Source: Nocardia ninae NBRC 108245
GTDB taxonomy: Bacteria; Actinomycetota; Actinomycetes; Mycobacteriales; Mycobacteriaceae
NCBI RefSeq assembly: GCF_007990755.1
Contig: NZ_BJXA01000001.1
Span: forward strand, 248,001-312,000
Direction: 5' to 3'
DNA: 64,000 nucleotides
The notes below the pieces were generated by a model that saw only the letters and a list, made by a program, of their open reading frames with translations, had not been told where the DNA came from and did no database searches. Made by a program: the position numbers and the translations under genes. Shown in pieces: positions 1-64,000 of the stretch (positions within the stretch are counted from its first letter, which is position 1; every line of letters begins with the position of its first letter).

Positions 1-113
1 GAATCCGCCGCGCCACCTGCCCCCCGGCCGCTCCGCTGTGTTCCATGCTCGGAACCCTAGCCACCCCCTGTGGAGAGGTCCGGCACCAAATGTGGAGATT
101 CCGTGTCGACGCC

Positions 114-250
114 CCACTCGCCACTCGCCACTCGCCACTCGCCACTCGCCACTCGCCACTCGCCACTCGCCACTCGCCACTCGCCACTCGCCACTCGCCA
201 CTCGCCACTCGCCACTCGCCACTCGCCACTCGCCACTCGCCACTCGCCAC
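114..250. repeat. 7-bp tandem repeat CCACTCG, about 19.5 copies
   Basis: The heptamer CCACTCG is repeated head to tail without interruption, about 19.5 times. Because 7 is not a multiple of 3, every reading frame is open and gives the same seven-residue cycle, so open frames crossing it are not evidence of coding. It lies in a gene-free stretch and looks like a simple-sequence tract that could vary in copy number by slippage. Confidence 0.95.
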
Positions 251-420
251 GAGACGATGCCCCCTGCCGCCGCCGTGTCCGCCGCCACGCCGCGTTGCTC
301 GCACCCACTGCTGGCACACCCTGCGACCAGCCCTGCACAGTCTCACGTTCCCGCCACCTGGTGGTTCGCATTACCTGCCAGCCATCGATCGCCCCCATAT
401 CCCGTTCGGCACCTAGCCCA

Positions 421-770
421 CTCACTGCGGGCCGCCAACGGGACATCACGACGGGTTCACTCTTCTTTCCGCGCAGCCATGCCCCGTTCGAGCTCGGATC
501 AGGTCCCGAACGGGGCACGACGGCGGCTGACTCGTGTTCCAGCGCGCCACCGTCGGGCTCGACATTCGAGTTGCGTGCAGCAGGCGGCCAACGGGGAGTC
601 GCGCTGGATGCAGCGTGCAGCCGGCGGACAACCCCGACCACACTCGGCCTGAACCGCCCAACGGGACATCACGACGCGCTAACTCGGCTTTCGGCACCAC
701 CGTGTCCCCGTGAGATGGCCAGACCCGCTCAGCCCCGGCTGCCAACGGGACACGAGGGCGAGCTCACTCG
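421..770. repeat. Intergenic repeat family, degenerate copies (array 1)
   Basis: Several diverged copies of an element found elsewhere in this window. The recognisable parts are CCAACGGGACATCACGACG followed about 6 nt later by ACTCG, then a CCATGCCCCGTTC-type half. The GGGACAT and ATGTCCC-like words form an inverted pair around each unit. No gene is supported between positions 1 and 827; apart from this array and the heptamer tract nothing else is visible there. Confidence 0.7.
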
Positions 771-778
771 CCCATGGA

Positions 779-816
779 CCGAGTCCCGTCCGACGATCAC
801 GTCGGACGGGACTCGG
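779..816. terminator. Hairpin terminator downstream of the P1B-4 ATPase gene
   Basis: A perfect 16-bp stem (arms 779-794 and 801-816, beginning CCGAGTCCCGTCC) closes a 6-nt loop, GATCAC. It sits 11 nt beyond the stop of the minus-strand ATPase gene. There is no clear U tract, as is common for actinobacterial terminators. Confidence 0.75.
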
Positions 817-827
817 CGTACGGGGGT

Positions 828-2849
828 CTATGTGGTGGGGCGGGGCTCGTGGGTGATGCCTTCGTGCTCGGCGCCGCGGGCGAAGCGTAGGAGGCGTAGG
901 GCGTTGGCGACTACGAGGAGGGTGGAGCCTTCGTGGATGAAGACGGCTGGGCCGATGGGGAGTCCGAGGAGGGTGGCGGGGACGAGGGCTAGGACTATCA
1001 GGAGGGAGAAGGTCAGGTTTTGGCGGATGATGCGGGCGGTGCGGCGGCTCAGGGCTACGGCGAAGGGGAGGCGCCCGATGTCATCGACCATCAGCGCGAT
1101 GTCGGCGGTCTCCAGCGCGACGGCGGAACCGCTTGCGCCCATGGCGATGCCGACCGAGGCGTTGACCATGGCGGGGGCGTCGTTGACGCCGTCACCGACC
1201 ATGGCGGTGCCGTTGCGGCCGCCTAGCTTGCCGATCATGGTGACCTTGTCTTCGGGCAGCAGTCCGCCGTGTGCGGCGTTCAGACCCATGCCCGCGGCGA
1301 CGGCGTCGGCGACGCGCTGGTTGTCGCCGGAGATGAGAACGATGTCGTCGATGCCGAGTTCGCGCAGTCGAGCGACCACCGGTGCTGCTTCGGCGCGGGG
1401 AATATCCATCACGCCGACGACACCCAAGTACACACCCGCGTGCCGGACGATCATCGTGGTGCGTCCGCGCTCGTGTAGCTCGTCGACGGTTCGGACGATC
1501 TCGCTCGGCACGCCCTCGGGGTCCAACTCGAAGAACATGGTGCGGTTGCCGACCTCGGTGGTGTGGCCGTCGACCAGGGCGGTGATGCCGCGTCCGGTCA
1601 CCGAATTCACGGAGGTCGTGGTTCGTTCGGTGCCCGCGGGCACCAGTAGCGCGAGATCACGGGTGATGGCGCCGGCGAGCGGATGGTCACTGTAGGACTC
1701 GACCGCGAACAGCGTGCTGATCAGTTCGTCGCGCAGTTCCGGACGGGCCGGGACGATGTCGGTGACCTTCGGCTGACCCCAGGTGAGGGTGCCGGTCTTG
1801 TCGAACGCCATCGACCGCACCCGGCCGAGGGTCTCCAGGGGACCACCGCCCTTGGCGAGGACTCCGGCCTGCGCGGCGCGGGCGATTCCGGCCAGTACCG
1901 CGCTCGGCGTCGCGATCGCCAGCGCACAGGGACTGGCCGCCACCAGTACCACCATGGCGCGATAGAAGCTGTCGGCGAACGGCTCTGCCGCAGCGAACAC
2001 CCCGAAGGCCAGCACGCCGAGCACTCCGGCGAGCACAACGGGCACGTAGAACAATTGGAATCGGTCGATGAACCGCTGCGTCGGCGACTTCTGGGTGTCG
2101 GCCTCACGCACCATCGTGATGACCCTGGCGAGCATGCTGTCCCCGGCGCGGCTGGTCACGAGGACGTCCATCGCCCCGGCGCCGTTCATCGTGCCTGCGA
2201 ACACTCGATGCGATTCCGGCACAGCAGTGCCATTCGCCAGCGCGGCTGCGGCGTCGGCGATCGGCGCCTTCTCCACCGGAATACTCTCACCGGTCACCGA
2301 CGACTCGTCGACGCTGCTCACACCGTCGACCACTACACCGTCTGCGGCGAGCCGCGAATTCGGCAGCACAACAACCACATCACCGATCGCGAGGTCGTTC
2401 ACCTCGACTTCACGCACCACCCCGTCGGGAGCACGCACGAGCGCGGTCGCCGGGGCGAGTTCGGCGAGTGCCTCGATCGAACGCTGTGCGCGCCCCATCG
2501 CATACTCCTCGAGCGCGTGCCCAAGGCTGAACAGGAACAGCAGTACTGATCCTTCTGCCCACTTGCCGACCATGGCCGCACCCACCGCCGCGACCAGCAT
2601 CAGGAAGTCGACCTCGAACCGGCCGCGGCGCACGGTGGATACCGCGGTGCGGATGGTGAAGTAGCCGCCGAAGAAGTAGGTCGCCGCGAACAACGCGATC
2701 GCCACCCACTCCGGCGCGGACACCAGATACTTCGCCGTCATGCCGCCGGCATAGGTCACGCCGGAGGCGATCGCGAAGATCAGTTCCGACCGCTCCCCCA
2801 ACAACGCGGCGCCATGGCCGTGTTCGCTTGCTCGTCCCTCTGCGCTCAT
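828..2849 (-). CDS. P1B-4 heavy-metal transporting P-type ATPase (CtpD/CtpJ/CoaT type)
   Basis: A 673-residue membrane ATPase that probably exports a divalent metal such as Co2+ or Fe2+. Visible in order: transmembrane helices from about residue 25, the actuator TGES motif (SSVTGESIPV), the transmembrane metal motif SPC (AASPCALAIATP), the phosphorylation site DKTGTLTWG, the HP dipeptide in SDHPLAGAI and the hinge GDGVNDAPAM. SPC instead of CPC, together with the absence of any N-terminal CxxC domain, is the hallmark of subgroup P1B-4 (mycobacterial CtpD and CtpJ). The length is close to the family norm of about 660 residues. A palindrome just upstream resembles an ArsR/SmtB-type operator, so metal-responsive control is likely. 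The exact metal cannot be read from the sequence. Confidence 0.92.
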   Translation of the reverse strand: MSAEGRASEHGHGAALLGERSELIFAIASGVTYAGGMTAKYLVSAPEWVAIALFAATYFFGGYFTIRTAVSTVRRGRFEVDFLMLVAAVGAAMVGKWAEGSVLLFLFSLGHALEEYAMGRAQRSIEALAELAPATALVRAPDGVVREVEVNDLAIGDVVVVLPNSRLAADGVVVDGVSSVDESSVTGESIPVEKAPIADAAAALANGTAVPESHRVFAGTMNGAGAMDVLVTSRAGDSMLARVITMVREADTQKSPTQRFIDRFQLFYVPVVLAGVLGVLAFGVFAAAEPFADSFYRAMVVLVAASPCALAIATPSAVLAGIARAAQAGVLAKGGGPLETLGRVRSMAFDKTGTLTWGQPKVTDIVPARPELRDELISTLFAVESYSDHPLAGAITRDLALLVPAGTERTTTSVNSVTGRGITALVDGHTTEVGNRTMFFELDPEGVPSEIVRTVDELHERGRTTMIVRHAGVYLGVVGVMDIPRAEAAPVVARLRELGIDDIVLISGDNQRVADAVAAGMGLNAAHGGLLPEDKVTMIGKLGGRNGTAMVGDGVNDAPAMVNASVGIAMGASGSAVALETADIALMVDDIGRLPFAVALSRRTARIIRQNLTFSLLIVLALVPATLLGLPIGPAVFIHEGSTLLVVANALRLLRFARGAEHEGITHEPRPTT

Positions 2850-2859
2850 GCGTCCATCA

Positions 2860-2885
2860 TATGCATAGATCGCTATGTGTGCATA
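2860..2885. promoter_or_regulatory. Putative ArsR/SmtB-type operator upstream of the P1B-4 ATPase
   Basis: A perfect inverted repeat CATAG-ATCG-CTATG (2864-2877) is embedded in TATGCATAG...TGTGCATAG, giving both an inverted and a direct repeat of GCATAG. It starts 11-15 nt upstream of the ATPase ATG. Metal-sensing ArsR/SmtB repressors commonly control P1B-4 ATPases from AT-rich palindromes of this kind. No adjacent regulator gene is present, so the cognate protein is unknown. Confidence 0.5.
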
Positions 2886-3382
2886 GGTCAGACCTACCGA
2901 TGATGCTTACGCTGGGCGTCGGGCGGCACACGCGAGCTGCCGCATCGCGCCGCCTGCCATGTCCCGTCCGTCTCGACATCCCTGAGCCTCCGATCAAGGC
3001 GCCCGCCGCTTCGCCACCGTCCCGACCGGTGATGTCACCGCCGCCCGCAGCGAGCCGCCACGTCCACGCGGGTAGGTCGGCACCCCACTGCGCCGGGCAC
3101 TGCTCCGATGCCGAGCCGCACCCTTACGGATCGAGAAGATCCTTACTACTCCGACTCGACCGCGTCGGCATGTGTCACGACCGCGACGCAGATTGGCAGC
3201 CTCGACGTAATTGGCAGCCTTTCCGCACGTGGCAGTACATCCCCGAAATCCGAGACACGCCAACGCCTCCCCCGACCGACAACGCACCGACCTCGCACTC
3301 CCCCGATGTACACCAGGCATCACTCGAATGGATACCGCTCCGCCAGACAGCGTTCGAACGCCGTGACCTAGCATCGCGACCT
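2886..3382. other. Gene-free interval
   Basis: About 500 bp between the divergent ATPase and nuclease-fold genes. Open frames here have no recognisable protein features; beyond the operator-like palindrome at its left end I see no further structure. Confidence 0.5.
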
Positions 3383-4096
3383 GTGATCACCGTTGCTACG
3401 TGGAACGTTCTCCACCGCATCCACGCCGAGAACTGGTACGAGGACGTCTCCACTCGGTGGCCGGACGAGGCGGCGCGCATCGACGCGGTCACCGCGCACG
3501 TGACGGCGCGGACCGAGCAGGTCATCGCCTTGCAGGAGGTCAGCGGTGACCAATTGATCAGCCTGCGGGCCGCGTTGCCCGACCGGACGATCCACGCCAT
3601 GCAGTATCCGCGGGTGCCCACCGCCCGCCGGCACGCCAGCGCGCTACGCGATCCGAGCGAGCACCTGGTGCTCATCGTCGAGGGGCCGAGCCGGGAGATC
3701 GCCGCCGAGTCATTCGCCGACGACGGCGGCAAAGGCCTGCTGGCGATCAGCGCGGGCGGCGCGGTGGTCATCGCGACACACGTCAGCGGCGATCGGCGAC
3801 GGGTGAAGCAGCTCGCCCGGCTGGCCGAAGTGGCTTCCGCCACACCGGAATACGCGGCCGTGCTGCTCGGGGATTTCAATGTCGACCGCGAGACCGTCGC
3901 GGCGAGCCTCGGCGAGGGGTTCACTATCGCCGATCCGCCGGCGGACGCGCTGCCGACGCGGCCGCGTACCTCAGGGGCGAAGTCGCAGTTCATCGATCAC
4001 GTCGTCGTGCGTGACGCGACGTTGCGTGAGGTGGTGGTCGAGGACTCCGGTGGCTTGTCCGACCACAATCTCGTGCGCGCGGCAATCGCGTTGTGA
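3383..4096 (+). CDS. Endonuclease/exonuclease/phosphatase (EEP) superfamily protein
   Basis: A metal-dependent phosphodiesterase fold of about 237 residues. The family's motifs appear in order: TWNVLH at residues 5-10, ALQEV (the metal-binding Glu) near residue 50, LLGDFNVDR near residue 165 and the catalytic SDHNLV near the C-terminus. The frame is open far upstream, but homology begins at VITVATWNV, so the GTG at 3383 was chosen. There is no signal peptide, so a cytosolic enzyme is likely. The substrate may be nucleic acid, a phosphoinositide-like lipid or another phosphodiester, and the sequence does not settle this. Confidence 0.85.
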   Translation: MITVATWNVLHRIHAENWYEDVSTRWPDEAARIDAVTAHVTARTEQVIALQEVSGDQLISLRAALPDRTIHAMQYPRVPTARRHASALRDPSEHLVLIVEGPSREIAAESFADDGGKGLLAISAGGAVVIATHVSGDRRRVKQLARLAEVASATPEYAAVLLGDFNVDRETVAASLGEGFTIADPPADALPTRPRTSGAKSQFIDHVVVRDATLREVVVEDSGGLSDHNLVRAAIAL

Positions 4097-4328
4097 CGTC
4101 ACGGTATTCGTAGTCGCAGGTGGGGCACACCGGGGCCGGTGCGCCAACCCCGCGATTCTGGTGTCTGCTGTCCGTCGCGACCGGCGATTAGGGTTCTGCG
4201 GGTTGCCGATTCGGCATCTGGAGGCGGCGGGAGGGAACATGATGACGCGACTTCACGCGGCGCAGCCTTGCCCGGCCCGTCACTCCAGCGGTCGTTCCGC
4301 CGATCGGATCGGGGTACCAGGAGAAGCC

Positions 4329-4949
4329 ATGTCCCGCACAGGACTCGCGCACTTACCCGCCCAGAAGCCCTCAGCGGCAATGTTATTCGCACTTGCGGCG
4401 ATGATTCTGGTGCTCGCCGGGTGTTCGTCGGTTGACCAACCCACTGCCACGAGAACGCCTTTGCCCAGTGCCACGACGACACCGGCGCCGACCAGCGGAC
4501 CGCTCACGCCCACCCGATCAGCTCCATCACCTGGACAAACAGCACCCCCGCAGGCCGCCGCTGCACCTCAGGGGCCGACCCCCGACTACGTCGAGTGCAC
4601 CGACCGCGTCGACTACACCGGCGACCCACGCGCCAATGCCGAAATCAACACCATCGGCGAACAAACCGGCACCTGCCCCGAACCACAGGCCCCCGCCGAC
4701 AACTACGTCGAGTGCACCGACCGCGTCGACTACACCGGTGACCCACGCGCCAATGCCGAAATCAACACCATCGGCGAACAAACCGGCACCTGCCCCGAAC
4801 CACAACGTCCCACCCCGACCCCCGTCACAACCTCGGAGACACCGACCGTCACCACGTCGAGCACACCGCCCGTGACGACCTCGAATTCCCCAGAGCCCAC
4901 CCCGTCGACAACCCCGGCAACGTCCACCGTCACCCCGCCGACGTCGTGA
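4329..4949 (+). CDS. Putative lipoprotein with two near-identical 39-residue modules
   Basis: A protein of about 206 residues with a hydrophobic signal peptide ending in the lipobox LAGC (LVLAGCSSVD), so probably a lipid-anchored cell-envelope protein. The ATG at 4329 follows a good ribosome binding site, AGGAGAAG. After a Pro/Thr-rich linker come two modules, each containing YVECTDRVDYTGDPRANAE and a second Cys in GTCPEPQ, then a Pro/Thr/Ser-rich tail. Each module has two Cys that could form a disulfide. The two copies are almost identical at DNA level, pointing to a recent duplication. The function is unknown. Confidence 0.75.
   Translation: MSRTGLAHLPAQKPSAAMLFALAAMILVLAGCSSVDQPTATRTPLPSATTTPAPTSGPLTPTRSAPSPGQTAPPQAAAAPQGPTPDYVECTDRVDYTGDPRANAEINTIGEQTGTCPEPQAPADNYVECTDRVDYTGDPRANAEINTIGEQTGTCPEPQRPTPTPVTTSETPTVTTSSTPPVTTSNSPEPTPSTTPATSTVTPPTS
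4583..4806 (+). repeat. 117-bp tandem duplication inside the lipoprotein gene
   Basis: Two copies offset by exactly 117 bp (39 codons), starting at TACGTCGAGTGCACC at 4587 and 4704. They differ by very few bases over about 100 bp, while the linkers on either side differ more. The in-frame period keeps the protein intact. Confidence 0.9.
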
Positions 4950-5064
4950 TCACGGCGAGCGCCGGAGTCCGTCCGCCATGCCAACATTCGCTGCCAGAAC
5001 AGGCGACGACGGCAGTTGGCGCGATTCCCCTGCCATCGATGTCCGTCGGACCGAGAATGCTCGT

Positions 5065-5907
5065 ATGGTCGAGATCAGCCGCGGGGTAGCCACCGTCAAT
5101 GGCATTCACATGCACTACCGCCGGGCGGGCTCGGGCCCCGCGCTGGTGTTGCTGCACGGCTGGCCGCAGACCGGCTACTGCTGGCGCAAGGTGCTGCCCG
5201 CGCTGGCCGAGCGCCACACCGTCATCGCCCCCGACCTGCGCGGTTACGGCTACACCGACAAACCGACCACCGGCTACGACAAACGCAGCATGGCCGCCGA
5301 TGTGGCCGCGCTGATCGAATCGCTGGGATTCACCTCGGCCGCCGTCATCGGGCACGACCGCGGCGCGCGAGTGGCCCACCGCTGGGCGCTGGACCGGCCG
5401 GACCAGGTCAGCAAGCTCGTCGTGCTCGACATCATTCCCACCAGGGAGACCTGGCGCCGGATGGACGCCGCACTCGGTCGCCGGTACTTCCACTGGTTGT
5501 TCCACTTGCAGCCGGATCTGCCGGAACGTCTTGTCGGCCATGATATTCCCGGATACCTGCGCTACTTCTTCGAGACCTGGACGGTCAACCGGCACGGTCT
5601 GCCCGGCGAAGCCATCGACGAATACATCCGCGCCTTCAGCACACCCGGGGCATTGCGGGCGGGCTTCGATGATTACCGCGCCGCCGACCTCGACAACGAA
5701 CACGACAACACCGATGCGGGGCATCTGCTCACCATGCCGGTGCTCGCCCTCTGGGGCGCGGCCAGTTTCCTCGAAGAGATTCCAGCCCTGGAGATTTGGC
5801 GTGACTATGCCGAGACTGTGCGGGGCGCGGCTATTCCTGAGTGCGGGCATTTCATCGCCGAGGAACGACCGGAAGCATTACTGGCGCATCTGGACGAATT
5901 CCTCTGA
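5065..5907 (+). CDS. Alpha/beta hydrolase, epoxide hydrolase / haloacid dehalogenase type
   Basis: A soluble hydrolase of about 280 residues. Visible motifs are the oxyanion-hole HGWPQT, DLRGYGYTDKP, the nucleophile elbow GHDRGARV with Asp as nucleophile, and the catalytic His in PECGHFIAEERPE near the C-terminus. An Asp nucleophile with HGxP is typical of soluble epoxide hydrolases and fluoroacetate dehalogenases. The ATG at 5065 (MVEISRGVATVNG) starts where family homology begins; an in-frame ATG at 4978 would add 29 unfamiliar residues. The substrate is unknown. Confidence 0.85.
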   Translation: MVEISRGVATVNGIHMHYRRAGSGPALVLLHGWPQTGYCWRKVLPALAERHTVIAPDLRGYGYTDKPTTGYDKRSMAADVAALIESLGFTSAAVIGHDRGARVAHRWALDRPDQVSKLVVLDIIPTRETWRRMDAALGRRYFHWLFHLQPDLPERLVGHDIPGYLRYFFETWTVNRHGLPGEAIDEYIRAFSTPGALRAGFDDYRAADLDNEHDNTDAGHLLTMPVLALWGAASFLEEIPALEIWRDYAETVRGAAIPECGHFIAEERPEALLAHLDEFL

Positions 5908-6160
5908 GGTGCTGCATTCGAGTAACGCGGCATGCCTGCCCTGTCGGCTGGGCAATCGACTGCCCAGCTGACATCGGCAGCGCTGACGACATCTGGCAGG
6001 AGAGGCATGCGCAGCACTGCCGTGGTTGCGCTTCACCCAAGATCTGATCACGGAACGATTATCAAGCCGCGTAGAGACCGACCAGTCTGAAAGGATCGGA
6101 TCGACTCCACCGAAATACCTGCACGTGACCTGGTACATCCCCCGCAATGAAGGGTGCGAA

Positions 6161-6871
6161 ATGGTCGCTCTAGGACGGTTCGGGATCCACCTGGCGCTCT
6201 TCGCGGTCACCATGACCTGCACTGTCATCGGCGTACCCGGCGTCGCCGCGGCCGTGCCTACGGCATCCCTCGGCGGCGGTTCGGGGATTCTGCTCGGACG
6301 CGCGGCATGCACGCTGACCACCATCGGCTACGACAGCACCGATCGCCTGGTCGGGCTGACCGCGGGACACTGCGCGGAAATCGGGATGTCGGTCCGGGCG
6401 GAGCGGATGCCGGACGCGGGAATTGTCGGCACCGTCGCGGCAGTCGACCACCAGGACGACTACGCGGTGCTCGAGTTCGACCGAACGAAGGTAGTGCCGG
6501 TCCGGCAGGTGGCCGCGACCGTGATCGGCGGCATCGGCGCACCGCCGCAGCAGGGCGATGTGGTGTGTAAGAACGGGCGGACCTCCGGATACAACTGCGG
6601 CATCGTATGGGACACGCATCGGTGGTGGTTCCAGAACCAATCCTGTTCCCAGCCAGGCGATTCCGGCGGACCCGTCACCATCGGCGATCGGCTGGTCGGC
6701 ATGAACGTCGGACACATGGGCGTGCAACTGGTGGGTGTCACGGTGTTCGACATGGTGTGCCATCCGCCGGCGGTGCCGTTCCACGATCCGGCCGTGGCGA
6801 CTCAGATCGGCATGGTGCTCGACGATATCGATCAGGCAGGCGGCGTCGGGTCGGGATTCCGGCCGCTCTGA
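6161..6871 (+). CDS. Secreted S1-family (chymotrypsin-like) serine protease
   Basis: About 236 residues with an N-terminal signal peptide (hydrophobic stretch LALFAVTMTCTVIG, then AAA). The catalytic triad is visible: His in LTAGHC, Asp in DDYAVLEF and Ser in QPGDSGGPV. Four or more Cys residues suggest disulfides, consistent with secretion. The ATG at 6161 has GAAGGG about 7 nt upstream; the in-frame upstream codons show no homology. Similar proteases occur in Nocardia and Streptomyces as extracellular trypsin-like enzymes. The physiological substrate is not predictable. Confidence 0.88.
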   Translation: MVALGRFGIHLALFAVTMTCTVIGVPGVAAAVPTASLGGGSGILLGRAACTLTTIGYDSTDRLVGLTAGHCAEIGMSVRAERMPDAGIVGTVAAVDHQDDYAVLEFDRTKVVPVRQVAATVIGGIGAPPQQGDVVCKNGRTSGYNCGIVWDTHRWWFQNQSCSQPGDSGGPVTIGDRLVGMNVGHMGVQLVGVTVFDMVCHPPAVPFHDPAVATQIGMVLDDIDQAGGVGSGFRPL

Positions 6872-6960
6872 ACGCCCGGGCCGGGTGGCAGCTGACACGA
6901 ATCACCGGGTTGGGACAAACCGGTGCGATCCGGACCTACGACCGGAAGTAGTATGGCGCG

Positions 6961-7488
6961 GTGCGAACACCGGCGGAGGCAACAGCGCGATTGCGTGGCG
7001 CGTTCGTCGGATCCGCGTCCGGTGCGGTGAGCATCGCGGCGCACGCGCTCGGTGGGGGTGTTATCGCTCCGGGGCAGTCCTCGATCGCCCTGCTGATCGC
7101 GGCGTGCACGGTTGTCGGCGTGGCAGTCGGGGCACGGCGGACTCGGTACGGTCTGATCGAAGTGATGGCGCTGCTGACGATCGGACAGGCGGTCGGGCAT
7201 GCTGCCCTGACGATGTCGCCCGGTCATCACCACGGGGCCGGGACGACGGCGATCATGGGTGTGGCGCACCTGCTCGCCATTCCGGTGGGAGCGTTGCTCA
7301 TTCGCGGCGCCGAAATCGCTGTCACGCGCGCGATATCCGCCGCGAACCGCACTGCTCGCGTACTCAGCACCCGCCCCGCTGCCCCTTTCACAGTCGCGTA
7401 CACCGTCTCGGTCGGGCCGCTTGTCCCGGCTAGACGATTGTTGTTCAGCTCCGGGTTCGGGCTGCGCGGGCCACCGCTGATCAACTGA
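6961..7488 (+). CDS. Conserved actinobacterial membrane protein, function unknown
   Basis: 175 residues from a GTG start. About four hydrophobic segments are visible (residues 12-35, 40-57, 65-82 and 95-115), with a His cluster SPGHHHGAG between the third and fourth. The C-terminal 50 residues are basic and not membrane-like. Genes of this kind often lie near copper-handling genes in Actinobacteria, and here the PCu(A)C/DyP pair follows after a repeat-filled gap. Metal handling through the HHH cluster is only an inference. Confidence 0.65.
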   Translation: MRTPAEATARLRGAFVGSASGAVSIAAHALGGGVIAPGQSSIALLIAACTVVGVAVGARRTRYGLIEVMALLTIGQAVGHAALTMSPGHHHGAGTTAIMGVAHLLAIPVGALLIRGAEIAVTRAISAANRTARVLSTRPAAPFTVAYTVSVGPLVPARRLLFSSGFGLRGPPLIN

Positions 7489-8434
7489 GCCCAACCTCCT
7501 CTCGCCAAGGTCCGACTCGACCGCAAGCTTGCTGGGCAACGCGATTCGCGCGAGTACGCGCTACGTGTACGCCTGCCAGCACTGATCACAGCTCGCCTAG
7601 CCGACGCAACTCACACTGCTGGTGGGCCACATCGCGCTGGTAGTGCCGAGGTTCGGGAAGCGTACGCTGCTGGTGCGAAAGCTCGCGCAGTTGACTCGGC
7701 AGCACGGGCCGGTTCGTGCGGTAGGTCGCGCGGTTGGTGTGTCAGCTACGCAGTCGGTGCAACAACGGCGCGGTCGGCGCGACAGCCCAGGCGGTCACCA
7801 TGACAGCCCGTGCGGTCGGTTTGCGGCAGCTCACCCGTTTTGTGCGCGGCGCGCGCGGTCAATGCAACGGCTTGCGGTCAGTGCGACTGCTCGCGGTCAG
7901 TGCGTCGGCTCGCGGGTGGTGCGACTGCTCGCGTGCTGTAGTCCGTACGGCCGCTGCGAAGTCCACAGGTAGCCGCGCAGTCCGTGCGGATGCCAACGCA
8001 CTTCGGACGGCAGCTCGCGCGCACCGACCGGTGCGATCGTTGTGCCGCTCGAAGTCAGCGACGACACCCGCGCGGGCACCATTGCCATCCCGCACGGGTC
8101 GGCTCATCAAGAGCCGGGCATGGGCTGGTCGGTGGCGGCGGGCGGTGCAGCGCCTCACGCGTAGGTCACACGACCGCCCGCGCAGTCCGCACAGCAGCCT
8201 TCGCAGTCCGTAAACAGCTTGCACGGTTGGGTGCGGTCGGTGCGGTCGCTGCGTAGCCCTTGCGACAGCGCGCAGTCCGCACGGCAGCTCACGTGGTCGC
8301 CGACCGCATAGGCAGGCGAGGCCGCAGCAGTGCACGGAGGACAGGTTCGGACAGCTCGCTCGCCGACACCATCAGCGTGTCGACGCACCACTGCCGCGCA
8401 GCTCGCGACAAACATCCCAAGAATTGGAGACTTC
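7489..8434. repeat. Gene-free region filled with degenerate short repeats
   Basis: About 950 bp dominated by irregular repetitions of words such as GCGGTCRGTGCG, GCTCGCGGTCAGTGCG and GCAGTCCGYRCGG on both strands, seen best at 7730-7990 and 8160-8300. Spacing is irregular, roughly 15-25 bp. Open frames here are low-complexity Arg/Ala/Ser shadows with no protein features. It is unrelated by eye to the 71-73 bp repeat family. Confidence 0.65.
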
Positions 8435-9001
8435 ATGCTTATCCCCACAACGAACTCGACCATCCACCTCCGCCCCGCAGCGCGTGTACTGCGCACCGCA
8501 GCAGCAGCTTTGGCAGTCCCGTTGTTACTCGTCGCCTGTTCGTCCAACGACAAGCCGGACGCCAAGGCCGCCGACTCCGTCACGATCAAAGACCAGTGGG
8601 TGAAGGCGGCGGACGGCGGGATGTCGGCGGCGTTCGGCGAGCTCAGCAATGCGGGCGACAAGCCGCGCACGATCGTGTCGGCGACGAGCCCGGCGTCGAA
8701 TCAGGTCGAACTGCACGAGGTGGTCGCGGATTCGACCGGGGTGAAGACGATGCGACCTAAGGCGGGCGGATTCGTGATTCCGGCGAACGGTAAGACCGAG
8801 TTGCGTCCGGGTGGCGACCACATCATGTTCATGGGTCTCAACGGTCCGCTGCGCACCGGTGCCGAAACTTCCGTCACCCTCACCTTCGACGACGGGTCTA
8901 CCACTACGTTCACCGCACAAGTCCGTGATTTCTCCGGCAACCAGGAGAACTACGCCCCTGATCACGCGAACGGCGCGCAGATGCCGGCGCACGGTGGCTG
9001 A
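8435..9001 (+). CDS. PCu(A)C-type copper chaperone lipoprotein
   Basis: A periplasmic-side (cell-wall) copper chaperone of about 188 residues. The signal peptide ends in the lipobox LLVACSS, so it is lipid-anchored. The mature part carries the PCu(A)C ligands: His in VELHEV, Met in KTMRPK and the HxM-type GGDHIMFMGL. In other bacteria this family delivers Cu(I) to cytochrome oxidase or other cuproenzymes. GGAGA precedes the ATG at the right distance. Its end overlaps the start of the DyP peroxidase by 8 nt, so the two are translationally coupled. One canonical ligand appears as Val (HEV rather than HEM). Confidence 0.9.
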   Translation: MLIPTTNSTIHLRPAARVLRTAAAALAVPLLLVACSSNDKPDAKAADSVTIKDQWVKAADGGMSAAFGELSNAGDKPRTIVSATSPASNQVELHEVVADSTGVKTMRPKAGGFVIPANGKTELRPGGDHIMFMGLNGPLRTGAETSVTLTFDDGSTTTFTAQVRDFSGNQENYAPDHANGAQMPAHGG

Positions 9002-10187
9002 CTCGCGCCCCGGACGCCTCAACCGTCGACGCCTGCTCGGTGGCGGTGCCGCCGTGGCGGGCGCGACGGGTCTCGGGTGGGGCGCGGTCGCGCTCACCGG
9101 CCGCGCCGAGGCGCCCCGGATTTCGGCGACCGAACCGTTCTACGGACCACACCAGTCCGGCATCGCGACCGATCCGCAAGCGCAGGCGGCGTTCGTCGCG
9201 TTCGACCTGAAGCCGGGCGGCACCAAGGACGACATCATCGGCATCCTCAAGATCTGGACCGCCGACGCGGCCCGCTTGACCCAGGGCAGCCCGGCTCTCG
9301 CCGACACGGAACCCGAACTGGCGCAACGACCTGCCCGTCTCACCATCACGGTCGGCCTCGGCCCCGCGGTGTTCGCCATCGCGGGTCTGGAGCACCGCCG
9401 GCCGTCCTGGCTTCGGCCGCTACCGCCGTTCGCCATCGACCGTCTCGAAACCGCCTGGAGCGACGGCGATCTACTGCTACAGGTCTGCGCGGACGAATTG
9501 ATTACCGTGTCGCATGCGGTGCGTGTGCTGTGCCGGAGTGTCTCCTCGCTGGTCAGCGTGCGCTGGGTGCAGCGCGGGTTCCGCAACGCCGCACCCGGTC
9601 GCACCCCACGCAACCTGATGGGTCAAGTCGACGGCACGGTGAACATCGCGCCCGGCCCCGATTTCGATCGGCTCGTGTGGGACGACGGCACCGCCCAACC
9701 GTGGCTGGCCGGCGGCACCTCCTGCGTGCTGCGCCGCATCGCGATGACGTTGGACACGTGGGACGAAATCGACCAGGAGGGAAGGGAACTCACCGTCGGC
9801 CGCACCGTCGCCAACGGTGCCCCACTGACCGGCACCGACGAATTCGACGAACCGGATTTCGCCGCCGTCGACGCCAACGGCATCCCGGTCATCCCGCCGT
9901 CCTCCCACATCGCCCGTGCACACCACACCCACGACGGCGAGCGCTTCCTCCGCCGCGGTTACAACTACGACGACGCTCCCGCACCGGGCACGATCTCCAA
10001 CTCCGGACTCCTCTTCGCCGCCTATCAACGCGACGTAGACACCCAGTTCCTGCCGGTCCAACAACGACTAGCAGAGTTCGACGCCTTGAACGTGTGGACC
10101 ACACCGGTGGGTTCGGCGGTGTTCGTCATCCCGCCGGGAGTGCCGTCGCCGGGCGGGTACATCGGGCAGCCGCTATTCGAATCCTGA
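8994..10187 (+). CDS. Tat-exported DyP-type heme peroxidase
   Basis: About 397 residues from a GTG that overlaps the stop of the PCu(A)C gene (GTGGCTGA). A twin-arginine signal is obvious at the N-terminus (LNRRRLLGGGAAVAG). The family motif GxxDG is present as GQVDG (MGQVDGTVNI), and the heme-ligand region SHIARAHHTHDGERFLRRGYNYDD follows near residue 310. Family members oxidise dyes and phenolics with H2O2, and EfeB-type members can act on heme. Coupling to a copper chaperone suggests a shared extracytoplasmic redox or metal role. Confidence 0.92.
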   Translation: MADSRPGRLNRRRLLGGGAAVAGATGLGWGAVALTGRAEAPRISATEPFYGPHQSGIATDPQAQAAFVAFDLKPGGTKDDIIGILKIWTADAARLTQGSPALADTEPELAQRPARLTITVGLGPAVFAIAGLEHRRPSWLRPLPPFAIDRLETAWSDGDLLLQVCADELITVSHAVRVLCRSVSSLVSVRWVQRGFRNAAPGRTPRNLMGQVDGTVNIAPGPDFDRLVWDDGTAQPWLAGGTSCVLRRIAMTLDTWDEIDQEGRELTVGRTVANGAPLTGTDEFDEPDFAAVDANGIPVIPPSSHIARAHHTHDGERFLRRGYNYDDAPAPGTISNSGLLFAAYQRDVDTQFLPVQQRLAEFDALNVWTTPVGSAVFVIPPGVPSPGGYIGQPLFES

Positions 10188-10262
10188 CTGTGACCCCGGC
10201 CTGCCGCACCGAGCGGGACCGGACGGAGGTAGCCGGTGACGTCACGTGACACGAACGCGCAA

Positions 10263-10293
10263 CGGCCGCCGCGTCGAGTAAACGCGGCGGCCG
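10263..10293. terminator. Bidirectional terminator between DyP and HdeD genes
   Basis: A perfect GC-rich hairpin with 12-bp arms (CGGCCGCCGCGT at 10263-10274 and its complement at 10282-10293) and a 7-nt loop. It lies between the converging peroxidase and HdeD genes, so it can serve both. Confidence 0.8.
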
Positions 10294-10312
10294 CAGGCCG
10301 AGAACGAATCTG

Positions 10313-10900
10313 TCAGATGCCGGTTCCCTGGAACCGCTTGGCATCCTTGCGAACCCCGAACGCCAAGATGACCTCCATGATCCCGAGCACGATCAACCAC
10401 ACGCCGACCACGACTGCCAAGGTGGCGACCGAGGTCAACGGCCAGGCGATCAGCACGATGCCGGCGATCACGGTGATCACGCCGAAGAAGACGGCCAGCC
10501 AGCGACCCGGCACGTCCGGCTCGGAAATCGCGATCACCACCGCGGACACACCACGGAACAGCCACCCGATGCCGATCCAGATGGCAAGCAGCAGAATCGA
10601 AGTCAGCTCGTCACGGAAGCAGAAGACGCCGATCGCGATGGAGAGCACGCCGCTGATGAAGGCGAGCACGCGGATGCCGGTACTGCTCGGTGCGCCGAAC
10701 GCGGCCATCAGCTGCAGAAAGCCGCTGACCACCAGATAGATTCCGAAGAGGATGCCCGCCGCCAGCAGGGTCACACCGGGCCAGGCGAGAATGATCACAC
10801 CGAGGATCACCGAAAGTAAGCCGGTGACCAGAACGGTTTGCCACGCACTGCGGGCAAGAGACTGCAAAGGACCCTCGAGCACGCTGTTTGTCGTCGTCAT
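10313..10900 (-). CDS. HdeD-family (DUF308) membrane protein
   Basis: 195 residues with six predicted transmembrane helices arranged as repeated hairpins, for example LVTGLLSVILGVIILAWP and its echo near the C-terminus, VITVIAGIVLIAWP. The repeated LGxxIIxWP pattern is typical of HdeD, an inner-membrane protein linked to acid resistance in E. coli. The actinobacterial role is unproven. The start ATG at 10900 gives the full-length family protein. It is a single gene, convergent with DyP. Confidence 0.88.
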   Translation of the reverse strand: MTTTNSVLEGPLQSLARSAWQTVLVTGLLSVILGVIILAWPGVTLLAAGILFGIYLVVSGFLQLMAAFGAPSSTGIRVLAFISGVLSIAIGVFCFRDELTSILLLAIWIGIGWLFRGVSAVVIAISEPDVPGRWLAVFFGVITVIAGIVLIAWPLTSVATLAVVVGVWLIVLGIMEVILAFGVRKDAKRFQGTGI

Positions 10901-11030
10901 AGTCCGATGCTATGCCCCGGCAGCGGGTTTCCTGGATATTTGCTCACCGAACGCTGCGGTTCCCTCCCTGAACGCTGCGGTTCAGTGGGCTTGCCTGTCG
11001 AACAGCCGGTTCACCGGCCGATCCGACCCG

Positions 11031-11483
11031 CTAACCGCCCACCCCGTCGGTGCTCGACACGCCCGAGTCCGCTGTCGCAGGCGCCACGATGTTCACCATC
11101 CAGGCAACACCGAAACGATCTCGGCACAAACCGAACTCGTCGCCCCACATCTGCTTCTCCAGCGGCACCGACACCGTGCCCGCCTCCGATAGCCGGTCCC
11201 AATAACCGTGCAACTCGGCAACGTCCGTACCACTGAGGCTGATCGAAATGCTGCTTCCCGGTGTGTATTCCATGCCGGGCGGGGTGTCCGCGGCCATCAA
11301 GGTGAAGCCGCTCGGGGTCTCCAGGACGCCATGCATGACCAGGTCCGCACCGGGCGCGTCCTGGTCGCTGAATTCGCTGAAGGTGCTGATGGTCAGGGTG
11401 CCGCCGAACACGTCGCGGTAGAACTCCAGAGCTGCGCGGGCCGTGTCGCCGAAAGTCAGGTACGGGTTGAGCCGGGAGGTCAT
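11031..11483 (-). CDS. VOC-superfamily protein, PhnB-like
   Basis: 150 residues with the beta-alpha-beta-beta-beta halves of the vicinal oxygen chelate fold. PhnB-type features are NPYLTFGDTARAALEFYRDVFGG at the start, GxxLMAADTPP in the middle and MWGDEFGLCRDRFGVAWMVN at the end. PhnB-like proteins are cytosolic and mostly of unknown substrate; some are annotated as demethylubiquinone methyltransferase-like or as antibiotic-binding. No partner gene is adjacent. Confidence 0.85.
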   Translation of the reverse strand: MTSRLNPYLTFGDTARAALEFYRDVFGGTLTISTFSEFSDQDAPGADLVMHGVLETPSGFTLMAADTPPGMEYTPGSSISISLSGTDVAELHGYWDRLSEAGTVSVPLEKQMWGDEFGLCRDRFGVAWMVNIVAPATADSGVSSTDGVGG

Positions 11484-11655
11484 GACACGAGGTTAGTGCG
11501 CCGGCGGACAAGCGGCGATGAGTGACGCCTGACTCGCCGGGGTTTATGGCCTGACAGGGTCGGGTAGTAATCCCTAAGTGACTCTGGTCGTGTACGCCCA
11601 TGTGGTGAAGCGGGTGGGTCGGGAATCGTGAGTCTCGGGTGGCTAGGAGAAGAGG

Positions 11656-12630
11656 GTGGCGGTTGTACTCGTGCTGCAGGCACGGGGCCTTGGTGATCTA
11701 CTCACTGCGGTCCCGGCGCTCCGTGCGCTGCGCCGGGCAAGGCCGCACGACCACATCGCACTCGCCGCACCGCACCGGCTGAAACCGATCGTCGACCTGA
11801 TCGCGTCCGTGGACACGATGGTTCCCACCGCCGAAATCGGCGGTCTGCGCTGGGACGCGCCCGGCCCGCAGCTCGCCGTCAACCTGCACGGGCCCAGCAC
11901 CGAAAGCATTGTGCAGCTGGAGAAAACGGCCCCGGGCCGAATCCTCAGCTACCGCAACCCGGCGTTCCCCGAACTGACCGGCCCCGAGTGGCAGACGGAC
12001 ATGCATCACGTGGACCGCTGGTGCCACCTCCTCGAATCCGATGGGATCGTCGCGGACCGGCGCAATCTGGGTCTGGTGCCACCGGTGGCGACCACGAGTC
12101 ACCGCGACTGCGTCGTCGTGCACGTCGGTGCGGGTGCGCCCGCGCGCCGCTGGCCGGCCGATCGGTTCGCCGCCGTCGTCCGGCATCTGCTGGTGCTCGG
12201 TCGTGAGGTGGTACTGACCGGCGATGAATACGAGCGGGAGGTCGCGCTGAACGTCGCCGCGCGGGCCGGCCTGCCGATCAGTCGAGTCCTCGCCGGCGAC
12301 CAGAACCTCATCGAACTGGCCGCGACGATCGCCGAGGCCGGGCTCGTGATCAGCGGTGACACCGGGGTCGCCCACCTCGCCACCGCATTCGGTACGCGCA
12401 CCGTCCTGCTGTTCGGCCCGACGCCGCCGCGCTGGGGCGGACCACCCCCGCACCTGCTGAACCGGCACGCCGTGCTCTGGGCGGGTCAGCTCGGCGACCC
12501 GCACGCCGACACCCCCGACCCCGGACTGCTGCGGATCGGTGTCACCGAGGTCATCAACGCGGTCGACAAGCAGCTCAACAACGCGTCCGCCACCCAGTCC
12601 CGCCGCACCCCTTATCGTCGCGTCGGCTGA
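11656..12630 (+). CDS. Glycosyltransferase family 9 (heptosyltransferase-like)
   Basis: 324 residues from a GTG with a strong AGGAGAAG ribosome binding site. The N-terminal QARGLGDLLTAVPALRALRRARP matches the start of GT9 enzymes; the C-terminal donor-binding half has HVGAGAPARRWPADRFAAV and the hallmark ISGDTGVAHLATAFGTRTVLLFGPTPP. GT9 enzymes transfer sugars from nucleotide-activated donors in the cytoplasm. In an actinobacterium lacking LPS the product is likely a cell-wall glycan, a glycolipid or a secondary metabolite. The donor and acceptor cannot be read from the sequence. Confidence 0.88.
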   Translation: MAVVLVLQARGLGDLLTAVPALRALRRARPHDHIALAAPHRLKPIVDLIASVDTMVPTAEIGGLRWDAPGPQLAVNLHGPSTESIVQLEKTAPGRILSYRNPAFPELTGPEWQTDMHHVDRWCHLLESDGIVADRRNLGLVPPVATTSHRDCVVVHVGAGAPARRWPADRFAAVVRHLLVLGREVVLTGDEYEREVALNVAARAGLPISRVLAGDQNLIELAATIAEAGLVISGDTGVAHLATAFGTRTVLLFGPTPPRWGGPPPHLLNRHAVLWAGQLGDPHADTPDPGLLRIGVTEVINAVDKQLNNASATQSRRTPYRRVG

Positions 12631-12877
12631 CGGCCCCACCCGCCGTCGGCAGGCCCGCACCACAACCGCATCACCGCCACCCACCGGTCGACTTCGCAAA
12701 CTCGGCACTCGCGACGCACGCCGCGAATACCTGCGGCCCCCCGCGAGGAACCGCCGGCGCGTGCGAGGTGAAAATGGGTGCGGCGTGCGAGGTGACCGAT
12801 CTCAGCACTCGCTGCGCCGAGAGGCAGCACGCCGCGGGCCCGGGCGTGTGCGACCTGCCGCGCGGATCAAATCACCC

Positions 12878-13237
12878 TCAGACTCTGCCGTCGGTCCGCG
12901 CGGTCCGCAACGCGGCCGAGTAGGCAGCGAGCGCACTCGGCCAGAACTGATCGAGATAGTCGCGGGCGTCGCCGAGACCTCGGGGGTCGAGCGAGTACAG
13001 CCTGCGGTTCCCTTCCGGACGCATCATCACCAGGCGCGCTTCGCGCAGAACCCGCAGGTGCTGCGAGACCGCCGAGCTGGTCACCCCGGTGAGTTCCGCA
13101 AGTTCGCCGACCGCGCGCGGAGCCTGCGGCAGCGCCTCGAAGATGGCACGGCGGGTCGGGTCGGACAGCGCCATGAGGGCGCGAACTCCATTAGTCGCCA
13201 CTGAAATAGTGTGATCACCGAGCGACCATTTGGTCAA
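12878..13237 (-). CDS. ArsR-family HTH transcriptional regulator
   Basis: 119 residues with a winged helix: MALSDPTRRAIFEAL, then the recognition helix region TGVTSSAVSQHLRVLREARLV and the wing RPEGNRRLYSLDP. There is no metal-binding ELCVC motif in the recognition helix, so it is probably one of the non-metal ArsR members. It is divergent from the M23 peptidase gene, and the 146-bp gap between them holds the palindromes at 13282-13303. Confidence 0.9.
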   Translation of the reverse strand: MTKWSLGDHTISVATNGVRALMALSDPTRRAIFEALPQAPRAVGELAELTGVTSSAVSQHLRVLREARLVMMRPEGNRRLYSLDPRGLGDARDYLDQFWPSALAAYSAALRTARTDGRV

Positions 13238-13281
13238 CTCGGCGCCATACGGAATTCCTCCTGGTGAACATCAGAGGCGCG

Positions 13282-13303
13282 CAAGTGCGTTACACACTTG
13301 TAA
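13282..13303. promoter_or_regulatory. Overlapping palindromes in the ArsR/M23 divergent promoter region
   Basis: CAAGTG-N7-CACTTG (13282-13300) overlaps TTACA-CACT-TGTAA (13290-13303). These could be the site of the divergent ArsR protein or of a cell-wall regulator; no direct evidence favours either. They lie about 80 bp upstream of the M23 ATG. Confidence 0.4.
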
Positions 13304-13383
13304 TACCCGAACTGGGCTTTTCCACCCTGTGACGGTAACCACAGGATTGCGGGGCTCGCATTAACCTCCCGTACGTTCGTTCT

Positions 13384-14085
13384 ATGCCCGTGACCGTTCC
13401 GTTATCTTCTCGTCGGGGCGCGACCCGGACTCGACGCCACCGTGCCGCCACCCGCGCGGTGGCCGTGTCCGCGGTCGTCAGCGCCTCGCTCGGCGTGCTC
13501 GCCGCCGCCGATCAGCACTCGACCAGCACCTCCGGCCACCTGACCGCCGGAACCCTCGCCTCCGCCGACACCGCACAACAGGTCGCGTTCACTGCCTTCA
13601 CCCCGCGTGAGGCGCAGATGCCGCAGATCGTGCCGGAGACCGTCGTGTGGGAGCAGAATCGTTTCGCCGTCGAAGCGGCCCGCCCCAAGACCGTCCGCCC
13701 GATCGCGGGCATCCTGACCTCCACCTTCGGCGAGCGCTGGGGCACGCTGCACGCGGGCCTCGACCTGGCCGACGCGATCGGCACGCCGATCGCCGCGGTC
13801 ACCGACGGCGTCGTGATCGAGGCCGGACCGGCCAGCGGCTTCGGCATGTGGGTGCGGGTGCAGCAGGACGACGGCACCATCGGCGTCTACGGCCACGTCA
13901 ACGACATCCTCGCCACGGTCGGCCAGCAGGTCCGCGCGGGCGACATCATCGCCACCGTCGGCAACCGCGGCTTCTCCACCGGCCCGCACCTGCACTACGA
14001 AGTCCATCTGCCCGGCGGTCAGCCGATCGACCCGCTCCCCTGGTTGGCCGGCCGCGGCGTCGACATCCTGCGCAACACGCCTTAG
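13384..14085 (+). CDS. Secreted M23-family (LytM-type) peptidoglycan endopeptidase
   Basis: 233 residues with a basic N-terminus and a hydrophobic export segment (VAVSAVVSASLGVLAAA). The C-terminal LytM domain has the zinc ligands: HxGxD as HAGLDLAD near residue 121 and HxH as GPHLHYEV near residue 203. It probably cleaves peptide cross-links in the cell wall, as do related actinobacterial M23 proteins. The family domain is complete. A long hairpin terminator follows the stop. Confidence 0.92.
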   Translation: MPVTVPLSSRRGATRTRRHRAATRAVAVSAVVSASLGVLAAADQHSTSTSGHLTAGTLASADTAQQVAFTAFTPREAQMPQIVPETVVWEQNRFAVEAARPKTVRPIAGILTSTFGERWGTLHAGLDLADAIGTPIAAVTDGVVIEAGPASGFGMWVRVQQDDGTIGVYGHVNDILATVGQQVRAGDIIATVGNRGFSTGPHLHYEVHLPGGQPIDPLPWLAGRGVDILRNTP

Positions 14086-14124
14086 TCCGCCGCTCTTCGC
14101 GGGTCGATGAGGGGCTCGTGAAGG

Positions 14125-14182
14125 ACGAACGCCCCGGCCGCGTATGTATCAACGGTGATACGTACGCGGCCGGGGCGTTCGT
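14125..14182. terminator. Exceptionally long bidirectional hairpin terminator
   Basis: Arms of 27 nt (14125-14151 and 14156-14182) pair with a single G-T wobble around a 4-nt loop, ACGG; the outer part reads ACGAACGCCCCGGCCGCG. It lies between the converging M23 peptidase and molybdopterin oxidoreductase genes, so a shared terminator is the natural reading. Confidence 0.85.
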
Positions 14183-14252
14183 GTACCCGAGGGTGGGGCG
14201 TATGCCGAGTTCGAGAGAGCCGTGCCGTGTTTCGACGCCCGGCGCAACTACC

Positions 14253-16571
14253 TCAGACCTCCTGAAGTGCCTCGATGCGAGCCGGAACGTGCTTGTGCCA
14301 CGGGGTTCCCGCGATGGCGTCGCGCCAGGTGACGTCGGTGAGTTCGTTGGCGGCGACGCCGGTGCGCTGCGTGCCGTCGCCATCGGGTAGGTCGAGGCCG
14401 AGACCGTTGGGCAGCGACACGTGACCACGCTGCATGCGGTCGTTGACCTCCACGGTCGAGATGGCGGTGCCGCGGCGGGTGGTGATGCGGGCGCGGTCAC
14501 CGGTGACGAGGCCGAGGTGGGCGGCGTCGTCGGGGTTGAGCCGCAGGGAGCCGTTCGGGTCGCGATGGCGCCAGGTGCTGTCGCGGAAGATCGTGTTGGC
14601 CGTGAACGAACGCCGCTCCCCCGCGGCGAGGACGAACGGGAATTCGGCGCTGGTGTGGACGGACTCAGTGCTGGCGAGCTCGCGTAGTGTGTGCAGTAAT
14701 TCCGGTATTGCCAACGGGATTCGCTTGTCGGGGTGCGGTACGTAGTCCCAGGCGTCGGCGTAGTCGTCGACGGTGAAGGTGACCCCGGAGCGGCCTGCGA
14801 GGATGGCGTCGAAGAGCGCGTCGGCGTCACGATGCCCGGCGCGACGCATGGCGGCGGGGTACACCTTCGCGACGCGCTGGGCCAACCCCCACAGCACCGC
14901 CGCGGCGCGCGCATCCTCGGGCAGGGTCGGGCCCAGAGTCTCGTACAGTACATACGGCGCCACACCCGCGAGCGACTTGTCGACCGCGAGCATCGCGGCG
15001 AACGCCCACTTGTACGGGCGGCGACCGAGTTTCGCGGCCGTCCGTAGTACGGCGAGTTTCCCTGCACCGACGGTGCCGAGCCTGCGCAGCAACCGGGCGT
15101 AGATCTCCGGCTCGGCCAGCGTGCCCGGTAGCGGGTCGAGGACCGGTGCGCGCAGGTGAAAGGTGTTGTGCGGGAACTCGAGATTGAAGAAGGTGGCTTC
15201 CCATTTCTCGAACTGACTGGCTGCGGGCAGCACGTAGTCAGCGTGACGCGCGGTTTCGGTGAGGGCGACGTCCAAGACGACGACCAGGTCGAGCGCGTCG
15301 AGCGCCTGCCGGAACTTGGCCGAATCAGCCAGGGAGTGGGCGGGATTGGCGGACTCGACGATCATCGCGCGGAAACGGTCCGGATGATCGGTGAGGATCT
15401 CCTCGGCAATGGAGTTACACGGCACCATGCCGCCCAGGATCGGCGCACCCGTCACCGGTGTGCGTTTGATGTCGCGGCTGTATCCGGCCAGCGGTGCCAT
15501 CCACGAGTGTGGCTGCATGGCACCGGGTTTGGCGAAGTTCCCGGTGAGCAGCCAGAGCAGTTTGTTCAGATACGAGATGAGGGTGCTGTTGGGACTCTGC
15601 TGTACACCGAGGTCTTCATACGTGGCGACGCTGGCGGCAGTTCCGATGCGGTGCGCGGCGGCGCGTACGAGTTGTTCTGGTACGCCGCAGATTTCGGCAT
15701 AGTCGGCGACATCGATGCCGGCGAATTCCCGCAGCACCGACCGGGAATCCGTGGTGTGTTCGGCGAGGAAACCATGGTCGACGAGGTCGTCCTGCACCAG
15801 AACGGCGAGGATCGCGGACAGGCACCAGGCATCGGTGCCCGGACGAAGTTGCAGGTGGATGTCGGCGAGATCGGCGGTCTCGGTGCGCACCGGGTCCAGC
15901 ACGATCATGCTGCGAGCAGGGTCTTTGGCGATCTGCTGCAACACCGTTCGGGCCCGAGGCACGCCGTGCGACTGCCACGGATTCTTGCCGAGGAACACCG
16001 ACACTTCGGCGTGCTCGAAATCGCCGGTGGTGTGGCCACCGGTGAGGTGCCCGTCGACCCAGCCTTCACCGGTCTTCTCCTGAGCCAAGGCGCTGGACCG
16101 GTAGCGGGCGCCGATCGCGCGGCGCAGGGCACCGCTGTACGCACCACCGAGATGGTTGCCCTGTCCCCCGCCGCCGTAGTAGAAGATCTTGTCGCCGCCG
16201 TAGCGGTTCTTGACCTCGATGAGACGCGTGGCGATCTCGGATATAGCTGTGTCCCACTCGATTTCGGTGAAACTACCGTCGGGTTCACGGCGCAGCGGTG
16301 CGGCGAGGCGGACACCACCGTTCTGATAGTGGTCCAGGCGCAGCGCCTTGTTGCAGGTGTAGCCTGCGGACGCGACATGTTCTTTGTCGCCGCGAATCTT
16401 GGCGAAGCGGCGGTCGTCGAGTTGGATCAGCAGGCCGCAGTTGTTCTCGCAGAGGATGCAGGCGGTCTTGTGCCACTCCGTGTTTGCGGCGGCACCACGA
16501 GTTGCCGTCGCGTTGGCGTCGCGAGACCGGTCCCCGTCGGCCTCGGGCCGGCCCGTTGCTGCCGCGGTCAT
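14253..16571 (-). CDS. Molybdopterin-dependent oxidoreductase (formate dehydrogenase/BisC-like)
   Basis: About 772 residues. The N-terminal [4Fe-4S] motif is CxxCxxxCx(n)C (ACILCENNCG, last Cys in GYTCNKA). Mo-bisPGD-binding regions follow, such as FYYGGGGQGNHLGG, DPVRTETADLADIHL and the C-terminal DSTWRHRDPNGSLRLNPDDA. A cytosolic enzyme is likely because no Tat signal is seen. The start is set at the ATG at 16571 because it overlaps the stop of the preceding crotonase gene as ATGA; an upstream in-frame start would lie inside that gene. Co-transcription with a crotonase-fold enzyme under a TetR suggests a catabolic step on a CoA-linked or aldehyde substrate. The substrate is unknown. Confidence 0.9.
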   Translation of the reverse strand: MTAAATGRPEADGDRSRDANATATRGAAANTEWHKTACILCENNCGLLIQLDDRRFAKIRGDKEHVASAGYTCNKALRLDHYQNGGVRLAAPLRREPDGSFTEIEWDTAISEIATRLIEVKNRYGGDKIFYYGGGGQGNHLGGAYSGALRRAIGARYRSSALAQEKTGEGWVDGHLTGGHTTGDFEHAEVSVFLGKNPWQSHGVPRARTVLQQIAKDPARSMIVLDPVRTETADLADIHLQLRPGTDAWCLSAILAVLVQDDLVDHGFLAEHTTDSRSVLREFAGIDVADYAEICGVPEQLVRAAAHRIGTAASVATYEDLGVQQSPNSTLISYLNKLLWLLTGNFAKPGAMQPHSWMAPLAGYSRDIKRTPVTGAPILGGMVPCNSIAEEILTDHPDRFRAMIVESANPAHSLADSAKFRQALDALDLVVVLDVALTETARHADYVLPAASQFEKWEATFFNLEFPHNTFHLRAPVLDPLPGTLAEPEIYARLLRRLGTVGAGKLAVLRTAAKLGRRPYKWAFAAMLAVDKSLAGVAPYVLYETLGPTLPEDARAAAVLWGLAQRVAKVYPAAMRRAGHRDADALFDAILAGRSGVTFTVDDYADAWDYVPHPDKRIPLAIPELLHTLRELASTESVHTSAEFPFVLAAGERRSFTANTIFRDSTWRHRDPNGSLRLNPDDAAHLGLVTGDRARITTRRGTAISTVEVNDRMQRGHVSLPNGLGLDLPDGDGTQRTGVAANELTDVTWRDAIAGTPWHKHVPARIEALQEV

Positions 16572-17539
16572 TTGCTGACCTGATCCACGCGGGTGCCGTC
16601 CAGCCACGGTGTGAGGTCGGCGAGGAACGGTGTGTCGCCGAGGCGTTCGAGATCCTCGAGGAAGGCCGACGTGGTGCGGCCGGCCGCAGCGGTGGTGCCC
16701 GCGGAGATGAACCCGGCCTGCTCACGGTCGAGGCCGCGAGACAGCGACCTATCGGTGCCGAAGTAGATGGCGCGCTTGGCTTCCGCGACAGCGACGGGAT
16801 TACGAGTAGCCAATCTCGCTGCGGTCGCCTGGGTTTCGGCCAGCAGCTGATCTTCCGGGACCAGCCGGTGCACCAGACCGAGTCGATAGCCTTCCCGCAC
16901 CGACAGCGGTGCGCCTTCGAGAGTCACCTCGATTGCCTTGGCAGCACCCAGGAGTCGGGTCAGCCGCTGGGTTCCGCCACCACCGGGGATCAGGTTGGCC
17001 AAGGTCTCGATCTGTCCGAGTTCGACGTGGTCGGCGTCGGCCGCATAGCGCAGGTCACACGCCAGCGCGATCTCATGCCCACCGCCGAGCGCTGGGCCGT
17101 TGATCGCGGCCAGGTACACCACGCCGGAGCGATTCATCCGCAGCGTGGTCTTCTTCCATCGATGCCCCCACACCAGGCCGGCGCCGAGCCCGCCACCGAA
17201 ACGCTCCGCCAGCCGGGCCGCTCCCGGCAACCGCATCGCCACATCACCGAACCGCAGGAACGGTGCGGCGACTCGGGCGGGGATGAACGGATGCGGCAGT
17301 TCGATCATGCCGGTCAGCGCGCGCGGGTCGGCGTGGGTGAGAAACCGGCCGGGCAGCCCGCCAGTGAGGACGACCGCACCTACCGTGTCGTCAGCATCCA
17401 CCGCCGCGGTCAGCACATCCAGATCACGCACGAATTCGGGAGTGGCGAAGTTGAGCGGTGGCGCGACGACCCGCGCCGTCAGCACCCGCCCGTCTCGGGC
17501 CAGTTCGATGGTCTCCAGCTGGAGATCGGCGGCGGACAT
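16568..17539 (-). CDS. Crotonase-fold enzyme, enoyl-CoA hydratase/isomerase family
   Basis: About 323 residues, longer than the usual 260. The crotonase core is visible: the oxyanion-hole segment INGPALGGGHEIALACDLRYAAD and the second active-site segment GQIETLANLIPGGGGTQRLTRLLG, with Glu in both catalytic positions. An insertion of about 55 residues between the first CoA-binding strand (GGLPGRFLTHADPRAL) and the oxyanion hole accounts for the extra length. The ATG at 17539 has AGGAG 6 nt upstream; its stop overlaps the next gene's start (ATGA). An 18-bp operator lies about 85 bp upstream. Confidence 0.88.
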   Translation of the reverse strand: MSAADLQLETIELARDGRVLTARVVAPPLNFATPEFVRDLDVLTAAVDADDTVGAVVLTGGLPGRFLTHADPRALTGMIELPHPFIPARVAAPFLRFGDVAMRLPGAARLAERFGGGLGAGLVWGHRWKKTTLRMNRSGVVYLAAINGPALGGGHEIALACDLRYAADADHVELGQIETLANLIPGGGGTQRLTRLLGAAKAIEVTLEGAPLSVREGYRLGLVHRLVPEDQLLAETQATAARLATRNPVAVAEAKRAIYFGTDRSLSRGLDREQAGFISAGTTAAAGRTTSAFLEDLERLGDTPFLADLTPWLDGTRVDQVSK

Positions 17540-17622
17540 CGGCGGCTCCTTCGATGCGCATGGCAACGGCCGGACCACGAGAATGCGCCAACGCAAACCC
17601 GGTTCACCCGAACCCGTTCTGA

Positions 17623-17640
17623 TTATGGTGTCCACCATAA
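17623..17640. promoter_or_regulatory. TetR-type operator TTATGG-N6-CCATAA upstream of the crotonase/oxidoreductase unit
   Basis: TTATGGTGTCCACCATAA is a perfect palindrome. The same half-sites with the same 6-nt spacing occur at 18424-18441, directly upstream of the TetR gene between them. This pairing strongly suggests that one TetR protein controls both promoters. Confidence 0.75.
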
Positions 17641-17775
17641 TAGGTGTGTCAAGGGGTACCACCCAGGGTGGAACGAGTCATCGGCGGATGCGGGACCGAT
17701 AACGCTCGCTCGACCCTGCCCACGGGGAAAGGCGATTTCGCGCTCGGGATGCCGAAAACGGTGGCCTGGATGAGA

Positions 17776-18414
17776 TCAGCGCTGCGGCCCGGACTCCGCG
17801 GGCCCGGCGGCAGTGGGGAGCAGGTCGCGCAGCTCGGCGACGACGTCGTCGAGCGGTGTGATGTCGCGCTGGGCTCGGCACAGCGCAATCGCGCCCTCGA
17901 AGGCGGCGACGGTGAGGGTGGCGAGGCGGCGGGCGCGCGCTTCCGAAACCCCTTCGCGGACAAGCACGTCGGCCAGCGAGGTTTGCCAGCGAGCGAAGAT
18001 CTCCGCTGCGGCGCGGGCGAATTCCGGTGCGTCGTCATTGGTTTCGACCGCGACCGCGAAAATCGGACAGCCGGCGCGGAACTCGCTGTCGACCAGGGTG
18101 CGCCGCCACATCGCGCCGAACTGGTCGAGCGCCGCCACCGAGTCGTTGTCGTGGGTCAGCCGCTCGATGAACTCGGACATGACGGTCCCCGCCGTCACGA
18201 CCGCTTCATTGACCAGCTCCGTGCGCCCGCCGGGAAAGTGGTGATACACCGAGCCGCGCGGCGCCCCGGTACTGCTGAGCACCCGATCCACACTCGTAGC
18301 GCTGGCACCGTGCACGCGCAACGACTCCACCGCGCCCTCGATCATGCGCCGCCGCGCATCACCCGGTCGCGGGCGTACGGATCCGTCACTACGCGCTCGG
18401 CGTGTCCCTGCCAT
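17776..18414 (-). CDS. TetR-family regulator (LmrA/YxaF-like)
   Basis: 212 residues. The N-terminal HTH reads ARRRMIEGAVESLRVHGASATSVDRVL then TGAPRGSVYHHFPGGRTELV, close to the LmrA/YxaF subgroup, whose members often have GxxRGSxYxHFPxGK. The ligand domain is variable. It is transcribed in the same direction as, and upstream of, the crotonase and oxidoreductase genes. The 18-bp palindrome just above its start codon points to autoregulation, and the matching copy at 17623-17640 to control of the downstream pair. Confidence 0.9.
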   Translation of the reverse strand: MAGTRRARSDGSVRPRPGDARRRMIEGAVESLRVHGASATSVDRVLSSTGAPRGSVYHHFPGGRTELVNEAVVTAGTVMSEFIERLTHDNDSVAALDQFGAMWRRTLVDSEFRAGCPIFAVAVETNDDAPEFARAAAEIFARWQTSLADVLVREGVSEARARRLATLTVAAFEGAIALCRAQRDITPLDDVVAELRDLLPTAAGPAESGPQR

Positions 18415-18423
18415 ACCGCCATG

Positions 18424-18441
18424 TTATGGGATGTGCCATAA
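18424..18441. promoter_or_regulatory. TetR-type operator TTATGG-N6-CCATAA upstream of the tetR gene
   Basis: Half-sites TTATGG (18424-18429) and CCATAA (18436-18441), spaced by 6 nt, identical to the site at 17623-17640. It begins 10 nt above the TetR ATG, where bound repressor would block its own promoter. Confidence 0.75.
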
Positions 18442-18530
18442 AGGTGACGCGGCATGGGTCGAGTGATCGCAGGCAGAGCCGACCACACAGCTCCGCGATC
18501 CGCACGAATCCAGCTGATACCGGCTCTACG

Positions 18531-18612
18531 ATGTCCCCATCCGAGGCGGTACTCATGGTCGACGGGACATCGCGGCGGCCTTACTCGCGAATGCCGCCAT
18601 CTCATGTCCCGT
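18531..18612. repeat. Intergenic repeat family, single unit plus half (array 2)
   Basis: Contains ATGTCCC at 18531, then CGACGGGACATCGCGGCGG, TTACTCGCG and again CATGTCCCGTCG at 18603, i.e. a 73-bp period. It is the same element as in the arrays at 421, 32610, 46757 and 61745. Confidence 0.75.
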
Positions 18613-18618
18613 CGAAAC

Positions 18619-19521
18619 TCACGTCGTCCGGTGACCGACCCGGGTGGCATGGAAGTCGAGAAAGGCCGACAGGGTGTCGGCGGGGGCTTCCACCTGCGGG
18701 TAGTGCCCGACCTTCGGCAGTTCGATCACGTCAGGATTCGGGATCAGTTCGCGGTAACGGCGAGCCATGTGCGCCCCGGAGACCGGGTCGAGCAGACCGT
18801 CGATGAGGCGCAGCGGCACGACGGTGTCCCGGAGGGCACCGACCCAGCGCTCGCGATTCTTGCGGCGTTCGCCCATATAGCGAATCAGCTTGTGGCCGTT
18901 GCGTTTACCGCGCTTGCCACACCACAGCGTCCAGAACTGCTCCAGCTCTTCGCGCGTCGGCTTGGTATCGGGGCCGAAGACCGCGGACAGGCTGGCGGTG
19001 TAGGCACGCTCACTGGCCAGGAAGCTGAACACCGGTCCGAGCGGACTCGCCAGCAGGCGCTGCACCAACCGCGCCCGGTGCGTCTCGGGGAACAATCCAC
19101 CGTTGAGCAGGCACACCGACTCGATCACCAGCGACTGGTCTCCCGCGGCGCGGCGCTCGGCATCGCGGGCGAGCAACTCCTGAGCGACGGTGTCCCCGTA
19201 GTCGTGAGCCAGGATGTGGACTCGGTCTACCCCCTGCTCCCGCAACAGATTCTCGTGAATGTCGGCCTGATCGGCGATCGAATACTGATAACTGCGCGGC
19301 TTCGCCGACCAGCCGAAACCGATCATGTCCGGCGCGAGCACCCGAGCAAACCGCTCGCACAGGCCCGGCCAGACGAGGTGCCAGTCCCAGGACGCGGTCG
19401 GGAAACCGTGGATGCAGAGCAGTGTGCCGTCGGCCCCACCGCCGTCGTCGCGATAGAAGATCTGATGGCCGCGGTGGGTGAACCGCCTGCCGTTCGCCCG
19501 CCAGGACGCAAACTCCTCCAT
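18619..19521 (-). CDS. Alpha/beta hydrolase
   Basis: About 300 residues. Features are the oxyanion-hole HGFPTASWDW, DMIGFGWSAKP, the nucleophile elbow AHDYGDTVAQEL with Asp as nucleophile, and a C-terminal His in PKVGHYPQVEAP. An Asp nucleophile and HGFPT suggest a haloalkane dehalogenase/epoxide hydrolase relative. The ATG at 19521 is preceded by an ideal ribosome binding site, AAGGAGGTAGGC, which fixes the start. Its stop lies within 20 bp of the intergenic repeat unit. The substrate is unknown. Confidence 0.87.
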   Translation of the reverse strand: MEEFASWRANGRRFTHRGHQIFYRDDGGGADGTLLCIHGFPTASWDWHLVWPGLCERFARVLAPDMIGFGWSAKPRSYQYSIADQADIHENLLREQGVDRVHILAHDYGDTVAQELLARDAERRAAGDQSLVIESVCLLNGGLFPETHRARLVQRLLASPLGPVFSFLASERAYTASLSAVFGPDTKPTREELEQFWTLWCGKRGKRNGHKLIRYMGERRKNRERWVGALRDTVVPLRLIDGLLDPVSGAHMARRYRELIPNPDVIELPKVGHYPQVEAPADTLSAFLDFHATRVGHRTT

Positions 19522-19646
19522 GCCTACCTCCTTGTCGCCGACAAGCATGGCCCCTGAACCCCTCCGGCACAGGAAATCCGTCGACCGCGGACGTGTCATG
19601 TACCGCGGGCAGAGTTGCCGGAGATGCGCTCTGCGAGAATGCCACG

Positions 19647-21503
19647 GTGCATGTCGCGATCGGCCTGGTGGTTCTCGTTGCCTCGGCGGCGGCGCTGGCG
19701 GCGCTGGCCCGCCGGTTCGGTGTGTCCGAACCGCTCGTCCTGACCCTGGCCGGAGTCGCGGCGTCGTATCTGCCGTTCGTGCCGGAAATCCATCCCGATC
19801 CGGAGATCATCCTGCTCGGACTGCTGCCGCCGCTCCTCTATACAGCGGCGATCCGGACTTCGCTGGTGGACTTCCGCGCCAATTTGCGCACCATCGCGTC
19901 GCTGTCGGTGGGGTTGGTGCTGTTCACCACCTTCGCGGTCGCGGCGGTGGTGTGGTGGTTGCTGCCGGTGCCGTTCGCGGTTGCGGTCGCGCTCGGCGCG
20001 GTGGTGGCGCCGCCCGACGCGGTGGCCGCGACGGCGGTCGCCCGGCGGATCGGGATGCCACGCCAGATCGTCACCATCCTGGAAGACGAGTCGTTGTTCA
20101 ACGACGCGACCGCGCTGGTGGCCTTGCGCACGGCGATCGCCGCGTCGGCCGGAACGGTGACGGTGTGGCAGGCAGGCGGCGACTTCCTGCTCGCCGCGGG
20201 CGGCGGTGCCGCGGTGGGCGTCGTCGTGGCGTATCTGCTTGCGCTGCTGCGCCGTCGGATCACCGACCCGGTGCTGGACACGACGCTGTCGTTCCTCGCG
20301 CCGTTCGCGGCATATCTCCCCGCCGAAGGGATCCACGCGTCCGGCGTGATCGCGGTGGTCACCTGCGGCATGATCCTCGGGCACGGTGCGCCGGTATGGC
20401 AGAGCGCGGCGTCGCGGATCGCGGAACGCACCAATTGGCGCACCATCCAATTCATCTTGGAGAGCTCGGTATTCGTCATCATCGGATTGCAGGTGCGCGC
20501 GATCCTCGAGGGTGCGTGGAGTAGCGGGCTCGATCACCGGACCGTGGTGGTCGCCGCCATCGGCGTGCTGCTGGCGACCATGCTGGCACGACCGTTGTGG
20601 GTCTTCCCCTGGTCCTTGCTGATTCGCCGAATCGGACCCACGGGCGGCGTTCCGTTGCCGCATTCGGCGGTGGTGTCGTGGGCGGGGATGCGCGGGGTGG
20701 TCACGCTGGCCGCGGTGCTGCTGTTGCCGGAGGACACGCCACAGTTGCCGGTGTTGAAGCTGCTCGCGTTGGTCGTTGTCGCGGGAACGCTACTGCTGCA
20801 AGGTACTTCGCTGCCGTGGTTGGTGCGGTTGCTGCACCTGCGCGGGCCCAGCCGGGCCGAGATGGCGCTACAGAAGGCGAACCTGCTTCAGCAGGCGACG
20901 ACGGCGGGGCTGGCCGAACTCGACAAGTGGATCACCCCGAACACACCCGCCTCGGTCGTCGATTCGTTGCGCGACCGGGTCACCTGGAAGACCAACGCGG
21001 CGTGGGAACGGCTCGGGCGGTCCGAATCCGAGTTGGCCACTCCGACAGCGGAATACCGGCGGCTGCGGTTGGCGATGCTGCGGGCGGAACGGGAAACCGT
21101 ACTGCGCGTGCGCGATTCGGGCTCCGCCGACTACGAGATCCTGCAGTACGTGCTGGCTCGGCTCGACCTCGAGGAGTCGATGATCGACCGGTACGACGAG
21201 ACGGAAGAGGAGCGTCTCGAACCGCTCTCAGCGCCTGCGGTTGGCGACACGTGCGCACATCTTCGGGCCGCTCCGCTGGTGCTGGATCCGGCGAGCCCGG
21301 ATGTTTGCGCCGAATGCGTCGCGGAGGGGATCAGCTGGGTTCATCTGCGAATGTGCCTGTCCTGCGGGCACATTGCTTGCTGTGATTCGTCCGTCGGCAA
21401 CCACGCGACCAAGCATTACGGCAGTAGCGGGCATCCGGTGATGCGCAGCGTCGAACCCGGGGAGGCGTGGCGGTGGTGTTATGTGGATGAGCTGCTGGGT
21501 TGA
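19647..21503 (+). CDS. CPA1-type Na+/H+ antiporter with C-terminal UBP zinc finger
   Basis: About 618 residues. The first 400 form a cation/proton antiporter membrane domain with 11-12 helices; the family region APPDAVAATAVARRIGMPRQIVTILEDESLFNDATALV contains the transport Asp (ND). A roughly 130-residue soluble helical linker follows. The C-terminus is a UBP-type zinc finger: CAHLRAAPLVLDPASPDVCAEC, then MCLSCGHIACCDSSVGNHATKH and HPVMRSVEPGEAWRWCYVDE, with the Cys/His ligands intact. GTG at 19647 is chosen because membrane homology starts there. The zinc finger may sense or bind a protein partner in the cytosol. Confidence 0.92.
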   Translation: MHVAIGLVVLVASAAALAALARRFGVSEPLVLTLAGVAASYLPFVPEIHPDPEIILLGLLPPLLYTAAIRTSLVDFRANLRTIASLSVGLVLFTTFAVAAVVWWLLPVPFAVAVALGAVVAPPDAVAATAVARRIGMPRQIVTILEDESLFNDATALVALRTAIAASAGTVTVWQAGGDFLLAAGGGAAVGVVVAYLLALLRRRITDPVLDTTLSFLAPFAAYLPAEGIHASGVIAVVTCGMILGHGAPVWQSAASRIAERTNWRTIQFILESSVFVIIGLQVRAILEGAWSSGLDHRTVVVAAIGVLLATMLARPLWVFPWSLLIRRIGPTGGVPLPHSAVVSWAGMRGVVTLAAVLLLPEDTPQLPVLKLLALVVVAGTLLLQGTSLPWLVRLLHLRGPSRAEMALQKANLLQQATTAGLAELDKWITPNTPASVVDSLRDRVTWKTNAAWERLGRSESELATPTAEYRRLRLAMLRAERETVLRVRDSGSADYEILQYVLARLDLEESMIDRYDETEEERLEPLSAPAVGDTCAHLRAAPLVLDPASPDVCAECVAEGISWVHLRMCLSCGHIACCDSSVGNHATKHYGSSGHPVMRSVEPGEAWRWCYVDELLG

Positions 21504-21634
21504 GTGCTCGGCGCGATCAGACGCGCCCGCCCGGCGGAGGCACGAACTGAGCGACACTCGCGACCAGCAGGACCAGCACACCAACGGGACTCAGGCCCAC
21601 AATGGGCAGGACGCACGCTCAACGGGCTACGTAC

Positions 21635-22183
21635 TCAGCGGCGGGCGTGCGAATAGATCAAGCGCGCGTATTCGTTGAGCAACTTGTCCAGCGACAGGTC
21701 TTCACCACCGGCCGCGATCTGCTGATACCCGATCAGCATCGCCATACCGAGCCCGGTCACCACCGCCGAGGTGTCGTCGTCGCCGACAACGCCCTTGATG
21801 GCCTTATGCACTGTGCGCCTGCGAGATTCGTCGACGCGCTTGAGCGCCAGGTTCACCGATTCGTCGTTGGCGGCCCAGGCGCGGATCGCGGCTTCCGCGG
21901 CGTGGTGCAGGCCGGAGGCGAGGTCGGACATGGCGCGGATGTCGTCATCGGGATTGCCCTGGTTGAACTTCAGGGTGCGCAGGATCAGCACCTGCCGGTT
22001 CTCCCAGTGCTCGAGCAGCGCGTCGACGAAACCCTGCCAGCTGCCGAAGTGGTGATAGAACGAGCCGCTGGTGACGCCCAGCCGTCGGCACAGCACACCG
22101 ATATTGAGACCCTTGAAACCGAATTCGGCGAGCACCTCCAGAGCGGTGTCGAAGTACTGCTCCTTGGTGACCACACGTGACAT
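21635..22183 (-). CDS. TetR-family regulator
   Basis: 182 residues with a canonical HTH: EQYFDTALEVLAEFGFKGLNIGVLCRRLGVTSGSFYHHFGSWQGFVDALL. The C-terminal ligand domain is unremarkable. It faces away from the second TetR gene at 22467, with about 280 bp between; a palindrome there belongs more closely to the neighbouring gene. The target is unknown. Confidence 0.9.
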   Translation of the reverse strand: MSRVVTKEQYFDTALEVLAEFGFKGLNIGVLCRRLGVTSGSFYHHFGSWQGFVDALLEHWENRQVLILRTLKFNQGNPDDDIRAMSDLASGLHHAAEAAIRAWAANDESVNLALKRVDESRRRTVHKAIKGVVGDDDTSAVVTGLGMAMLIGYQQIAAGGEDLSLDKLLNEYARLIYSHARR

Positions 22184-22432
22184 GCCGGGTGCCGTTCTGT
22201 TCGTTCGGGCAGGGGTGGGAGGACCGAACAGTACCCCATTGTCTCGCCGGCTCGTACGAGGATAACCAAGCCGCTACTGTGCCGTTCAAGCGACCCCAAG
22301 TACCTGTTACCGGGCGAAATACCTAGTGCGCGTGTGGAATCGAAGCCCGCAAAACATACCCGTACATCCGCGGGCCGCCCAGCCATCGCTACCGCCCCAA
22401 CCCTGACAAGGAGAAGCATGCAGTGCTCGTGC

Positions 22433-22456
22433 ATAACAGAGCAAACGCTCTGTTAT
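22433..22456. promoter_or_regulatory. 24-bp palindromic operator upstream of tetR
   Basis: Perfect 10-bp arms ATAACAGAGC and GCTCTGTTAT around AAAC. It ends 10 nt before the ATG at 22467 and abuts an alternative GTG at 22458, so a bound repressor would cover the promoter or the ribosome entry site. ACAGAGC half-sites are common among TetR autoregulators. Confidence 0.75.
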
Positions 22457-22466
22457 AGTGACCGGC

Positions 22467-23075
22467 ATGCCTCGCCCCCGCACCCACGACCCCGACATCG
22501 TGCTCGATGCCGCGGAGTCACTGGCCGTGCGGTCAGGCCCGGCCGCGGTCACCACCCGCGCCGTCGCGGCGGCGACCGGCGTATCCAACGGCGCGATTTA
22601 CCACACCTTCGGTTCGCGCGCGGAGCTGCTCGGCCGCACCTGGTTACGCGCCGCACACCGTTTCTTGGCCTTGCAGTCCGAACTGGTCGACGCCGCGCTG
22701 GACGGACCGGATCAGCAGGACGGCATCGACGCGGTGATCGCCGCCGCCGAAGCACCCGTGGTGTTCGCCGAGAAGTTCCCGACCTCGTCACGGCTACTAC
22801 TCACCATCGAGCGCGACGAACTGCTCGGTGACGTCCCCGACGCTATCGCCATCGAACTCGCGGACACCGACAAAGTGTTGGTGGAGTTACTGATTCGGCT
22901 GTCCCGGCATCTATGGGGTCGCGGCGACGGCCGCGCGGTCGACGTACTCACCGTGTGCATGGTCGACCTACCCACCGCGATCCTGCTGCGCCGCAACAGG
23001 ATCGCCAATCCCCTGGCGCGCGAGCACCTTCGCGCGGCGGTGCGTGCGGTCTTGGATATAGGCCCACCACCATGA
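22467..23075 (+). CDS. TetR-family regulator
   Basis: About 202 residues starting MPRPRTHDPD; a GTG three codons upstream is also possible. The HTH is DIVLDAAESLAVRSGPAAVTTRAVAAATGVSNGAIYHTFGSRAELLGRTW. The 24-bp palindrome immediately upstream suggests autoregulation, and the enoyl-CoA hydratase gene 49 bp downstream on the same strand may be co-transcribed, which would make this a fatty-acid or xenobiotic regulator. That link is an inference. Confidence 0.9.
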   Translation: MPRPRTHDPDIVLDAAESLAVRSGPAAVTTRAVAAATGVSNGAIYHTFGSRAELLGRTWLRAAHRFLALQSELVDAALDGPDQQDGIDAVIAAAEAPVVFAEKFPTSSRLLLTIERDELLGDVPDAIAIELADTDKVLVELLIRLSRHLWGRGDGRAVDVLTVCMVDLPTAILLRRNRIANPLAREHLRAAVRAVLDIGPPP

Positions 23076-23124
23076 CAGCAAGCAGTCTCACCAAAGTCCC
23101 GAACCGCACGACACAAGGAACCCC

Positions 23125-23790
23125 ATGCCGACCCTCAGCTACCACGACAAGATCGCCGTCCTCGACCTCGGAGACGACGAAAACCGTTTCTCGCCAGCAT
23201 TTCTCGAAGCTGTCAACGCCCAACTCGACACCGTCCTCGCTGACGGCGCACAGGGCCTCATCACCACCGCCGGCGGCAAGTTCTATTCCAACGGCCTCGA
23301 CCTCGACTGGCTCGGCGCCAATGGCGACCGCACCCAGTGGTACGTCGGTGCAGTCCAAGCACTGTTCGCGCGTGTGCTCACCCTGCCGGTGCCCACCGTC
23401 GCAGCACTCCCGGGTCACGCATTCGGCGCGGGCTCCATGCTGGCGATCGCCCACGACTACCGCGTCATGCGCGCCGACCGCGGCTACTTCTGCTTCCCAG
23501 AGGTGGACATCCGTATCCCGTTCACCGAGGGCATGGCCGCGCTCATCCAAGCCAAGCTCACCCCGAAGACCGCTGTCGCCTCGATGACGACGGGCCGCCG
23601 CTTCGGCGGAACCGACGCTCTCGCAGTCGATATCGTCGACGCCACCGCCGCCGAGGGCGCGATCACCGACACCGCGCTGGCACTGCTCGCCCCGCTCGGC
23701 GGCAAAGATCCCGGCACCCTCGGCGCCATCAAGAACACCATGTTCGCCGGCGCGGTCACCGCGCTGCTGGCTGCCCGCCAGTCCGAGTGA
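23125..23790 (+). CDS. Enoyl-CoA hydratase/isomerase family protein
   Basis: 221 residues, shorter than most hydratases and similar to the short enoyl-CoA isomerase-like group. The oxyanion-hole segments are ITTAGGKFYSNGLDLDWL and ALPGHAFGAGSMLAIAHDYRVMRADRG; the second catalytic region is FPEVDIRIPFTEG, where only one clear catalytic acid (Glu in PEV) is seen. A cytosolic acyl-CoA enzyme is likely. It follows the TetR gene on the same strand, and its stop lies 1 bp from the convergent AI-2E-type transporter gene. Confidence 0.88.
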   Translation: MPTLSYHDKIAVLDLGDDENRFSPAFLEAVNAQLDTVLADGAQGLITTAGGKFYSNGLDLDWLGANGDRTQWYVGAVQALFARVLTLPVPTVAALPGHAFGAGSMLAIAHDYRVMRADRGYFCFPEVDIRIPFTEGMAALIQAKLTPKTAVASMTTGRRFGGTDALAVDIVDATAAEGAITDTALALLAPLGGKDPGTLGAIKNTMFAGAVTALLAARQSE

Positions 23791-23791
23791 A

Positions 23792-24979
23792 CTACTCCGT
23801 CGCGGGCTGAACCTCGTCGTCGGACTCCGGTGGCGCGGCGGTGACCACATCGATCTGCTCCCCGATGTAGCGGACCACCACCGCGATCACCGCCACCACC
23901 GGGACGGCGAGGAACGCGCCGACGATGCCGTAGATCGACCCACCCGCGGTGACCGCGAGCAGCACCACCACCGCGTGCAACTGCATGCTCCGGCTCTGCA
24001 ACACCGGTTGCAGCACATTGCCCTCCAGCTGCTGCACCGCGATGATGATGCCCAGCACGATCAACGCGGTCGTGAAACCATTGCCGACCAGCGCGACGAG
24101 CACCGCGAGCGCACCGGCCACGAACGCACCCACGATCGGGACGAAACCACCGATAAAGGTGAGCACCGCGAGCACCAGCGCCAGCGGCACCCCCAGGATC
24201 ACCAGCCCCGCACCGATGAACACCGCATCGATCAAACTGACCAGCGCCTGGGTGCGGATGAAACCGCCGAGCGTGCCCCATGCCCGATTCAGCACCTCTT
24301 CGACGTGACGGCCGCTACGGCTGCCGAGCACGGCGTGCAGCCAGGGCAGCAACCGCGGCCCGTCCTTGACGAAGAAGAAGCTCAGCACGAGCACGAGGAA
24401 CAGGGTGACGATCGCCGACGTCGCAGTGGACACACCGCTGAACACACCGCCCGCGATCTGCGCGGCACTGGACTGCAACCGGGACACGATCGCGTCGACC
24501 GCTGAATCGAGTTGCTCATCGCGAATCCGCAGCGGCGGTCCCTGCATCCAATCGCGCACCGTATTCACGCCCTCGGTGGACTTGTCCGCAAGGTCCGGGG
24601 CCTGGTCCACCACCGACGGCACGATCAACGCGATCACGCCGGCCAGCACGCCGACGAACGCGACCATCGTGATGGTCGCCGCCAAGGCCGGCCGCAAACC
24701 TTTTCGCGTAAGCCATCGGGTGGGCGGCCACAGCACGGTCGCGATGACAATCGCGAGCGCCACCGGCAGCAGGACCACCCACAGTTTCGCGAAGATGTAC
24801 ATCAGCACCCACGCGCCCGCGGCGATCGCGACAATGCACAACGCCCATTTCGCGAGCCACATGATGCCGGACCCGATCACGTCGCCGCGATCCGGTACCG
24901 CGTGGCTCCCGCTGGTCTTGTCGGTCTGGTCGCGACCCTTGCTGGTCTTGTGCTGAATGTCTTCGCTCGGCCCACTCAC
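23792..24979 (-). CDS. AI-2E/PerM-family transporter
   Basis: 395 residues with a charged cytosolic N-terminus of about 40 residues, then about eight transmembrane helices. The family signature region is FIRTQALVSLIDAVFIGAGLVILGVPLALVLAVLTFIGGFVPIVG, followed by NVLQPVLQSRSMQLHAVVVLLAVTAGGSIYGIVGAFLAVP. Members have been linked to autoinducer export, Na+/H+ exchange and other efflux, so the substrate is open. The upstream region contains a 28-bp tandem repeat. Confidence 0.9.
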   Translation of the reverse strand: MSGPSEDIQHKTSKGRDQTDKTSGSHAVPDRGDVIGSGIMWLAKWALCIVAIAAGAWVLMYIFAKLWVVLLPVALAIVIATVLWPPTRWLTRKGLRPALAATITMVAFVGVLAGVIALIVPSVVDQAPDLADKSTEGVNTVRDWMQGPPLRIRDEQLDSAVDAIVSRLQSSAAQIAGGVFSGVSTATSAIVTLFLVLVLSFFFVKDGPRLLPWLHAVLGSRSGRHVEEVLNRAWGTLGGFIRTQALVSLIDAVFIGAGLVILGVPLALVLAVLTFIGGFVPIVGAFVAGALAVLVALVGNGFTTALIVLGIIIAVQQLEGNVLQPVLQSRSMQLHAVVVLLAVTAGGSIYGIVGAFLAVPVVAVIAVVVRYIGEQIDVVTAAPPESDDEVQPATE

Positions 24980-25084
24980 GGGCCAAGTCTTGCACGAGGG
25001 TGCGACGCGAGCAGATCATTACGTACCGCGCGCCGCGGTGGTCCAGAGCACGCTGGGCGGTCCCGCGGCGAACATTTGCATCGT

Positions 25085-25218
25085 CACCACCACACCGACA
25101 CGGGTCGGTCACCGCCGCCACACCGACACGGTCCTGTCACCGCCGCCACACCGACACGGTCCTGTCACCGCCGCCCCACCGACACGGGTCGGTCCCGCCG
25201 CCACACCGACACAGCCGC
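25085..25218. repeat. 28-bp tandem repeat, about 4.5 copies
   Basis: The unit contains CCGCCACACCGACACGGTC; the second and third copies are identical and the outer ones have a GGGTCGGTC variant. It lies in the 594-bp gene-free interval 24980-25573 between the divergent transporter and hydratase genes. The rest of that interval shows no recognisable feature except the hydratase ribosome binding site GAAGGAGGG. The copies are contiguous with no spacers, so this is not a CRISPR. Confidence 0.85.
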
Positions 25219-25573
25219 ACGCGCCGCCGGGCCGATCAGGTTGCACCGCCTCGTCACGCCGATGAGGCGCCAGGCCGACCTGCCGCCCACGACCTCGCCT
25301 CCACAGCACCGCCGGGCGGCGTCAACCAATCACTTGGCGGCCCGGGCCATCCCGCACATCGAACCGGCCAAGGGGTTCGACTCGGTGACACCAGAAAGTG
25401 CGTTCGATCGTCGCAAGAGTTCTGCGAACAGTTCGCTGCGGCCCACGAGGGCACCACCTCGATCGGCCGGAGCTGAGCCTGGTGCGTCCCACCGGCCGTC
25501 CGCTGACCGGGATCTCGACCCGCACCGCAGCACTGTCCCGGTAGGTTCGAGTGATCTTCTGAAGGAGGGCACT

Positions 25574-26356
25574 TTGACCGCCGCAGCCACGCTGGAACGC
25601 CACGGGCACATCGCCGTTATCACCCTCAATCGCCCCGAGGCGATGAACGCGGTGAATGCCGCGTTGTCGAGTGCGGTAGGTGCCGCGCTGGACGAGCTCG
25701 CCGCCGACCCGGAACTGCGAGTCGGCGTGATCACCGGAGCCGGGCGCGCTTTCTGTGCCGGAGCCGACCTCAAAGAGTTGGCGCGCGGCAACGGGATTCA
25801 CGATCCGGCGCATCCGGAGTACGGATTCGCCGGGTTGGTACAGCATTTCGTGGACAAGCCGCTGATCGCGGCGGTCAACGGGTTCGCGCTCGGTGGCGGC
25901 ACCGAGATCGTGCTGGCCAGTGACCTCGCGGTGATGAGCGAGGATGCCTCGCTCGGCTTGCCGGAGGTGACGCGCGGATTGGTCGCCGCGGCAGGCGGAT
26001 TGCTGCGGCTGCCGCGGGCGGTGCCACCGAAGATCGCGCTGGAGATGGCGTTGACAGGCACACCGATCGATGCCGCGAGCGCGGCGCACTGGGGGTTGGT
26101 CAACCGCGTGGTGCCCGCCGATCAGGTGCTGCCCACCGCGCTGCGGCTCGCCGAAACCATCGCGGCGAACGCACCGCTGTCGGTGCGCGCCTCCAAGCGA
26201 ATCATGCACCGCGTCAACGAGTTCGGCTCGGACTGGGATACGCCGATCTGGGAGATGAGTATGGCGGAAGCCGGTCCGGTGTTCGTCAGCAAGGATGCCC
26301 TCGAAGGTCCCCGCGCGTTCGCCGAGAAGCGCGCCCCACAGTGGCGCGGCGAGTAA
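25574..26356 (+). CDS. Enoyl-CoA hydratase (crotonase family)
   Basis: About 260 residues, the usual length. Start is TTG at 25574, 4 nt after a strong GAAGGAGGG; the open frame continues upstream but without homology. Signatures are TLNRPEAMNAVN at the start, the oxyanion-hole ITGAGRAFCAGADLKELA and NGFALGGGTEIVLASD, and the second catalytic segment LPEVTRGLVAAAGGLLRLPR, with both catalytic Glu positions present. It probably hydrates trans-2-enoyl-CoA in beta-oxidation. It is convergent with the dienelactone hydrolase gene. Confidence 0.92.
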   Translation: MTAAATLERHGHIAVITLNRPEAMNAVNAALSSAVGAALDELAADPELRVGVITGAGRAFCAGADLKELARGNGIHDPAHPEYGFAGLVQHFVDKPLIAAVNGFALGGGTEIVLASDLAVMSEDASLGLPEVTRGLVAAAGGLLRLPRAVPPKIALEMALTGTPIDAASAAHWGLVNRVVPADQVLPTALRLAETIAANAPLSVRASKRIMHRVNEFGSDWDTPIWEMSMAEAGPVFVSKDALEGPRAFAEKRAPQWRGE

Positions 26357-26438
26357 GCGCCCCGTCTCGCGACCGGCACCCCAGAGCACGACGCGATCGG
26401 CGAGGCTTACCCGCAGCGCGATCAACAGATCACCGGCA

Positions 26439-27149
26439 TCAGGCCTTCTCTGCCCCATTGAGGTGGGTGTCGAAAAAGCTGAAGATGCGCTGCCACGCAT
26501 CGCGCGTCGCATCCTCGTTGTAGCCCAGACCGGTGACGCGCAGGACCGGGTCGGCGGGTGTGAGGTTGGCGAAGGCGTGGGTCACCTTCGGATAGACCTT
26601 GATGTCGTGCTCCACGCCGAGCTCGGTCAACGCTTCGTCCAGTTTGCGAGGCGCGCCGATCAGGATCGGGTCGCGCTGTGCGTAGCTGGCGACCACCGGG
26701 CACGAGCCCTCGAGCATGGCGCGGTAGTCGCCGTACAGGCTCGGGTAGAACGGCGCGGCGGCGTCGAAACCCTTCGGCGCGACCAGCAATGCGAAACCAC
26801 CGCCCATGCAGAACCCGACCACGGCGGTGCGGCCGGTGCAGCCGGGTTCAGCGACCAACCGGTCGCGCGCGGCCAGGACATCACGCACCGGCGGGCCGTC
26901 TCCGCTGAACACCAAGGCTCGATAGATCGTCCGGATGCAGCGCACCCGACCACGGGAGAACAAGTTCGGCGCGATGACCAGATATCCGTAGTCGGCCAGC
27001 ATGCGCACGGTCCGTCGCAAATCCGCACCGAATCCCACCCCATCGTGGATTACGACAACCCCGGGCCACGGCCCAGCACCGGACGGCCGCGCCAGGATTG
27101 CCTCGAGCCGTCCATCCGGTGCGGTGAGCTCAATCGTGTCCATGGCCAT
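26439..27149 (-). CDS. Dienelactone hydrolase family protein
   Basis: 236 residues with the DLH fold: VVVIHDGVGFGADLRRTVRMLADYGYLVIAPNLF, the nucleophile elbow GFCMGGGFALL with Cys as nucleophile, Asp near AQRDPI and His in KVTHAFANLTPAD. The Cys/Asp/His triad is complete. DLH enzymes open dienelactones in chloroaromatic degradation, but many relatives act on other esters. Start ATG at 27149, or 27143 two codons later. No aromatic-degradation genes are adjacent. Confidence 0.9.
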   Translation of the reverse strand: MAMDTIELTAPDGRLEAILARPSGAGPWPGVVVIHDGVGFGADLRRTVRMLADYGYLVIAPNLFSRGRVRCIRTIYRALVFSGDGPPVRDVLAARDRLVAEPGCTGRTAVVGFCMGGGFALLVAPKGFDAAAPFYPSLYGDYRAMLEGSCPVVASYAQRDPILIGAPRKLDEALTELGVEHDIKVYPKVTHAFANLTPADPVLRVTGLGYNEDATRDAWQRIFSFFDTHLNGAEKA

Positions 27150-27434
27150 CGAATGTAGGTCAGTGTCTCAGACATGTACAGGGCGGGCCGGGAAAGGAGG
27201 CGGTAACTCGCGAAGGCGTGGGTGATGGCCAGCGCCGTGCATGGTCACGCGTTGCCAGTGGTCCGCCCATAGCAACTGGCGCATGCAGCCTATCGAATGC
27301 GCAGGGATGCGCCCACGACCACGGCGCTCCTGCGCGGCCGGTCAGCCTACCCCGCTGCCGCGATCGAAACGCTCACCACCGCGAGCGACAGCGGGAGCAG
27401 CCAGGCTCGCCGGATCAGATACCAATGCCGGTCG

Positions 27435-30400
27435 TCAGTGGAGCGCGGGGTGCTGCTCGGTGGTCTCGCGTGCGGACGCACTCGATGCTTGTCTCGGAAG
27501 GCGAAGCCGTTTGAGCGACAGCGCATTCAGAGCGACGATGATGCTGGATCCCGACATCGACATGGCGGCGATCTCGGGCCGCAGCGTGAAGCCGAACGCG
27601 GGAACGAACACGCCTGCGGCGATGGGCAGCGCGATGGTGTTGTAACCGACTGCCCAGGCCAGGTTTTGGTGCATCTTGCGCAGCGTGCCCCGTCCGATCC
27701 GCAGGGCGGTCGGTACGTCGAGCGGGTCGGAGCGCATCAGGACCAGGTCGGCGGTTTCGATGGCGACATCTGTTCCGGCGCCGATAGCGATACCGAGATC
27801 GGCACCCGCCAACGCGGGAGCATCGTTGACGCCGTCCCCGACCATCGCGACTTTCCGTCCATCACGTTGCAGCTCAGCGACTTTCGCGGCCTTGTCCTTC
27901 GGCAGGACCTCCGCGATCACGGTGTCGATACCGAGGTCGGCGGCGATGCGTTCGGCGGTCGCGCGATTGTCACCGGTCAGCATCACCACCTCGACACCCA
28001 GGTCGTGCAGCTCAGCGACCGCGGCCGCGGAGGTTTCGCGGGGTGCGTCGGCAAGGGCGATGACAGCGCTCGCCGTGCCGTCGATCGCGGCGAGGACCGC
28101 GGTATGTCCCGAGTCTGTCAGCCGATCACGTTCCGAGGCGAGCGATCCGATGTCGATACCTTCACGGTCGAACAACCGGCGGTTGCCGACCACTACCCGA
28201 TGTCCGTCCACCTCGGCGACGGCGCCGTGACCCGGAACATTCTCGAACTTGCCCGCGGTCTCCATTGCGACGCTGCGGATTTCGGCGTGCCGGACGATCG
28301 CCGCGGCAAGCGGATGTTCGGATTCACGCTCGACGGCGGCGACCAGCCGCAACACCTGCTCGGCTGAATACCCTTCGGCGGTAACTACATCGGCGACTTC
28401 GGGCTCGCCCTTGGTCAGGGTGCCGGTCTTGTCCATCACCACCGTTCGGATGCGCGCCGCGGACTCCAGCGCCAGCGCATTCTTGAACAGCACACCACGT
28501 TTCGCGCCGAGGCCGGTGCCGACCATGATCGCGGTGGGAGTGGCGAGGCCCAGGGCGTCAGGGCAGGTGATCACCACGACAGTGATCGCGAACAGCATCG
28601 CCTTCGCGAAGGACGCACCGACGAGCAGCCACACCGTGAACGTCAATGCGCCGCCGAACACGGCGACCAGTACCAGCCAGAACGCCGCGCGGTCCGCGAG
28701 TTTTTGCCCCGGCGCCTTCGAATTCTGTGCCTGCTGAACCAGTTCCACGATCTGCGCCAGCGCGGTGTCGGCGCCGACCTTGGTCGCGCGGACTCGCAAC
28801 GTGCCGTTCGTGTTCAACGACGCACCGATCACCGTCGAACCCGACTCCTTGTGGACCGGCATACTTTCGCCGGTCACCATCGACTCGTCGACCTCGCTGT
28901 CGCCCTCCTCGACCACGCCGTCGACGGCGATCTTCGCGCCGGGCCGCACCAGCAGCAGGTCACCGACCACCACCTCGGCGGTAGGCACCTCGACCGGCAC
29001 GCCGTCGCGGATCACCTCCGCCTTGGGCGGCGCCAGATCCAGCAGTGCGCGGATGGCGTCGTTGGCCCCGCCGCGCGCCCGCATCTCGAACCAATGACCG
29101 AGCAGCACAAAGGTTGCCAGCATCGTCGAGGCCTCATAGAACACCTCACCGCCGCCGGTCAGCGTGATCGCCAGCGAATACAGCCAGCCCGCCCCGATCC
29201 CCACCGCGACCAACACCATCATGTCCAACGTCCGCGCACGCAACGCCGCCACCGCGCCGGTGAAGAAGATCGCCGACGAATAGAAGATCACCGGCAAGCT
29301 CAACACCAGCGCCCAAATATCCTGCCGCACCCCGAACGGCACCGGCAGATGCCACCCGAACATCTCGGTAGCCATCGGCGACCACAGCATCACCAGTACG
29401 GAGAACACGGCCGCGACAACGAACCGGTTTCGCATATCGGCGGCCATGTCCGCCATGGACATTCCGCCGTGTCCGCCGTGTCCGCCGTGATCGCCGTGAT
29501 CGCCGTGATCAGCCTGCTCTTGACCGCCTCGGTCGCCAGTGTCGGTGTGGCCGCCAGTGTTTCCCTGGACCGCCCGCCCACGACCAGCGTGCCCATCATG
29601 GTCGGCGTGCCCATCATGGTCGGCATGGTCGGCATGGTCGGCATGGTCGGCATGGTCGGCATGGTCGGCATGCGCGAGTTGGTCAGCGCTGCCAACCAGC
29701 TCGCCGAGACCAGCCACCCTGCGCTCGCCGTGCCCATCATGGTCGGCGCCGTCGGTGCGGTCGGCGCGGTCGGCACCGTCGGTGCGGTCAACGCGGTCTG
29801 CGCGGTCTGCGCGCGCAACGCGGTCAACGGAGTCAGCGGAGTCAGCGTGGTCGCGGTCGCTCCAGTCGGCACGATCGGCATCCTCGCCGCGCTCGGTGCG
29901 GTCGGCGCTCTCGGTGCGGGCGGCACCATCGGCGCGTCCGCTGTGGTCAGCACGGCTCACGCTAGCGCCGTCGTCGACGCAGTCGGCTTGCCCAGCGCGA
30001 TCGCCGCCGCCGGCAATGCCGCCGTTCTCGCCGTGTCGGCGATCGGCATCCCCTACTTGCCCGCCGAGGTCGGCACGGCCAGCGCGCTCATGCTGTTCGA
30101 CGTCATGAGCGCGCCTGCCACGATCAACACGATCGCCGTGCGTATCGCCGACCTCCTGCGCGGCGTAGCCAGGCGTAGCACCGGCGGAGCTCCCCACGTC
30201 ACCGCGCGCGTCCGGTTCGAGCATCGGGTCGCAGATGTGGGTGGGGACCGAGCGGCCTGCGCAGTGGTATCCGCACTCGCGGATCCAGTCGGCGAGCTCG
30301 GCGACCGAGGTGCGGGTGGGGTCGTAGGAGACGGTGGCGGTTTGGGCGGTGGGGTTGGCGGCCACGTCGAGCACGCCTGGTCTGCGGCGGAGTACGGCGG

Positions 30401-30479
30401 TGACGACGTTGGCCTGGCTGGCCCAGCGGACGCCGCGCACGTCGAGAACTGCGGTGCGGCGGTGCGTGTCGTGGTTCAC
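27435..30479 (-). CDS. Copper-type P1B ATPase with His/Asp-rich N-terminal extension
   Basis: About 1014 residues, well above the usual 700-800. In order: a heavy-metal-associated-like fold at residues 10-65 (VLDVRGVRWASQANVV...GVLDVAANPTAQTATVSYDP) in which both Cys of GMTCxxC are replaced by Trp and Gln; a roughly 250-residue low-complexity linker of RADR/DRTDGAD and HAD repeats ending in GDHGDHGGHGGHGGM; eight membrane helices; TGES; the membrane motif TCPDALGLATP, i.e. CPD rather than CPC or CPH; DKTGTLTKGEP; SEHPLA; GDGVNDAP. The GTG at 30479 lies 8 nt after GAGGAG; a GTG three codons upstream overlaps that site. A CsoR-like operator 75 bp upstream predicts copper induction. Confidence 0.9.
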   Translation of the reverse strand: MNHDTHRRTAVLDVRGVRWASQANVVTAVLRRRPGVLDVAANPTAQTATVSYDPTRTSVAELADWIRECGYHCAGRSVPTHICDPMLEPDARGDVGSSAGATPGYAAQEVGDTHGDRVDRGRRAHDVEQHERAGRADLGGQVGDADRRHGENGGIAGGGDRAGQADCVDDGASVSRADHSGRADGAARTESADRTERGEDADRADWSDRDHADSADSVDRVARADRADRVDRTDGADRADRTDGADHDGHGERRVAGLGELVGSADQLAHADHADHADHADHADHADHDGHADHDGHAGRGRAVQGNTGGHTDTGDRGGQEQADHGDHGDHGGHGGHGGMSMADMAADMRNRFVVAAVFSVLVMLWSPMATEMFGWHLPVPFGVRQDIWALVLSLPVIFYSSAIFFTGAVAALRARTLDMMVLVAVGIGAGWLYSLAITLTGGGEVFYEASTMLATFVLLGHWFEMRARGGANDAIRALLDLAPPKAEVIRDGVPVEVPTAEVVVGDLLLVRPGAKIAVDGVVEEGDSEVDESMVTGESMPVHKESGSTVIGASLNTNGTLRVRATKVGADTALAQIVELVQQAQNSKAPGQKLADRAAFWLVLVAVFGGALTFTVWLLVGASFAKAMLFAITVVVITCPDALGLATPTAIMVGTGLGAKRGVLFKNALALESAARIRTVVMDKTGTLTKGEPEVADVVTAEGYSAEQVLRLVAAVERESEHPLAAAIVRHAEIRSVAMETAGKFENVPGHGAVAEVDGHRVVVGNRRLFDREGIDIGSLASERDRLTDSGHTAVLAAIDGTASAVIALADAPRETSAAAVAELHDLGVEVVMLTGDNRATAERIAADLGIDTVIAEVLPKDKAAKVAELQRDGRKVAMVGDGVNDAPALAGADLGIAIGAGTDVAIETADLVLMRSDPLDVPTALRIGRGTLRKMHQNLAWAVGYNTIALPIAAGVFVPAFGFTLRPEIAAMSMSGSSIIVALNALSLKRLRLPRQASSASARETTEQHPALH
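29616..29669. repeat. 9-bp repeat ATGGTCGGC, six exact copies, within the ATPase gene
   Basis: Six contiguous copies, with two diverged copies nearby at 29577-29615. On the coding (minus) strand each unit encodes His-Ala-Asp, producing a run of metal-ligand residues. Being in frame, changes in copy number would lengthen or shorten the linker without breaking the gene. Confidence 0.95.
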
Positions 30480-30553
30480 GTAGCTCACTCCTCGTTCGCA
30501 GAGCTCGGCTCGATGGGACGAGCCGAGGCGTGCGGTTGACCCATCCGACCATA

Positions 30554-30568
30554 TACCCCTACGGGGTA
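30554..30568. promoter_or_regulatory. CsoR-type copper operator
   Basis: The palindrome TACCCC-TAC-GGGGTA matches the GC-tract palindromes bound by CsoR copper sensors. It lies 75 bp upstream of the ATPase GTG, in the expected promoter position. The divergent FadD gene starts 200 bp away. No csoR gene is in the window. Confidence 0.75.
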
Positions 30569-30767
30569 GGTGTCTAACGTGAATCGCCGTCTCCGAGGCT
30601 GGAACAAGGTCGCGGCAATGTCAGGTGAGCTCGTGGCGTGCATCTCAGCAGCAACACCACTCGCTGCATTCACCCGTCGACACGGAATTCACTCGAAACG
30701 TCCCCGTGCCAGTTCTCGCCATTTACCGTCTCAGAGAGATAGACAGCTGGATCGAACGGGGTTGCAC

Positions 30768-32582
30768 ATGACCGAGCCGAACACGTCCTGTGCCGCTTTT
30801 CAGCGGGTCGCGGCCATCGATCCCGACGCGGTCGCGGTCCGATCGATCGGCGGTGCGCAGAGTTTGACCTGGCGGGACTATGCCGCACAGGTGCGGGAAG
30901 TCGCGGCGGGATTGAGTGCGCTCGGGATCGGCCGCGGTGACACGGTGGCGCTGATGATGGCCAATCGGGTCGAGTTCTATCCGCTGGAGGTGGGCGCGCA
31001 GCATGCCGGGGCGACATCGTTTTCCGTATACAACACACTGGTGCCCGAGCAACTGAATTACGTGTTCGGCAATGCGGGCAATCGAGTGGTGATCTGCGAG
31101 GCACAGTACGTGGACCGGATCCGGTCGTGCGGGGTGTCGATCGAGACCATCGTCTGCCTGGACGGCACGCCGCCCGGAACGATCAGCGTTGACGAACTGA
31201 AGTCGTTGGGGCGCAGCAACTTCGACTTCGAAGCCAGCTGGCGCGCGGTGCAACCGGACGACATCGTGACGCTGTGCTACACCTCCGGGACCACCGGCAA
31301 TCCGAAGGGCGTCGAACTCACGCACGCCAATCTGCTTTTCGACGCCCATGCCTTCGCCTCGGTCCTGCCCGTCCAGTTCGGCGACCGCCAAACCTCTTAT
31401 CTACCAACCGCACACATGGCTGACCGCTTCACCGCGCTGTACTTGCAGGAGGTGTTCGGCATCCAGATCACCGTCGTGCCCGACCGCGCCCAACTGCTCG
31501 CCGCGCTGCTCGATGCCAGGCCGACAATCTGGGGCGCCGTCCCCCGCGTGTGGGAAAAGTTCAAAGCCGCACTGGAATTCGCGGTCGCCAACGAACCCGA
31601 CGACGCCACCCGTGCCGGCTTGCAGTGGGCGCTCGGCGTCGCCGCACGCAAGGCCGGCGCGGGGCTCACCGGCGAACCGGTCGACGACGCGCTGGCCGCC
31701 GAGTGGGCGAAGGCCGATGCCGCCGTGCTGTCCAAGTTGCGCGCGAAACTCGGTCTCGACCAGGTGAAGTGGGCGATGTCGGGTGCTGCCCCGATCCCGC
31801 CGGAGACGTTGGGCTTCTTCTACGGACTCGGCATCCCCATCTCCGAAGTGTGGGGCATGTCCGAGGTGACCTGCATCGGCAGCGTCAGCCCGCCCGAGGA
31901 AGCCCGGCTCGGCACGGTCGGCAAGTTGCTACCGGGCCTCGAGGCCACCATCGCCGAGGACGGCGAATTCCTGGTCCGCGGTCCCTCGATCATGCGCGCC
32001 TACCGCGAAGAGCCGGTCAAAACCGCCGAAGCCCTCGACGCCGACGGCTGGCTGCACACCGGCGACATCCTCACCCAGGACCCCGACGGGTACCTACGCG
32101 TCGTCGACCGCAAGAAAGAACTCATCATCAACTCCGCCGGAAAGAACATGTCCCCGGCCAACATCGAGAACGCCATCAAAGCGGCGACCCCACTTATCGG
32201 CTCCATCGCCACCGTCGGCGACCAGCGTCCGTTCAACACCGCGCTCATCGTCATCGACGCCGAAACCGCCGAACCCTATGCGGCCCAACACGATTTACCC
32301 GATGCCTCCGCCGCCGCCCTGGCCGCAGACCCCGGAGTGATCGCCGAGATCGCCCGCGGTGTCGCAGCCGGCAACACCAAACTGTCTCGGGTAGAACAGA
32401 TCAAGCGCTTCACCATCCTCCCCGCCTTCTGGGAACCCGGCGGCGACGAAATCACCCTCACCATGAAACTCCGCCGCAAACCCATCGCCGCCAAGTACGC
32501 CCCCGACATCGACCGCCTGTACACCCCCGACCTACTCCCCGGAGTCCACGAACCCACCGCCCCAGCCGAATCCACCACCTAG
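30768..32582 (+). CDS. Long-chain fatty-acid--CoA ligase (FadD-type AMP-binding enzyme)
   Basis: About 604 residues from the ATG at 30768 (MTEPNTSCAAFQRVAAIDPD). The AMP-binding P-loop YTSGTTGNPKGVELTH is near residue 170, AAPIPPETLGFF and WGMSEVTCIGS near 340-365, DGWLHTGDI near 425 and the C-terminal catalytic Lys region KLSRVEQIKRFTIL. It probably activates fatty acids to acyl-CoA or acyl-AMP at the cytosolic membrane face. It is paralogous to the FadD at 54294. An array of the intergenic repeat follows the stop. Confidence 0.92.
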   Translation: MTEPNTSCAAFQRVAAIDPDAVAVRSIGGAQSLTWRDYAAQVREVAAGLSALGIGRGDTVALMMANRVEFYPLEVGAQHAGATSFSVYNTLVPEQLNYVFGNAGNRVVICEAQYVDRIRSCGVSIETIVCLDGTPPGTISVDELKSLGRSNFDFEASWRAVQPDDIVTLCYTSGTTGNPKGVELTHANLLFDAHAFASVLPVQFGDRQTSYLPTAHMADRFTALYLQEVFGIQITVVPDRAQLLAALLDARPTIWGAVPRVWEKFKAALEFAVANEPDDATRAGLQWALGVAARKAGAGLTGEPVDDALAAEWAKADAAVLSKLRAKLGLDQVKWAMSGAAPIPPETLGFFYGLGIPISEVWGMSEVTCIGSVSPPEEARLGTVGKLLPGLEATIAEDGEFLVRGPSIMRAYREEPVKTAEALDADGWLHTGDILTQDPDGYLRVVDRKKELIINSAGKNMSPANIENAIKAATPLIGSIATVGDQRPFNTALIVIDAETAEPYAAQHDLPDASAAALAADPGVIAEIARGVAAGNTKLSRVEQIKRFTILPAFWEPGGDEITLTMKLRRKPIAAKYAPDIDRLYTPDLLPGVHEPTAPAESTT

Positions 32583-32609
32583 CCCACTTCTTCCCAAGCA
32601 GGGATACGC

Positions 32610-33300
32610 ACGATCGGTCGCCGAACGGGACCAACCGCACTGTCGCGCCACCACGTCCCACCCAGCAGACCAGCAACCACCCAACGGGACACCACGGCGA
32701 AACCACCCGCACGTTCACGCCACCACGTCCCACCCAGCAGACCAGCAACCACCCAACGGGACACCACAGCGGAACCACCCGCACGTTCACGCCACCACGT
32801 CCCCTTCGGTGAACGGGCATGCTGAGGCGGCGGTGACCAGGCGGCCGCTGCGTGTCCATGGCGCTCTCGCATCGACCGCACCACGGCGGGACCCCCGCGC
32901 ATTTTCCCGCCAGTATGTCCCGTACGGCGCACCACCCGGGTTGAGGTGCTGCCCGGGGGACATGACGGCGGCCGTATTCGATGTTCGGCGCCGCATGCCT
33001 CATACGGTGCAGATATTCACCGTTTGCCGCCGGCTACGTCCCATCCGGCTTCGGACGTCCACGTCGGGCTCGTCGACCGGGACATGACGACGTATTCGCC
33101 CAGCGTGACAGCGGACTGCTTCGGAGTTTTCGCCACCATGTCCCGTTCGGCGCATGTGGAATCGTCGAGCGGGACATGACGCAGGGCCTTCTCGACGTCT
33201 GCCGCAACCACGCCCCGTTCGGCGCACGCGAAATCGTTGAACGGGACATGACGGAGGGCCTACTCGCACTTTGCCGCAACCATGTGCCACTCACTGTCAG
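32610..33300. repeat. Intergenic repeat family (array 3)
   Basis: Fills most of the 770-bp gap between FadD and the MBL-fold gene. Two copies near 32650-32780 are almost identical (CACCACGTCCCACCCAGCAG...CCAACGGGACACCAC, period about 74 bp); further copies near 32915, 33030, 33140, 33210 and 33280 carry CCATGTCCCGTTCGGCGCA and GAGCGGGACATGACG. Each unit has an inverted ATGTCCC...GGGACAT pair. No gene is supported here. Confidence 0.8.
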
Positions 33301-33354
33301 TCGACGGGGTGGAGGGATGCGGATACGCCCAGCGAAGGTGTTGGGGGGGCTACG

Positions 33355-34455
33355 TCATAGCGGGAAAGTCAGGCGTTCTGGGCGGATGTAGTCAGTCGGG
33401 TCGTAGAGGGAGCGGAGTTCGGGGCGGTGGGGGGTGGGGATTCGGGTCAGTTCGTCGCGCAGGGGTGGATCGTAGGTGGCGGCGCCTGCGGTGATGCCGG
33501 GGAGCCAGTTGTCGTGGTGGGTGGGGACGAACAGGGTGGGGGCGATAGCTTCGATGTAGCGGCGGGGGTCGCGGAGTCCGTTGGTGATTTGGTTGAAGCC
33601 TTGGACTGCGCCGATTTGGACGTCGGTCGGGGGTAGGGCGGCGAAGACGTCGAAGACGTTCGGGGCTTTCTCGGTGAGTGGGCCGGTGGAGTCGTGCCAG
33701 ACCAGCGAGAAACCGGGGACGCGGAATTGGTAGAGGACGGATCCGCCTTCCGGGTCGTTCAGCCGGGGCACGTTCTGCAAGACACCGCCCAGGGTCGGTG
33801 GGTGTTGCACGAGGGCACAGAGGTCCGGCAACGGGAAGAACGGGGACGAGCCGCCGGGTCGTTCCGGGGCGGTTGGCGCGGAATGCACGTGCCGGATGGC
33901 GGTCACCTCGACGGCACCGACGGTGAAGTCGTGCCGCTCCCCGGGTGCCGAGTTCGCGTCGCCGAGTGCGACGGTCCGGAACGCCGGATCGCTCACCTGC
34001 GCACGGATACTCACCCCGTGGTCGGCGGTCCCGTAGACCACCGCGCCGGACGCCTGCGCGATCCGCCCCGCGTCACCTGCGTGATCGAAATGCCCGTGCC
34101 CGATAAAAATCGCCTCGGGTGCGAGGTCAGCCAAATCCTGCGGAGTCGCGGGCACGTACCCGGTGCTGGTCAGCCGCGGCACCCACGCGTCCAGCAGGAA
34201 GACCGACCCGCCGATGGCCATCGCATACGTCGTGCACCCCACCCACGCCAACACCACCCGATCGGCGCGCACCGCACCCGTTGCCGCGTCGACGGTGTCG
34301 GCTCCGAAGAACCGCTGCCGAGCGGCCACCGTCTGCGGGGCCGCAGGTTCAGCGGCGGCGGTCAACCGTCCTGCCGCCAGCAGAACCCCCGCTCCGAACA
34401 CGCCACCCAGCACCGTCCGCCGGCCGATCAAGCCCCGCCCAGGAATGTTGCACAC
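33355..34455 (-). CDS. Tat-exported MBL-fold metallohydrolase
   Basis: 366 residues from a GTG. The N-terminus has a twin-arginine signal (GRRTVLGGVFGAGVLLAAG). The metallo-beta-lactamase fold has the HxHxDH signature as GHGHFDHAGD, a further His in IRHVHSAP and a late THHDNW. Probably a secreted or cell-wall-associated Zn hydrolase of the L-ascorbate-6-phosphate lactonase-like or UlaG-like type. The substrate is unknown. The 3' end abuts repeat array 3. Confidence 0.85.
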   Translation of the reverse strand: MCNIPGRGLIGRRTVLGGVFGAGVLLAAGRLTAAAEPAAPQTVAARQRFFGADTVDAATGAVRADRVVLAWVGCTTYAMAIGGSVFLLDAWVPRLTSTGYVPATPQDLADLAPEAIFIGHGHFDHAGDAGRIAQASGAVVYGTADHGVSIRAQVSDPAFRTVALGDANSAPGERHDFTVGAVEVTAIRHVHSAPTAPERPGGSSPFFPLPDLCALVQHPPTLGGVLQNVPRLNDPEGGSVLYQFRVPGFSLVWHDSTGPLTEKAPNVFDVFAALPPTDVQIGAVQGFNQITNGLRDPRRYIEAIAPTLFVPTHHDNWLPGITAGAATYDPPLRDELTRIPTPHRPELRSLYDPTDYIRPERLTFPL

Positions 34456-34821
34456 CGCAGTACCACATCACGGAACGCCTCCCCCGGCAACCATTTCAGG
34501 CGAACCGCTCGCTGACGCACCATGCCTCATTGCGGTAGCTCCGTGTCCGAGAATCGAATTCGATGATGACCGGACGTCGCAGTAGTCGCAGCCACTACCG
34601 GAAGCCGGGGCAGTTTCCGGCAGACGCGCCCGGGCACTCTTCGGCAACGGCGGCTCGCCAGCGACGGTGGCTCGCAGCAGCGGTGACTCGCAGCAGCGAG
34701 AAGGCGTACCGCCGCTGGCTTGCTTGCCCGAGCCTTCAGGTGCCTGGTTTCAGGCCCTCCCGTCACAACGATTCGGCTGCGGCAGCGCCATGACTCGTGA
34801 GCCGAACTCCCGCGAGCTCAC
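34456..34821. other. Gene-free interval with a short degenerate repeat
   Basis: About 365 bp. Three imperfect copies of a 16-18 bp word, GGCTCGCAGCAGCGGTGA, lie around 34647-34700. Nothing else is recognisable. Confidence 0.5.
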
Positions 34822-35577
34822 TCAGCGCTGCAACGTCGTGGTGCAGACCCGGAGAGTGAATATGGCTTCGGCAGGACCGTGCTCGGGGAAGAACGGCCGG
34901 ATCTCTTCGGTGAGCGCGTGCTGTAGCTCCGGGAGGTTCGCCTCGCTGGTCGCGGCGGCCGTGTTGCTTTGACTCACGAGATAGCCCGCGGCTGCCTCGC
35001 AGGTCATCGGAACTCGCCATTCATGGTCGGAACTGACGGTGGGGCCGAAGCCCGCTGCGGTGGCGGCGTCGGGATCGAAGTGCGGCCGACGGCGTACCGA
35101 TGGATATCGGGACATGTACTCGCCGCGCATCCACTCCGCGAACGCGGGTCGGTCCACCAGGCGGCCGTGGAAGTAGTCGCTGTAGACGGCGAGCCCACCG
35201 CCGCGCCGCAGCACCCGGGCCAACTCGGCGAGCACCTGCGCCGGGTCGAACCAGTGGAATGCCGCAGCGACAGTGGCCAACTCGGCGACGCCGTCTTTCA
35301 ACGGAAGCTGTTCGGCTGTCGCCGTGACGAATTGTGCCCGCGGATGCCGTTCAGCGGTGCGCACCATCGCCGCAGACGCATCGCAGGCGACGACCGACGC
35401 TGCCACGTCGAGCACAGCGCGAGTAGACAGTCCGGTACCGCAGGCGACATCCACCGCGACGCCTACGCGGCCGATCGTCAACTGCCGCAGGGCAATCCGC
35501 AGCGCCTGCGGATGGTAGTAGAGCCGCCCGCGCACATAACGCTCAGCGATCGCCGCACTGTCGAACGGATTGCCCAT
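34822..35577 (-). CDS. Class I SAM-dependent methyltransferase
   Basis: About 251 residues from the ATG at 35577 (MGNPFDSAAIAERYVRGR), preceded by AAGGGG at good spacing; a GTG ten codons upstream is less well placed. The SAM-binding motif I is VAVDVACGTGLSTRAVL, followed by VVACDASAAMVRTAE and the post-I acidic loop region AEQLPLKDGVAELATVAAAFHWFD. The FHWFD motif places it in the group of methyltransferase-domain proteins with AAFHWF. The substrate is unknown and no operon partner is evident. Confidence 0.87.
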   Translation of the reverse strand: MGNPFDSAAIAERYVRGRLYYHPQALRIALRQLTIGRVGVAVDVACGTGLSTRAVLDVAASVVACDASAAMVRTAERHPRAQFVTATAEQLPLKDGVAELATVAAAFHWFDPAQVLAELARVLRRGGGLAVYSDYFHGRLVDRPAFAEWMRGEYMSRYPSVRRRPHFDPDAATAAGFGPTVSSDHEWRVPMTCEAAAGYLVSQSNTAAATSEANLPELQHALTEEIRPFFPEHGPAEAIFTLRVCTTTLQR

Positions 35578-36164
35578 CCTGCCGCCCCTTTGCCGATCCC
35601 GATTCACCTGGCGTCACTAGCTACTGCCGCAGACCAAGCTTCGCCACACCGATCCGTAGAGCTGACACCAGCACCAGACGACCTCGTGACACGCCACCGA
35701 CCAGCCGTAGGACGAACCGCGCGGCCTCGACCGAATCCGCCGCGTGGAAGAACTTCGACCACGCCAACAGCGTCTGCGCGGACTGCCCCACCCAGGGTGA
35801 CAGCCGTCTGCCCCACGAAAATCATTGCCGATCAGCGTAACTCGCAGAAAGCCCATCGAGTCCCGATCAGTGACGAGCAAGACACTCCAGGCCTCGCGGC
35901 GGTATTCATGACAGGCACTGCCATTGGCTGTCAGCTCGCGGCGAGTGGCGGCGCCGACGACTGGACGCCCGACAACCCAGGGCCGCCAAGCTGACGACCG
36001 ATGCCGCACGATCGGCCGGGTCGTTGCAGACCAGCTCGACCGACGTTGGCACCGCGAATGGCCATCATGTCGCGGAAATGACCGCCATTCCGCACTTCGC
36101 CGGCCACCTCGCGCATCCCACCGCGCTTTATGGGGAAATGCGCGAGGTGACTGATCCGCGAAAA
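35578..36164. other. Gene-free interval
   Basis: About 590 bp between the methyltransferase start and the mshC stop. Open frames on both strands are Arg/Ser/Ala-rich shadows with irregular codon use and no recognisable domain. No repeats or hairpins stand out. Confidence 0.45.
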
Positions 36165-37403
36165 CTACAGGCTGATGCCGAGCAGGCCGTCGACAGCCGC
36201 TTTGATCGACGCGGGAGCATCGACATCCGTCCCACCGTAATCCAGCGCTTGACGAGCCCAATTGTCCAGCGCATCCAGCGCTTTCAGCGTATCGAGATCA
36301 TCGGCCAGATGCTGACGGACACGCGCGATGGTGTCGGCGGCCGCGGGCCCTGAGGCGAGGGCGGTCGCGCGACGCCACTGGTCCAGGCGAGTCTTCGCCT
36401 GCTCGAGCACCGCGTCGGTCCACATCCGATCCTGCCGGTAGTGCCCTGCCAGCAGCCCGAGGCGGATGGCGGCCGGGTCCACCCCGCTGCGGCGCAGCGT
36501 GGAGACCAGCACGAGGTTGCCTTTAGACTTCGACATCTTCTCGCCGTCCAGCCCGATCAGGCCGGCGTGCACGTAGTGGCGGGCGAAGCGACGGCCCGCG
36601 ATGAGCGACTCGGCGTGCGCGGCGGAGTACTCGTGGTGCGGGTAGATGAGGTCGCTGCCCCCACCCTGGATGTCGAACTCGGCGCCGATGCGGTTGAGCG
36701 CGATGGCCGAACATTCGATGTGCCAGCCGGGGCGGCCCGCGCCGAACGGGGCGGGCCAGGACGGCTCGCCGGGGCGCTCGGCGCGCCACAGCAGCGCGTC
36801 GATGGTGTCGCGCTTGCCGGGACGGTCCGGGTCGCCGCCGCGTTCGGCGAACAGGCGCTCCATGGTGGCGCGGTCGTAGCCGGATTCGTAGCCGAACTGC
36901 TCGGTGGCGTCGGCGCGAAAGTAGATGTCGGGGAACTCGGCGTCGTCGACGGTGTAGGCGGCGCCGGAGGCCAGCAGCTTCTGCACGAATTCGACGACCT
37001 CGTCGACGGATTCGATGGCGCCGACGTACTCGCGCGGCGGCACGATGCGCAGCGCCGACATGTCCTCGCGGAACAGTTCGATCTCGCGGGTGCCCAGATC
37101 GCGCCAGTCGATGCCGTCGCGTTCGGCCCGTTCGAACAGCGGGTCGTCGACGTCGGTCACGTTCTGCACGTAGTGCACCTCGTGGCCCGAGTCTCGCCAG
37201 AGCCGGTTGACCAGATCGAAGGTCAGGTAAGTGGCGGCGTGACCGAGATGGGTGGCGTCGTAAGGGGTGATCCCGCAGACGTACATGGTGGCGGTGGCAC
37301 CGGGTGTCACCGGCCGCACCTGACGGTCGGCGGTGTCGTACAACCGCAACGGTGGCCCTGCTCCGGGGATGGTGGGTAGGGCTGTATCGGACCAGGACTG
37401 CAT
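36165..37403 (-). CDS. mshC: Mycothiol biosynthesis cysteine ligase MshC
   Basis: About 412 residues, the family's usual length. MshC joins L-cysteine to GlcN-inositol using ATP, the third step of mycothiol synthesis. It is a class I cysteinyl-tRNA synthetase relative: the Zn-ligand Cys and HIGH-like motif appear in [20 protein letters not shown], further Zn ligands in [11 protein letters not shown] and PHHEYS, and the KMSKS loop as [12 protein letters not shown]. It lacks the tRNA-binding C-terminal domain. The ATG at 37403 ([13 protein letters not shown]) matches where MshC proteins begin. The block mshC, SCO1664-family, DUF3090, phosphatase and uppP is conserved in Actinobacteria. Confidence 0.96.
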
Positions 37404-38124
37404 GATTCGAGGGTAAAGGTGTGGTCGAGAGCATCGCTCCCCGCCCCGGTCCAGCGGCCCTGGCAAGCCGCTGACCAGCCACTCCCGACCTGCGTTTTCC
37501 AGCAAATCATGGGATGTCAAGGGTTTCGCTCTCGCAGAATCTGCTGTCGGCCGAGGCGCTCCCGGCGCTGTGGGCAGATCCACTCCCGGCCTCGGTGCGG
37601 CACCGCGCGCCACCGAGTCGACCGCCGACGATATCGTCCCGGCCGCACGAGGGCAACGAGGGATTCCGAGTAGATCGACCCACGTTAGGCACATTGTGCA
37701 GTCCTGCCCGCAGTGCCGAATCGACTGCGCTCGGCACGGTGCACCATCGAGTAGCCGGCGCGTCGCCGCCGTCGACTGCCCCTTGGGTCCGTCGACCTCG
37801 ATCCAGCTCGGCAGCAACACGTTACCGACCACTGTGGCGCGCGGAGTCCCCGAACGTGGTGCGCAAGTCCGTACCCAATGCGGCATCAAATGTGCCACCG
37901 CCCCAACGGCCTTCGAGACCCGACCGCTGACCGCTAGTGGCTTACGGGTTCCTCACCGGTGAGCGATGCCCGGTTCGGACTCTGGCGGGACACCAGCACG
38001 CGACCGAATCACGTTTACCCCCAAGCACAATCCCCGCCGATCCCGAACGAAACCCACCTCGTTCAGCACACAGTGCACCTTCGCACTCATTGCCATTCCC
38101 GAACCGACTCGGCACCAACCAGTT
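37404..38124. other. Gene-free interval
   Basis: About 720 bp upstream of mshC. Open frames in several phases are low-complexity and overlap each other; none has a ribosome binding site with family homology. The mshC promoter is presumably here, but no clear operator is visible. Confidence 0.45.
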
Positions 38125-38928
38125 TCAGAACGCCGGCCACGGAATCGGCCGCGACGTCCGGGGTGTCGGCATCACCGGATCATCGACGAGCTCCTGAGTG
38201 CGATCGATCAGCGCCTCGATCTCGGCATCGGTGATATGCCCGGCGAGCTCGTCCGCGACCGCACCGGGCAGCTCTTTGGCGAACGCGGTGATGTCCTCGA
38301 CGAGCGCGTCACTGAGCGGTTGCCCCGCCCACCCCCACAGCACCGTGCGCAATTTGTGCTCAGTGTGCAAGCAAATGCCGTGGTCGACCCCGTACACCTG
38401 CCCGTCCGTCCCCTCCAACGCGTGCCCGCCTTTGCGGTCCGCGTTGTTCAGCAGCACGTCCAGCACCGCCATCCGTTGCAACCGCGGATCATCGGCGTGG
38501 ATCAGCGACACCTCGTTGCCTGCGGGGTCCTGAGCACGCAACACCTCCCGAAAGCCTTCGGGTACCGCCCCGGGCGGGCACAGGTCGACCAGGTCGAGCC
38601 GGTCACCCTGCTCGGTGTGGTTGTCCACGCCGTCGACCCACCGCTGCACCATGCCGATCCCGTACGGCCCGTCGCGCAGGATCGTCTCCGGAATCACACC
38701 CCAACCGAGCGCGGCGGAGATCCGATACGACGCCACCTCCCGGCCCGCGAGGGTGCCGTCGGGAAAGTCCCACAGCGGTCGCTCGCCACGCACCGGCTTG
38801 TAGACCACCCGGATCGGCGGCTCACCGTCATCGAGGATGTCGCAGACCACGGTCACGTTACTGGCGGTGCTGATCCGACCGATCACCGTCAGCTCGCCGC
38901 TGTGGAACCGGTCCCCGGCCCGCGTCAC
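38125..38928 (-). CDS. SCO1664-family protein (PI3/4-kinase-like fold)
   Basis: 267 residues from a GTG, 3 nt after the DUF3090 stop with GAGGAG within the preceding gene. The core shows kinase-like motifs: VVYKPVRGERPLWDFPDG near residue 43, the Asn/Asp pair in LDVLLNNADRKGGHAL near residue 165 (catalytic-loop-like) and GVDHGICLH (DFG-like metal site). The natural substrate is unknown. It is conserved next to mshC and DUF3090 across Actinobacteria, so a common but undefined role is likely. Confidence 0.88.
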   Translation of the reverse strand: MTRAGDRFHSGELTVIGRISTASNVTVVCDILDDGEPPIRVVYKPVRGERPLWDFPDGTLAGREVASYRISAALGWGVIPETILRDGPYGIGMVQRWVDGVDNHTEQGDRLDLVDLCPPGAVPEGFREVLRAQDPAGNEVSLIHADDPRLQRMAVLDVLLNNADRKGGHALEGTDGQVYGVDHGICLHTEHKLRTVLWGWAGQPLSDALVEDITAFAKELPGAVADELAGHITDAEIEALIDRTQELVDDPVMPTPRTSRPIPWPAF

Positions 38929-38931
38929 CGA

Positions 38932-39516
38932 TCACTCCTCTAGCTCGGCGGCGCCGAAGATGTCGCCGCGTTTGTACCCGTTGGTGCGCACGCACATGTG
39001 CCCACGCGACGACAGCGGCTCCCCGCACAGCGGACACGGCGGACGGCCCGCCGCGATCACCCTCGTTGACCGCAGCGCGAACTCCCGCGCTTGAATCGGG
39101 GTGAGGAACACGCGCACCGCGTCCGGCCCCTCCTCGGTGTCGTCGAGCACCACCGACTCGTCGACCTCGGTCTCGGTGATCGCCAGTAACTCCACCACCA
39201 CCGCGTTCGCGTCGGCGTCCCAGCCGAGCCCCATGGTGCCGACCCGGAACTCCGCATCCACCGGCGTCACCAGCGGCGCGGTATCGCCGATGTCCTCGGC
39301 CTGCGGCGGCACCTCGGCGCCGAAGCGACGGGCCACCTCGTCCAACAGCAGACCCATTCGGTCGGCGAGCACCTTTACCTGCTGCTTCTCCAGCAGCACG
39401 CTGACGACCCGCGGTTCCTGAACGGCCTGCAGATAGAACGCGCGATCGCCCGGCTCACCGACGGTCCCGGCGACGAAACGATCGGGGGTGCGAAATACAT
39501 GGATTGCGCGTGACAC
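38932..39516 (-). CDS. DUF3090 family protein
   Basis: About 194 residues. The GTG at 39516 (MSRAIHVFRTPDRFVAGT) is chosen because AGGAGGT ends just 4 nt upstream; the frame stays open two codons further but that codon overlaps the ribosome binding site. A C-terminal Cys cluster CPLCGEP...GHMC suggests a small zinc site. The function is unknown. It is almost always beside the SCO1664-family gene, and here it is 3 nt from it. Confidence 0.9.
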   Translation of the reverse strand: MSRAIHVFRTPDRFVAGTVGEPGDRAFYLQAVQEPRVVSVLLEKQQVKVLADRMGLLLDEVARRFGAEVPPQAEDIGDTAPLVTPVDAEFRVGTMGLGWDADANAVVVELLAITETEVDESVVLDDTEEGPDAVRVFLTPIQAREFALRSTRVIAAGRPPCPLCGEPLSSRGHMCVRTNGYKRGDIFGAAELEE

Positions 39517-39595
39517 ATGCACCTCCTGATACGTGACCCTGATCGACTACCCACGGCGCTGGGATACAACGCCAACTATCCGTGTACAAGGAATC

Positions 39596-40348
39596 TCAGC
39601 GCTCCGCATTCCCATTATCCGCACTCCCGGTACCACCTAGCTCGCCGCCGGGAACGGGACCGGAGGTATCGACCTCGGCGTCGGGCTTGTCGGAACGGGA
39701 ATCCGGAACGGGGCGTTGCTGATTCGACAGCGCGGACAAATCGGTACCGGTGTCGTTGAGCCGCCACACGTAGGGCGCGGTGGCGGTATAGCGGACAACA
39801 CTGATCGACGCGGGCTCCACCACGATGCGCTGGAACCCGTCCAAGTGAATACCCAATGCGTCGGCAAGTACCGATTTGATGACGTCACCGTGGGTGCAGG
39901 CCACCCAGAGCGTGTCCTGCCCGTGCTGCTCGGCCAACGCCCGATCGTGCTCGCGCAGCGCGGCGACCGCGCGGCTCTGCACCTGCGCCAGTCCCTCACC
40001 GCCCGGAAACACCGCCCCGGACGCGTGCCGCTGCACCACTTTCCACAGCGGTTCGGCGAGCAGCTCGGCGATCGGACGCCCCGTCCATTCGCCGTAATCG
40101 ACCTCGATCAGCCGATCGTCGAACACCGGTTCCAGCCCGAATTTCTCCGCGAGCGGCGCCACCGTTCGCTGACAGCGCAACAGCGGAGAGTGCACAATGC
40201 GTTCGATCGGCAGCCCGGCGAGCCGGTCGGCGACGGCCCTGGCTTGCTCCTCGCCGTGCTCGGTGAGCTCGACGCCGGTACTGCGACCGGCCAGCGTGCG
40301 GGCGGTGTTCGACGTGGAGACTCCGTGGCGGAGCAGAATCACCGTCAT
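39596..40348 (-). CDS. Histidine phosphatase superfamily protein (MSMEG_4193 type)
   Basis: 250 residues. The catalytic RHG motif is at the very start (MTVILLRHGVSTSN), the second catalytic Arg in HSPLLRCQRT, the acid in IEVDYGEWTG and the second His in ACTHGDVIKS. This is a complete phosphoglycerate-mutase-like active site. The last 45 residues (SNQQRPVPDSRSDKPD...) are polar and disordered-looking. The substrate is unknown. It belongs to the mshC-uppP block, between DUF3090 and uppP. Confidence 0.92.
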   Translation of the reverse strand: MTVILLRHGVSTSNTARTLAGRSTGVELTEHGEEQARAVADRLAGLPIERIVHSPLLRCQRTVAPLAEKFGLEPVFDDRLIEVDYGEWTGRPIAELLAEPLWKVVQRHASGAVFPGGEGLAQVQSRAVAALREHDRALAEQHGQDTLWVACTHGDVIKSVLADALGIHLDGFQRIVVEPASISVVRYTATAPYVWRLNDTGTDLSALSNQQRPVPDSRSDKPDAEVDTSGPVPGGELGGTGSADNGNAER

Positions 40349-40442
40349 ACGGTCAGCCTAGTCATGTCGCCGACGAGCCACCGGGCGCCGGCAGTCCCGT
40401 AAGGGTCAGACCGAGCCGTGTCGCCGACTCCACCAGAAATGA

Positions 40443-41384
40443 TCACGTGGCCGACACGACACCTGTGGCCAGCAGACCCATGACAGTCAGACCCAGCACG
40501 ATTCGATAGCCCACGAACCAGTCCAGCGAATGCTTGGCGACGAACTTCAGCAACCACGCCACCGACGCATACCCGACCACGAACGCGAGCAACGTCGCCA
40601 CGATCAGCTGCGCTCCGCTCGCATTGAGCCCCTCACCAGCGGGTTTGAACGCATCCGGGATGCTGAAAAGCCCCGAGGCCGTGACCGCGGGAATCGCCAA
40701 AAGGAACGAGAACCGTACGGACGCTTCACGAGTCAGCCCGAGGAACAGACCGGCCGACGACGTGGCACCCGACCGCGAAACACCGGGAATCAGCGCGAGG
40801 CACTGGGCGAAACCCATCACCAAGCCGTCGCGAGTGGTGAGCTTCTCCAGCGGACGCGCCTTGCGCCCGTAATACTCGGCCGCCGCGATCACCAGCGCGA
40901 ACGCGATGAGCATGAACGAGATCAGCCACAGATTGCGCGCCGCGGTACGGATCACATCCTTGAACAGGAATCCGAGCACGCCGATCGGGATGGTGGCGAT
41001 GATCACATACCAGCCGATCCGGTAGTCCAGCTCGCGCTGCCGCTCGTCGTCGAAGTAGCGGTCGGCCTGCCCCGCCGTCACCACCGGAAGCCGCGTCGTG
41101 ACCTGATCGGTGATCGGCACCGTTTCCCGCACCGTGAGCTTGCGCAGCACCGTGCTGAACCAGGCCTGCAGGATCCGCCAGATGTCCTTGGCGAAATACA
41201 CCAGCACGGCGGCTTCGGTGCCGAGCTGGGTGACGGCGGTGAACGAGGCGCCCGCGTCGTCACCGAAGAACACCCCCGACACGATCCGCAGATGCGCCGA
41301 CGACGAGATCGGCAAGAACTCCGTCAATCCCTGCACCAGGCCGAGCACGAGCGCCTGCACCCAGGTCATCGATTCGCCCGTCAC
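40443..41384 (-). CDS. uppP: Undecaprenyl-diphosphate phosphatase UppP (BacA)
   Basis: About 313 residues, an integral membrane enzyme that recycles undecaprenyl diphosphate for peptidoglycan synthesis. The signatures [21 protein letters not shown] near the N-terminus and [27 protein letters not shown] near residue 190 are the two conserved regions, the second containing the active-site Arg and Ser. The GTG at 41384 is chosen because AGGAGAG lies just upstream; an ATG five codons later is possible. About eight helices are visible. Confidence 0.95.
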
Positions 41385-41649
41385 GCACTCTCCTGGTGTC
41401 TCATGCCGCCTCCATGTGTTCTTGCCCGAAAGAACTGTTCCGCCTGGGCAATTGGTCATCAGATGGGTCGCACGCGAGTGAGCACCGGCGCAATCCCGCA
41501 GCGACAGTACAGTGTCGCGGACGCGGCGGCATGCCCGCACCGCCTCCGCGCAGCGGGTTCACAGGTATCTCTGACCTGCCACCCAGACATCGTCGACACT
41601 GCCGACCGGAAGCGAATTCGGCAGCCGAGTGGGTAACCGGCCTTCCCGC

Positions 41650-41742
41650 ACGGTGGTTCGTCCGTCACACGACGGGTGGTGCGCCCGTCACGCGACAGGT
41701 AGTGCGCCCGTCACGCGACAGGTGGTGCGCCGCTCCCGCGAC
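41650..41742. repeat. 23-bp tandem repeat, about 4 copies
   Basis: The unit reads CGACAGGTGGTGCGCCCGTC with small variations between copies. It lies in the 440-bp gap between uppP and the aldo/keto reductase gene, about 85 bp before the latter. The rest of that gap shows nothing recognisable. Confidence 0.8.
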
Positions 41743-41824
41743 GCGCGAGCCACTGTGCGGGTAGGCGCCCGGACGCGCGCGCACGCTCTAGGCTTGGCGC
41801 CGTGACGATTGCGCGGACACGGTG

Positions 41825-42796
41825 ATGGAACAGCGGACGGTCGGCCGCAGCGGCCTACGGGTGTCCCGGATAGGGCTTGCGACCCATACCTGGGGTTCGC
41901 ATACGGATGCCGACGAGGCATCGGTGCAGTTGGTGGCATTCGTCGAAGCGGGCGGCACGCTGGTCGACACCTCCCCCGCGTACGCCGGTGGCGGCGCGCA
42001 ACGGATCCTGGCCGAGTTGCTCGGCGATCTCGTCTCCCGCGACGATCTCGTGCTCAGCGGCTGCGCGGGTATCGCACCGCGGGTCACGCCCGCCCCCGCG
42101 GGACCGGCCGTGCCGGACGCGACCACCCGCACCACCATCGACAATTCCCGGCGCGCGCTGCTGCGCCAGCTCGACCGGACGCTGCTCGAATTCGGCACCG
42201 ACCATCTCGACATCTGGAACGTGGCGGTGTGGGATCCACGCACCCCACTGGACGAGGTCGCGGCCACCCTGGACCAGGCGGTGCGCACCGGGAAGGTCCG
42301 CTACGCAGGCGTACGCGGATTCAACGCCTGGCAGCTGGCGAGTTTGGCCGCCATCGCCCCGATCAGCGTCGCGCAGACCCCTTACTCGCTGCTGGCCCGC
42401 GATGCGGAACCCGATTTCGTGCCCGCCGCGCTGCACCACGGAGTCGGCGTGGTGGCCTCGGCGCCGCTCGCCGGTGGCATTCTCACCGGCAAGTATCGCG
42501 ACGGGGTCCCGGCGGATTCACGCGGCGCGGACGAGGCGACCGCGGCCGATATCCGCAGCAGTCTGGACGAGCGCGCGACCCGCGTAGTCGATGCCTTGGT
42601 CACGGCCGCTGACGGTTTAGGTACTTCACCGTTGGCCGTCGCGCTGGCCTGGATCCGGGACCGGCCCGGCGTCGCCAGCATGATCGTCGGTGCCCGCGAT
42701 ATCGGGCAGCTCACCGGTGTGCTCGCCGCCGAGACCCTCGAACTGCCGCGGGCCATCGCGGCCGCACTGGACGATGTCAGTGCGCGCACGGAGTGA
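41825..42796 (+). CDS. Aldo/keto reductase
   Basis: About 323 residues. Start at the ATG at 41825 (MEQRTVGRSGLRVSRIGLATHTWG), with a GTG one codon upstream also possible; no clear ribosome binding site, so the message may be leaderless. The family pattern includes DTSPAYAGGGAQRILAELLG, GTDHLDIWNVAVWDP, the NADPH-binding end LAWIRDRPGVASMIVGARDIGQL and the beta-barrel order. The canonical catalytic Tyr of DxxxxYG is replaced in sequence by DTSPAYAGG, where Tyr is present one step off. The substrate is unknown. Confidence 0.87.
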   Translation: MEQRTVGRSGLRVSRIGLATHTWGSHTDADEASVQLVAFVEAGGTLVDTSPAYAGGGAQRILAELLGDLVSRDDLVLSGCAGIAPRVTPAPAGPAVPDATTRTTIDNSRRALLRQLDRTLLEFGTDHLDIWNVAVWDPRTPLDEVAATLDQAVRTGKVRYAGVRGFNAWQLASLAAIAPISVAQTPYSLLARDAEPDFVPAALHHGVGVVASAPLAGGILTGKYRDGVPADSRGADEATAADIRSSLDERATRVVDALVTAADGLGTSPLAVALAWIRDRPGVASMIVGARDIGQLTGVLAAETLELPRAIAAALDDVSARTE

Positions 42797-43006
42797 GCGA
42801 CTCGGCACCTGACATCGCGCTGAGCCCGGCAGACAGTAGTCCCGGCGGCCGGGCAGCGCGTCCCGCCGACACGGTGGCGCGTCCCGCGCGAGCACAATTC
42901 GCTGCCCCCGCGCACCCGCCGAGGCTCTCGCAAGTTCCCGAGGCTTCCGCGAGCAGCACAGCCGGCGGGGTGCTCGGCGCCGACCCGATGCGTGCCGCTG
43001 CACGAC

Positions 43007-43025
43007 ACGTCTTAGGCTTACCTTC
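43007..43025. promoter_or_regulatory. Possible DtxR/IdeR iron box in front of hmuT
   Basis: The stretch contains TTAGGCTTACCTT, which matches the right half of the iron-box consensus TTAGGTTAGGCTAACCTAA well and the left half poorly. It lies directly before the ATG. DtxR-type control of heme uptake is established in corynebacteria. Confidence 0.4.
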
Positions 43026-44090
43026 ATGAGTGTGACGTCCGGAAATCCGTCCGTCCGAACGCAGTGGACCGCCGGTGTCCGAGCCGGCTGGTCGCGCTGT
43101 GCGCTCGCCGTGCTCGCGCTCACGCTGGTCGCGGCCTCGGCCGCGTGTGGCAACGACAGCGCCGCGACGAGTACCGGACAGCGAGGTCCGGCCACCGCGA
43201 CGCTGGACAGCCTCGACCCGGTGCCGATCGGGCCGGAACCGACGCCGACGCTGCCGGTCACCGTGCGCTCGTTCGACGGTGCCGACGTCACCGTCACCGA
43301 CAGCAGTCGCATCGTCGCCGTCGATCGCAACGGCACCCTCTCGCAGATCGTTTACGCGCTCGGCATGGGATCGAAGCTGGTCGGGCGCAGCAGCGTCGCC
43401 TTTCCCGCCATCCATGACGTACCCAACATGGCGGGCGGCAATGGTTCGCTGAACATGGAAGGCCTACTGGCGCAACGTCCTTCGGTCTTCCTGACCGACA
43501 CCGTCTCGGTCACGCCGCCGCTGCGCGAGCAGTTGCGTGCGGCCGGTGTCACCGTCGTCTTCTTCGATCCCGAGCGCACCATGGACGGTGTGGTCCCGCA
43601 GATCGAGGCCGTCGCCGCCGCGCTCGGCGTGCCCGACCGCGGCAAGGCGCTGGGCCAGCGCACCCGCGCCGAGATCGACGCCGCCACCGCCGCGGTGCCC
43701 AAGCAGGATCCGCCGCTGTCCATCGCGTTCCTCTACCTGCGCAGCACCGCCATCACTATGCTCGCCGGACCTGGGTCCGGCGCGGACTCGCTCATCGCCG
43801 CGCTCGGCGCCAAGGACGCGGGCGCGGCACTGGCCGAACCGTTCGTCACGATCACCAGCGAGGCGATGATCGCCGCGGCGCCCGACCTGCTGCTGGTGAT
43901 GTCGGACGGGTTGAAATCCGTTGGCGGCGTGGACGGTTTGCAGAAGGTGCCCGGCATCGCGCAGACCCCCGCCGGGCGCAACAAGCGCGTGGTGGACATG
44001 TCCGACTCGGTCGTGCTGAGCTTCGGCCCCAACACCGGCCGGGTGATCGCCGCCCTCAGCGAGGCCGTCTACGGCGCTCGGCCCGCATGA
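43026..44090 (+). CDS. hmuT: Heme ABC transporter substrate-binding lipoprotein HmuT
   Basis: 354 residues. The signal peptide ends in the lipobox SAAC (AASAACGNDS), so the binding protein is lipid-anchored outside the membrane. The TroA-like periplasmic-binding fold has VDRNGTLSQIVYALGMGSKLVGRS, SLNMEGLLAQRPSVFLTD and GPNTGRVIAALSEAVYG. It probably binds heme from host or environment and passes it to HmuU. It overlaps hmuU as ATGA, indicating an operon. Confidence 0.88.
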   Translation: MSVTSGNPSVRTQWTAGVRAGWSRCALAVLALTLVAASAACGNDSAATSTGQRGPATATLDSLDPVPIGPEPTPTLPVTVRSFDGADVTVTDSSRIVAVDRNGTLSQIVYALGMGSKLVGRSSVAFPAIHDVPNMAGGNGSLNMEGLLAQRPSVFLTDTVSVTPPLREQLRAAGVTVVFFDPERTMDGVVPQIEAVAAALGVPDRGKALGQRTRAEIDAATAAVPKQDPPLSIAFLYLRSTAITMLAGPGSGADSLIAALGAKDAGAALAEPFVTITSEAMIAAAPDLLLVMSDGLKSVGGVDGLQKVPGIAQTPAGRNKRVVDMSDSVVLSFGPNTGRVIAALSEAVYGARPA

Positions 44091-45184
44091 CCGGAACGGC
44101 CACCACCGAGACCGAACCGCAGGTGACACCCTCCGCACCGAAGTCGCGCGGACGTTCCCGTACGACGTTGGTATTCGCGGTCGCGATCGTCGGACTGATC
44201 GTCCTCGCGTTGGCCTCAGCCGCGATCGGGCAGGTGCCGACCACGCCCGCCGAGGTTGCGGGCAGCGTGTTTCACCGGATCGGGTTGGACTGGGGGCCGA
44301 TGCCCGCGCATCCCGCCGGTGAGGTGACGCTGTGGGAGGTGCGATTCCCCCGGGTGCTGATGGCCATGCTGGTCGGAGCGGCGCTGGCCACCGCGGGCGG
44401 TCTGTTGCAGGGGGTGTTCGCCAATCCGCTTGCCGAGCCTGGTGTTATCGGGGTCTCCGCCGGTGCCGCGGTCGGCGCGGGCACCATGATCGTGATCGGG
44501 GGCGCGTTCGTCGCGGCGTGGTCGGTAGCCGCGGCCGCGTTCGTTGCGGGGTTGGCCACCACGCTGCTGGTGTATCTGCTGGCGCGGTCCAACGGGCGCA
44601 CCGAAGTGGTCACCTTGGTGCTCACCGGTGTGGCTATCAACGCCTTCGCGGGCGGGTTGATCGCGTTCCTACTGTTCGTCGCCACGCCCGCCGCGCGCGA
44701 CCAGATCGTGTTCTGGCAGTTGGGTTCCCTCAACGGCGCGACGTGGGATTCGGTTTACGTCGTCTCGACCCTCACCGCGATCGGCGTCACCGCCGCGATT
44801 CTCATCGCGCCACGGCTCGACCTGCTCGCGCTCGGTGAATCCGCCGCCCGCCACCTCGGCGTCGACGTGGAACGCTTGCGCCGCAACGTCATTCTGGTCG
44901 TCGCCATCCTCGCCACCGCGGGCGTGGCGTTCACCGGCATCGTGCTGTTCGTCGGCCTCATCGTCCCGCACCTGGTCCGCATGCTCGTCGGCCCCGCGCA
45001 CCGCGTACTGATCCCGTTGAGCGCCATCCTCGGTGCCGTCGTCCTACTCGCCGCCGACGTCGCCGCCCGCTCCCTGGTCCGCAACGCCGACCTCCCGCTC
45101 GGCATGCTCACCTCGCTCATCGGCGGGCCGTTCTTCTTCTGGTTGCTGCGTCGCACGCGGGCTCGTGCCGGTGGGTGGGCATGA
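44087..45184 (+). CDS. hmuU: Heme ABC transporter permease HmuU (FecCD family)
   Basis: 365 residues with about ten transmembrane helices. The FecCD signatures are EVRFPRVLMAMLVGAALATAGGLLQGVFANPLAEPGVIGVSAGAAVG and the coupling-helix region GLIVPHLVRMLVGPAHRVLIPLSAILGAVVLLAADVAAR. It starts inside the hmuT stop codon (ATGA), so is translationally coupled to it. It forms the membrane channel for heme with HmuV as ATPase. An unassigned small ORF follows, overlapping its stop. Confidence 0.9.
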   Translation: MTGTATTETEPQVTPSAPKSRGRSRTTLVFAVAIVGLIVLALASAAIGQVPTTPAEVAGSVFHRIGLDWGPMPAHPAGEVTLWEVRFPRVLMAMLVGAALATAGGLLQGVFANPLAEPGVIGVSAGAAVGAGTMIVIGGAFVAAWSVAAAAFVAGLATTLLVYLLARSNGRTEVVTLVLTGVAINAFAGGLIAFLLFVATPAARDQIVFWQLGSLNGATWDSVYVVSTLTAIGVTAAILIAPRLDLLALGESAARHLGVDVERLRRNVILVVAILATAGVAFTGIVLFVGLIVPHLVRMLVGPAHRVLIPLSAILGAVVLLAADVAARSLVRNADLPLGMLTSLIGGPFFFWLLRRTRARAGGWA

Positions 45185-45567
45185 TGCGCGTGGTCGGGCA
45201 TGCGATGGTCGCGCACGCGGTGGAGTTTCGTGAACTGCGGGCCAGCGCAGAGCGGCACGAAATCGGTTGCGGCACTACGCAACTGCATGAGCGGGGCGAC
45301 TATCGAGAGCAGCGCGGATCGACGTCGGTCCCGATCGCCGGCGATGGTTGCTGGGCAGGCTTGTGGCGCACCGCAGCGCTGCCACCGGTGCGGCCCGGTA
45401 CAGATCAGCGCGGCGGCCGATCGGATCGGAGGTGGCGCGTGAGCAGCGAGCGGCGCCTATCGTCGGCGACAGTTCCGCACCAGGCGTGGGGCGCCGCGCA
45501 TTGTGACTACCGGTGCGCCTCGATACGAATGAGTGTGGCGTCCCGGCGGTTCGGAGGTGGCGCGTGA
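45181..45567 (+). CDS. Unassigned small ORF coupled between hmuU and hmuV
   Basis: A 128-codon frame from an ATG overlapping the hmuU stop (ATGA) to a stop overlapping the hmuV GTG (GTGA). The product is Arg/Gly/Ala-rich (RELRASAERHEIG, DRRWRVSSERR, SRRFGGGA) without hydrophobic segments, and resembles no family I recognise. An internal GTG at 45439 has its own GGAGGTGG site, because an 18-bp sequence containing the hmuV ribosome binding site is duplicated at 45426-45443 and 45551-45568. It may be a real coupled gene or an inserted spacer preserving coupling. Confidence 0.35.
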   Translation: MMRVVGHAMVAHAVEFRELRASAERHEIGCGTTQLHERGDYREQRGSTSVPIAGDGCWAGLWRTAALPPVRPGTDQRGGRSDRRWRVSSERRLSSATVPHQAWGAAHCDYRCASIRMSVASRRFGGGA

Positions 45568-45568
45568 G
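45426..45568. repeat. 18-bp direct repeat carrying the hmuV ribosome binding site and start
   Basis: TCGGAGGTGGCGCGTGAG occurs at 45426-45443 and again, identically, at 45551-45568, where it supplies the GGAGG and GTG start of hmuV. The copies are 125 bp apart, not a multiple of three. Confidence 0.85.
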
Positions 45569-46412
45569 TGGGGTTCGGCAAGTGTTCGCGCGGACGCATG
45601 AGTTGCCTGCTGTGCCGGAGCAGGGTGCGGTGACCTTGCGGGCGCGGGGGGTGAGTGTGGATCGGCGGGGGGACAAGAGTGCGCAGCGGCGGGTGCTCGA
45701 AGCGGTGGACTTCGATGTTGTCGCAGGTGAAGTGGTCGCGCTGGTGGGGCCCAACGGGGCAGGCAAATCGACGTTGCTTGCCGCGCTGGCCGGCGAGTTG
45801 ACGCCGAGCGAGGGGACGGTCGAGCTCGAGGGGCACGCGCTGACGTACTGGTCGCCGCTGGACATGGCGCGTCGGCGGGCGGTGCTCCCCCAAACCCATA
45901 CCGTCGGTTTCCCGTTCACCGCGCGGGAGGTCGTCGCAATGGGCCGCGCACCGTGGCTGCGCACCGAACGACGCGAACTCGACGACGAACGGATCGCCGC
46001 CGCCATGGCCGCCGCCGACGTGGAACACCTTGCCGCCCGGTCTTTTCCGACCCTCTCCGGCGGTGAACGCGCCCGCGTCGCCCTGGCTCGCGTCCTCGCC
46101 CAAGACACCGGCACCCTGCTCCTCGACGAACCCACCGCCGCCCTCGACCTCGGCCACCAGGAAGCCGTCCTCCACCTGGCCACCAGCCGCGCCGAAACCG
46201 GCACCGCCGTCGTGGTCGTCCTGCACGACCTCGGCATCGCCGCCGCCTACGCCGACCGCGTCGCAGTCCTCGAATCCGGCTGCATCGCCGCCGACGGCCC
46301 ACCCCGCCAGGTCCTCACCACCGACCTCCTCACCCGCGTCTACCAACACCCCGTCGAGGTCCTGAACCACCCCGTCACCGGCGCCCAACTGGTCCTCCCC
46401 GTCCGCCGCTGA
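45564..46412 (+). CDS. hmuV: Heme ABC transporter ATP-binding protein HmuV
   Basis: About 282 residues from a GTG with GGAGG 6 nt upstream. Walker A is GPNGAGKST near residue 60, the Q loop lies in VLPQTHTVGFPF, the ABC signature is LSGGERARVALARVLAQ and Walker B is TLLLDEPTAALD, followed by the switch His in VVVLHDLGIAAAYADR. It powers heme import through HmuU from the cytosolic face. The N-terminal 35 residues are an extension before the fold. It starts after, and overlaps the stop of, the small ORF. Confidence 0.92.
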   Translation: MSGVRQVFARTHELPAVPEQGAVTLRARGVSVDRRGDKSAQRRVLEAVDFDVVAGEVVALVGPNGAGKSTLLAALAGELTPSEGTVELEGHALTYWSPLDMARRRAVLPQTHTVGFPFTAREVVAMGRAPWLRTERRELDDERIAAAMAAADVEHLAARSFPTLSGGERARVALARVLAQDTGTLLLDEPTAALDLGHQEAVLHLATSRAETGTAVVVVLHDLGIAAAYADRVAVLESGCIAADGPPRQVLTTDLLTRVYQHPVEVLNHPVTGAQLVLPVRR

Positions 46413-46756
46413 CTCTCTCTGCGGCACCCGTCCTGCCCGCCACTCACCCATCCGGCCACGCGGCCTCGCCCACTTCGCCCGCCATAACCACCCAGCCACG
46501 CCAGACCGGCCCGGCCGCGCCCGAGCAGCCGTTATCGCACCCGACGCTCGTCGTAGCGGCCGAGGCGCTAGAGATCCGGCCGTAGCGCCACAGCACGCAA
46601 CTCCGCGATCGGCTCGACGCCCGCACGCTCGGCCTGACGCGTCCCCCACCCTGCCGGGGCGGGAGAGCAACGGATCGACCTGCGATCAGCCGCCCCGATT
46701 ACCTGCCGGCCGCCCGGCAGACGCACGCTTCCCGACGCGGCACCAACGCCGCCACC

Positions 46757-47117
46757 ATGTCCCACACGCACCCAACCCGAGCGTCGCGCGGAACATAGCG
46801 GCGGGTCCACTCGACATCTGCCGCCTCCATGTCCCACTCACAACCACCCGAGCATCGAGCGGGACATCGTGGCGGGTCCACTCGACGCGTACCGCCCCCA
46901 TATCCCCACGCACCCCACCCGAGCGTCGTACGGGACATGACCGGCCGGTCTACTCGGCGTTGCCGCCCCCACGTCCCACACGCACCCATCCCGAACGTTG
47001 AGCGGGACATCGTGGCGGGCCTACTCGACTTTCACCGTCCCATGTCCCACACGCAACCAACCCGAGCATCGAGCGGGACATGGTGACAGGTCTATTCGGC
47101 ATCCGCCTCGATGTGCC
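46757..47117. repeat. Intergenic repeat family, regular five-unit array (array 4)
   Basis: ATGTCCC-like words recur at 46757, 46829, 46900, 46971, 47042 and 47111, i.e. periods of 72, 71, 71, 71 and 69 bp. Each unit holds ATGTCCCACACGCACCC, then GAGCGGGACATCGTGGCGGG, CTACTCG and CCGCC. The words ATGTCCC and GGGACAT form an inverted pair about 28 nt apart. It fills most of the gap between hmuV and the DUF2568 gene. Confidence 0.88.
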
Positions 47118-47173
47118 ACTCGACGCTCAGGTTCGTTCCTGAGTCGGGCACCGGCCGGGCAGTGGGGAATGGC

Positions 47174-47533
47174 TCAGCTGCTGCGTATCAAACTGCCCTG
47201 CAAGCGAACTCGCAACCAGGCGTTGATTGCCCAGAGACCGAAGAAGATCATCCCGACGAGCGGTGTCGTCGCGCTCGCCCAGGCCAGTGCACCACCCCCG
47301 AACCAAATCAGTTCGAGGGCAAGGCGCCACCGCCCGGTGAGCGGGAAGCGGGGGTTCGTGCCCGCGCCGAACAGCGCCCACATGAGGATGAACAGGGTCG
47401 GGGCCATCAGACCGGTGACTACACGGACCAGCACGCTGCCGGGCATAGTGAAGCCCCACACTGCCGCTGCGGCAACAACTCCCAACTCCAACAGGAAGAA
47501 CGCGACCTGGTTGGCACCCTTGAGCCCGGACAT
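47174..47533 (-). CDS. DUF2568 (YrdB-like) small membrane protein
   Basis: 119 residues with four hydrophobic helices (VAFFLLELGVVAAAAVWGF, VLVRVVTGLMAPTLFILMWALFG, LALELIWFGGGALAWAS and TPLVGMIFFGLWAINAWL). GAGGGG precedes the ATG. It is the last gene of a minus-strand run with MMPL, 11 nt downstream of that gene's stop. Its function is unknown; a helper role for the MMPL protein is possible. Confidence 0.82.
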   Translation of the reverse strand: MSGLKGANQVAFFLLELGVVAAAAVWGFTMPGSVLVRVVTGLMAPTLFILMWALFGAGTNPRFPLTGRWRLALELIWFGGGALAWASATTPLVGMIFFGLWAINAWLRVRLQGSLIRSS

Positions 47534-47544
47534 AACTCGACCCC

Positions 47545-49638
47545 TCAGCGCCAGATCAGCTTCAAAACCGCAGGAGTCAGCAACATCCGGATGACCGTGG
47601 CATCCAAAATCAGGGCAGCGATCATCCCGTAGGCGATGTACTTCATCAACACCAGATCGGAGAACCCGAACGCACCGGTGACAACGATGAGAATGGCTGC
47701 GGCGGAAGTGATCACCCCGCCGGTGTGGGCAATGCCATAGCGAATCGCCTCGGCGGGTTCGGCACCGCCGGCCCTTGCCTCCGCCACCCGCGACAGCAGG
47801 AAAACCTCATAGTCGGTGGACAACCCGAACACCACGGTCACGATCAACGCGAGTACCGCGAACATCAACGGCCCCGGCGTGAAATGGAAGAACTCCGCCC
47901 CGTGCCCCTCGACGAACACCCAGGTGAGCACCCCCAGCGTCGACACCAGACTCAACGCACTCATCGCAACAGCCTTGACCGCCAGCACAATCGACCGAAA
48001 CGCCACGTACATCAGCGTCAGCGCCGCCATCGCCAGAATCGCCGCCAGCAGCGGTAACCCCTCCAGCAGCCCGTTGATACTGTCGCGTTCCAACGCGGGC
48101 ACCCCGGCCACCATGACGTCCACGCCGGGCGGTTCCGGAATCGCCCGCAACGCCGAGATCACCCGATCGGAATCCTGCTTGTCCGCCAACCCCGCCTGCA
48201 GCACGTTGATGCCATCTTTGGTCGCCACCGATGGCTCGAACCGCCCGGTGAGCCCGGGAATCTGACTCGCCTGGAACCGAATATCACTGAGCTGCTGCGA
48301 ATCAGCCCCCAGGACAACGAGTTTCAGCGGTTCGGTGCGAAAACTCGGAAACAGCTCGTCGAACCGCTCCTGCGCCACCCTGGCCGGATTCTCGGCACCG
48401 AGATATTTCTCACTGATCCCACCGAACTCGATGTTGCGGAACGGAATACTCAGCGCGAGCAGCGCGAGCACGATCGGTACTGCCACCGCCCACGGCCGCC
48501 GCATCGACCACTGCGCGAGCCGCGAGAAGAATCCCGCGTCGATCTGCGCCTCGGTCTTGCTGCGGGAGAACCGTTTCCAGCCCAGCAGATCGATCCGCCG
48601 CCCCGCGATGCTCAGCGCCGCGGGCAGCGCGGTCACCGAGAGCAGCGCGGCCAGCAGCACCGAGCTGATGCCGCCGTAGGGCACCGAACGCAGCACCCCG
48701 TTCGGAAAGATGAACAGCGCACCGAGACTCACCGCGATGATCGCCGCGGAGAACAGCACCGTGCGCCCCGCCGTCGCGACGGTGCGCGCGGTGGCGTCTT
48801 CCACACTGCGACCCGCGGCAAGTTCCTCCCGGAACCGCGTCACGGTGAACAACCCGTAGTCGATCGCCAACCCGAGACTCACCAAAGTCATGACGGTGCT
48901 GGCGAATACGTTCACATCGATGACCCCGGTGAGCGTCCGCATGATGCCCGCCGTGCCCATGATCGTCATGCCGCCGATCAACACCGGCAGCAACGCGCCG
49001 ATCACCCCGCCGAACACGAAGTACAGCAGAATCGCCACCAACGGCAGCGCGATGATCTCCGCCCGGTGGATGTCGTTCTGCATACCGGTGTTCAGCCCCG
49101 CCAGCACCGGCTGCAAACCGGCCAGCTGCACCGTGGTGCCGCCGGGTCCGCCACCCGCCTCCCCCGCACCCAGGTGGTCCTTGATCGCGGTGTAGTTCTC
49201 GACGGTGGCCGTGCCCTCGCCGCGCAGCCCGACGCTGGCGAACGCGTGTGTGCGCGTGGCATCGGTGGCGTTGGCCGCGAACGGACTGTCCCAATAGCTG
49301 TCGATCTTCAAGATGTTGTCGGGAAACCGCGTCAGCAACCCGCTCAGCGCACCGGTCACCGCAGACCGCACGGCCGGATCGTCGACGGTGGTCCCCGCCG
49401 GCGCGGTGTACAGCAGGATGAGGTCACTGTCGGTGTCGCGCCCGAACGTCGCGTCGGCGATCTTGGAGGCCGCCACCGACTCGCTCGACTCGTCGAACCA
49501 GCCCTCCTGCGTCAACCGGTCCGTGAGGTCGCGCCCGAACCACCCGGATGCCAGCACCGCCAGAGCGAACAAACCGAGCACGAGAAACCGGTGGCGATAA
49601 ACGAACCGACCCCAGCCCAGCAGCCCGGAGTGCAGCAT
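47545..49638 (-). CDS. MMPL-family RND transporter
   Basis: About 697 residues starting MLHSGLLGWGRFVYRHRFLVLGLFALAV; longer in-frame starts lack homology and reach into the preceding gene. The RND layout is complete: a first helix, an extracytoplasmic loop of about 150 residues, five helices including SLGLAIDYGLFTVTRFREELAAG (the conserved DYG proton-relay region), a second loop and five more helices with FGLSTDYEVFLLSRV. In mycobacteria such proteins export lipids or siderophores. Linked MTB12-like lipoprotein and DUF2568 genes flank it. Confidence 0.92.
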   Translation of the reverse strand: MLHSGLLGWGRFVYRHRFLVLGLFALAVLASGWFGRDLTDRLTQEGWFDESSESVAASKIADATFGRDTDSDLILLYTAPAGTTVDDPAVRSAVTGALSGLLTRFPDNILKIDSYWDSPFAANATDATRTHAFASVGLRGEGTATVENYTAIKDHLGAGEAGGGPGGTTVQLAGLQPVLAGLNTGMQNDIHRAEIIALPLVAILLYFVFGGVIGALLPVLIGGMTIMGTAGIMRTLTGVIDVNVFASTVMTLVSLGLAIDYGLFTVTRFREELAAGRSVEDATARTVATAGRTVLFSAAIIAVSLGALFIFPNGVLRSVPYGGISSVLLAALLSVTALPAALSIAGRRIDLLGWKRFSRSKTEAQIDAGFFSRLAQWSMRRPWAVAVPIVLALLALSIPFRNIEFGGISEKYLGAENPARVAQERFDELFPSFRTEPLKLVVLGADSQQLSDIRFQASQIPGLTGRFEPSVATKDGINVLQAGLADKQDSDRVISALRAIPEPPGVDVMVAGVPALERDSINGLLEGLPLLAAILAMAALTLMYVAFRSIVLAVKAVAMSALSLVSTLGVLTWVFVEGHGAEFFHFTPGPLMFAVLALIVTVVFGLSTDYEVFLLSRVAEARAGGAEPAEAIRYGIAHTGGVITSAAAILIVVTGAFGFSDLVLMKYIAYGMIAALILDATVIRMLLTPAVLKLIWR

Positions 49639-49688
49639 CGAATCGTTCTGCGAGCCGCGAGTGCGCGAAGTCCGCAAATCCGACACAG

Positions 49689-50228
49689 TCAGCCGCAGGC
49701 CGGCGTGCGATAGTCCGCGGAACGCAGAATCCCGCACAGGTCGGTTCGCGAGATCTTCCACTTGCCGTCGAGCAGCACGAAATGCACCACTGTGGTGCGC
49801 ACCGCGGTCCCGCTGCCGTCCTTGTCCAGGCGCATGGTCGCGGTGAGCGTGCCGTCGTGGTTGTCGAACACCGGATCGGTGACGCCGTAGACGGCCCGCG
49901 GGTTGTCCTGCAGCGCCTTGTACATGTCGGGGATCGCGGTCTTGAACGCGTCACCGTCCTCGATGAGGTCGGTGCGTTCGCTGTCCGGCAGTCCGGGATC
50001 GAGCGCGCGTTTGATCTGCGCGTCCAGCTGAGTGGCCGTCGGCAGCGGCGGGTGCGCGGCGATGGAGGAGGTGGTGATGGACGCGGACAGCGACGCGTTG
50101 GCCGACGAACGCGCGGCGTCGACGGCCGCCTCGTCCGGTCCGGTGCTGCATGCCGCGGCGGCGGCCACCAGGAGGAGGCCGGTCGCGGTCAGCGCGGTGC
50201 GGGCGAGATATGTGTATGGCATCACCAT
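49689..50228 (-). CDS. MTB12-like low-molecular-weight antigen lipoprotein
   Basis: 179 residues with a signal peptide and lipobox AAAC (LLLVAAAAACSTG). The mature part resembles the C-terminal domain of the mycobacterial MTB12 antigen (TATQLDAQIKRALDP...DGKWKISRTDLCGILRSADY), with two Cys near the end. The ATG follows immediately after the stop of the upstream small gene (TAG then ATG), so it is coupled. It lies 50 bp upstream of the MMPL gene. A cell-wall lipoprotein of unknown function. Confidence 0.8.
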   Translation of the reverse strand: MVMPYTYLARTALTATGLLLVAAAAACSTGPDEAAVDAARSSANASLSASITTSSIAAHPPLPTATQLDAQIKRALDPGLPDSERTDLIEDGDAFKTAIPDMYKALQDNPRAVYGVTDPVFDNHDGTLTATMRLDKDGSGTAVRTTVVHFVLLDGKWKISRTDLCGILRSADYRTPACG

Positions 50229-50585
50229 CTACATACCATCAATTACGGAACTGATGCGTCCCAGCAACGCCCGCACGGTGGTGACTTCGCGGTCCGGGGC
50301 CGCGTCCACGGGCACCGCGTCGGGGATCATGTCGCGGACCAGCGCGACGACACTGCGTTCGTCGTCGAGGTCGATATCGGTGACCCGGGCCTCGGCGACC
50401 GCGACGACGTCCTCCGGGCCGGGCACCGCGCTGACGAGGTCGGCCCGGTAGATCTCCAGCGTCAACGTGGACCGGACCGTGCGGAACGCGTACGGCCTAC
50501 CGTCGCCGGTAGTCCCGAACCCGTGCGCGAACGGACCAACGGTTACGTCATCGATGGCAAATCCAGACGTGTGGTCGGCTATCAA
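50229..50585 (-). CDS. Small hypothetical protein coupled to the MTB12-like lipoprotein
   Basis: 118 residues from a TTG with GGGAGA 6 nt upstream and an in-frame stop not far above, so no longer start is available. The protein is soluble-looking and acidic (ADLVSAVPGPEDVVAVAEARVTDIDLDDERSVVALVRDMIPDAV). Its stop codon directly abuts the next gene's ATG. No family is recognised. First gene of the minus-strand run with the lipoprotein, MMPL and DUF2568. Confidence 0.55.
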   Translation of the reverse strand: MIADHTSGFAIDDVTVGPFAHGFGTTGDGRPYAFRTVRSTLTLEIYRADLVSAVPGPEDVVAVAEARVTDIDLDDERSVVALVRDMIPDAVPVDAAPDREVTTVRALLGRISSVIDGM

Positions 50586-50738
50586 CCGGATCTCCCTGAT
50601 TTGGACACTGTTTCAGCTCAACCGTAACCCGCATCACCGACATTCTCCCCCAGCCGCCACCCCGGTACGCCGCGATGGTGCGCCATCATGGTCAGATGGT
50701 GGAGTTGCGATGAATCGTCGGTAGAAGGAGTTCGGTGG

Positions 50739-51860
50739 ATGCGCCCTCGCGGCTGGGTTGGATTGGCGGCGTTCGCGGACACCTCTGTGATTACGCTCCA
50801 GGACCGTAACCGCGGCGTTCGATCGGCGACACGCCCGGGAGTCTTCCGCGTCACCACCGCGTTCGTCGGCGTGGCGACACTCGCGCTGCTGGCCGGCTGC
50901 TCCTCCGGCTCGAATAGTGACAACCTCCCCACCCGGGATCCAGCCGTTGCTGCGGTCTCACCCGCCGGGACAGCTCGTCCGGCCGGTGAAGTGGTCGGAC
51001 TCCCCAACCCCGTCGGCGCGCTACTCGCCGAGGCGAGCACCGGTCAGGTCGCCGCGCTGGAGGCCGGCGAAACAAATAGCACGCTCCTCCTCTTCGACCC
51101 CGCGACGCCCAACGGCACACCGCGCGCAGTGTCACTGCCCGCGCACGGCGCGAGCCTCGCCCAGGGCAAGCCAGGCGAACTACTGATCCCCGCGCCCGAT
51201 CGGATCATCCGCGTCGACGTGGCCACAGCCACCCGCACCGAGCTCCCCGTGGACGGCGACGCCAGATCGGTCCAGCGCCGCGACGACGGCACCCTGCTCG
51301 TCGGCACCGCGGACGGCAAGGTCCGCACCCTCGATCCCGAAGGCAAGCTCGTTCGGACCGTCGACGGCCTGGCCTCCGCCGACGCGCTCGCCGTCACCGA
51401 GGACCACGTGGCCGTGCTGGACCGCCGCCAGACCTCGGTCACCGAGATAGAACTGGGCAAAAAGAACCTCGGCTTGGCTCTGCGCGCAGGCGACGGCGCC
51501 ACCACCATGATCGCCGACCGGTTCGGCAGGATCATCGTCACCGACACCGACGGCGGCGAACTATTGGTCTTCAGCGCCGGACCTCTCCTCCTGCGCCAGC
51601 GGTTCCCGGTAAACTCTTCGCCTTACGCGCTTGCCTACGATCAGCGGTCCGACACCGTGTGGGTGACGTGCACGCAGAGCAACGAAGTCGTCGGATTCGA
51701 TCTGTCGACAGGTATTCCGACCGAGGTCGGCCGCTACCCCACGGTGCGGCAACCGAATTCGGTGACCATCGATCAGCGCACCGGTGACATGTTCGTAGGG
51801 TCCGCGGCCGACGGCGGTCTGCAGCGGATTCGCGCGGACGATCGGAAGAAAGGCCAATGA
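50739..51860 (+). CDS. Beta-propeller lipoprotein, LppL-like
   Basis: About 373 residues from the ATG at 50739, 8 nt after AAGGAG. A rather long N-terminus of about 35 residues precedes the hydrophobic segment and lipobox LAGC (ALLAGCSSGSN). The mature part repeats propeller-like blades (STGQVAALEAGETNSTLLLFDP, DDGTLLVGTADGKVRTLDPEGKLVRTV, RSDTVWVTCTQSNEVVGFDLSTG). The position directly before pyrD, with a DUF5703 gene between, corresponds to M. tuberculosis lppL. It overlaps the next gene as ATGA. Confidence 0.87.
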   Translation: MRPRGWVGLAAFADTSVITLQDRNRGVRSATRPGVFRVTTAFVGVATLALLAGCSSGSNSDNLPTRDPAVAAVSPAGTARPAGEVVGLPNPVGALLAEASTGQVAALEAGETNSTLLLFDPATPNGTPRAVSLPAHGASLAQGKPGELLIPAPDRIIRVDVATATRTELPVDGDARSVQRRDDGTLLVGTADGKVRTLDPEGKLVRTVDGLASADALAVTEDHVAVLDRRQTSVTEIELGKKNLGLALRAGDGATTMIADRFGRIIVTDTDGGELLVFSAGPLLLRQRFPVNSSPYALAYDQRSDTVWVTCTQSNEVVGFDLSTGIPTEVGRYPTVRQPNSVTIDQRTGDMFVGSAADGGLQRIRADDRKKGQ

Positions 51861-52147
51861 TGACTCGGGCAACGCGCGCAGACGACGAACCAGCTTCACC
51901 ACGCGAGCAGCGAGCGCGGCGCAGCGCACTGCCCGCAGGCTGGGAAACCACCAGCGACGACTACGAATACGTGCCGCTGCGGCTGCCACCCGAGGTGACC
52001 AGGGTGACCGCGTCCATGCGGCTGGCCATCCAGGCCGAGTTCGGCGGCTGGGAACTGTCCCGCGTGCGGGCCTATACCGACGGTAGCCGCCGGGTGCTGC
52101 TGCGCCGCCGAAAAACCGCACTACCCCTGCCGGAACCGGGAATGTGA
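51857..52147 (+). CDS. DUF5703 family protein
   Basis: 96 residues starting inside the preceding stop codon (ATGA), with GAAAGG as ribosome binding site. Core: [61 protein letters not shown], a small soluble domain. The function is unknown. It sits 4 nt before pyrD and is the middle gene of a three-gene coupled unit. Confidence 0.85.
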
Positions 52148-52151
52148 GCTG

Positions 52152-53228
52152 ATGTACGCCCTGCTATTACGCCTGATGTTCCTGGTTCCGCCGGAACGCA
52201 TCCACCACTTGGCCTTCGGCGTCTTACGCCTGGCCGGGCGCTTCGCGCCCACGCGCTGGCTGATGACCACCGTCTTCGCCACCCACGATCCGATCCTGCG
52301 CAACACCGCGTTCGGCGTCGACTTTGCGGCACCGGTCGGCCTGGCCGCCGGTTTCGACAAGAACGCCGACGGTGTAGACGCTTGGGCGCCATTGGGTTTC
52401 GGCTTCGCCGAGATCGGCACCGTCACCGCCCAGGCGCAGCCCGGCAATCCCGCGCCTCGACTGTTCCGGCTGCCCGCCGACCACGCGCTGATCAACCGTA
52501 TGGGCTTCAACAACTTCGGTGCCGCGGCCGCCGCCGAGCACCTGCGCCGCCGCCGCGGTGACGTACCCATCGGCGCGAACATCGGCAAGACCAAAATCGT
52601 CGAACCCGCCGACGCCGCAGACGATTACGCGGTCAGCGCGGCACTGCTCGGCCCGCTCGCAGACTTCGTCGTCGTCAATGTCAGCTCCCCCAACACTCCT
52701 GGACTGCGCGACCTGCAGGCAGTGGAGTCGCTGCGCCCGCTGCTGCAGGCCGTGCTCGACAGCGTCCAGGTGCCGGTCCTGGTGAAGATCGCCCCCGACC
52801 TGTCCGACGAGGACATCGACGCCGTCGCCGACCTGGCCGTGGAACTCGGCCTGGCCGGCATCGTCGCCACCAACACCACCATCCGCCGCGATGGCCTGCG
52901 CACGCCCGCCGACGAGGTCGCCGCCATGGGCGCGGGCGGACTGTCCGGCGCTCCCGTCGCCGACCGCTCGCTCGACGTGCTGCGCCGTCTCTACCGCCGC
53001 GTCGGCGACCGGCTCGTGCTCATCTCCGTCGGCGGGATCGAAACCGCCGATCAGGCGTGGGAACGCATCCGCGCGGGCGCCACACTTCTGCAGGGCTACA
53101 CCGGGTTCATCTACGGTGGTCCGTTCTGGACGCGCAAAATTCACCGCGGACTCGCACAACGCTTGCGCGACAACGGGTATCAGAACATCGCGGACGCGAT
53201 CGGCGCGGAGTACGCGGCCAACGCCTGA
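52152..53228 (+). CDS. pyrD: Dihydroorotate dehydrogenase (quinone), class 2
   Basis: 358 residues. It oxidises dihydroorotate to orotate in pyrimidine synthesis, passing electrons from FMN to quinone at the membrane. The N-terminal membrane-association helices read [25 protein letters not shown] and substrate motifs: [26 protein letters not shown], the catalytic Ser in [14 protein letters not shown] (Ser is diagnostic of class 2), [16 protein letters not shown] and the phosphate-binding [33 protein letters not shown]. Full length. Confidence 0.97.
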
Positions 53229-53240
53229 GCTCGCCGCCTG

Positions 53241-53618
53241 CTAGCCGCGAACGAACGGCGGATCGATGGCATGCCCGTGCTGATGCGCTCGCGCCGACCG
53301 CTCGCCCGGCGCCGGTTCCGCAGGCGGCGCCAACCGCGCCGCCATCCGCCGAGCCAGCAGCACTATCGCCTCGGTCAGTGTGACGCCCAGTGCGCTGGCG
53401 TAGTTGGTCATCCGAACCATCGCCGCCGGATCGTCCACCGCCTTCGGGTCGCCGAGCAGTTCGTCGAGTTCCATGCCCGCTCGTGCCTGGTCACGGGTCA
53501 ATTGCCGGTCCGGCAGCCAGCTGAGCTGCCACACCTCCATGCTCGAATCCGCTGCCCGATGGGCGGATTCGGGTGTCCTGTCACTGGTCATCGACCAGGC
53601 CGTCACGTCAATGGTCAC
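53241..53618 (-). CDS. Hypothetical protein
   Basis: About 125 residues from the GTG at 53618, preceded by GGAGGACG; the open frame continues upstream but as low-complexity sequence. Readable segments are MEVWQLSWLPDRQLTRDQARAGMELDELLGDP and a helical ALGVTLTEAIVLLARRMAARL. No family is recognised. It converges on pyrD with 12 bp between the stops. Confidence 0.6.
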   Translation of the reverse strand: MTIDVTAWSMTSDRTPESAHRAADSSMEVWQLSWLPDRQLTRDQARAGMELDELLGDPKAVDDPAAMVRMTNYASALGVTLTEAIVLLARRMAARLAPPAEPAPGERSARAHQHGHAIDPPFVRG

Positions 53619-54293
53619 GACGTCCTCCTGTCGTGCATCCGGTGTGCAGTCGGAAACTGGGGTGCTGCACGGTGGTCCCCCGTTGGTCGGCGCGCGACAG
53701 TCCGCGTGGTGCCGAACGGCCTCGCTCCTGGAGGTGGAGGAGACCGCGCCGGGACGTGACGACCGCTTCCGGGGTGCGTCGAATCTCGGCCGAAGGTGCT
53801 GTGTTCGAAGAATCACGCTCGTCACCAGGCCCTCCCGCGTACCTGGCGGGGCGATCGAATCGCCAATTTCAGTGTGGCACTTGCCGTTCTCAATGGTCAA
53901 TTGCCGATGTCCATCGATAGTTGACGGTCCGCCGCCTCCCTAAACCTCCTATCGTGCACGGCAGGGGATGACGACCGGCTTCAAGGCTATGGAGAGTGGG
54001 TCTCGAAGATGCCTCCACTGCATTCCAGAATGGTTGCCGTACGCGGAATCTTGCGGGTCGTAAAGCCCGCGCCACCGCCCCGCGTGACTTCATCTTCGAC
54101 GACTACTTCGCACGTAAGCACCGTCAGCAAGCCTGCGATCTGGCTACGATAAGTGAGCCGCGCCACTCCTGGTGCGCCGACCCGTGAGAAACTGACTGAG
54201 GCGTCATTTCATTGTGTCAGGATCGGGTCTCGAATCGCCCGCGTGTGGACGCCGCGAGGCGCGATTCATGGCATGAATATCGGGAACAGGGAT
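53619..54293. other. Gene-free interval
   Basis: About 675 bp between the hypothetical gene and FadD. Open frames are Arg/Ser-rich and overlap in several phases; no hairpin, palindrome or repeat stands out. Confidence 0.45.
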
Positions 54294-56123
54294 ATGAAGA
54301 CAGACATCGGCTATGCGCACAAATCGGGCAAAACGGTCTACACGGTTCCGGAGGCGTTCCAGGAGACCCGGACGCTGCGACCCGAGCAGGTGGCGTTGCG
54401 GACGGTCGGCGGAACACAGCAGATCACCTGGCGTGAGTACGGCGAACGGGTGCAATCCATCGCGGCGGGCCTGGCCGGACTCGGTGTCGGGCCCGGCGAC
54501 ACCGTCGGGATCATGCTGACCAACCGGCCCGAATTCAATCTGGTCGACACCGCGGCGCTGCACCTGGGCGCCACCCCGTTCTCGATCTACAACACGAGTT
54601 CGTCCGAGCAGATCACCCATTTGTTCACCAATGCGGCGAACAAAGTGGTCGTGACCGAACAAGTTTTCCTGGACAAGGTCACCGGTGCGGGCGTCGAACT
54701 CGCGCACATCATCCTGGTCGACGGCCCGGCGGCCGACACCATCACGCTCGCCGAGGTCGAGGCGAATCCCGCCGCCGACTTCGATTTCGACGCGGCCTGG
54801 CGGGCGGTCAAACCGGATGATCTGGCCACCCTGATCTACACCTCGGGCACCACCGGCCCGTCCAAGGGCGTCGAGGTCTCCCACCGCAACGTCATCGCGC
54901 AGATCATCGCCCTGGTCAACGGCCCGCTGCCGGTCGGCCTGGATGACCGTTCGGTGTCGTATCTGCCCGCCGCGCACGTCGCCGACCGCATCTCCTGCCA
55001 CGCCATCAACCTGATCACCGGTGTCCAGGTGACCACCGTGCCGGACCCGCGCGAGGTCGCCGCGGCCCTGCCCGACGCCCGCCCGACCACCTTCTTCGGT
55101 GTGCCGCGGGTGTGGCAGAAGATCAAGGTCGGTATCGAGGGCAAGCTCGCCGCCGAACCGAGCGGGGTGAAGAAGGCGCTCGCCAACTGGGCCATCGAGA
55201 CCGGAAAGGCCGCGGCCCGAGCGGATCTCGCCGGTCGCAGCCGTGGCCCCGTCTTGGCCGTGCAGCACAAAGTAGCCGAGGCGCTGGTGCTGTCGAAGCT
55301 GCGGCACGCCATGGGTTTGGACGCACTGAGCGTGCCCGCCTCCGGCGCCGCGCCGATCCCGCCGGAGACGCTCGAGTACTTCATCGGCCTCGGCTTCCCG
55401 ATGAGCGAGGTGTGGGGCATGTCGGAGACCACCGGCGTCGGCACCTTCACCGAGAAGGACAAGCCGCGCCCCGGCTCGGTCGGCCGCCCGGTCGACGGCT
55501 TGGAGCTGCGACTGGACACCGACGGTGAGGTGCTGGTGCGCGGGCCCATCGTGACCCGCGGCTACCGCAACATGCCGGAGCAGACGGCGGAGGCGATCGA
55601 CGACGACGGCTGGCTGCACACCGGCGACGTCGGCACCCTCGACCCCGACGGCTACCTGCGCATCGTGGATCGCAAGAAAGAACTGATCATCAACGAGGCG
55701 GGCAAGAACATCGCGCCGAGCAATGTCGAGAACGCGGTGAAGGCGGTGTCCTCGCTGGTCGGCCAGGTCGTCGCGCTCGGTGACGCCAAGCCGTACATCG
55801 CCGCGCTGATCGTGCTCGACCCGGACGTCGCGGCCTTGCGCGCCAAGGAATTCGACGCCACCGACGCCGATGTGGCGACGCTGGCGACCCGCAAGGAGAT
55901 CGTCGACGAGGTGCTGGCCGCGGTGCAGGCGGGCAACGTGAAGCTCTCCCGGGTGGAGCAGATCAAGCGGTTCACGATCATCGGCGGGATTTGGGAGCCG
56001 GGCGGCGACGAGCTGACCCCGAAGATGTCGCTCAAGCGCTCCCCGATCGCCACCAAGTACGCGGCCGAGATCGAGGCGCTCTACGCGAAGGAGCCCTCGG
56101 ACAAGGTCGTCAACGTCAAGTAG
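54294..56123 (+). CDS. Long-chain fatty-acid--CoA ligase (FadD-type)
   Basis: About 609 residues from the ATG at 54294 (MKTDIGYAHKSGKTVYTVPEAF). The AMP-binding motif YTSGTTGPSKGVEVSHRN is near residue 180, AAPIPPETLEYF and WGMSETTGVGT near 355-380, DGWLHTGDVGTLDPDGYLRIVDRKKELIINEAGKN near 440-475 and the C-terminal catalytic Lys in LKRSPIATKYA. It shares the same layout and many blocks with the FadD at 30768. It sits between pyrD and the PEBP gene, which are neighbours in mycobacteria. A hairpin terminator follows. Confidence 0.93.
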   Translation: MKTDIGYAHKSGKTVYTVPEAFQETRTLRPEQVALRTVGGTQQITWREYGERVQSIAAGLAGLGVGPGDTVGIMLTNRPEFNLVDTAALHLGATPFSIYNTSSSEQITHLFTNAANKVVVTEQVFLDKVTGAGVELAHIILVDGPAADTITLAEVEANPAADFDFDAAWRAVKPDDLATLIYTSGTTGPSKGVEVSHRNVIAQIIALVNGPLPVGLDDRSVSYLPAAHVADRISCHAINLITGVQVTTVPDPREVAAALPDARPTTFFGVPRVWQKIKVGIEGKLAAEPSGVKKALANWAIETGKAAARADLAGRSRGPVLAVQHKVAEALVLSKLRHAMGLDALSVPASGAAPIPPETLEYFIGLGFPMSEVWGMSETTGVGTFTEKDKPRPGSVGRPVDGLELRLDTDGEVLVRGPIVTRGYRNMPEQTAEAIDDDGWLHTGDVGTLDPDGYLRIVDRKKELIINEAGKNIAPSNVENAVKAVSSLVGQVVALGDAKPYIAALIVLDPDVAALRAKEFDATDADVATLATRKEIVDEVLAAVQAGNVKLSRVEQIKRFTIIGGIWEPGGDELTPKMSLKRSPIATKYAAEIEALYAKEPSDKVVNVK

Positions 56124-56141
56124 ACAACTCAGTCCCTGATA

Positions 56142-56182
56142 ACGACTGTGGCCCTGGGCATTTCGCTCAGGGCCACAGTCGT
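56142..56182. terminator. Bidirectional terminator between fadD and PEBP genes
   Basis: Perfect 15-bp arms ACGACTGTGGCCCTG (56142-56156) and its complement (56168-56182), with an 11-nt loop containing ATTTCG. It lies between converging genes. Confidence 0.88.
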
Positions 56183-56189
56183 CCAGCGA

Positions 56190-56732
56190 TTACTTCTGCT
56201 CGTAGGTACCCACGATCGTGGCACGCGCGATAGCGTGCGAGAAGAGGTTGAATCCGAGGTAAGCGGGCGTGGCCGACTCGTCGATGCCGAGGCTCTCCAC
56301 GTCCACCGCGTGCACCACGATGAAGTAGCGGTGGTAGCCGTGCCCGGGCGGCGGTCCCGCGCCGACGAATCCGGCGAACCCGCCGTCGTTGCGCAGGGTG
56401 ATCGCCCCGGTCGGCAGCGCACCGCCCTCCTCGCCGCTGCCCGCGCCGGTCGGCAGCGAGGTCGCGCCGACCGGGATGTCGGCCACCGCCCAGTGCCAGA
56501 ACCCCGCCGCGGTCGGCGCGTCCGGATCGTACACGGTGACCGCGAAACTCTTTGTCTCCTCGGGGAATCCGGACCAGGACAGCTGCGGCGAGATGTCCTT
56601 GCCGCCCGCGCCGAAGACGCCGCTGACCTGATCGTTGCCGAGTGGCTGACCGTCGGTGACGTCGTCGGAGGTCAGCGTGAACGACGGCAGCTGCGGCAGC
56701 GCGTCGTAGGGATTGTAGGAGTAATCGGGCAC
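56190..56732 (-). CDS. YbhB/YbcL-family Raf kinase inhibitor-like protein (PEBP)
   Basis: About 180 residues from a GTG with AAGGA 7 nt upstream. The PEBP ligand site is visible: [42 protein letters not shown], then [15 protein letters not shown]. This corresponds by neighbours to M. tuberculosis Rv2140c. The ligand is a phosphorylated or anionic small molecule; its role in the cell is unproven. It lies 14 nt downstream of the M20 peptidase gene in the same operon. Confidence 0.92.
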
Positions 56733-56746
56733 GGGTTGTCCTTTCG

Positions 56747-58108
56747 TCAGCTGTTCAGCAAAAAGTGTTCCAGCACCCGGGTGCCGAATTCGAGCGCCTC
56801 CACCGGAACTCGTTCGTCGACGCCGTGGAACAGCGCGGTGAAGTCCAGTTCCGGCGGCAGCTGCAGCGGCGCGAAGCCGAAGCAACGAATGCCCAAGCGG
56901 GCGAACGCCTTCGCGTCGGTGCCACCCGAGAGCATGTAGGGCACGGTACGGCCCTGCGGGTCGTGGGCGAGGATCGCGTCGTTCATCGCGTCCACCAGGT
57001 GACCATCGAAAGTTGTTTCGTAGGAGTCGAGTTTGGTGATCCACTCCCGTTCGACGTCCGGGCCGATCAGCTCGTCCACCTCCCGTTCGAACGCCGCCTG
57101 CCGGCCGGGCACCACCCGGCAGTCGACGACGGCCTCCGCGGTCTGCGGGATCACGTTGGCCTTGTACCCGGCCTGCAACATGGTCGGGTTCGCCGTATCA
57201 CGCAGCGTCGCACCGATAATGCGGGAGATGGTGCCCAGTTTCGCCAGCTGTCCCTCGATGTCGGGGCTGTCCGGATCGAACTGCAGTCCGGTCTCCTCGG
57301 CGACGGCGGCCAGGAACTCGCTCACCGAATCCGACATCACCACGGGGAACGTGTGTTTGCCCAACCGCGCGACCGCGTCGGCCAGGATGGTGACCGCGTT
57401 GTCCTCGTGCAGGAACGAGCCGTGTCCCGCACGGGCCTTGGCGCGCAACCGCATCCAGCCAAGCCCCTTCTCCGCCGTCTCCACCAGATACAGCCTGCGT
57501 TCGGTGCCGTCCGGGCGCGGCACCGTCAGCGAGAACCCGCCGACCTCCCCGACGGCCTCGGTGATCCCCTCGAACAGGTCGGGCCGGTTGTCCACCAACC
57601 ACTGCGAGCCCCACTTGCCGCCGTTCTCCTCGTCGGCCAGGAAGGCGAACACGATATCGCGCGGCGGCACCGTGCCGTCGAGCTTGAACTGGCGGGCGAT
57701 CGCCAGCATCATCCCGACCATGTCCTTCATGTCGATCGCACCGCGGCCCCACACGTAGCCGTCGCGCACCGCACCGGAGAACGGGTGCACGCTCCAGTCG
57801 GCCGCCTCGGCGGGCACCACGTCCAGGTGCCCGTGCATCATCAGCGCACCGCGGCTGGAGTCCGCGCCGGGCAGCCGTGCGAACACATTCCCGCGCCCGG
57901 GCGCGCCCGACTCCACATACTCGGTCGTATACCCGGCCTGGTGCAGTTGCTCGGCCACCCATTCCGCGCATTCGCGCTCGCCCTTGGTGGTGGCCAGGTC
58001 GCCGGTGTTCGAGGTATCGAACCGGATCAGCGCGCTGACCAGGTCTACCACCTCATCGACCGCGCGAGAGCTGCTGTTGGGGACCGATCCTTCGACAGTT
58101 GTGGACAC
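56747..58108 (-). CDS. M20-family metallopeptidase (ArgE/DapE/CPG2 type)
   Basis: About 453 residues from the GTG at 58108 ([11 protein letters not shown]). Zinc ligands are in [11 protein letters not shown], the bridging Asp in [13 protein letters not shown], the catalytic Glu in [17 protein letters not shown] and a late His in [18 protein letters not shown]. The dimerisation domain is intact. A cytosolic dipeptidase or deacylase is likely. By synteny it is the counterpart of Rv2141c. It shares a unit with the PEBP gene. Confidence 0.92.
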
Positions 58109-58269
58109 GTACCCTTTCCTACCACCTGCCCGGACTCCGGTTTCCCATCCCTCCCACCGCGGCGTACCCGCGCTGGGCCGGGCGACACAGCGTACGGTGC
58201 CGATCGGCCCGGCCGCAGGGTTCAGCATCACGGTGATCGCAACGCCGTAAGTCGCACGGCGGTAACGGA

Positions 58270-58911
58270 TCAAGGCGTGTCGAGCGCCAGCTTCAGTCCG
58301 AGGACGACCAGCACCGAGCCGGTGAGGCCCTCCATCCCGCGCTTGACCGAGGGCCGATCGAACCACGACTTGGTGAACCGGACGCCGCAGATCAGCACCG
58401 TGGACCACAGCACTCCCTCGACGAAGTGGATCAGGGTGAGTGCCGTGCCCATCAGCAGATGCGGCGCGTGCGGTGGGATGAACTGCGGCAGCATCGCGAT
58501 GTAGAACACGCCCACCTTGGGGTTGAGCAGGTTCGACGTCGCACCGCGCGCCCAGGCTCGCAGCACGCTGTCGCTCGCGACGGCGCGGTCGTCGACCTGG
58601 CCGGCACCGAGGTCGCCGGAGCGCAGCAGCGCGACCAGGCTGGTGAGGCCGAGCCAGATCAGATAGATCGCACCGGCGATGCGCAGCACCGTGTACGCCC
58701 ATTGCGAGGTGGTCAGCAACACCGACAGCCCGCACGTCGTCGCGATGCCCCACACCAGCAGTCCACTGCCTACCCCCAGTGCGGTCGCGAACGCGGTGCG
58801 TGTGCCGCGGACGATCGCGGAGCGCAGGACGAGGGCGGTGTCCAGGCCGGGGACCAGGGTCAGGAACCCCGCGACGACGGCGAAGGACACCAGTGCGGTC
58901 CACACGCTCAC
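58270..58911 (-). CDS. LysE/RhtB-family amino-acid exporter
   Basis: 213 residues with about six helices. The N-terminal signature FLTLVPGLDTALVLRSAIVRGTRTAFATALGVGSGLLVWG resembles the PGPxxxxV pattern of RhtB/LysE exporters, with NPKVGVFYIAMLPQF later. It probably exports an amino acid or derivative. It lies 45 bp downstream of the MalY/PatB-like gene on the same strand, so the pair may act together on sulfur amino acids. Confidence 0.9.
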   Translation of the reverse strand: MSVWTALVSFAVVAGFLTLVPGLDTALVLRSAIVRGTRTAFATALGVGSGLLVWGIATTCGLSVLLTTSQWAYTVLRIAGAIYLIWLGLTSLVALLRSGDLGAGQVDDRAVASDSVLRAWARGATSNLLNPKVGVFYIAMLPQFIPPHAPHLLMGTALTLIHFVEGVLWSTVLICGVRFTKSWFDRPSVKRGMEGLTGSVLVVLGLKLALDTP

Positions 58912-58956
58912 TTATTCAACCTATCCGTTGATTACTTTGTGCCCGTGCGGTTTCCG

Positions 58957-60120
58957 TCAGCGATTGAGGTGCTTGTGCACCGCGTCGTTCATGCGGCCGA
59001 GCATATCCGCGAGGACCGGGCGGTAGGTCGCGAAGTTCAGGCGCGCGAATCCCGCACCGCCGGGGCCGAAGTCCGGGCCGGACAGGAGTTTTACCTTCGC
59101 GTGCTCGAGGAAGAAGTCCGCGGGGTCTCGGTCGAGTTCGAGCGCGCGACAGTCGAGCCAGGCCAGGTAGCCCGCGTCGGGGCGGTGGAAACGGATCTCG
59201 GGTCGCAGCGTCTCGGCGACGAGGTCGCGGTTGGCGGTCAGCAGTTCTCGCGTCGCGGCCAGCCATGCGGCACCCTCGCGCCACGCGGTGCAGGTCGCCA
59301 GCACGCTGAGCGCGCTCACCTGTCCGTACAGCTGCGGTGGTTGCGCGTCCAAGGCGGCGCGGACCCGGCTGTCGCCGACGTGGGCGACGCAGCACCGCAG
59401 TCCGGCCAGATTGAAGGCTTTGCTCGCGGAGTTGAGAGTGACTGTGCGTGCGGCGATTTCCGGTCCGAGCGAGGCGAACGGGGTGTGCCTGTGCCGCTCG
59501 TGTACGAGCTCGGAGTGGATCTCGTCGGCGATCACCAAAACGTCGTTGCGGGCGGTGATCTCCGCGATGGCCGTGAGTTCGCCGCGATCGAACACGTGCC
59601 CCGTCGGGTTGTTCGGGTTCACCAGAATCAAGGCGCGGCAGTTGTTGCTGCGGGTCTCCTCGGCCATCCGGTCGATATCGAAGGTCCAGCCGTCGGCCTG
59701 CTCGACCATCGGGATAGGTACCAGGCGTCGTCCCATGAGCTCGATGGTTTGCAGGAACGGCGGATACGCGGGGGTGTGCACGGCGATCGCGTCGCCCGGC
59801 CGGGTCATGAGTTGCAGCACGATCTGCAGCACCTGGATGAGCTCGGTGAAGACGTACACGTCGTCCGGGTCGATCCGGAAGTCGTACTGCTCACGCATGC
59901 GATCAGCGAACGCTTCCTGCAACGGATTTCGATCGGGACGCTCATCCCACGCGGGATAACCGAGGTCGCCGTCCACCGCCTGCCGCAGCGCCGCACGCAC
60001 CGGATCCGGCACCGCGAAGTCCATGTCCGCGATCCACGCGGGCAGCACATCCGCTCCGGCGCGCGCCCATTTGATGCCCACCCGCTGCCGCAGCACGTCG
60101 ATATCGACCAGATCTTCCAT
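58957..60120 (-). CDS. MalY/PatB-family PLP-dependent C-S lyase / aminotransferase
   Basis: About 387 residues from the ATG at 60120. Fold type I aminotransferase signatures: MPAWIADMDFAVP-like start (LPAWIADMDFAVPDPV), the substrate-binding NPNNPTG in ILVNPNNPTGHVF, the PLP Asp in VLVIADEIHSELV and the Schiff-base Lys in LNSASKAFNLAGLRC. The WIADMDF opening and NSASKAFN are typical of MalY/PatB C-S lyases (cystathionine beta-lyase-like). The Lrp gene is divergent and probably controls it. Confidence 0.92.
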   Translation of the reverse strand: MEDLVDIDVLRQRVGIKWARAGADVLPAWIADMDFAVPDPVRAALRQAVDGDLGYPAWDERPDRNPLQEAFADRMREQYDFRIDPDDVYVFTELIQVLQIVLQLMTRPGDAIAVHTPAYPPFLQTIELMGRRLVPIPMVEQADGWTFDIDRMAEETRSNNCRALILVNPNNPTGHVFDRGELTAIAEITARNDVLVIADEIHSELVHERHRHTPFASLGPEIAARTVTLNSASKAFNLAGLRCCVAHVGDSRVRAALDAQPPQLYGQVSALSVLATCTAWREGAAWLAATRELLTANRDLVAETLRPEIRFHRPDAGYLAWLDCRALELDRDPADFFLEHAKVKLLSGPDFGPGGAGFARLNFATYRPVLADMLGRMNDAVHKHLNR

Positions 60121-60155
60121 GAGCTGAACCCTAGAAGGAACGCCGCCGGACGCGA

Positions 60156-60195
60156 TTGACAATTTTCCCACTCTCACGCAAATTTATTGCGTGAG
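60156..60195 (+). promoter_or_regulatory. Promoter and palindromic operator at the lrp start
   Basis: A -35-like TTGACA at 60156-60161 is followed about 18 nt later by an AT-rich -10-like region. A perfect palindrome CTCACGCAA-N5-TTGCGTGAG (60173-60195) overlaps it and the GTG start itself. With such spacing, transcription would begin at or near the GTG, giving a leaderless message. The same site could also repress the divergent lyase gene. Confidence 0.6.
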
Positions 60196-60685
60196 TGCGC
60201 TGCCGTTGGACGATATCGATCACCTACTGCTCGAGCTGGTGCAGGTCGATGCGACGCGGCCGCTGCACGAGCTCGGTGAACGAGTCGGCCTCTCCCCCAG
60301 CGCCGTCCAGCGCAGGCTCACCCGGCTGCGCACCGGCGGGGTGATCACCGCGCAGGTCGCCGTGATCGATCCGCGCACCGTGGGCATGGGTTTGACCACC
60401 GTCGTGCTCGTCGAACTGGCCGAAGACGACGCCGACCACTACCTCGCGTTCTGCGAGCGCATGCTCGCCGAACCGGCCGTGCAGCAGTGCTATTCCGTTG
60501 TGGGACAGTGGGATTACGTCGTGGTCATGATCACCGAGGACCTCGCCGACTACCGCCGGATCTCGAATGAGCTGTTCGTCAGGGACAAGTCGGTGCATCG
60601 CTACGAGACGCTGCCGACCTACGAAAGGGTCAAAGCCCAACTCGCCGTGCCGTTGTCGACGTCGCGCCCAGAGACCAAACTGTAA
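60191..60685 (+). CDS. Lrp/AsnC-family regulator
   Basis: 164 residues from a GTG. HTH at residues 8-60 (LDDIDHLLLELVQVDATRPLHELGERVGLSPSAVQRRLTRLRTGGVI) and a RAM ligand domain after residue 70 (TTVVLVELAEDDADHYLAFCERMLAEPAVQQCYSVVGQWDYVVVMITEDLADYR). Octameric Lrp proteins sense amino acids. Divergent placement from the C-S lyase and LysE exporter genes suggests it responds to a sulfur or other amino acid. It has a perfect palindrome over its own start. Confidence 0.92.
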   Translation: MSALPLDDIDHLLLELVQVDATRPLHELGERVGLSPSAVQRRLTRLRTGGVITAQVAVIDPRTVGMGLTTVVLVELAEDDADHYLAFCERMLAEPAVQQCYSVVGQWDYVVVMITEDLADYRRISNELFVRDKSVHRYETLPTYERVKAQLAVPLSTSRPETKL

Positions 60686-60797
60686 TGGGCTTCACAGGAA
60701 CTGCACGGCAAACCGTTGCCGACTGCACGGATTAGCGCGCTTTACTGGAAGAGTGCCGAGCGGCACGCGGCAAGGGTGCAGTCCGAGGAGGTCAGGC

Positions 60798-61571
60798 ATG
60801 TGCTCGGCACCTGTCACGGACGGCCCCGATCCCGAAGTCGTGCGCCTCAGCGGTACCGCATGGGAGTCGTTGAGCAGGCGCGGTTCCCGCACCCTCAACG
60901 CCGACGACGCGGCCGCCGTGATCGATCCGGTCACCGGGAAGACAGCGTTCGTGGTCGCCGACGGTGTCGGTGATCATTTGCCCGCCGCTCGGGCGGCACG
61001 CACTGCGGCGGACGTCGCCGCGCACGTCGGCGCCCGTACCGGCGCGTTCGCCGGAATCCTTGCGGCCCAACGCGAATTACTGCGGCAGTTCCCACAAAAC
61101 GAAGCCGACAGTGTGCTCGTCATCGCCGTGCTGCCGTCTCCGGGACAACCGGACGGGCCGTGCGAAGTCGCCTGGGTCGGCGACTGCCGCGCCTATCGCT
61201 GGAACGGGCGGGTGCTGCACCAGATCACCACCGATCACACCGTCGGCGAATTCTGGCGCACCCGCGGTTACGGTCCGGCACCGCGACTGGATCACGTGGT
61301 CCTCACCTCGGTCCGCACCGTCCGGCCCGCCGACATCGGTCACGCGAGCACCGGCTCCAGTACCGGCAGGCTGCTGCTGAGCACCGATGGTGTGCACAAG
61401 CGCCTCGACATGGCCGCGATCAAAGCGATGCTCGCCGAAGGGGAATCACCTGCCCACGTCGCGGAAACTCTGGTGGACAACGCCCTTCGCAGCGGCGGTA
61501 CCGACAACACCACCGCCCTCGTCGCCGATTGCGGACCTTTCCTCGAGCGAACCAGTGACGACACCGAGTAA
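60798..61571 (+). CDS. PP2C-family serine/threonine phosphatase
   Basis: About 257 residues from the ATG at 60798, with GAGGAGG 7 nt upstream. The PPM metal motifs are in order: FVVADGVGDHLPAA (the DG Asp), WVGDCRAYRW, LLLSTDGVHKRLD and GGTDNTTALVAD. Metal-ligand Asps are present, so it should be active. It has no membrane or regulatory domain. It may counter a Ser/Thr kinase encoded elsewhere. A repeat array follows its stop. Confidence 0.9.
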   Translation: MCSAPVTDGPDPEVVRLSGTAWESLSRRGSRTLNADDAAAVIDPVTGKTAFVVADGVGDHLPAARAARTAADVAAHVGARTGAFAGILAAQRELLRQFPQNEADSVLVIAVLPSPGQPDGPCEVAWVGDCRAYRWNGRVLHQITTDHTVGEFWRTRGYGPAPRLDHVVLTSVRTVRPADIGHASTGSSTGRLLLSTDGVHKRLDMAAIKAMLAEGESPAHVAETLVDNALRSGGTDNTTALVADCGPFLERTSDDTE

Positions 61572-61744
61572 GTGACGGCTGCCGGCTTCGAATGCGCGAC
61601 CGCCGTAGCGGTGCGCAGCTGGTTCAGCATCGACGGGACTGGCAGCAAAGTCGAAAGGCCCGCCGTGTACTCGAGGGCAGCACCTGTCCGATATCCGGCG
61701 AGGTTGCCACCGTAGCCCGCCGGCACAGGTGTTCTCCGCCACTG

Positions 61745-63085
61745 CGTCCCGCCCGCCGCCCGACTCCGCGCCGAGCGGGAGATGGTGGCGCCTCCACTCG
61801 CACGTCTCCGCCACGGCGTCCCTCTCGCCGCCGGACTCCGCTCTGAGCGGGACATGGTGGCGCCTCCACTCGCACGCCTCCGCCACGGCGTCCCTCTCGC
61901 CGCCGGACTCTGCGCCGAGCGGGAGATGGTGGCGGACTTACTCCGGCGATGCGTGACCTCTGTTCCGTTGATACTGAAGTGCGCAGCCACCGCCCGTGCA
62001 AGGGCGGCGCCACCATCTCCCGCCCGGCGAGGAAGGCAGGCGACGGGCGGAACACAGTGGCGGACCGTGCGAGCGGGGGCGCCACCACGTCCCGCCCGGC
62101 GCAGGGTCGGCGGCAAGAGGGACGCAGTGGCGGAGACGTGCGAGTGGGAGCGCCGTCATGTCCCGCTCAGCGCGGACTCGGGCAGCGCGCGGGACACGAT
62201 GGCGGAGGCATGCAAGTGGAGGAGCCATCACGTCCCACTCGGCGCGGAGTCGGGCGGCGGACGGGACGCAGTGGCGGAGAAGTGCAAGCGGGGGCGCCAC
62301 CATCTTTCGCTCTGGGGGGAGGCAGGCGAGGTGGCGGACCGTGCAAGTGGTTGGGCGCCACCACGTCCCGCCCGGCGCAGGGTCGGGCAGCGGGAGGGAC
62401 ACAGTGGCGAAGAAGTATGAGTGGGAACGCCTTCATGTCCCGCTCAGCGCGGACTCGGGCAGCGCGCGGGACACGATGGCGAAGACGTGCGAGTGGAGGC
62501 GCCACCATGTCCCCCTCGGCGCGGAGCTCAGCGGCGGCAAACGTACGAATCGGAGCGCCACCAAGTCCCACCCGACGCCGAGCCGCGCGGCCAGCGGAAC
62601 ATGGTGGCGGAGACATACGAGAGGGGGCGCCCTCACGTCCCGCCCGGCGAGGAGCCAAGCGGGCAGCGGGACACAGCGGCGGAAACGTACGAGTCGAAGC
62701 GCCACCAAGTCCCACCCGACGCCGAGCCGCGCGGCCAGCGGAACATGGTGGCGGAGACATACGAGCGGGAGCGCCCTCACGTCCCACCCCACGCCGAGCC
62801 GCGCGGCGCGCGGAACATGGTGGCGGAGACGGACGAGCGGGAGCGCCCTCATGTCGCACCCGGCGCCGAGCCGAGCGGCGCGCAGGACCGCAGCGGCGGA
62901 GGCATACGAGTGAGAGCGCCACCACGTCCCGCCCGGCAAGGAGCCAAGCGGCCAGCGGGACACAGCGGCGGAAACGTACGAGTCGGAGCGCCACCAAGTC
63001 CCACCCGACGCCGTGCCGGGCCGTAAGCGGGACACGGGGGCGGAGAAGCGTTTGTGGGCGTGCCTTCATGTCCCTCGATCATGAA
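61745..63085. repeat. Intergenic repeat family, largest array of about 18 units (array 5)
   Basis: A 1.3-kb run of 72-bp units. On the left (61745-61935) units read GAGCGGGACATGGTGGCG, CCTCCACTCGCAC, CCGCCACGGCGTCCC with starts at 61773, 61845 and 61917. To the right they run in the opposite sense: ATGTCCC-like words at 62158, 62230, 62363, 62435, 62507 and 62635, mostly 72 bp apart with some units of 56-61 bp. The 72-bp period equals 24 codons, so long open frames arise by chance. No gene is supported from 61572 to 63379; the remaining 290 bp are plain. Confidence 0.88.
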
Positions 63086-63379
63086 CGGAACCAATGAGGG
63101 AACGGCTGCTTCGGGGTTCGGATCTGCACCGCCTGTGGATCGTCTGGAAAGCAGGTGGATCCTCGAAATGCTGCGCCGCCGAACATGCATTTGCTGTTAA
63201 TTCGCTAAGCTATTAGTTCAATGATCACACTTCGGTAACTTCGCCAACTCATGGCGGTCTACCAGGGCTAATCTTCGACGGTTGCTGTTCTACTATGCCC
63301 ATGCCGGGGTTGCCTCGGCCGCTCAACCATGCACTCGGAAATCTGGTGTACCGAACTTTGCCCGGGAAAGTGGAGTGGG

Positions 63380-64000
63380 ATGGCTCAGGAATTGCTCGTC
63401 GCTCTCTGTGCCGCGATGATCGCGGTGGCGGTATTGGTTGTCGGGGATCGGATACGTCCGAAATCATGGCGACAAAACAGTGACGAGTCGTCCAGTCACC
63501 TCGCGCTCGATCTGGCGAAGACCATCTTCACCGCGGTGCTCGCCTTCGTCTTCGTGGCCTGCTGGAACCAGAATCAGAACGCGTACAACCACACGATCAC
63601 CGAGTCGAAGGGCCTCGTCGATACCCACCTGGCCATCCACGCGCTGCCAGCGCCGGACCGGGAGCGGATCCACGACAAGGTCATCGCGTACACCGATCAG
63701 GTCCTCACCGAGGAGTGGCCGCTCATGGAGCGCGAGCGACGGCTCAGCCCCGACACCGAGAAGACGCTCAACTCGCTGCGCGCCGCCGTCATAGCCGTGC
63801 AGTCGGAGGATCCGACCGTCGTCGAGGCACGCACCCGGGCGCTGACCGGCATCGACCGCGTCACTCAAGCCCGCCACGATCGCGCCATCGACGTGGTCCG
63901 TAACCTCCCCCAATTCCTCTACATCGCACTGTGTTTCGGCGCGGTACTGGTACTGCTGAACCCGGTGCTGACCGGCATGCTGGTCACCCGGCGCAGCGTG
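63380..64000 (+). CDS. DUF4239-type membrane protein, cut by the window end
   Basis: The N-terminal 207 residues of a membrane protein whose 3' end lies outside the window. The frame starts MAQELLVALCAAMIAVAVLVVGD with GGAG just upstream. After two N-terminal helices (the second TIFTAVLAFVFVACW) comes a roughly 110-residue soluble loop with NQNQNAYNHTITESKGLVDTHLA, then a third helix FLYIALCFGAVLVLLNPVL. This layout resembles DUF4239/bestrophin-like proteins of unknown function. Only the first part can be judged. Confidence 0.7.
   Translation, partial: MAQELLVALCAAMIAVAVLVVGDRIRPKSWRQNSDESSSHLALDLAKTIFTAVLAFVFVACWNQNQNAYNHTITESKGLVDTHLAIHALPAPDRERIHDKVIAYTDQVLTEEWPLMERERRLSPDTEKTLNSLRAAVIAVQSEDPTVVEARTRALTGIDRVTQARHDRAIDVVRNLPQFLYIALCFGAVLVLLNPVLTGMLVTRRSV

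Follow-up and report, generated by a model that had tools for sequence, protein, structure and literature searches.

A REP/BIME-like, Nocardia-restricted family of extragenic palindromes with in-place array growth and helix-stepped spacing

The analysed window, a 64,000-nucleotide stretch of the Nocardia ninae NBRC 108245 genome, carries several groups of a short repeat among ordinary genes. The genes flanking these groups encode a P-type ATPase, a TetR regulator, a hydrolase, an AMP-binding enzyme, an MBL-fold protein, an ABC ATPase and an MMPL protein, among others. Two conserved arms are distinguished in the repeat, B (CGGGACATGAYGGCG) and A (CGCCRCCATGTCCCG). The initial annotation had reported five arrays, and sequence inspection together with a model search (R1, below) identified the repeat at all five places. 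They are given here in window positions.

Array 1, 383..773, + strand: three clear units and one weak unit, with linkers (ATGTCCC to GGGACAT) that include 36 and 38 bp.
Array 2, 18517..18612, + strand: one unit (18517-18590) and a following A arm, making one outward B-A element.
Array 3, 32639..33289, + strand: six units (32639-33266) and a last A arm, lying between convergent genes.
Array 4, 46743..47118, + strand: five units (46743-47101) and a last A arm.
Array 5, first part, 61730..61947, + strand: three units.
Array 5, second part, 61996..63049, - strand: 14 units, with an arm-like stretch continuing to ~63075.

Array 5 thus totals 17 units at 61730-63049. R1 is a structure-plus-sequence model built from 26 window units, and the scores of the window units (down to E ~3e-19) are for that reason not independent of it, the search of the own genome being the independent one. 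A loose scan of the window for the inverted pair returned 59 matches, with both strand readings counted, compared with 5, 16, 8, 13 and 9 in five order-1 resamplings.

The repeat had been described as lying always outside genes, and this was borne out. Called genes were overlapped by none of 26 arrays from 21 sources in the own genome and by none of 38 arrays from 35 stretches of N. suismassiliense, as judged with a simple codon-usage gene caller made for this analysis. The single unit at 18517 was below the threshold of the array-overlap scan and sits between two called genes. Coding sequence was rejected on the basis of these counts (0/26 and 0/38), no tested array overlapping a called gene. 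A tRNA identity was also rejected, and known Rfam RNAs gave no match at the gathering threshold within the window. Other tandem repeats were present in the window. Beside Array 1, at 114-250, the 7-bp word CCACTCG is perfectly repeated in tandem (x 19.6), and this word includes the ACTCG of the element. A 117-bp unit is repeated 1.9 times at 99% identity within a reading frame (4585-4804), and several 9-, 18- and 27-bp tandem repeats (29465-29936) lie within a long called gene (27435-30488).

The conserved core of the element is an outward pair, GGGACAT...ATGTCCC, around the ACTCG spacer, measuring 33 bp from start to start. The element as a whole is an imperfect palindrome of ~62 bp, comprising two inverted half-sites of ~20 bp and an asymmetric, ACTCG-bearing spacer of near-fixed length; its approximate sequence, assembled by eye, is CGCCGARCGGGACATGACGGCGGGCCYACTCGCACTTTCGCCGCCGCCATGTCCCGYTCGGCG. 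The B-to-A spacing was 33 bp (±1) in 113/126 cases in N. ninae, 204/230 in N. suismassiliense and 88/91 in N. iowensis, and rare spacings of 22-23 were also present. The initial annotation was right about the repeat, but its unit, ATGTCCC...GGGACAT, did not stand, since the near-constant pair is the outward one and the A-to-B pair represents a variable linker joining adjacent elements. Its period of 71-73 bp is present but not the sole one, periods near 82 and 92 occurring as well. Isolated two-arm clusters were of the B-A type in 15 of 18, with spacings of 21-34 bp. Cluster ends in general were mixed (56 B..A, 45 A..A, 32 A..B and 26 B..B; n = 159, pairs included), and because the ends of longer clusters are mixed, the B-A framing rests on the fixed spacing and the single elements. 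Four elements (window 33234-33297, L106:9014-9078, L129:96-160 and L199:468-532), some of them at array ends, had an outer A arm of ATGTGCC or GTGTGCC in place of ATGTCCC, with the B arm changed to match in three of the four.

The initial annotation had been staked on the existence of further copies in the genome, and many were found. A search of the own genome (9.7 Mb, 204 contigs) with R1 matched 149 of 150 scored candidates on 27 contigs, the window and both strand readings included, which is no exact copy number because both readings were counted and only 150 candidates were scored. Among 150 Nocardia genomes R1 matched 10, and multiple matches were confined to five: N. ninae, N. suismassiliense S-137 (G134), N. 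colli CICC 11023 (G080), N. iowensis DSM 45197 (G094) and G065. A sequence-only model of the B-A element (R2), built from 78 units of those five genomes, matched 57 of the 150, at least 20 matches being returned in 17 of them when 35 candidates were scored per genome and both strands counted. The N. iowensis genome contained 96 loci, mostly single elements. Across 298 genomes of the order, matches were found in 28: N. ninae had 19, one other Nocardia had 12, and the remaining 26 had no more than two each, with E 2.3e-5 as the best value, which is the noise level. The repeat family was not found outside Nocardia in this order-wide search. An exact-pattern search of a genome collection, from which the own genome may be left out, returned 20 stretches (13 from N. 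suismassiliense, four from N. colli and three from unrelated organisms). Viral contigs held no match for one exact pattern, and the plasmid and phage collections none for two window arrays used as queries. We are highly confident that this is a real, genus-wide family of extragenic palindromes.

As far as the literature searched shows, the family is undescribed. No paper was found whose title or abstract describes the repeat, most subscription papers being outside reach. The N. iowensis genome paper contains no word beginning with 'repeat', and in the N. suismassiliense paper (PMC5908941) repeats come up only as 'two repeat regions'.

The distance from A to B across the linker has a mode of 39 bp, with few values below 38 or above 66 bp. 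Among the 86 such distances of 41-66 bp collected from four species, 65 measured 48-50 bp, eight measured 59-60 bp and 13 had other lengths (42-47, 51-55 and 41). The longer spacings therefore fall at 48-50 or 59-60 bp in 73/86, a step of ~10 bp or about one helix turn. The 49-bp class was present at five N. ninae and 10 N. suismassiliense loci, and spacings of 49-50 bp at seven N. iowensis loci. The classes other than 39 were not built in, because training of the arm profiles used 39-spaced units exclusively; as units within an array are related, the spacing counts overstate their independence, and shared old ancestry or an old subfamily could add to the ~10-bp pattern. In N. iowensis the linker at the qcrB site exceeds that of N. 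colli by 11 bp, and the arms align. Mean linker identity was 0.46-0.52 within arrays and 0.34 between arrays, against 0.286 for random sequence. Within-array linkers are therefore more alike, as the initial annotation had it, although 'homogeneous' is too strong a word. Between arrays, the centre of the linker is at about random identity, and the B arm, whose position was set solely from the A arm, is conserved. Palindromic linkers were not supported, as only the N. colli 39 class of 10 groups reached 9/200 shuffles. Eight N. iowensis linkers of the 49 class had a mean folding z of -1.31, compared with -0.14 for control stretches.

The position of the elements relative to genes was counted in 70 N. 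iowensis stretches that had been selected as element-bearing. The gaps with elements (n = 75) comprised 39 convergent, 25 tandem and 11 divergent gaps, and the other gaps (n = 181) comprised 21, 96 and 64, respectively. Convergent gaps were thus enriched for elements (39/75 vs 21/181, p 3e-11) and divergent gaps depleted of them (11/75 vs 64/181, p 8e-4). Elements adjoining a 3' end lay within 25 bp of the stop codon in 43/67, where random placement in those gaps would give 43% (Mann-Whitney p 0.05). The N. suismassiliense arrays (n = 38) were in 18 convergent, 17 tandem and three divergent gaps, and 41/304 gaps were convergent in a sample of that chromosome. In N. ninae, 11/25 arrays were convergent.

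The array-bearing species are N. ninae, N. suismassiliense and N. colli, and many of their array sites are shared. Nineteen of 21 own-genome sources could be aligned with array stretches of N. suismassiliense (identity mostly 87-97%), the sites being in common and the copy numbers different; 7/13 N. colli stretches aligned to array stretches of N. ninae or N. suismassiliense, mostly at 80-92%. The counterpart place of Array 2 in N. suismassiliense is ~4 bp instead of ~142. Sixteen N. iowensis sites were bracketed in the fetched stretches, 10 of which carry arrays there. Six of these 10 have one element in N. iowensis (L259, which was bracketed less cleanly than the others, L260 at 935, L261, L268, L289 and L296), and four have two or three (L131, L185, L297 and L308). 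The same 10 sites hold 8-39 arms in N. ninae or N. suismassiliense, N. suismassiliense itself having four arms at L308. They include the window arrays at 32639 and 46743, the counterparts of which in N. iowensis are one element (Array 3) and two elements (Array 4). The remaining six bracketed sites were loosely bracketed (L310, L315), single in both species (L260 at 2499) or without a target array (L132, L305, L307). The local amplification proposed in the initial annotation is supported by these 10 orthologous sites, although no rate of array growth follows from them because the target stretches were chosen for holding arrays. The single-element state looks ancestral, since the other Nocardia genomes picked up by R2 yield next to no matches with R1.

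Neighbouring elements in N. iowensis were below the 95th percentile of random-pair likeness in 11 of 12 pairs, and most neighbours are therefore not recent duplicates. One pair that is 84% alike and another with a matching flank have the look of a duplication. The empty-site comparison was limited to few sites, which were too diverged, and gave no clean junction. A 36-bp tandem repeat x 2.3 was observed at a called gene's 3' end, next to one N. iowensis element pair (L128:8385-8465).

Between the sister species N. ninae and N. suismassiliense, in the 12 stretches that passed the filters from 22 ortholog pairs tried, changes were seen at 75/728 arm sites, 37/313 spacer sites, 34/295 linker sites and 233/3292 flank sites. 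The GGG triplet alone looks slower (5/155 sites changed). Clear purifying selection on array units was thus not detected in these 12 stretches, and the arrays may be surplus copies, with any function residing in single elements.

In N. suismassiliense, where dnaA lies at 0.40 Mb of a 9.12-Mb scaffold, all R1 matches (148 of the 150 candidates scored) fall within 2.29-7.37 Mb. When this chromosome was sampled in 20-kb stretches, 20 of them from the origin half contained no array and one borderline match, and 20 from the other half, mostly away from the known arrays, contained two arrays; the intergenic space was similar in both samples (59 and 63 kb, counting gaps of at least 100 bp). The idea that the family is tied to the replication terminus was weakened by arrays in N. 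colli at 0.29 and 0.68 Mb from dnaA, where the origin-distal pattern is not shared, by a strong N. suismassiliense match at 1.65 Mb in the R2 search, by 37/96 N. iowensis loci in the origin half (p 0.03), and by a scaffold that was finished partly by synteny (PMC5908941). The origin-distal clustering in N. suismassiliense is read as history.

For the inverted arms the initial annotation had offered two possibilities, a hairpin or a site for a dimeric protein, and the covariation tests lean towards the protein and away from the hairpin, without proof. In 150 N. suismassiliense matches, some of them reverse readings, the A-B arms formed standard pairs in 78.4% of cells, compared with 78.9% after shuffling. 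No excess of B-A arm pairing over all pairs was detected in the three array species (98, 169 and 114 elements) under either strand's wobble rule. Partial signals were seen in the outer arms of N. suismassiliense (6/1000 shuffles) and the core of N. colli (14/1000), while pairing in the N. suismassiliense mid arms was below all 1000 shuffles. The mutual information across 397 elements showed no overall mirror excess, mirror pairs making up three of the top 40. A conserved stem in the array species was thus not supported, with partial exceptions in the outer and core arms, and a short hairpin inside each arm was rejected. The 79 N. iowensis elements showed strong outer-arm and slight mid-arm covariation. 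Two symmetric subfamilies mainly account for the outer-arm signal: the TGATC form was matched on both sides in 20 elements and the CGxCG form in 30, with one clear hybrid and the rest partial; within the subfamilies the outer arms were at the shuffled level. In the mid arms, 9/2000 shuffles were as high overall and 96-315/2000 within subfamilies. The whole stem of the TGATC group gave 60/2000, and slid controls at -3 and +3 were also slightly above their shuffles. Symmetry between the arms of a subfamily, combined with largely independent variation among its members, would suit two half-sites read by one protein, and a stem would be compatible with it too. On these sequence patterns the analysis favours two half-sites read by a putative dimeric DNA-binding protein over a hairpin.

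We tentatively propose, as a reading that may well prove wrong, that the element is a double-stranded site for a putative homodimeric DNA-binding protein. Each element would be bound by a sequence-specific homodimer, with one subunit per arm, and neighbouring elements would be bound on one helix face, such that whole-turn spacings are kept or made. Array growth would follow through slippage in place or unequal exchange, leaving surplus units under loose constraint. At gene ends, the likely effect would be a boundary coated with protein, curbing transcriptional read-through or collision at convergent pairs. The stepped spacing, the linker shift at qcrB, the free linkers, the arms with no pairing excess, the symmetric subfamilies and the convergent enrichment were counted in support. 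The lack of clear purifying selection on arrays, some pairing signals, the relatedness of units and a step possibly due to old ancestry were counted against. It is possible, if somewhat doubtful, that the solitary element instead acts as RNA, as a bidirectional hairpin terminator or a stabiliser of mRNA 3' ends often shared by convergent genes, the arrays being redundant and needing no pairing. The closeness of N. iowensis elements to stop codons and their strong convergent enrichment suit such a role, as do the stable hairpins into which solitary elements fold (12 folds of eight chosen elements, -34.6 to -57.1 kcal/mol, z -1.9 to -10.2), the arm covariation of the whole N. iowensis set, and a symmetric GGCACAT/ATGTGCC core in 5/9 elements read from other species. 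However, the covariation falls to the shuffled level in the outer arms, and to only weakly above it in the mid arms, within subfamilies, and arm pairing in the array species is no more than chance overall. Furthermore, the arms are conserved in sequence as well, beyond the needs of a terminator, and no U-run was seen by eye in the elements read from other species and the folded solitary elements.

A third explanation, which we consider unlikely, is a non-autonomous mobile palindrome or its relic (MITE- or REP-like), both ends of which are read by an enzyme that favours sites beside elements already present, in a fixed helical phase, with selection doing no more than removing harmful copies. 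This would account for the many dispersed copies, for the symmetric subfamilies (as expected of ends read by one enzyme), for N. iowensis neighbours that are mostly not alike and yet mostly keep the stepped spacing, and for arrays with no clear selection. Against it, RAYT (PF01797) was found in 0/8 Nocardia genomes, the few sites compared included no clean empty site, the sites are often common to several species, and the viral, plasmid and phage collections had no match for the queries used; the two N. iowensis pairs noted above also have the look of duplication.

If this account is right, an undescribed repeat family is present in a large genus of soil bacteria and opportunists, with ~100 loci in one complete genome. 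With a given gene pair holding anything from a single site to a long array, depending on the sister species, the family would offer a natural series on the origin of tandem arrays and the role of repeated sites at gene ends. The ~10-bp steps would point, in a way open to direct testing, to a missing DNA-binding protein or, alternatively, to copying or insertion that proceeds by measuring helical turns. Close species differ in array length, a trait that may be of use for typing.

Among known systems, the MIRU of the related genus Mycobacterium are intergenic tandem repeats of similar unit length and variable copy number; the likeness is one of description, and the order-wide search returned no such family outside Nocardia. 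In alpha-satellite DNA with its CENP-B boxes and in the plasmid centromere sopC, tandem monomers keep a protein site while the rest diverges. This is an analogy only, as the Nocardia protein is putative and the Nocardia arrays sit at dozens of gene ends. A bolder and rather improbable reading is that of bacterial satellite-like DNA, in which, at gene ends numbering in the dozens, a lone palindromic protein site would have expanded into arrays, largely independently, the monomers keeping the site, losing the rest and staying whole turns apart, and a dedicated putative Nocardia protein would coat one helix face and organise gene ends or the chromosome.

The REP and BIME are short extragenic palindromes in many copies, mostly in convergent or unidirectional gaps and sometimes in tandem (PMC3733652). 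The Nocardia element is similarly a multi-copy extragenic palindrome that prefers convergent and unidirectional gaps and avoids divergent ones. REPs measure 20-40 bp and carry GTAG or CGTC tags (PMC3733652), whereas the Nocardia element is ~62 bp with an ACTCG spacer and has neither tag at an end of its consensus; the text of that source does not contain 'Nocardia', 'actinobacteria' or 'Mycobacterium'. REPINs have two inverted conserved words and a spacer as their unit, and in P. fluorescens regular tandem arrays have 72 and 112 bp between REPs (PMC3116915). The Nocardia element shares the inverted words, the spacer and the tandem arrays. However, REPINs accompany RAYT transposases, and the Nocardia arms barely covary within subfamilies. 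Identity with REP proper was rejected, as the search for the RAYT domain (Y1_Tnp), whose control run was positive in 5/14 named genomes, found none in the eight Nocardia genomes. The 'lineage-specific counterpart of REP' guessed at in the initial annotation nevertheless holds in that the family is dispersed, extragenic, palindromic, often 3' of genes and numerous only in the searched Nocardia genomes. In sum, the family is REP/BIME-like and restricted to Nocardia, its arrays have grown in place and its spacing steps with the helix.
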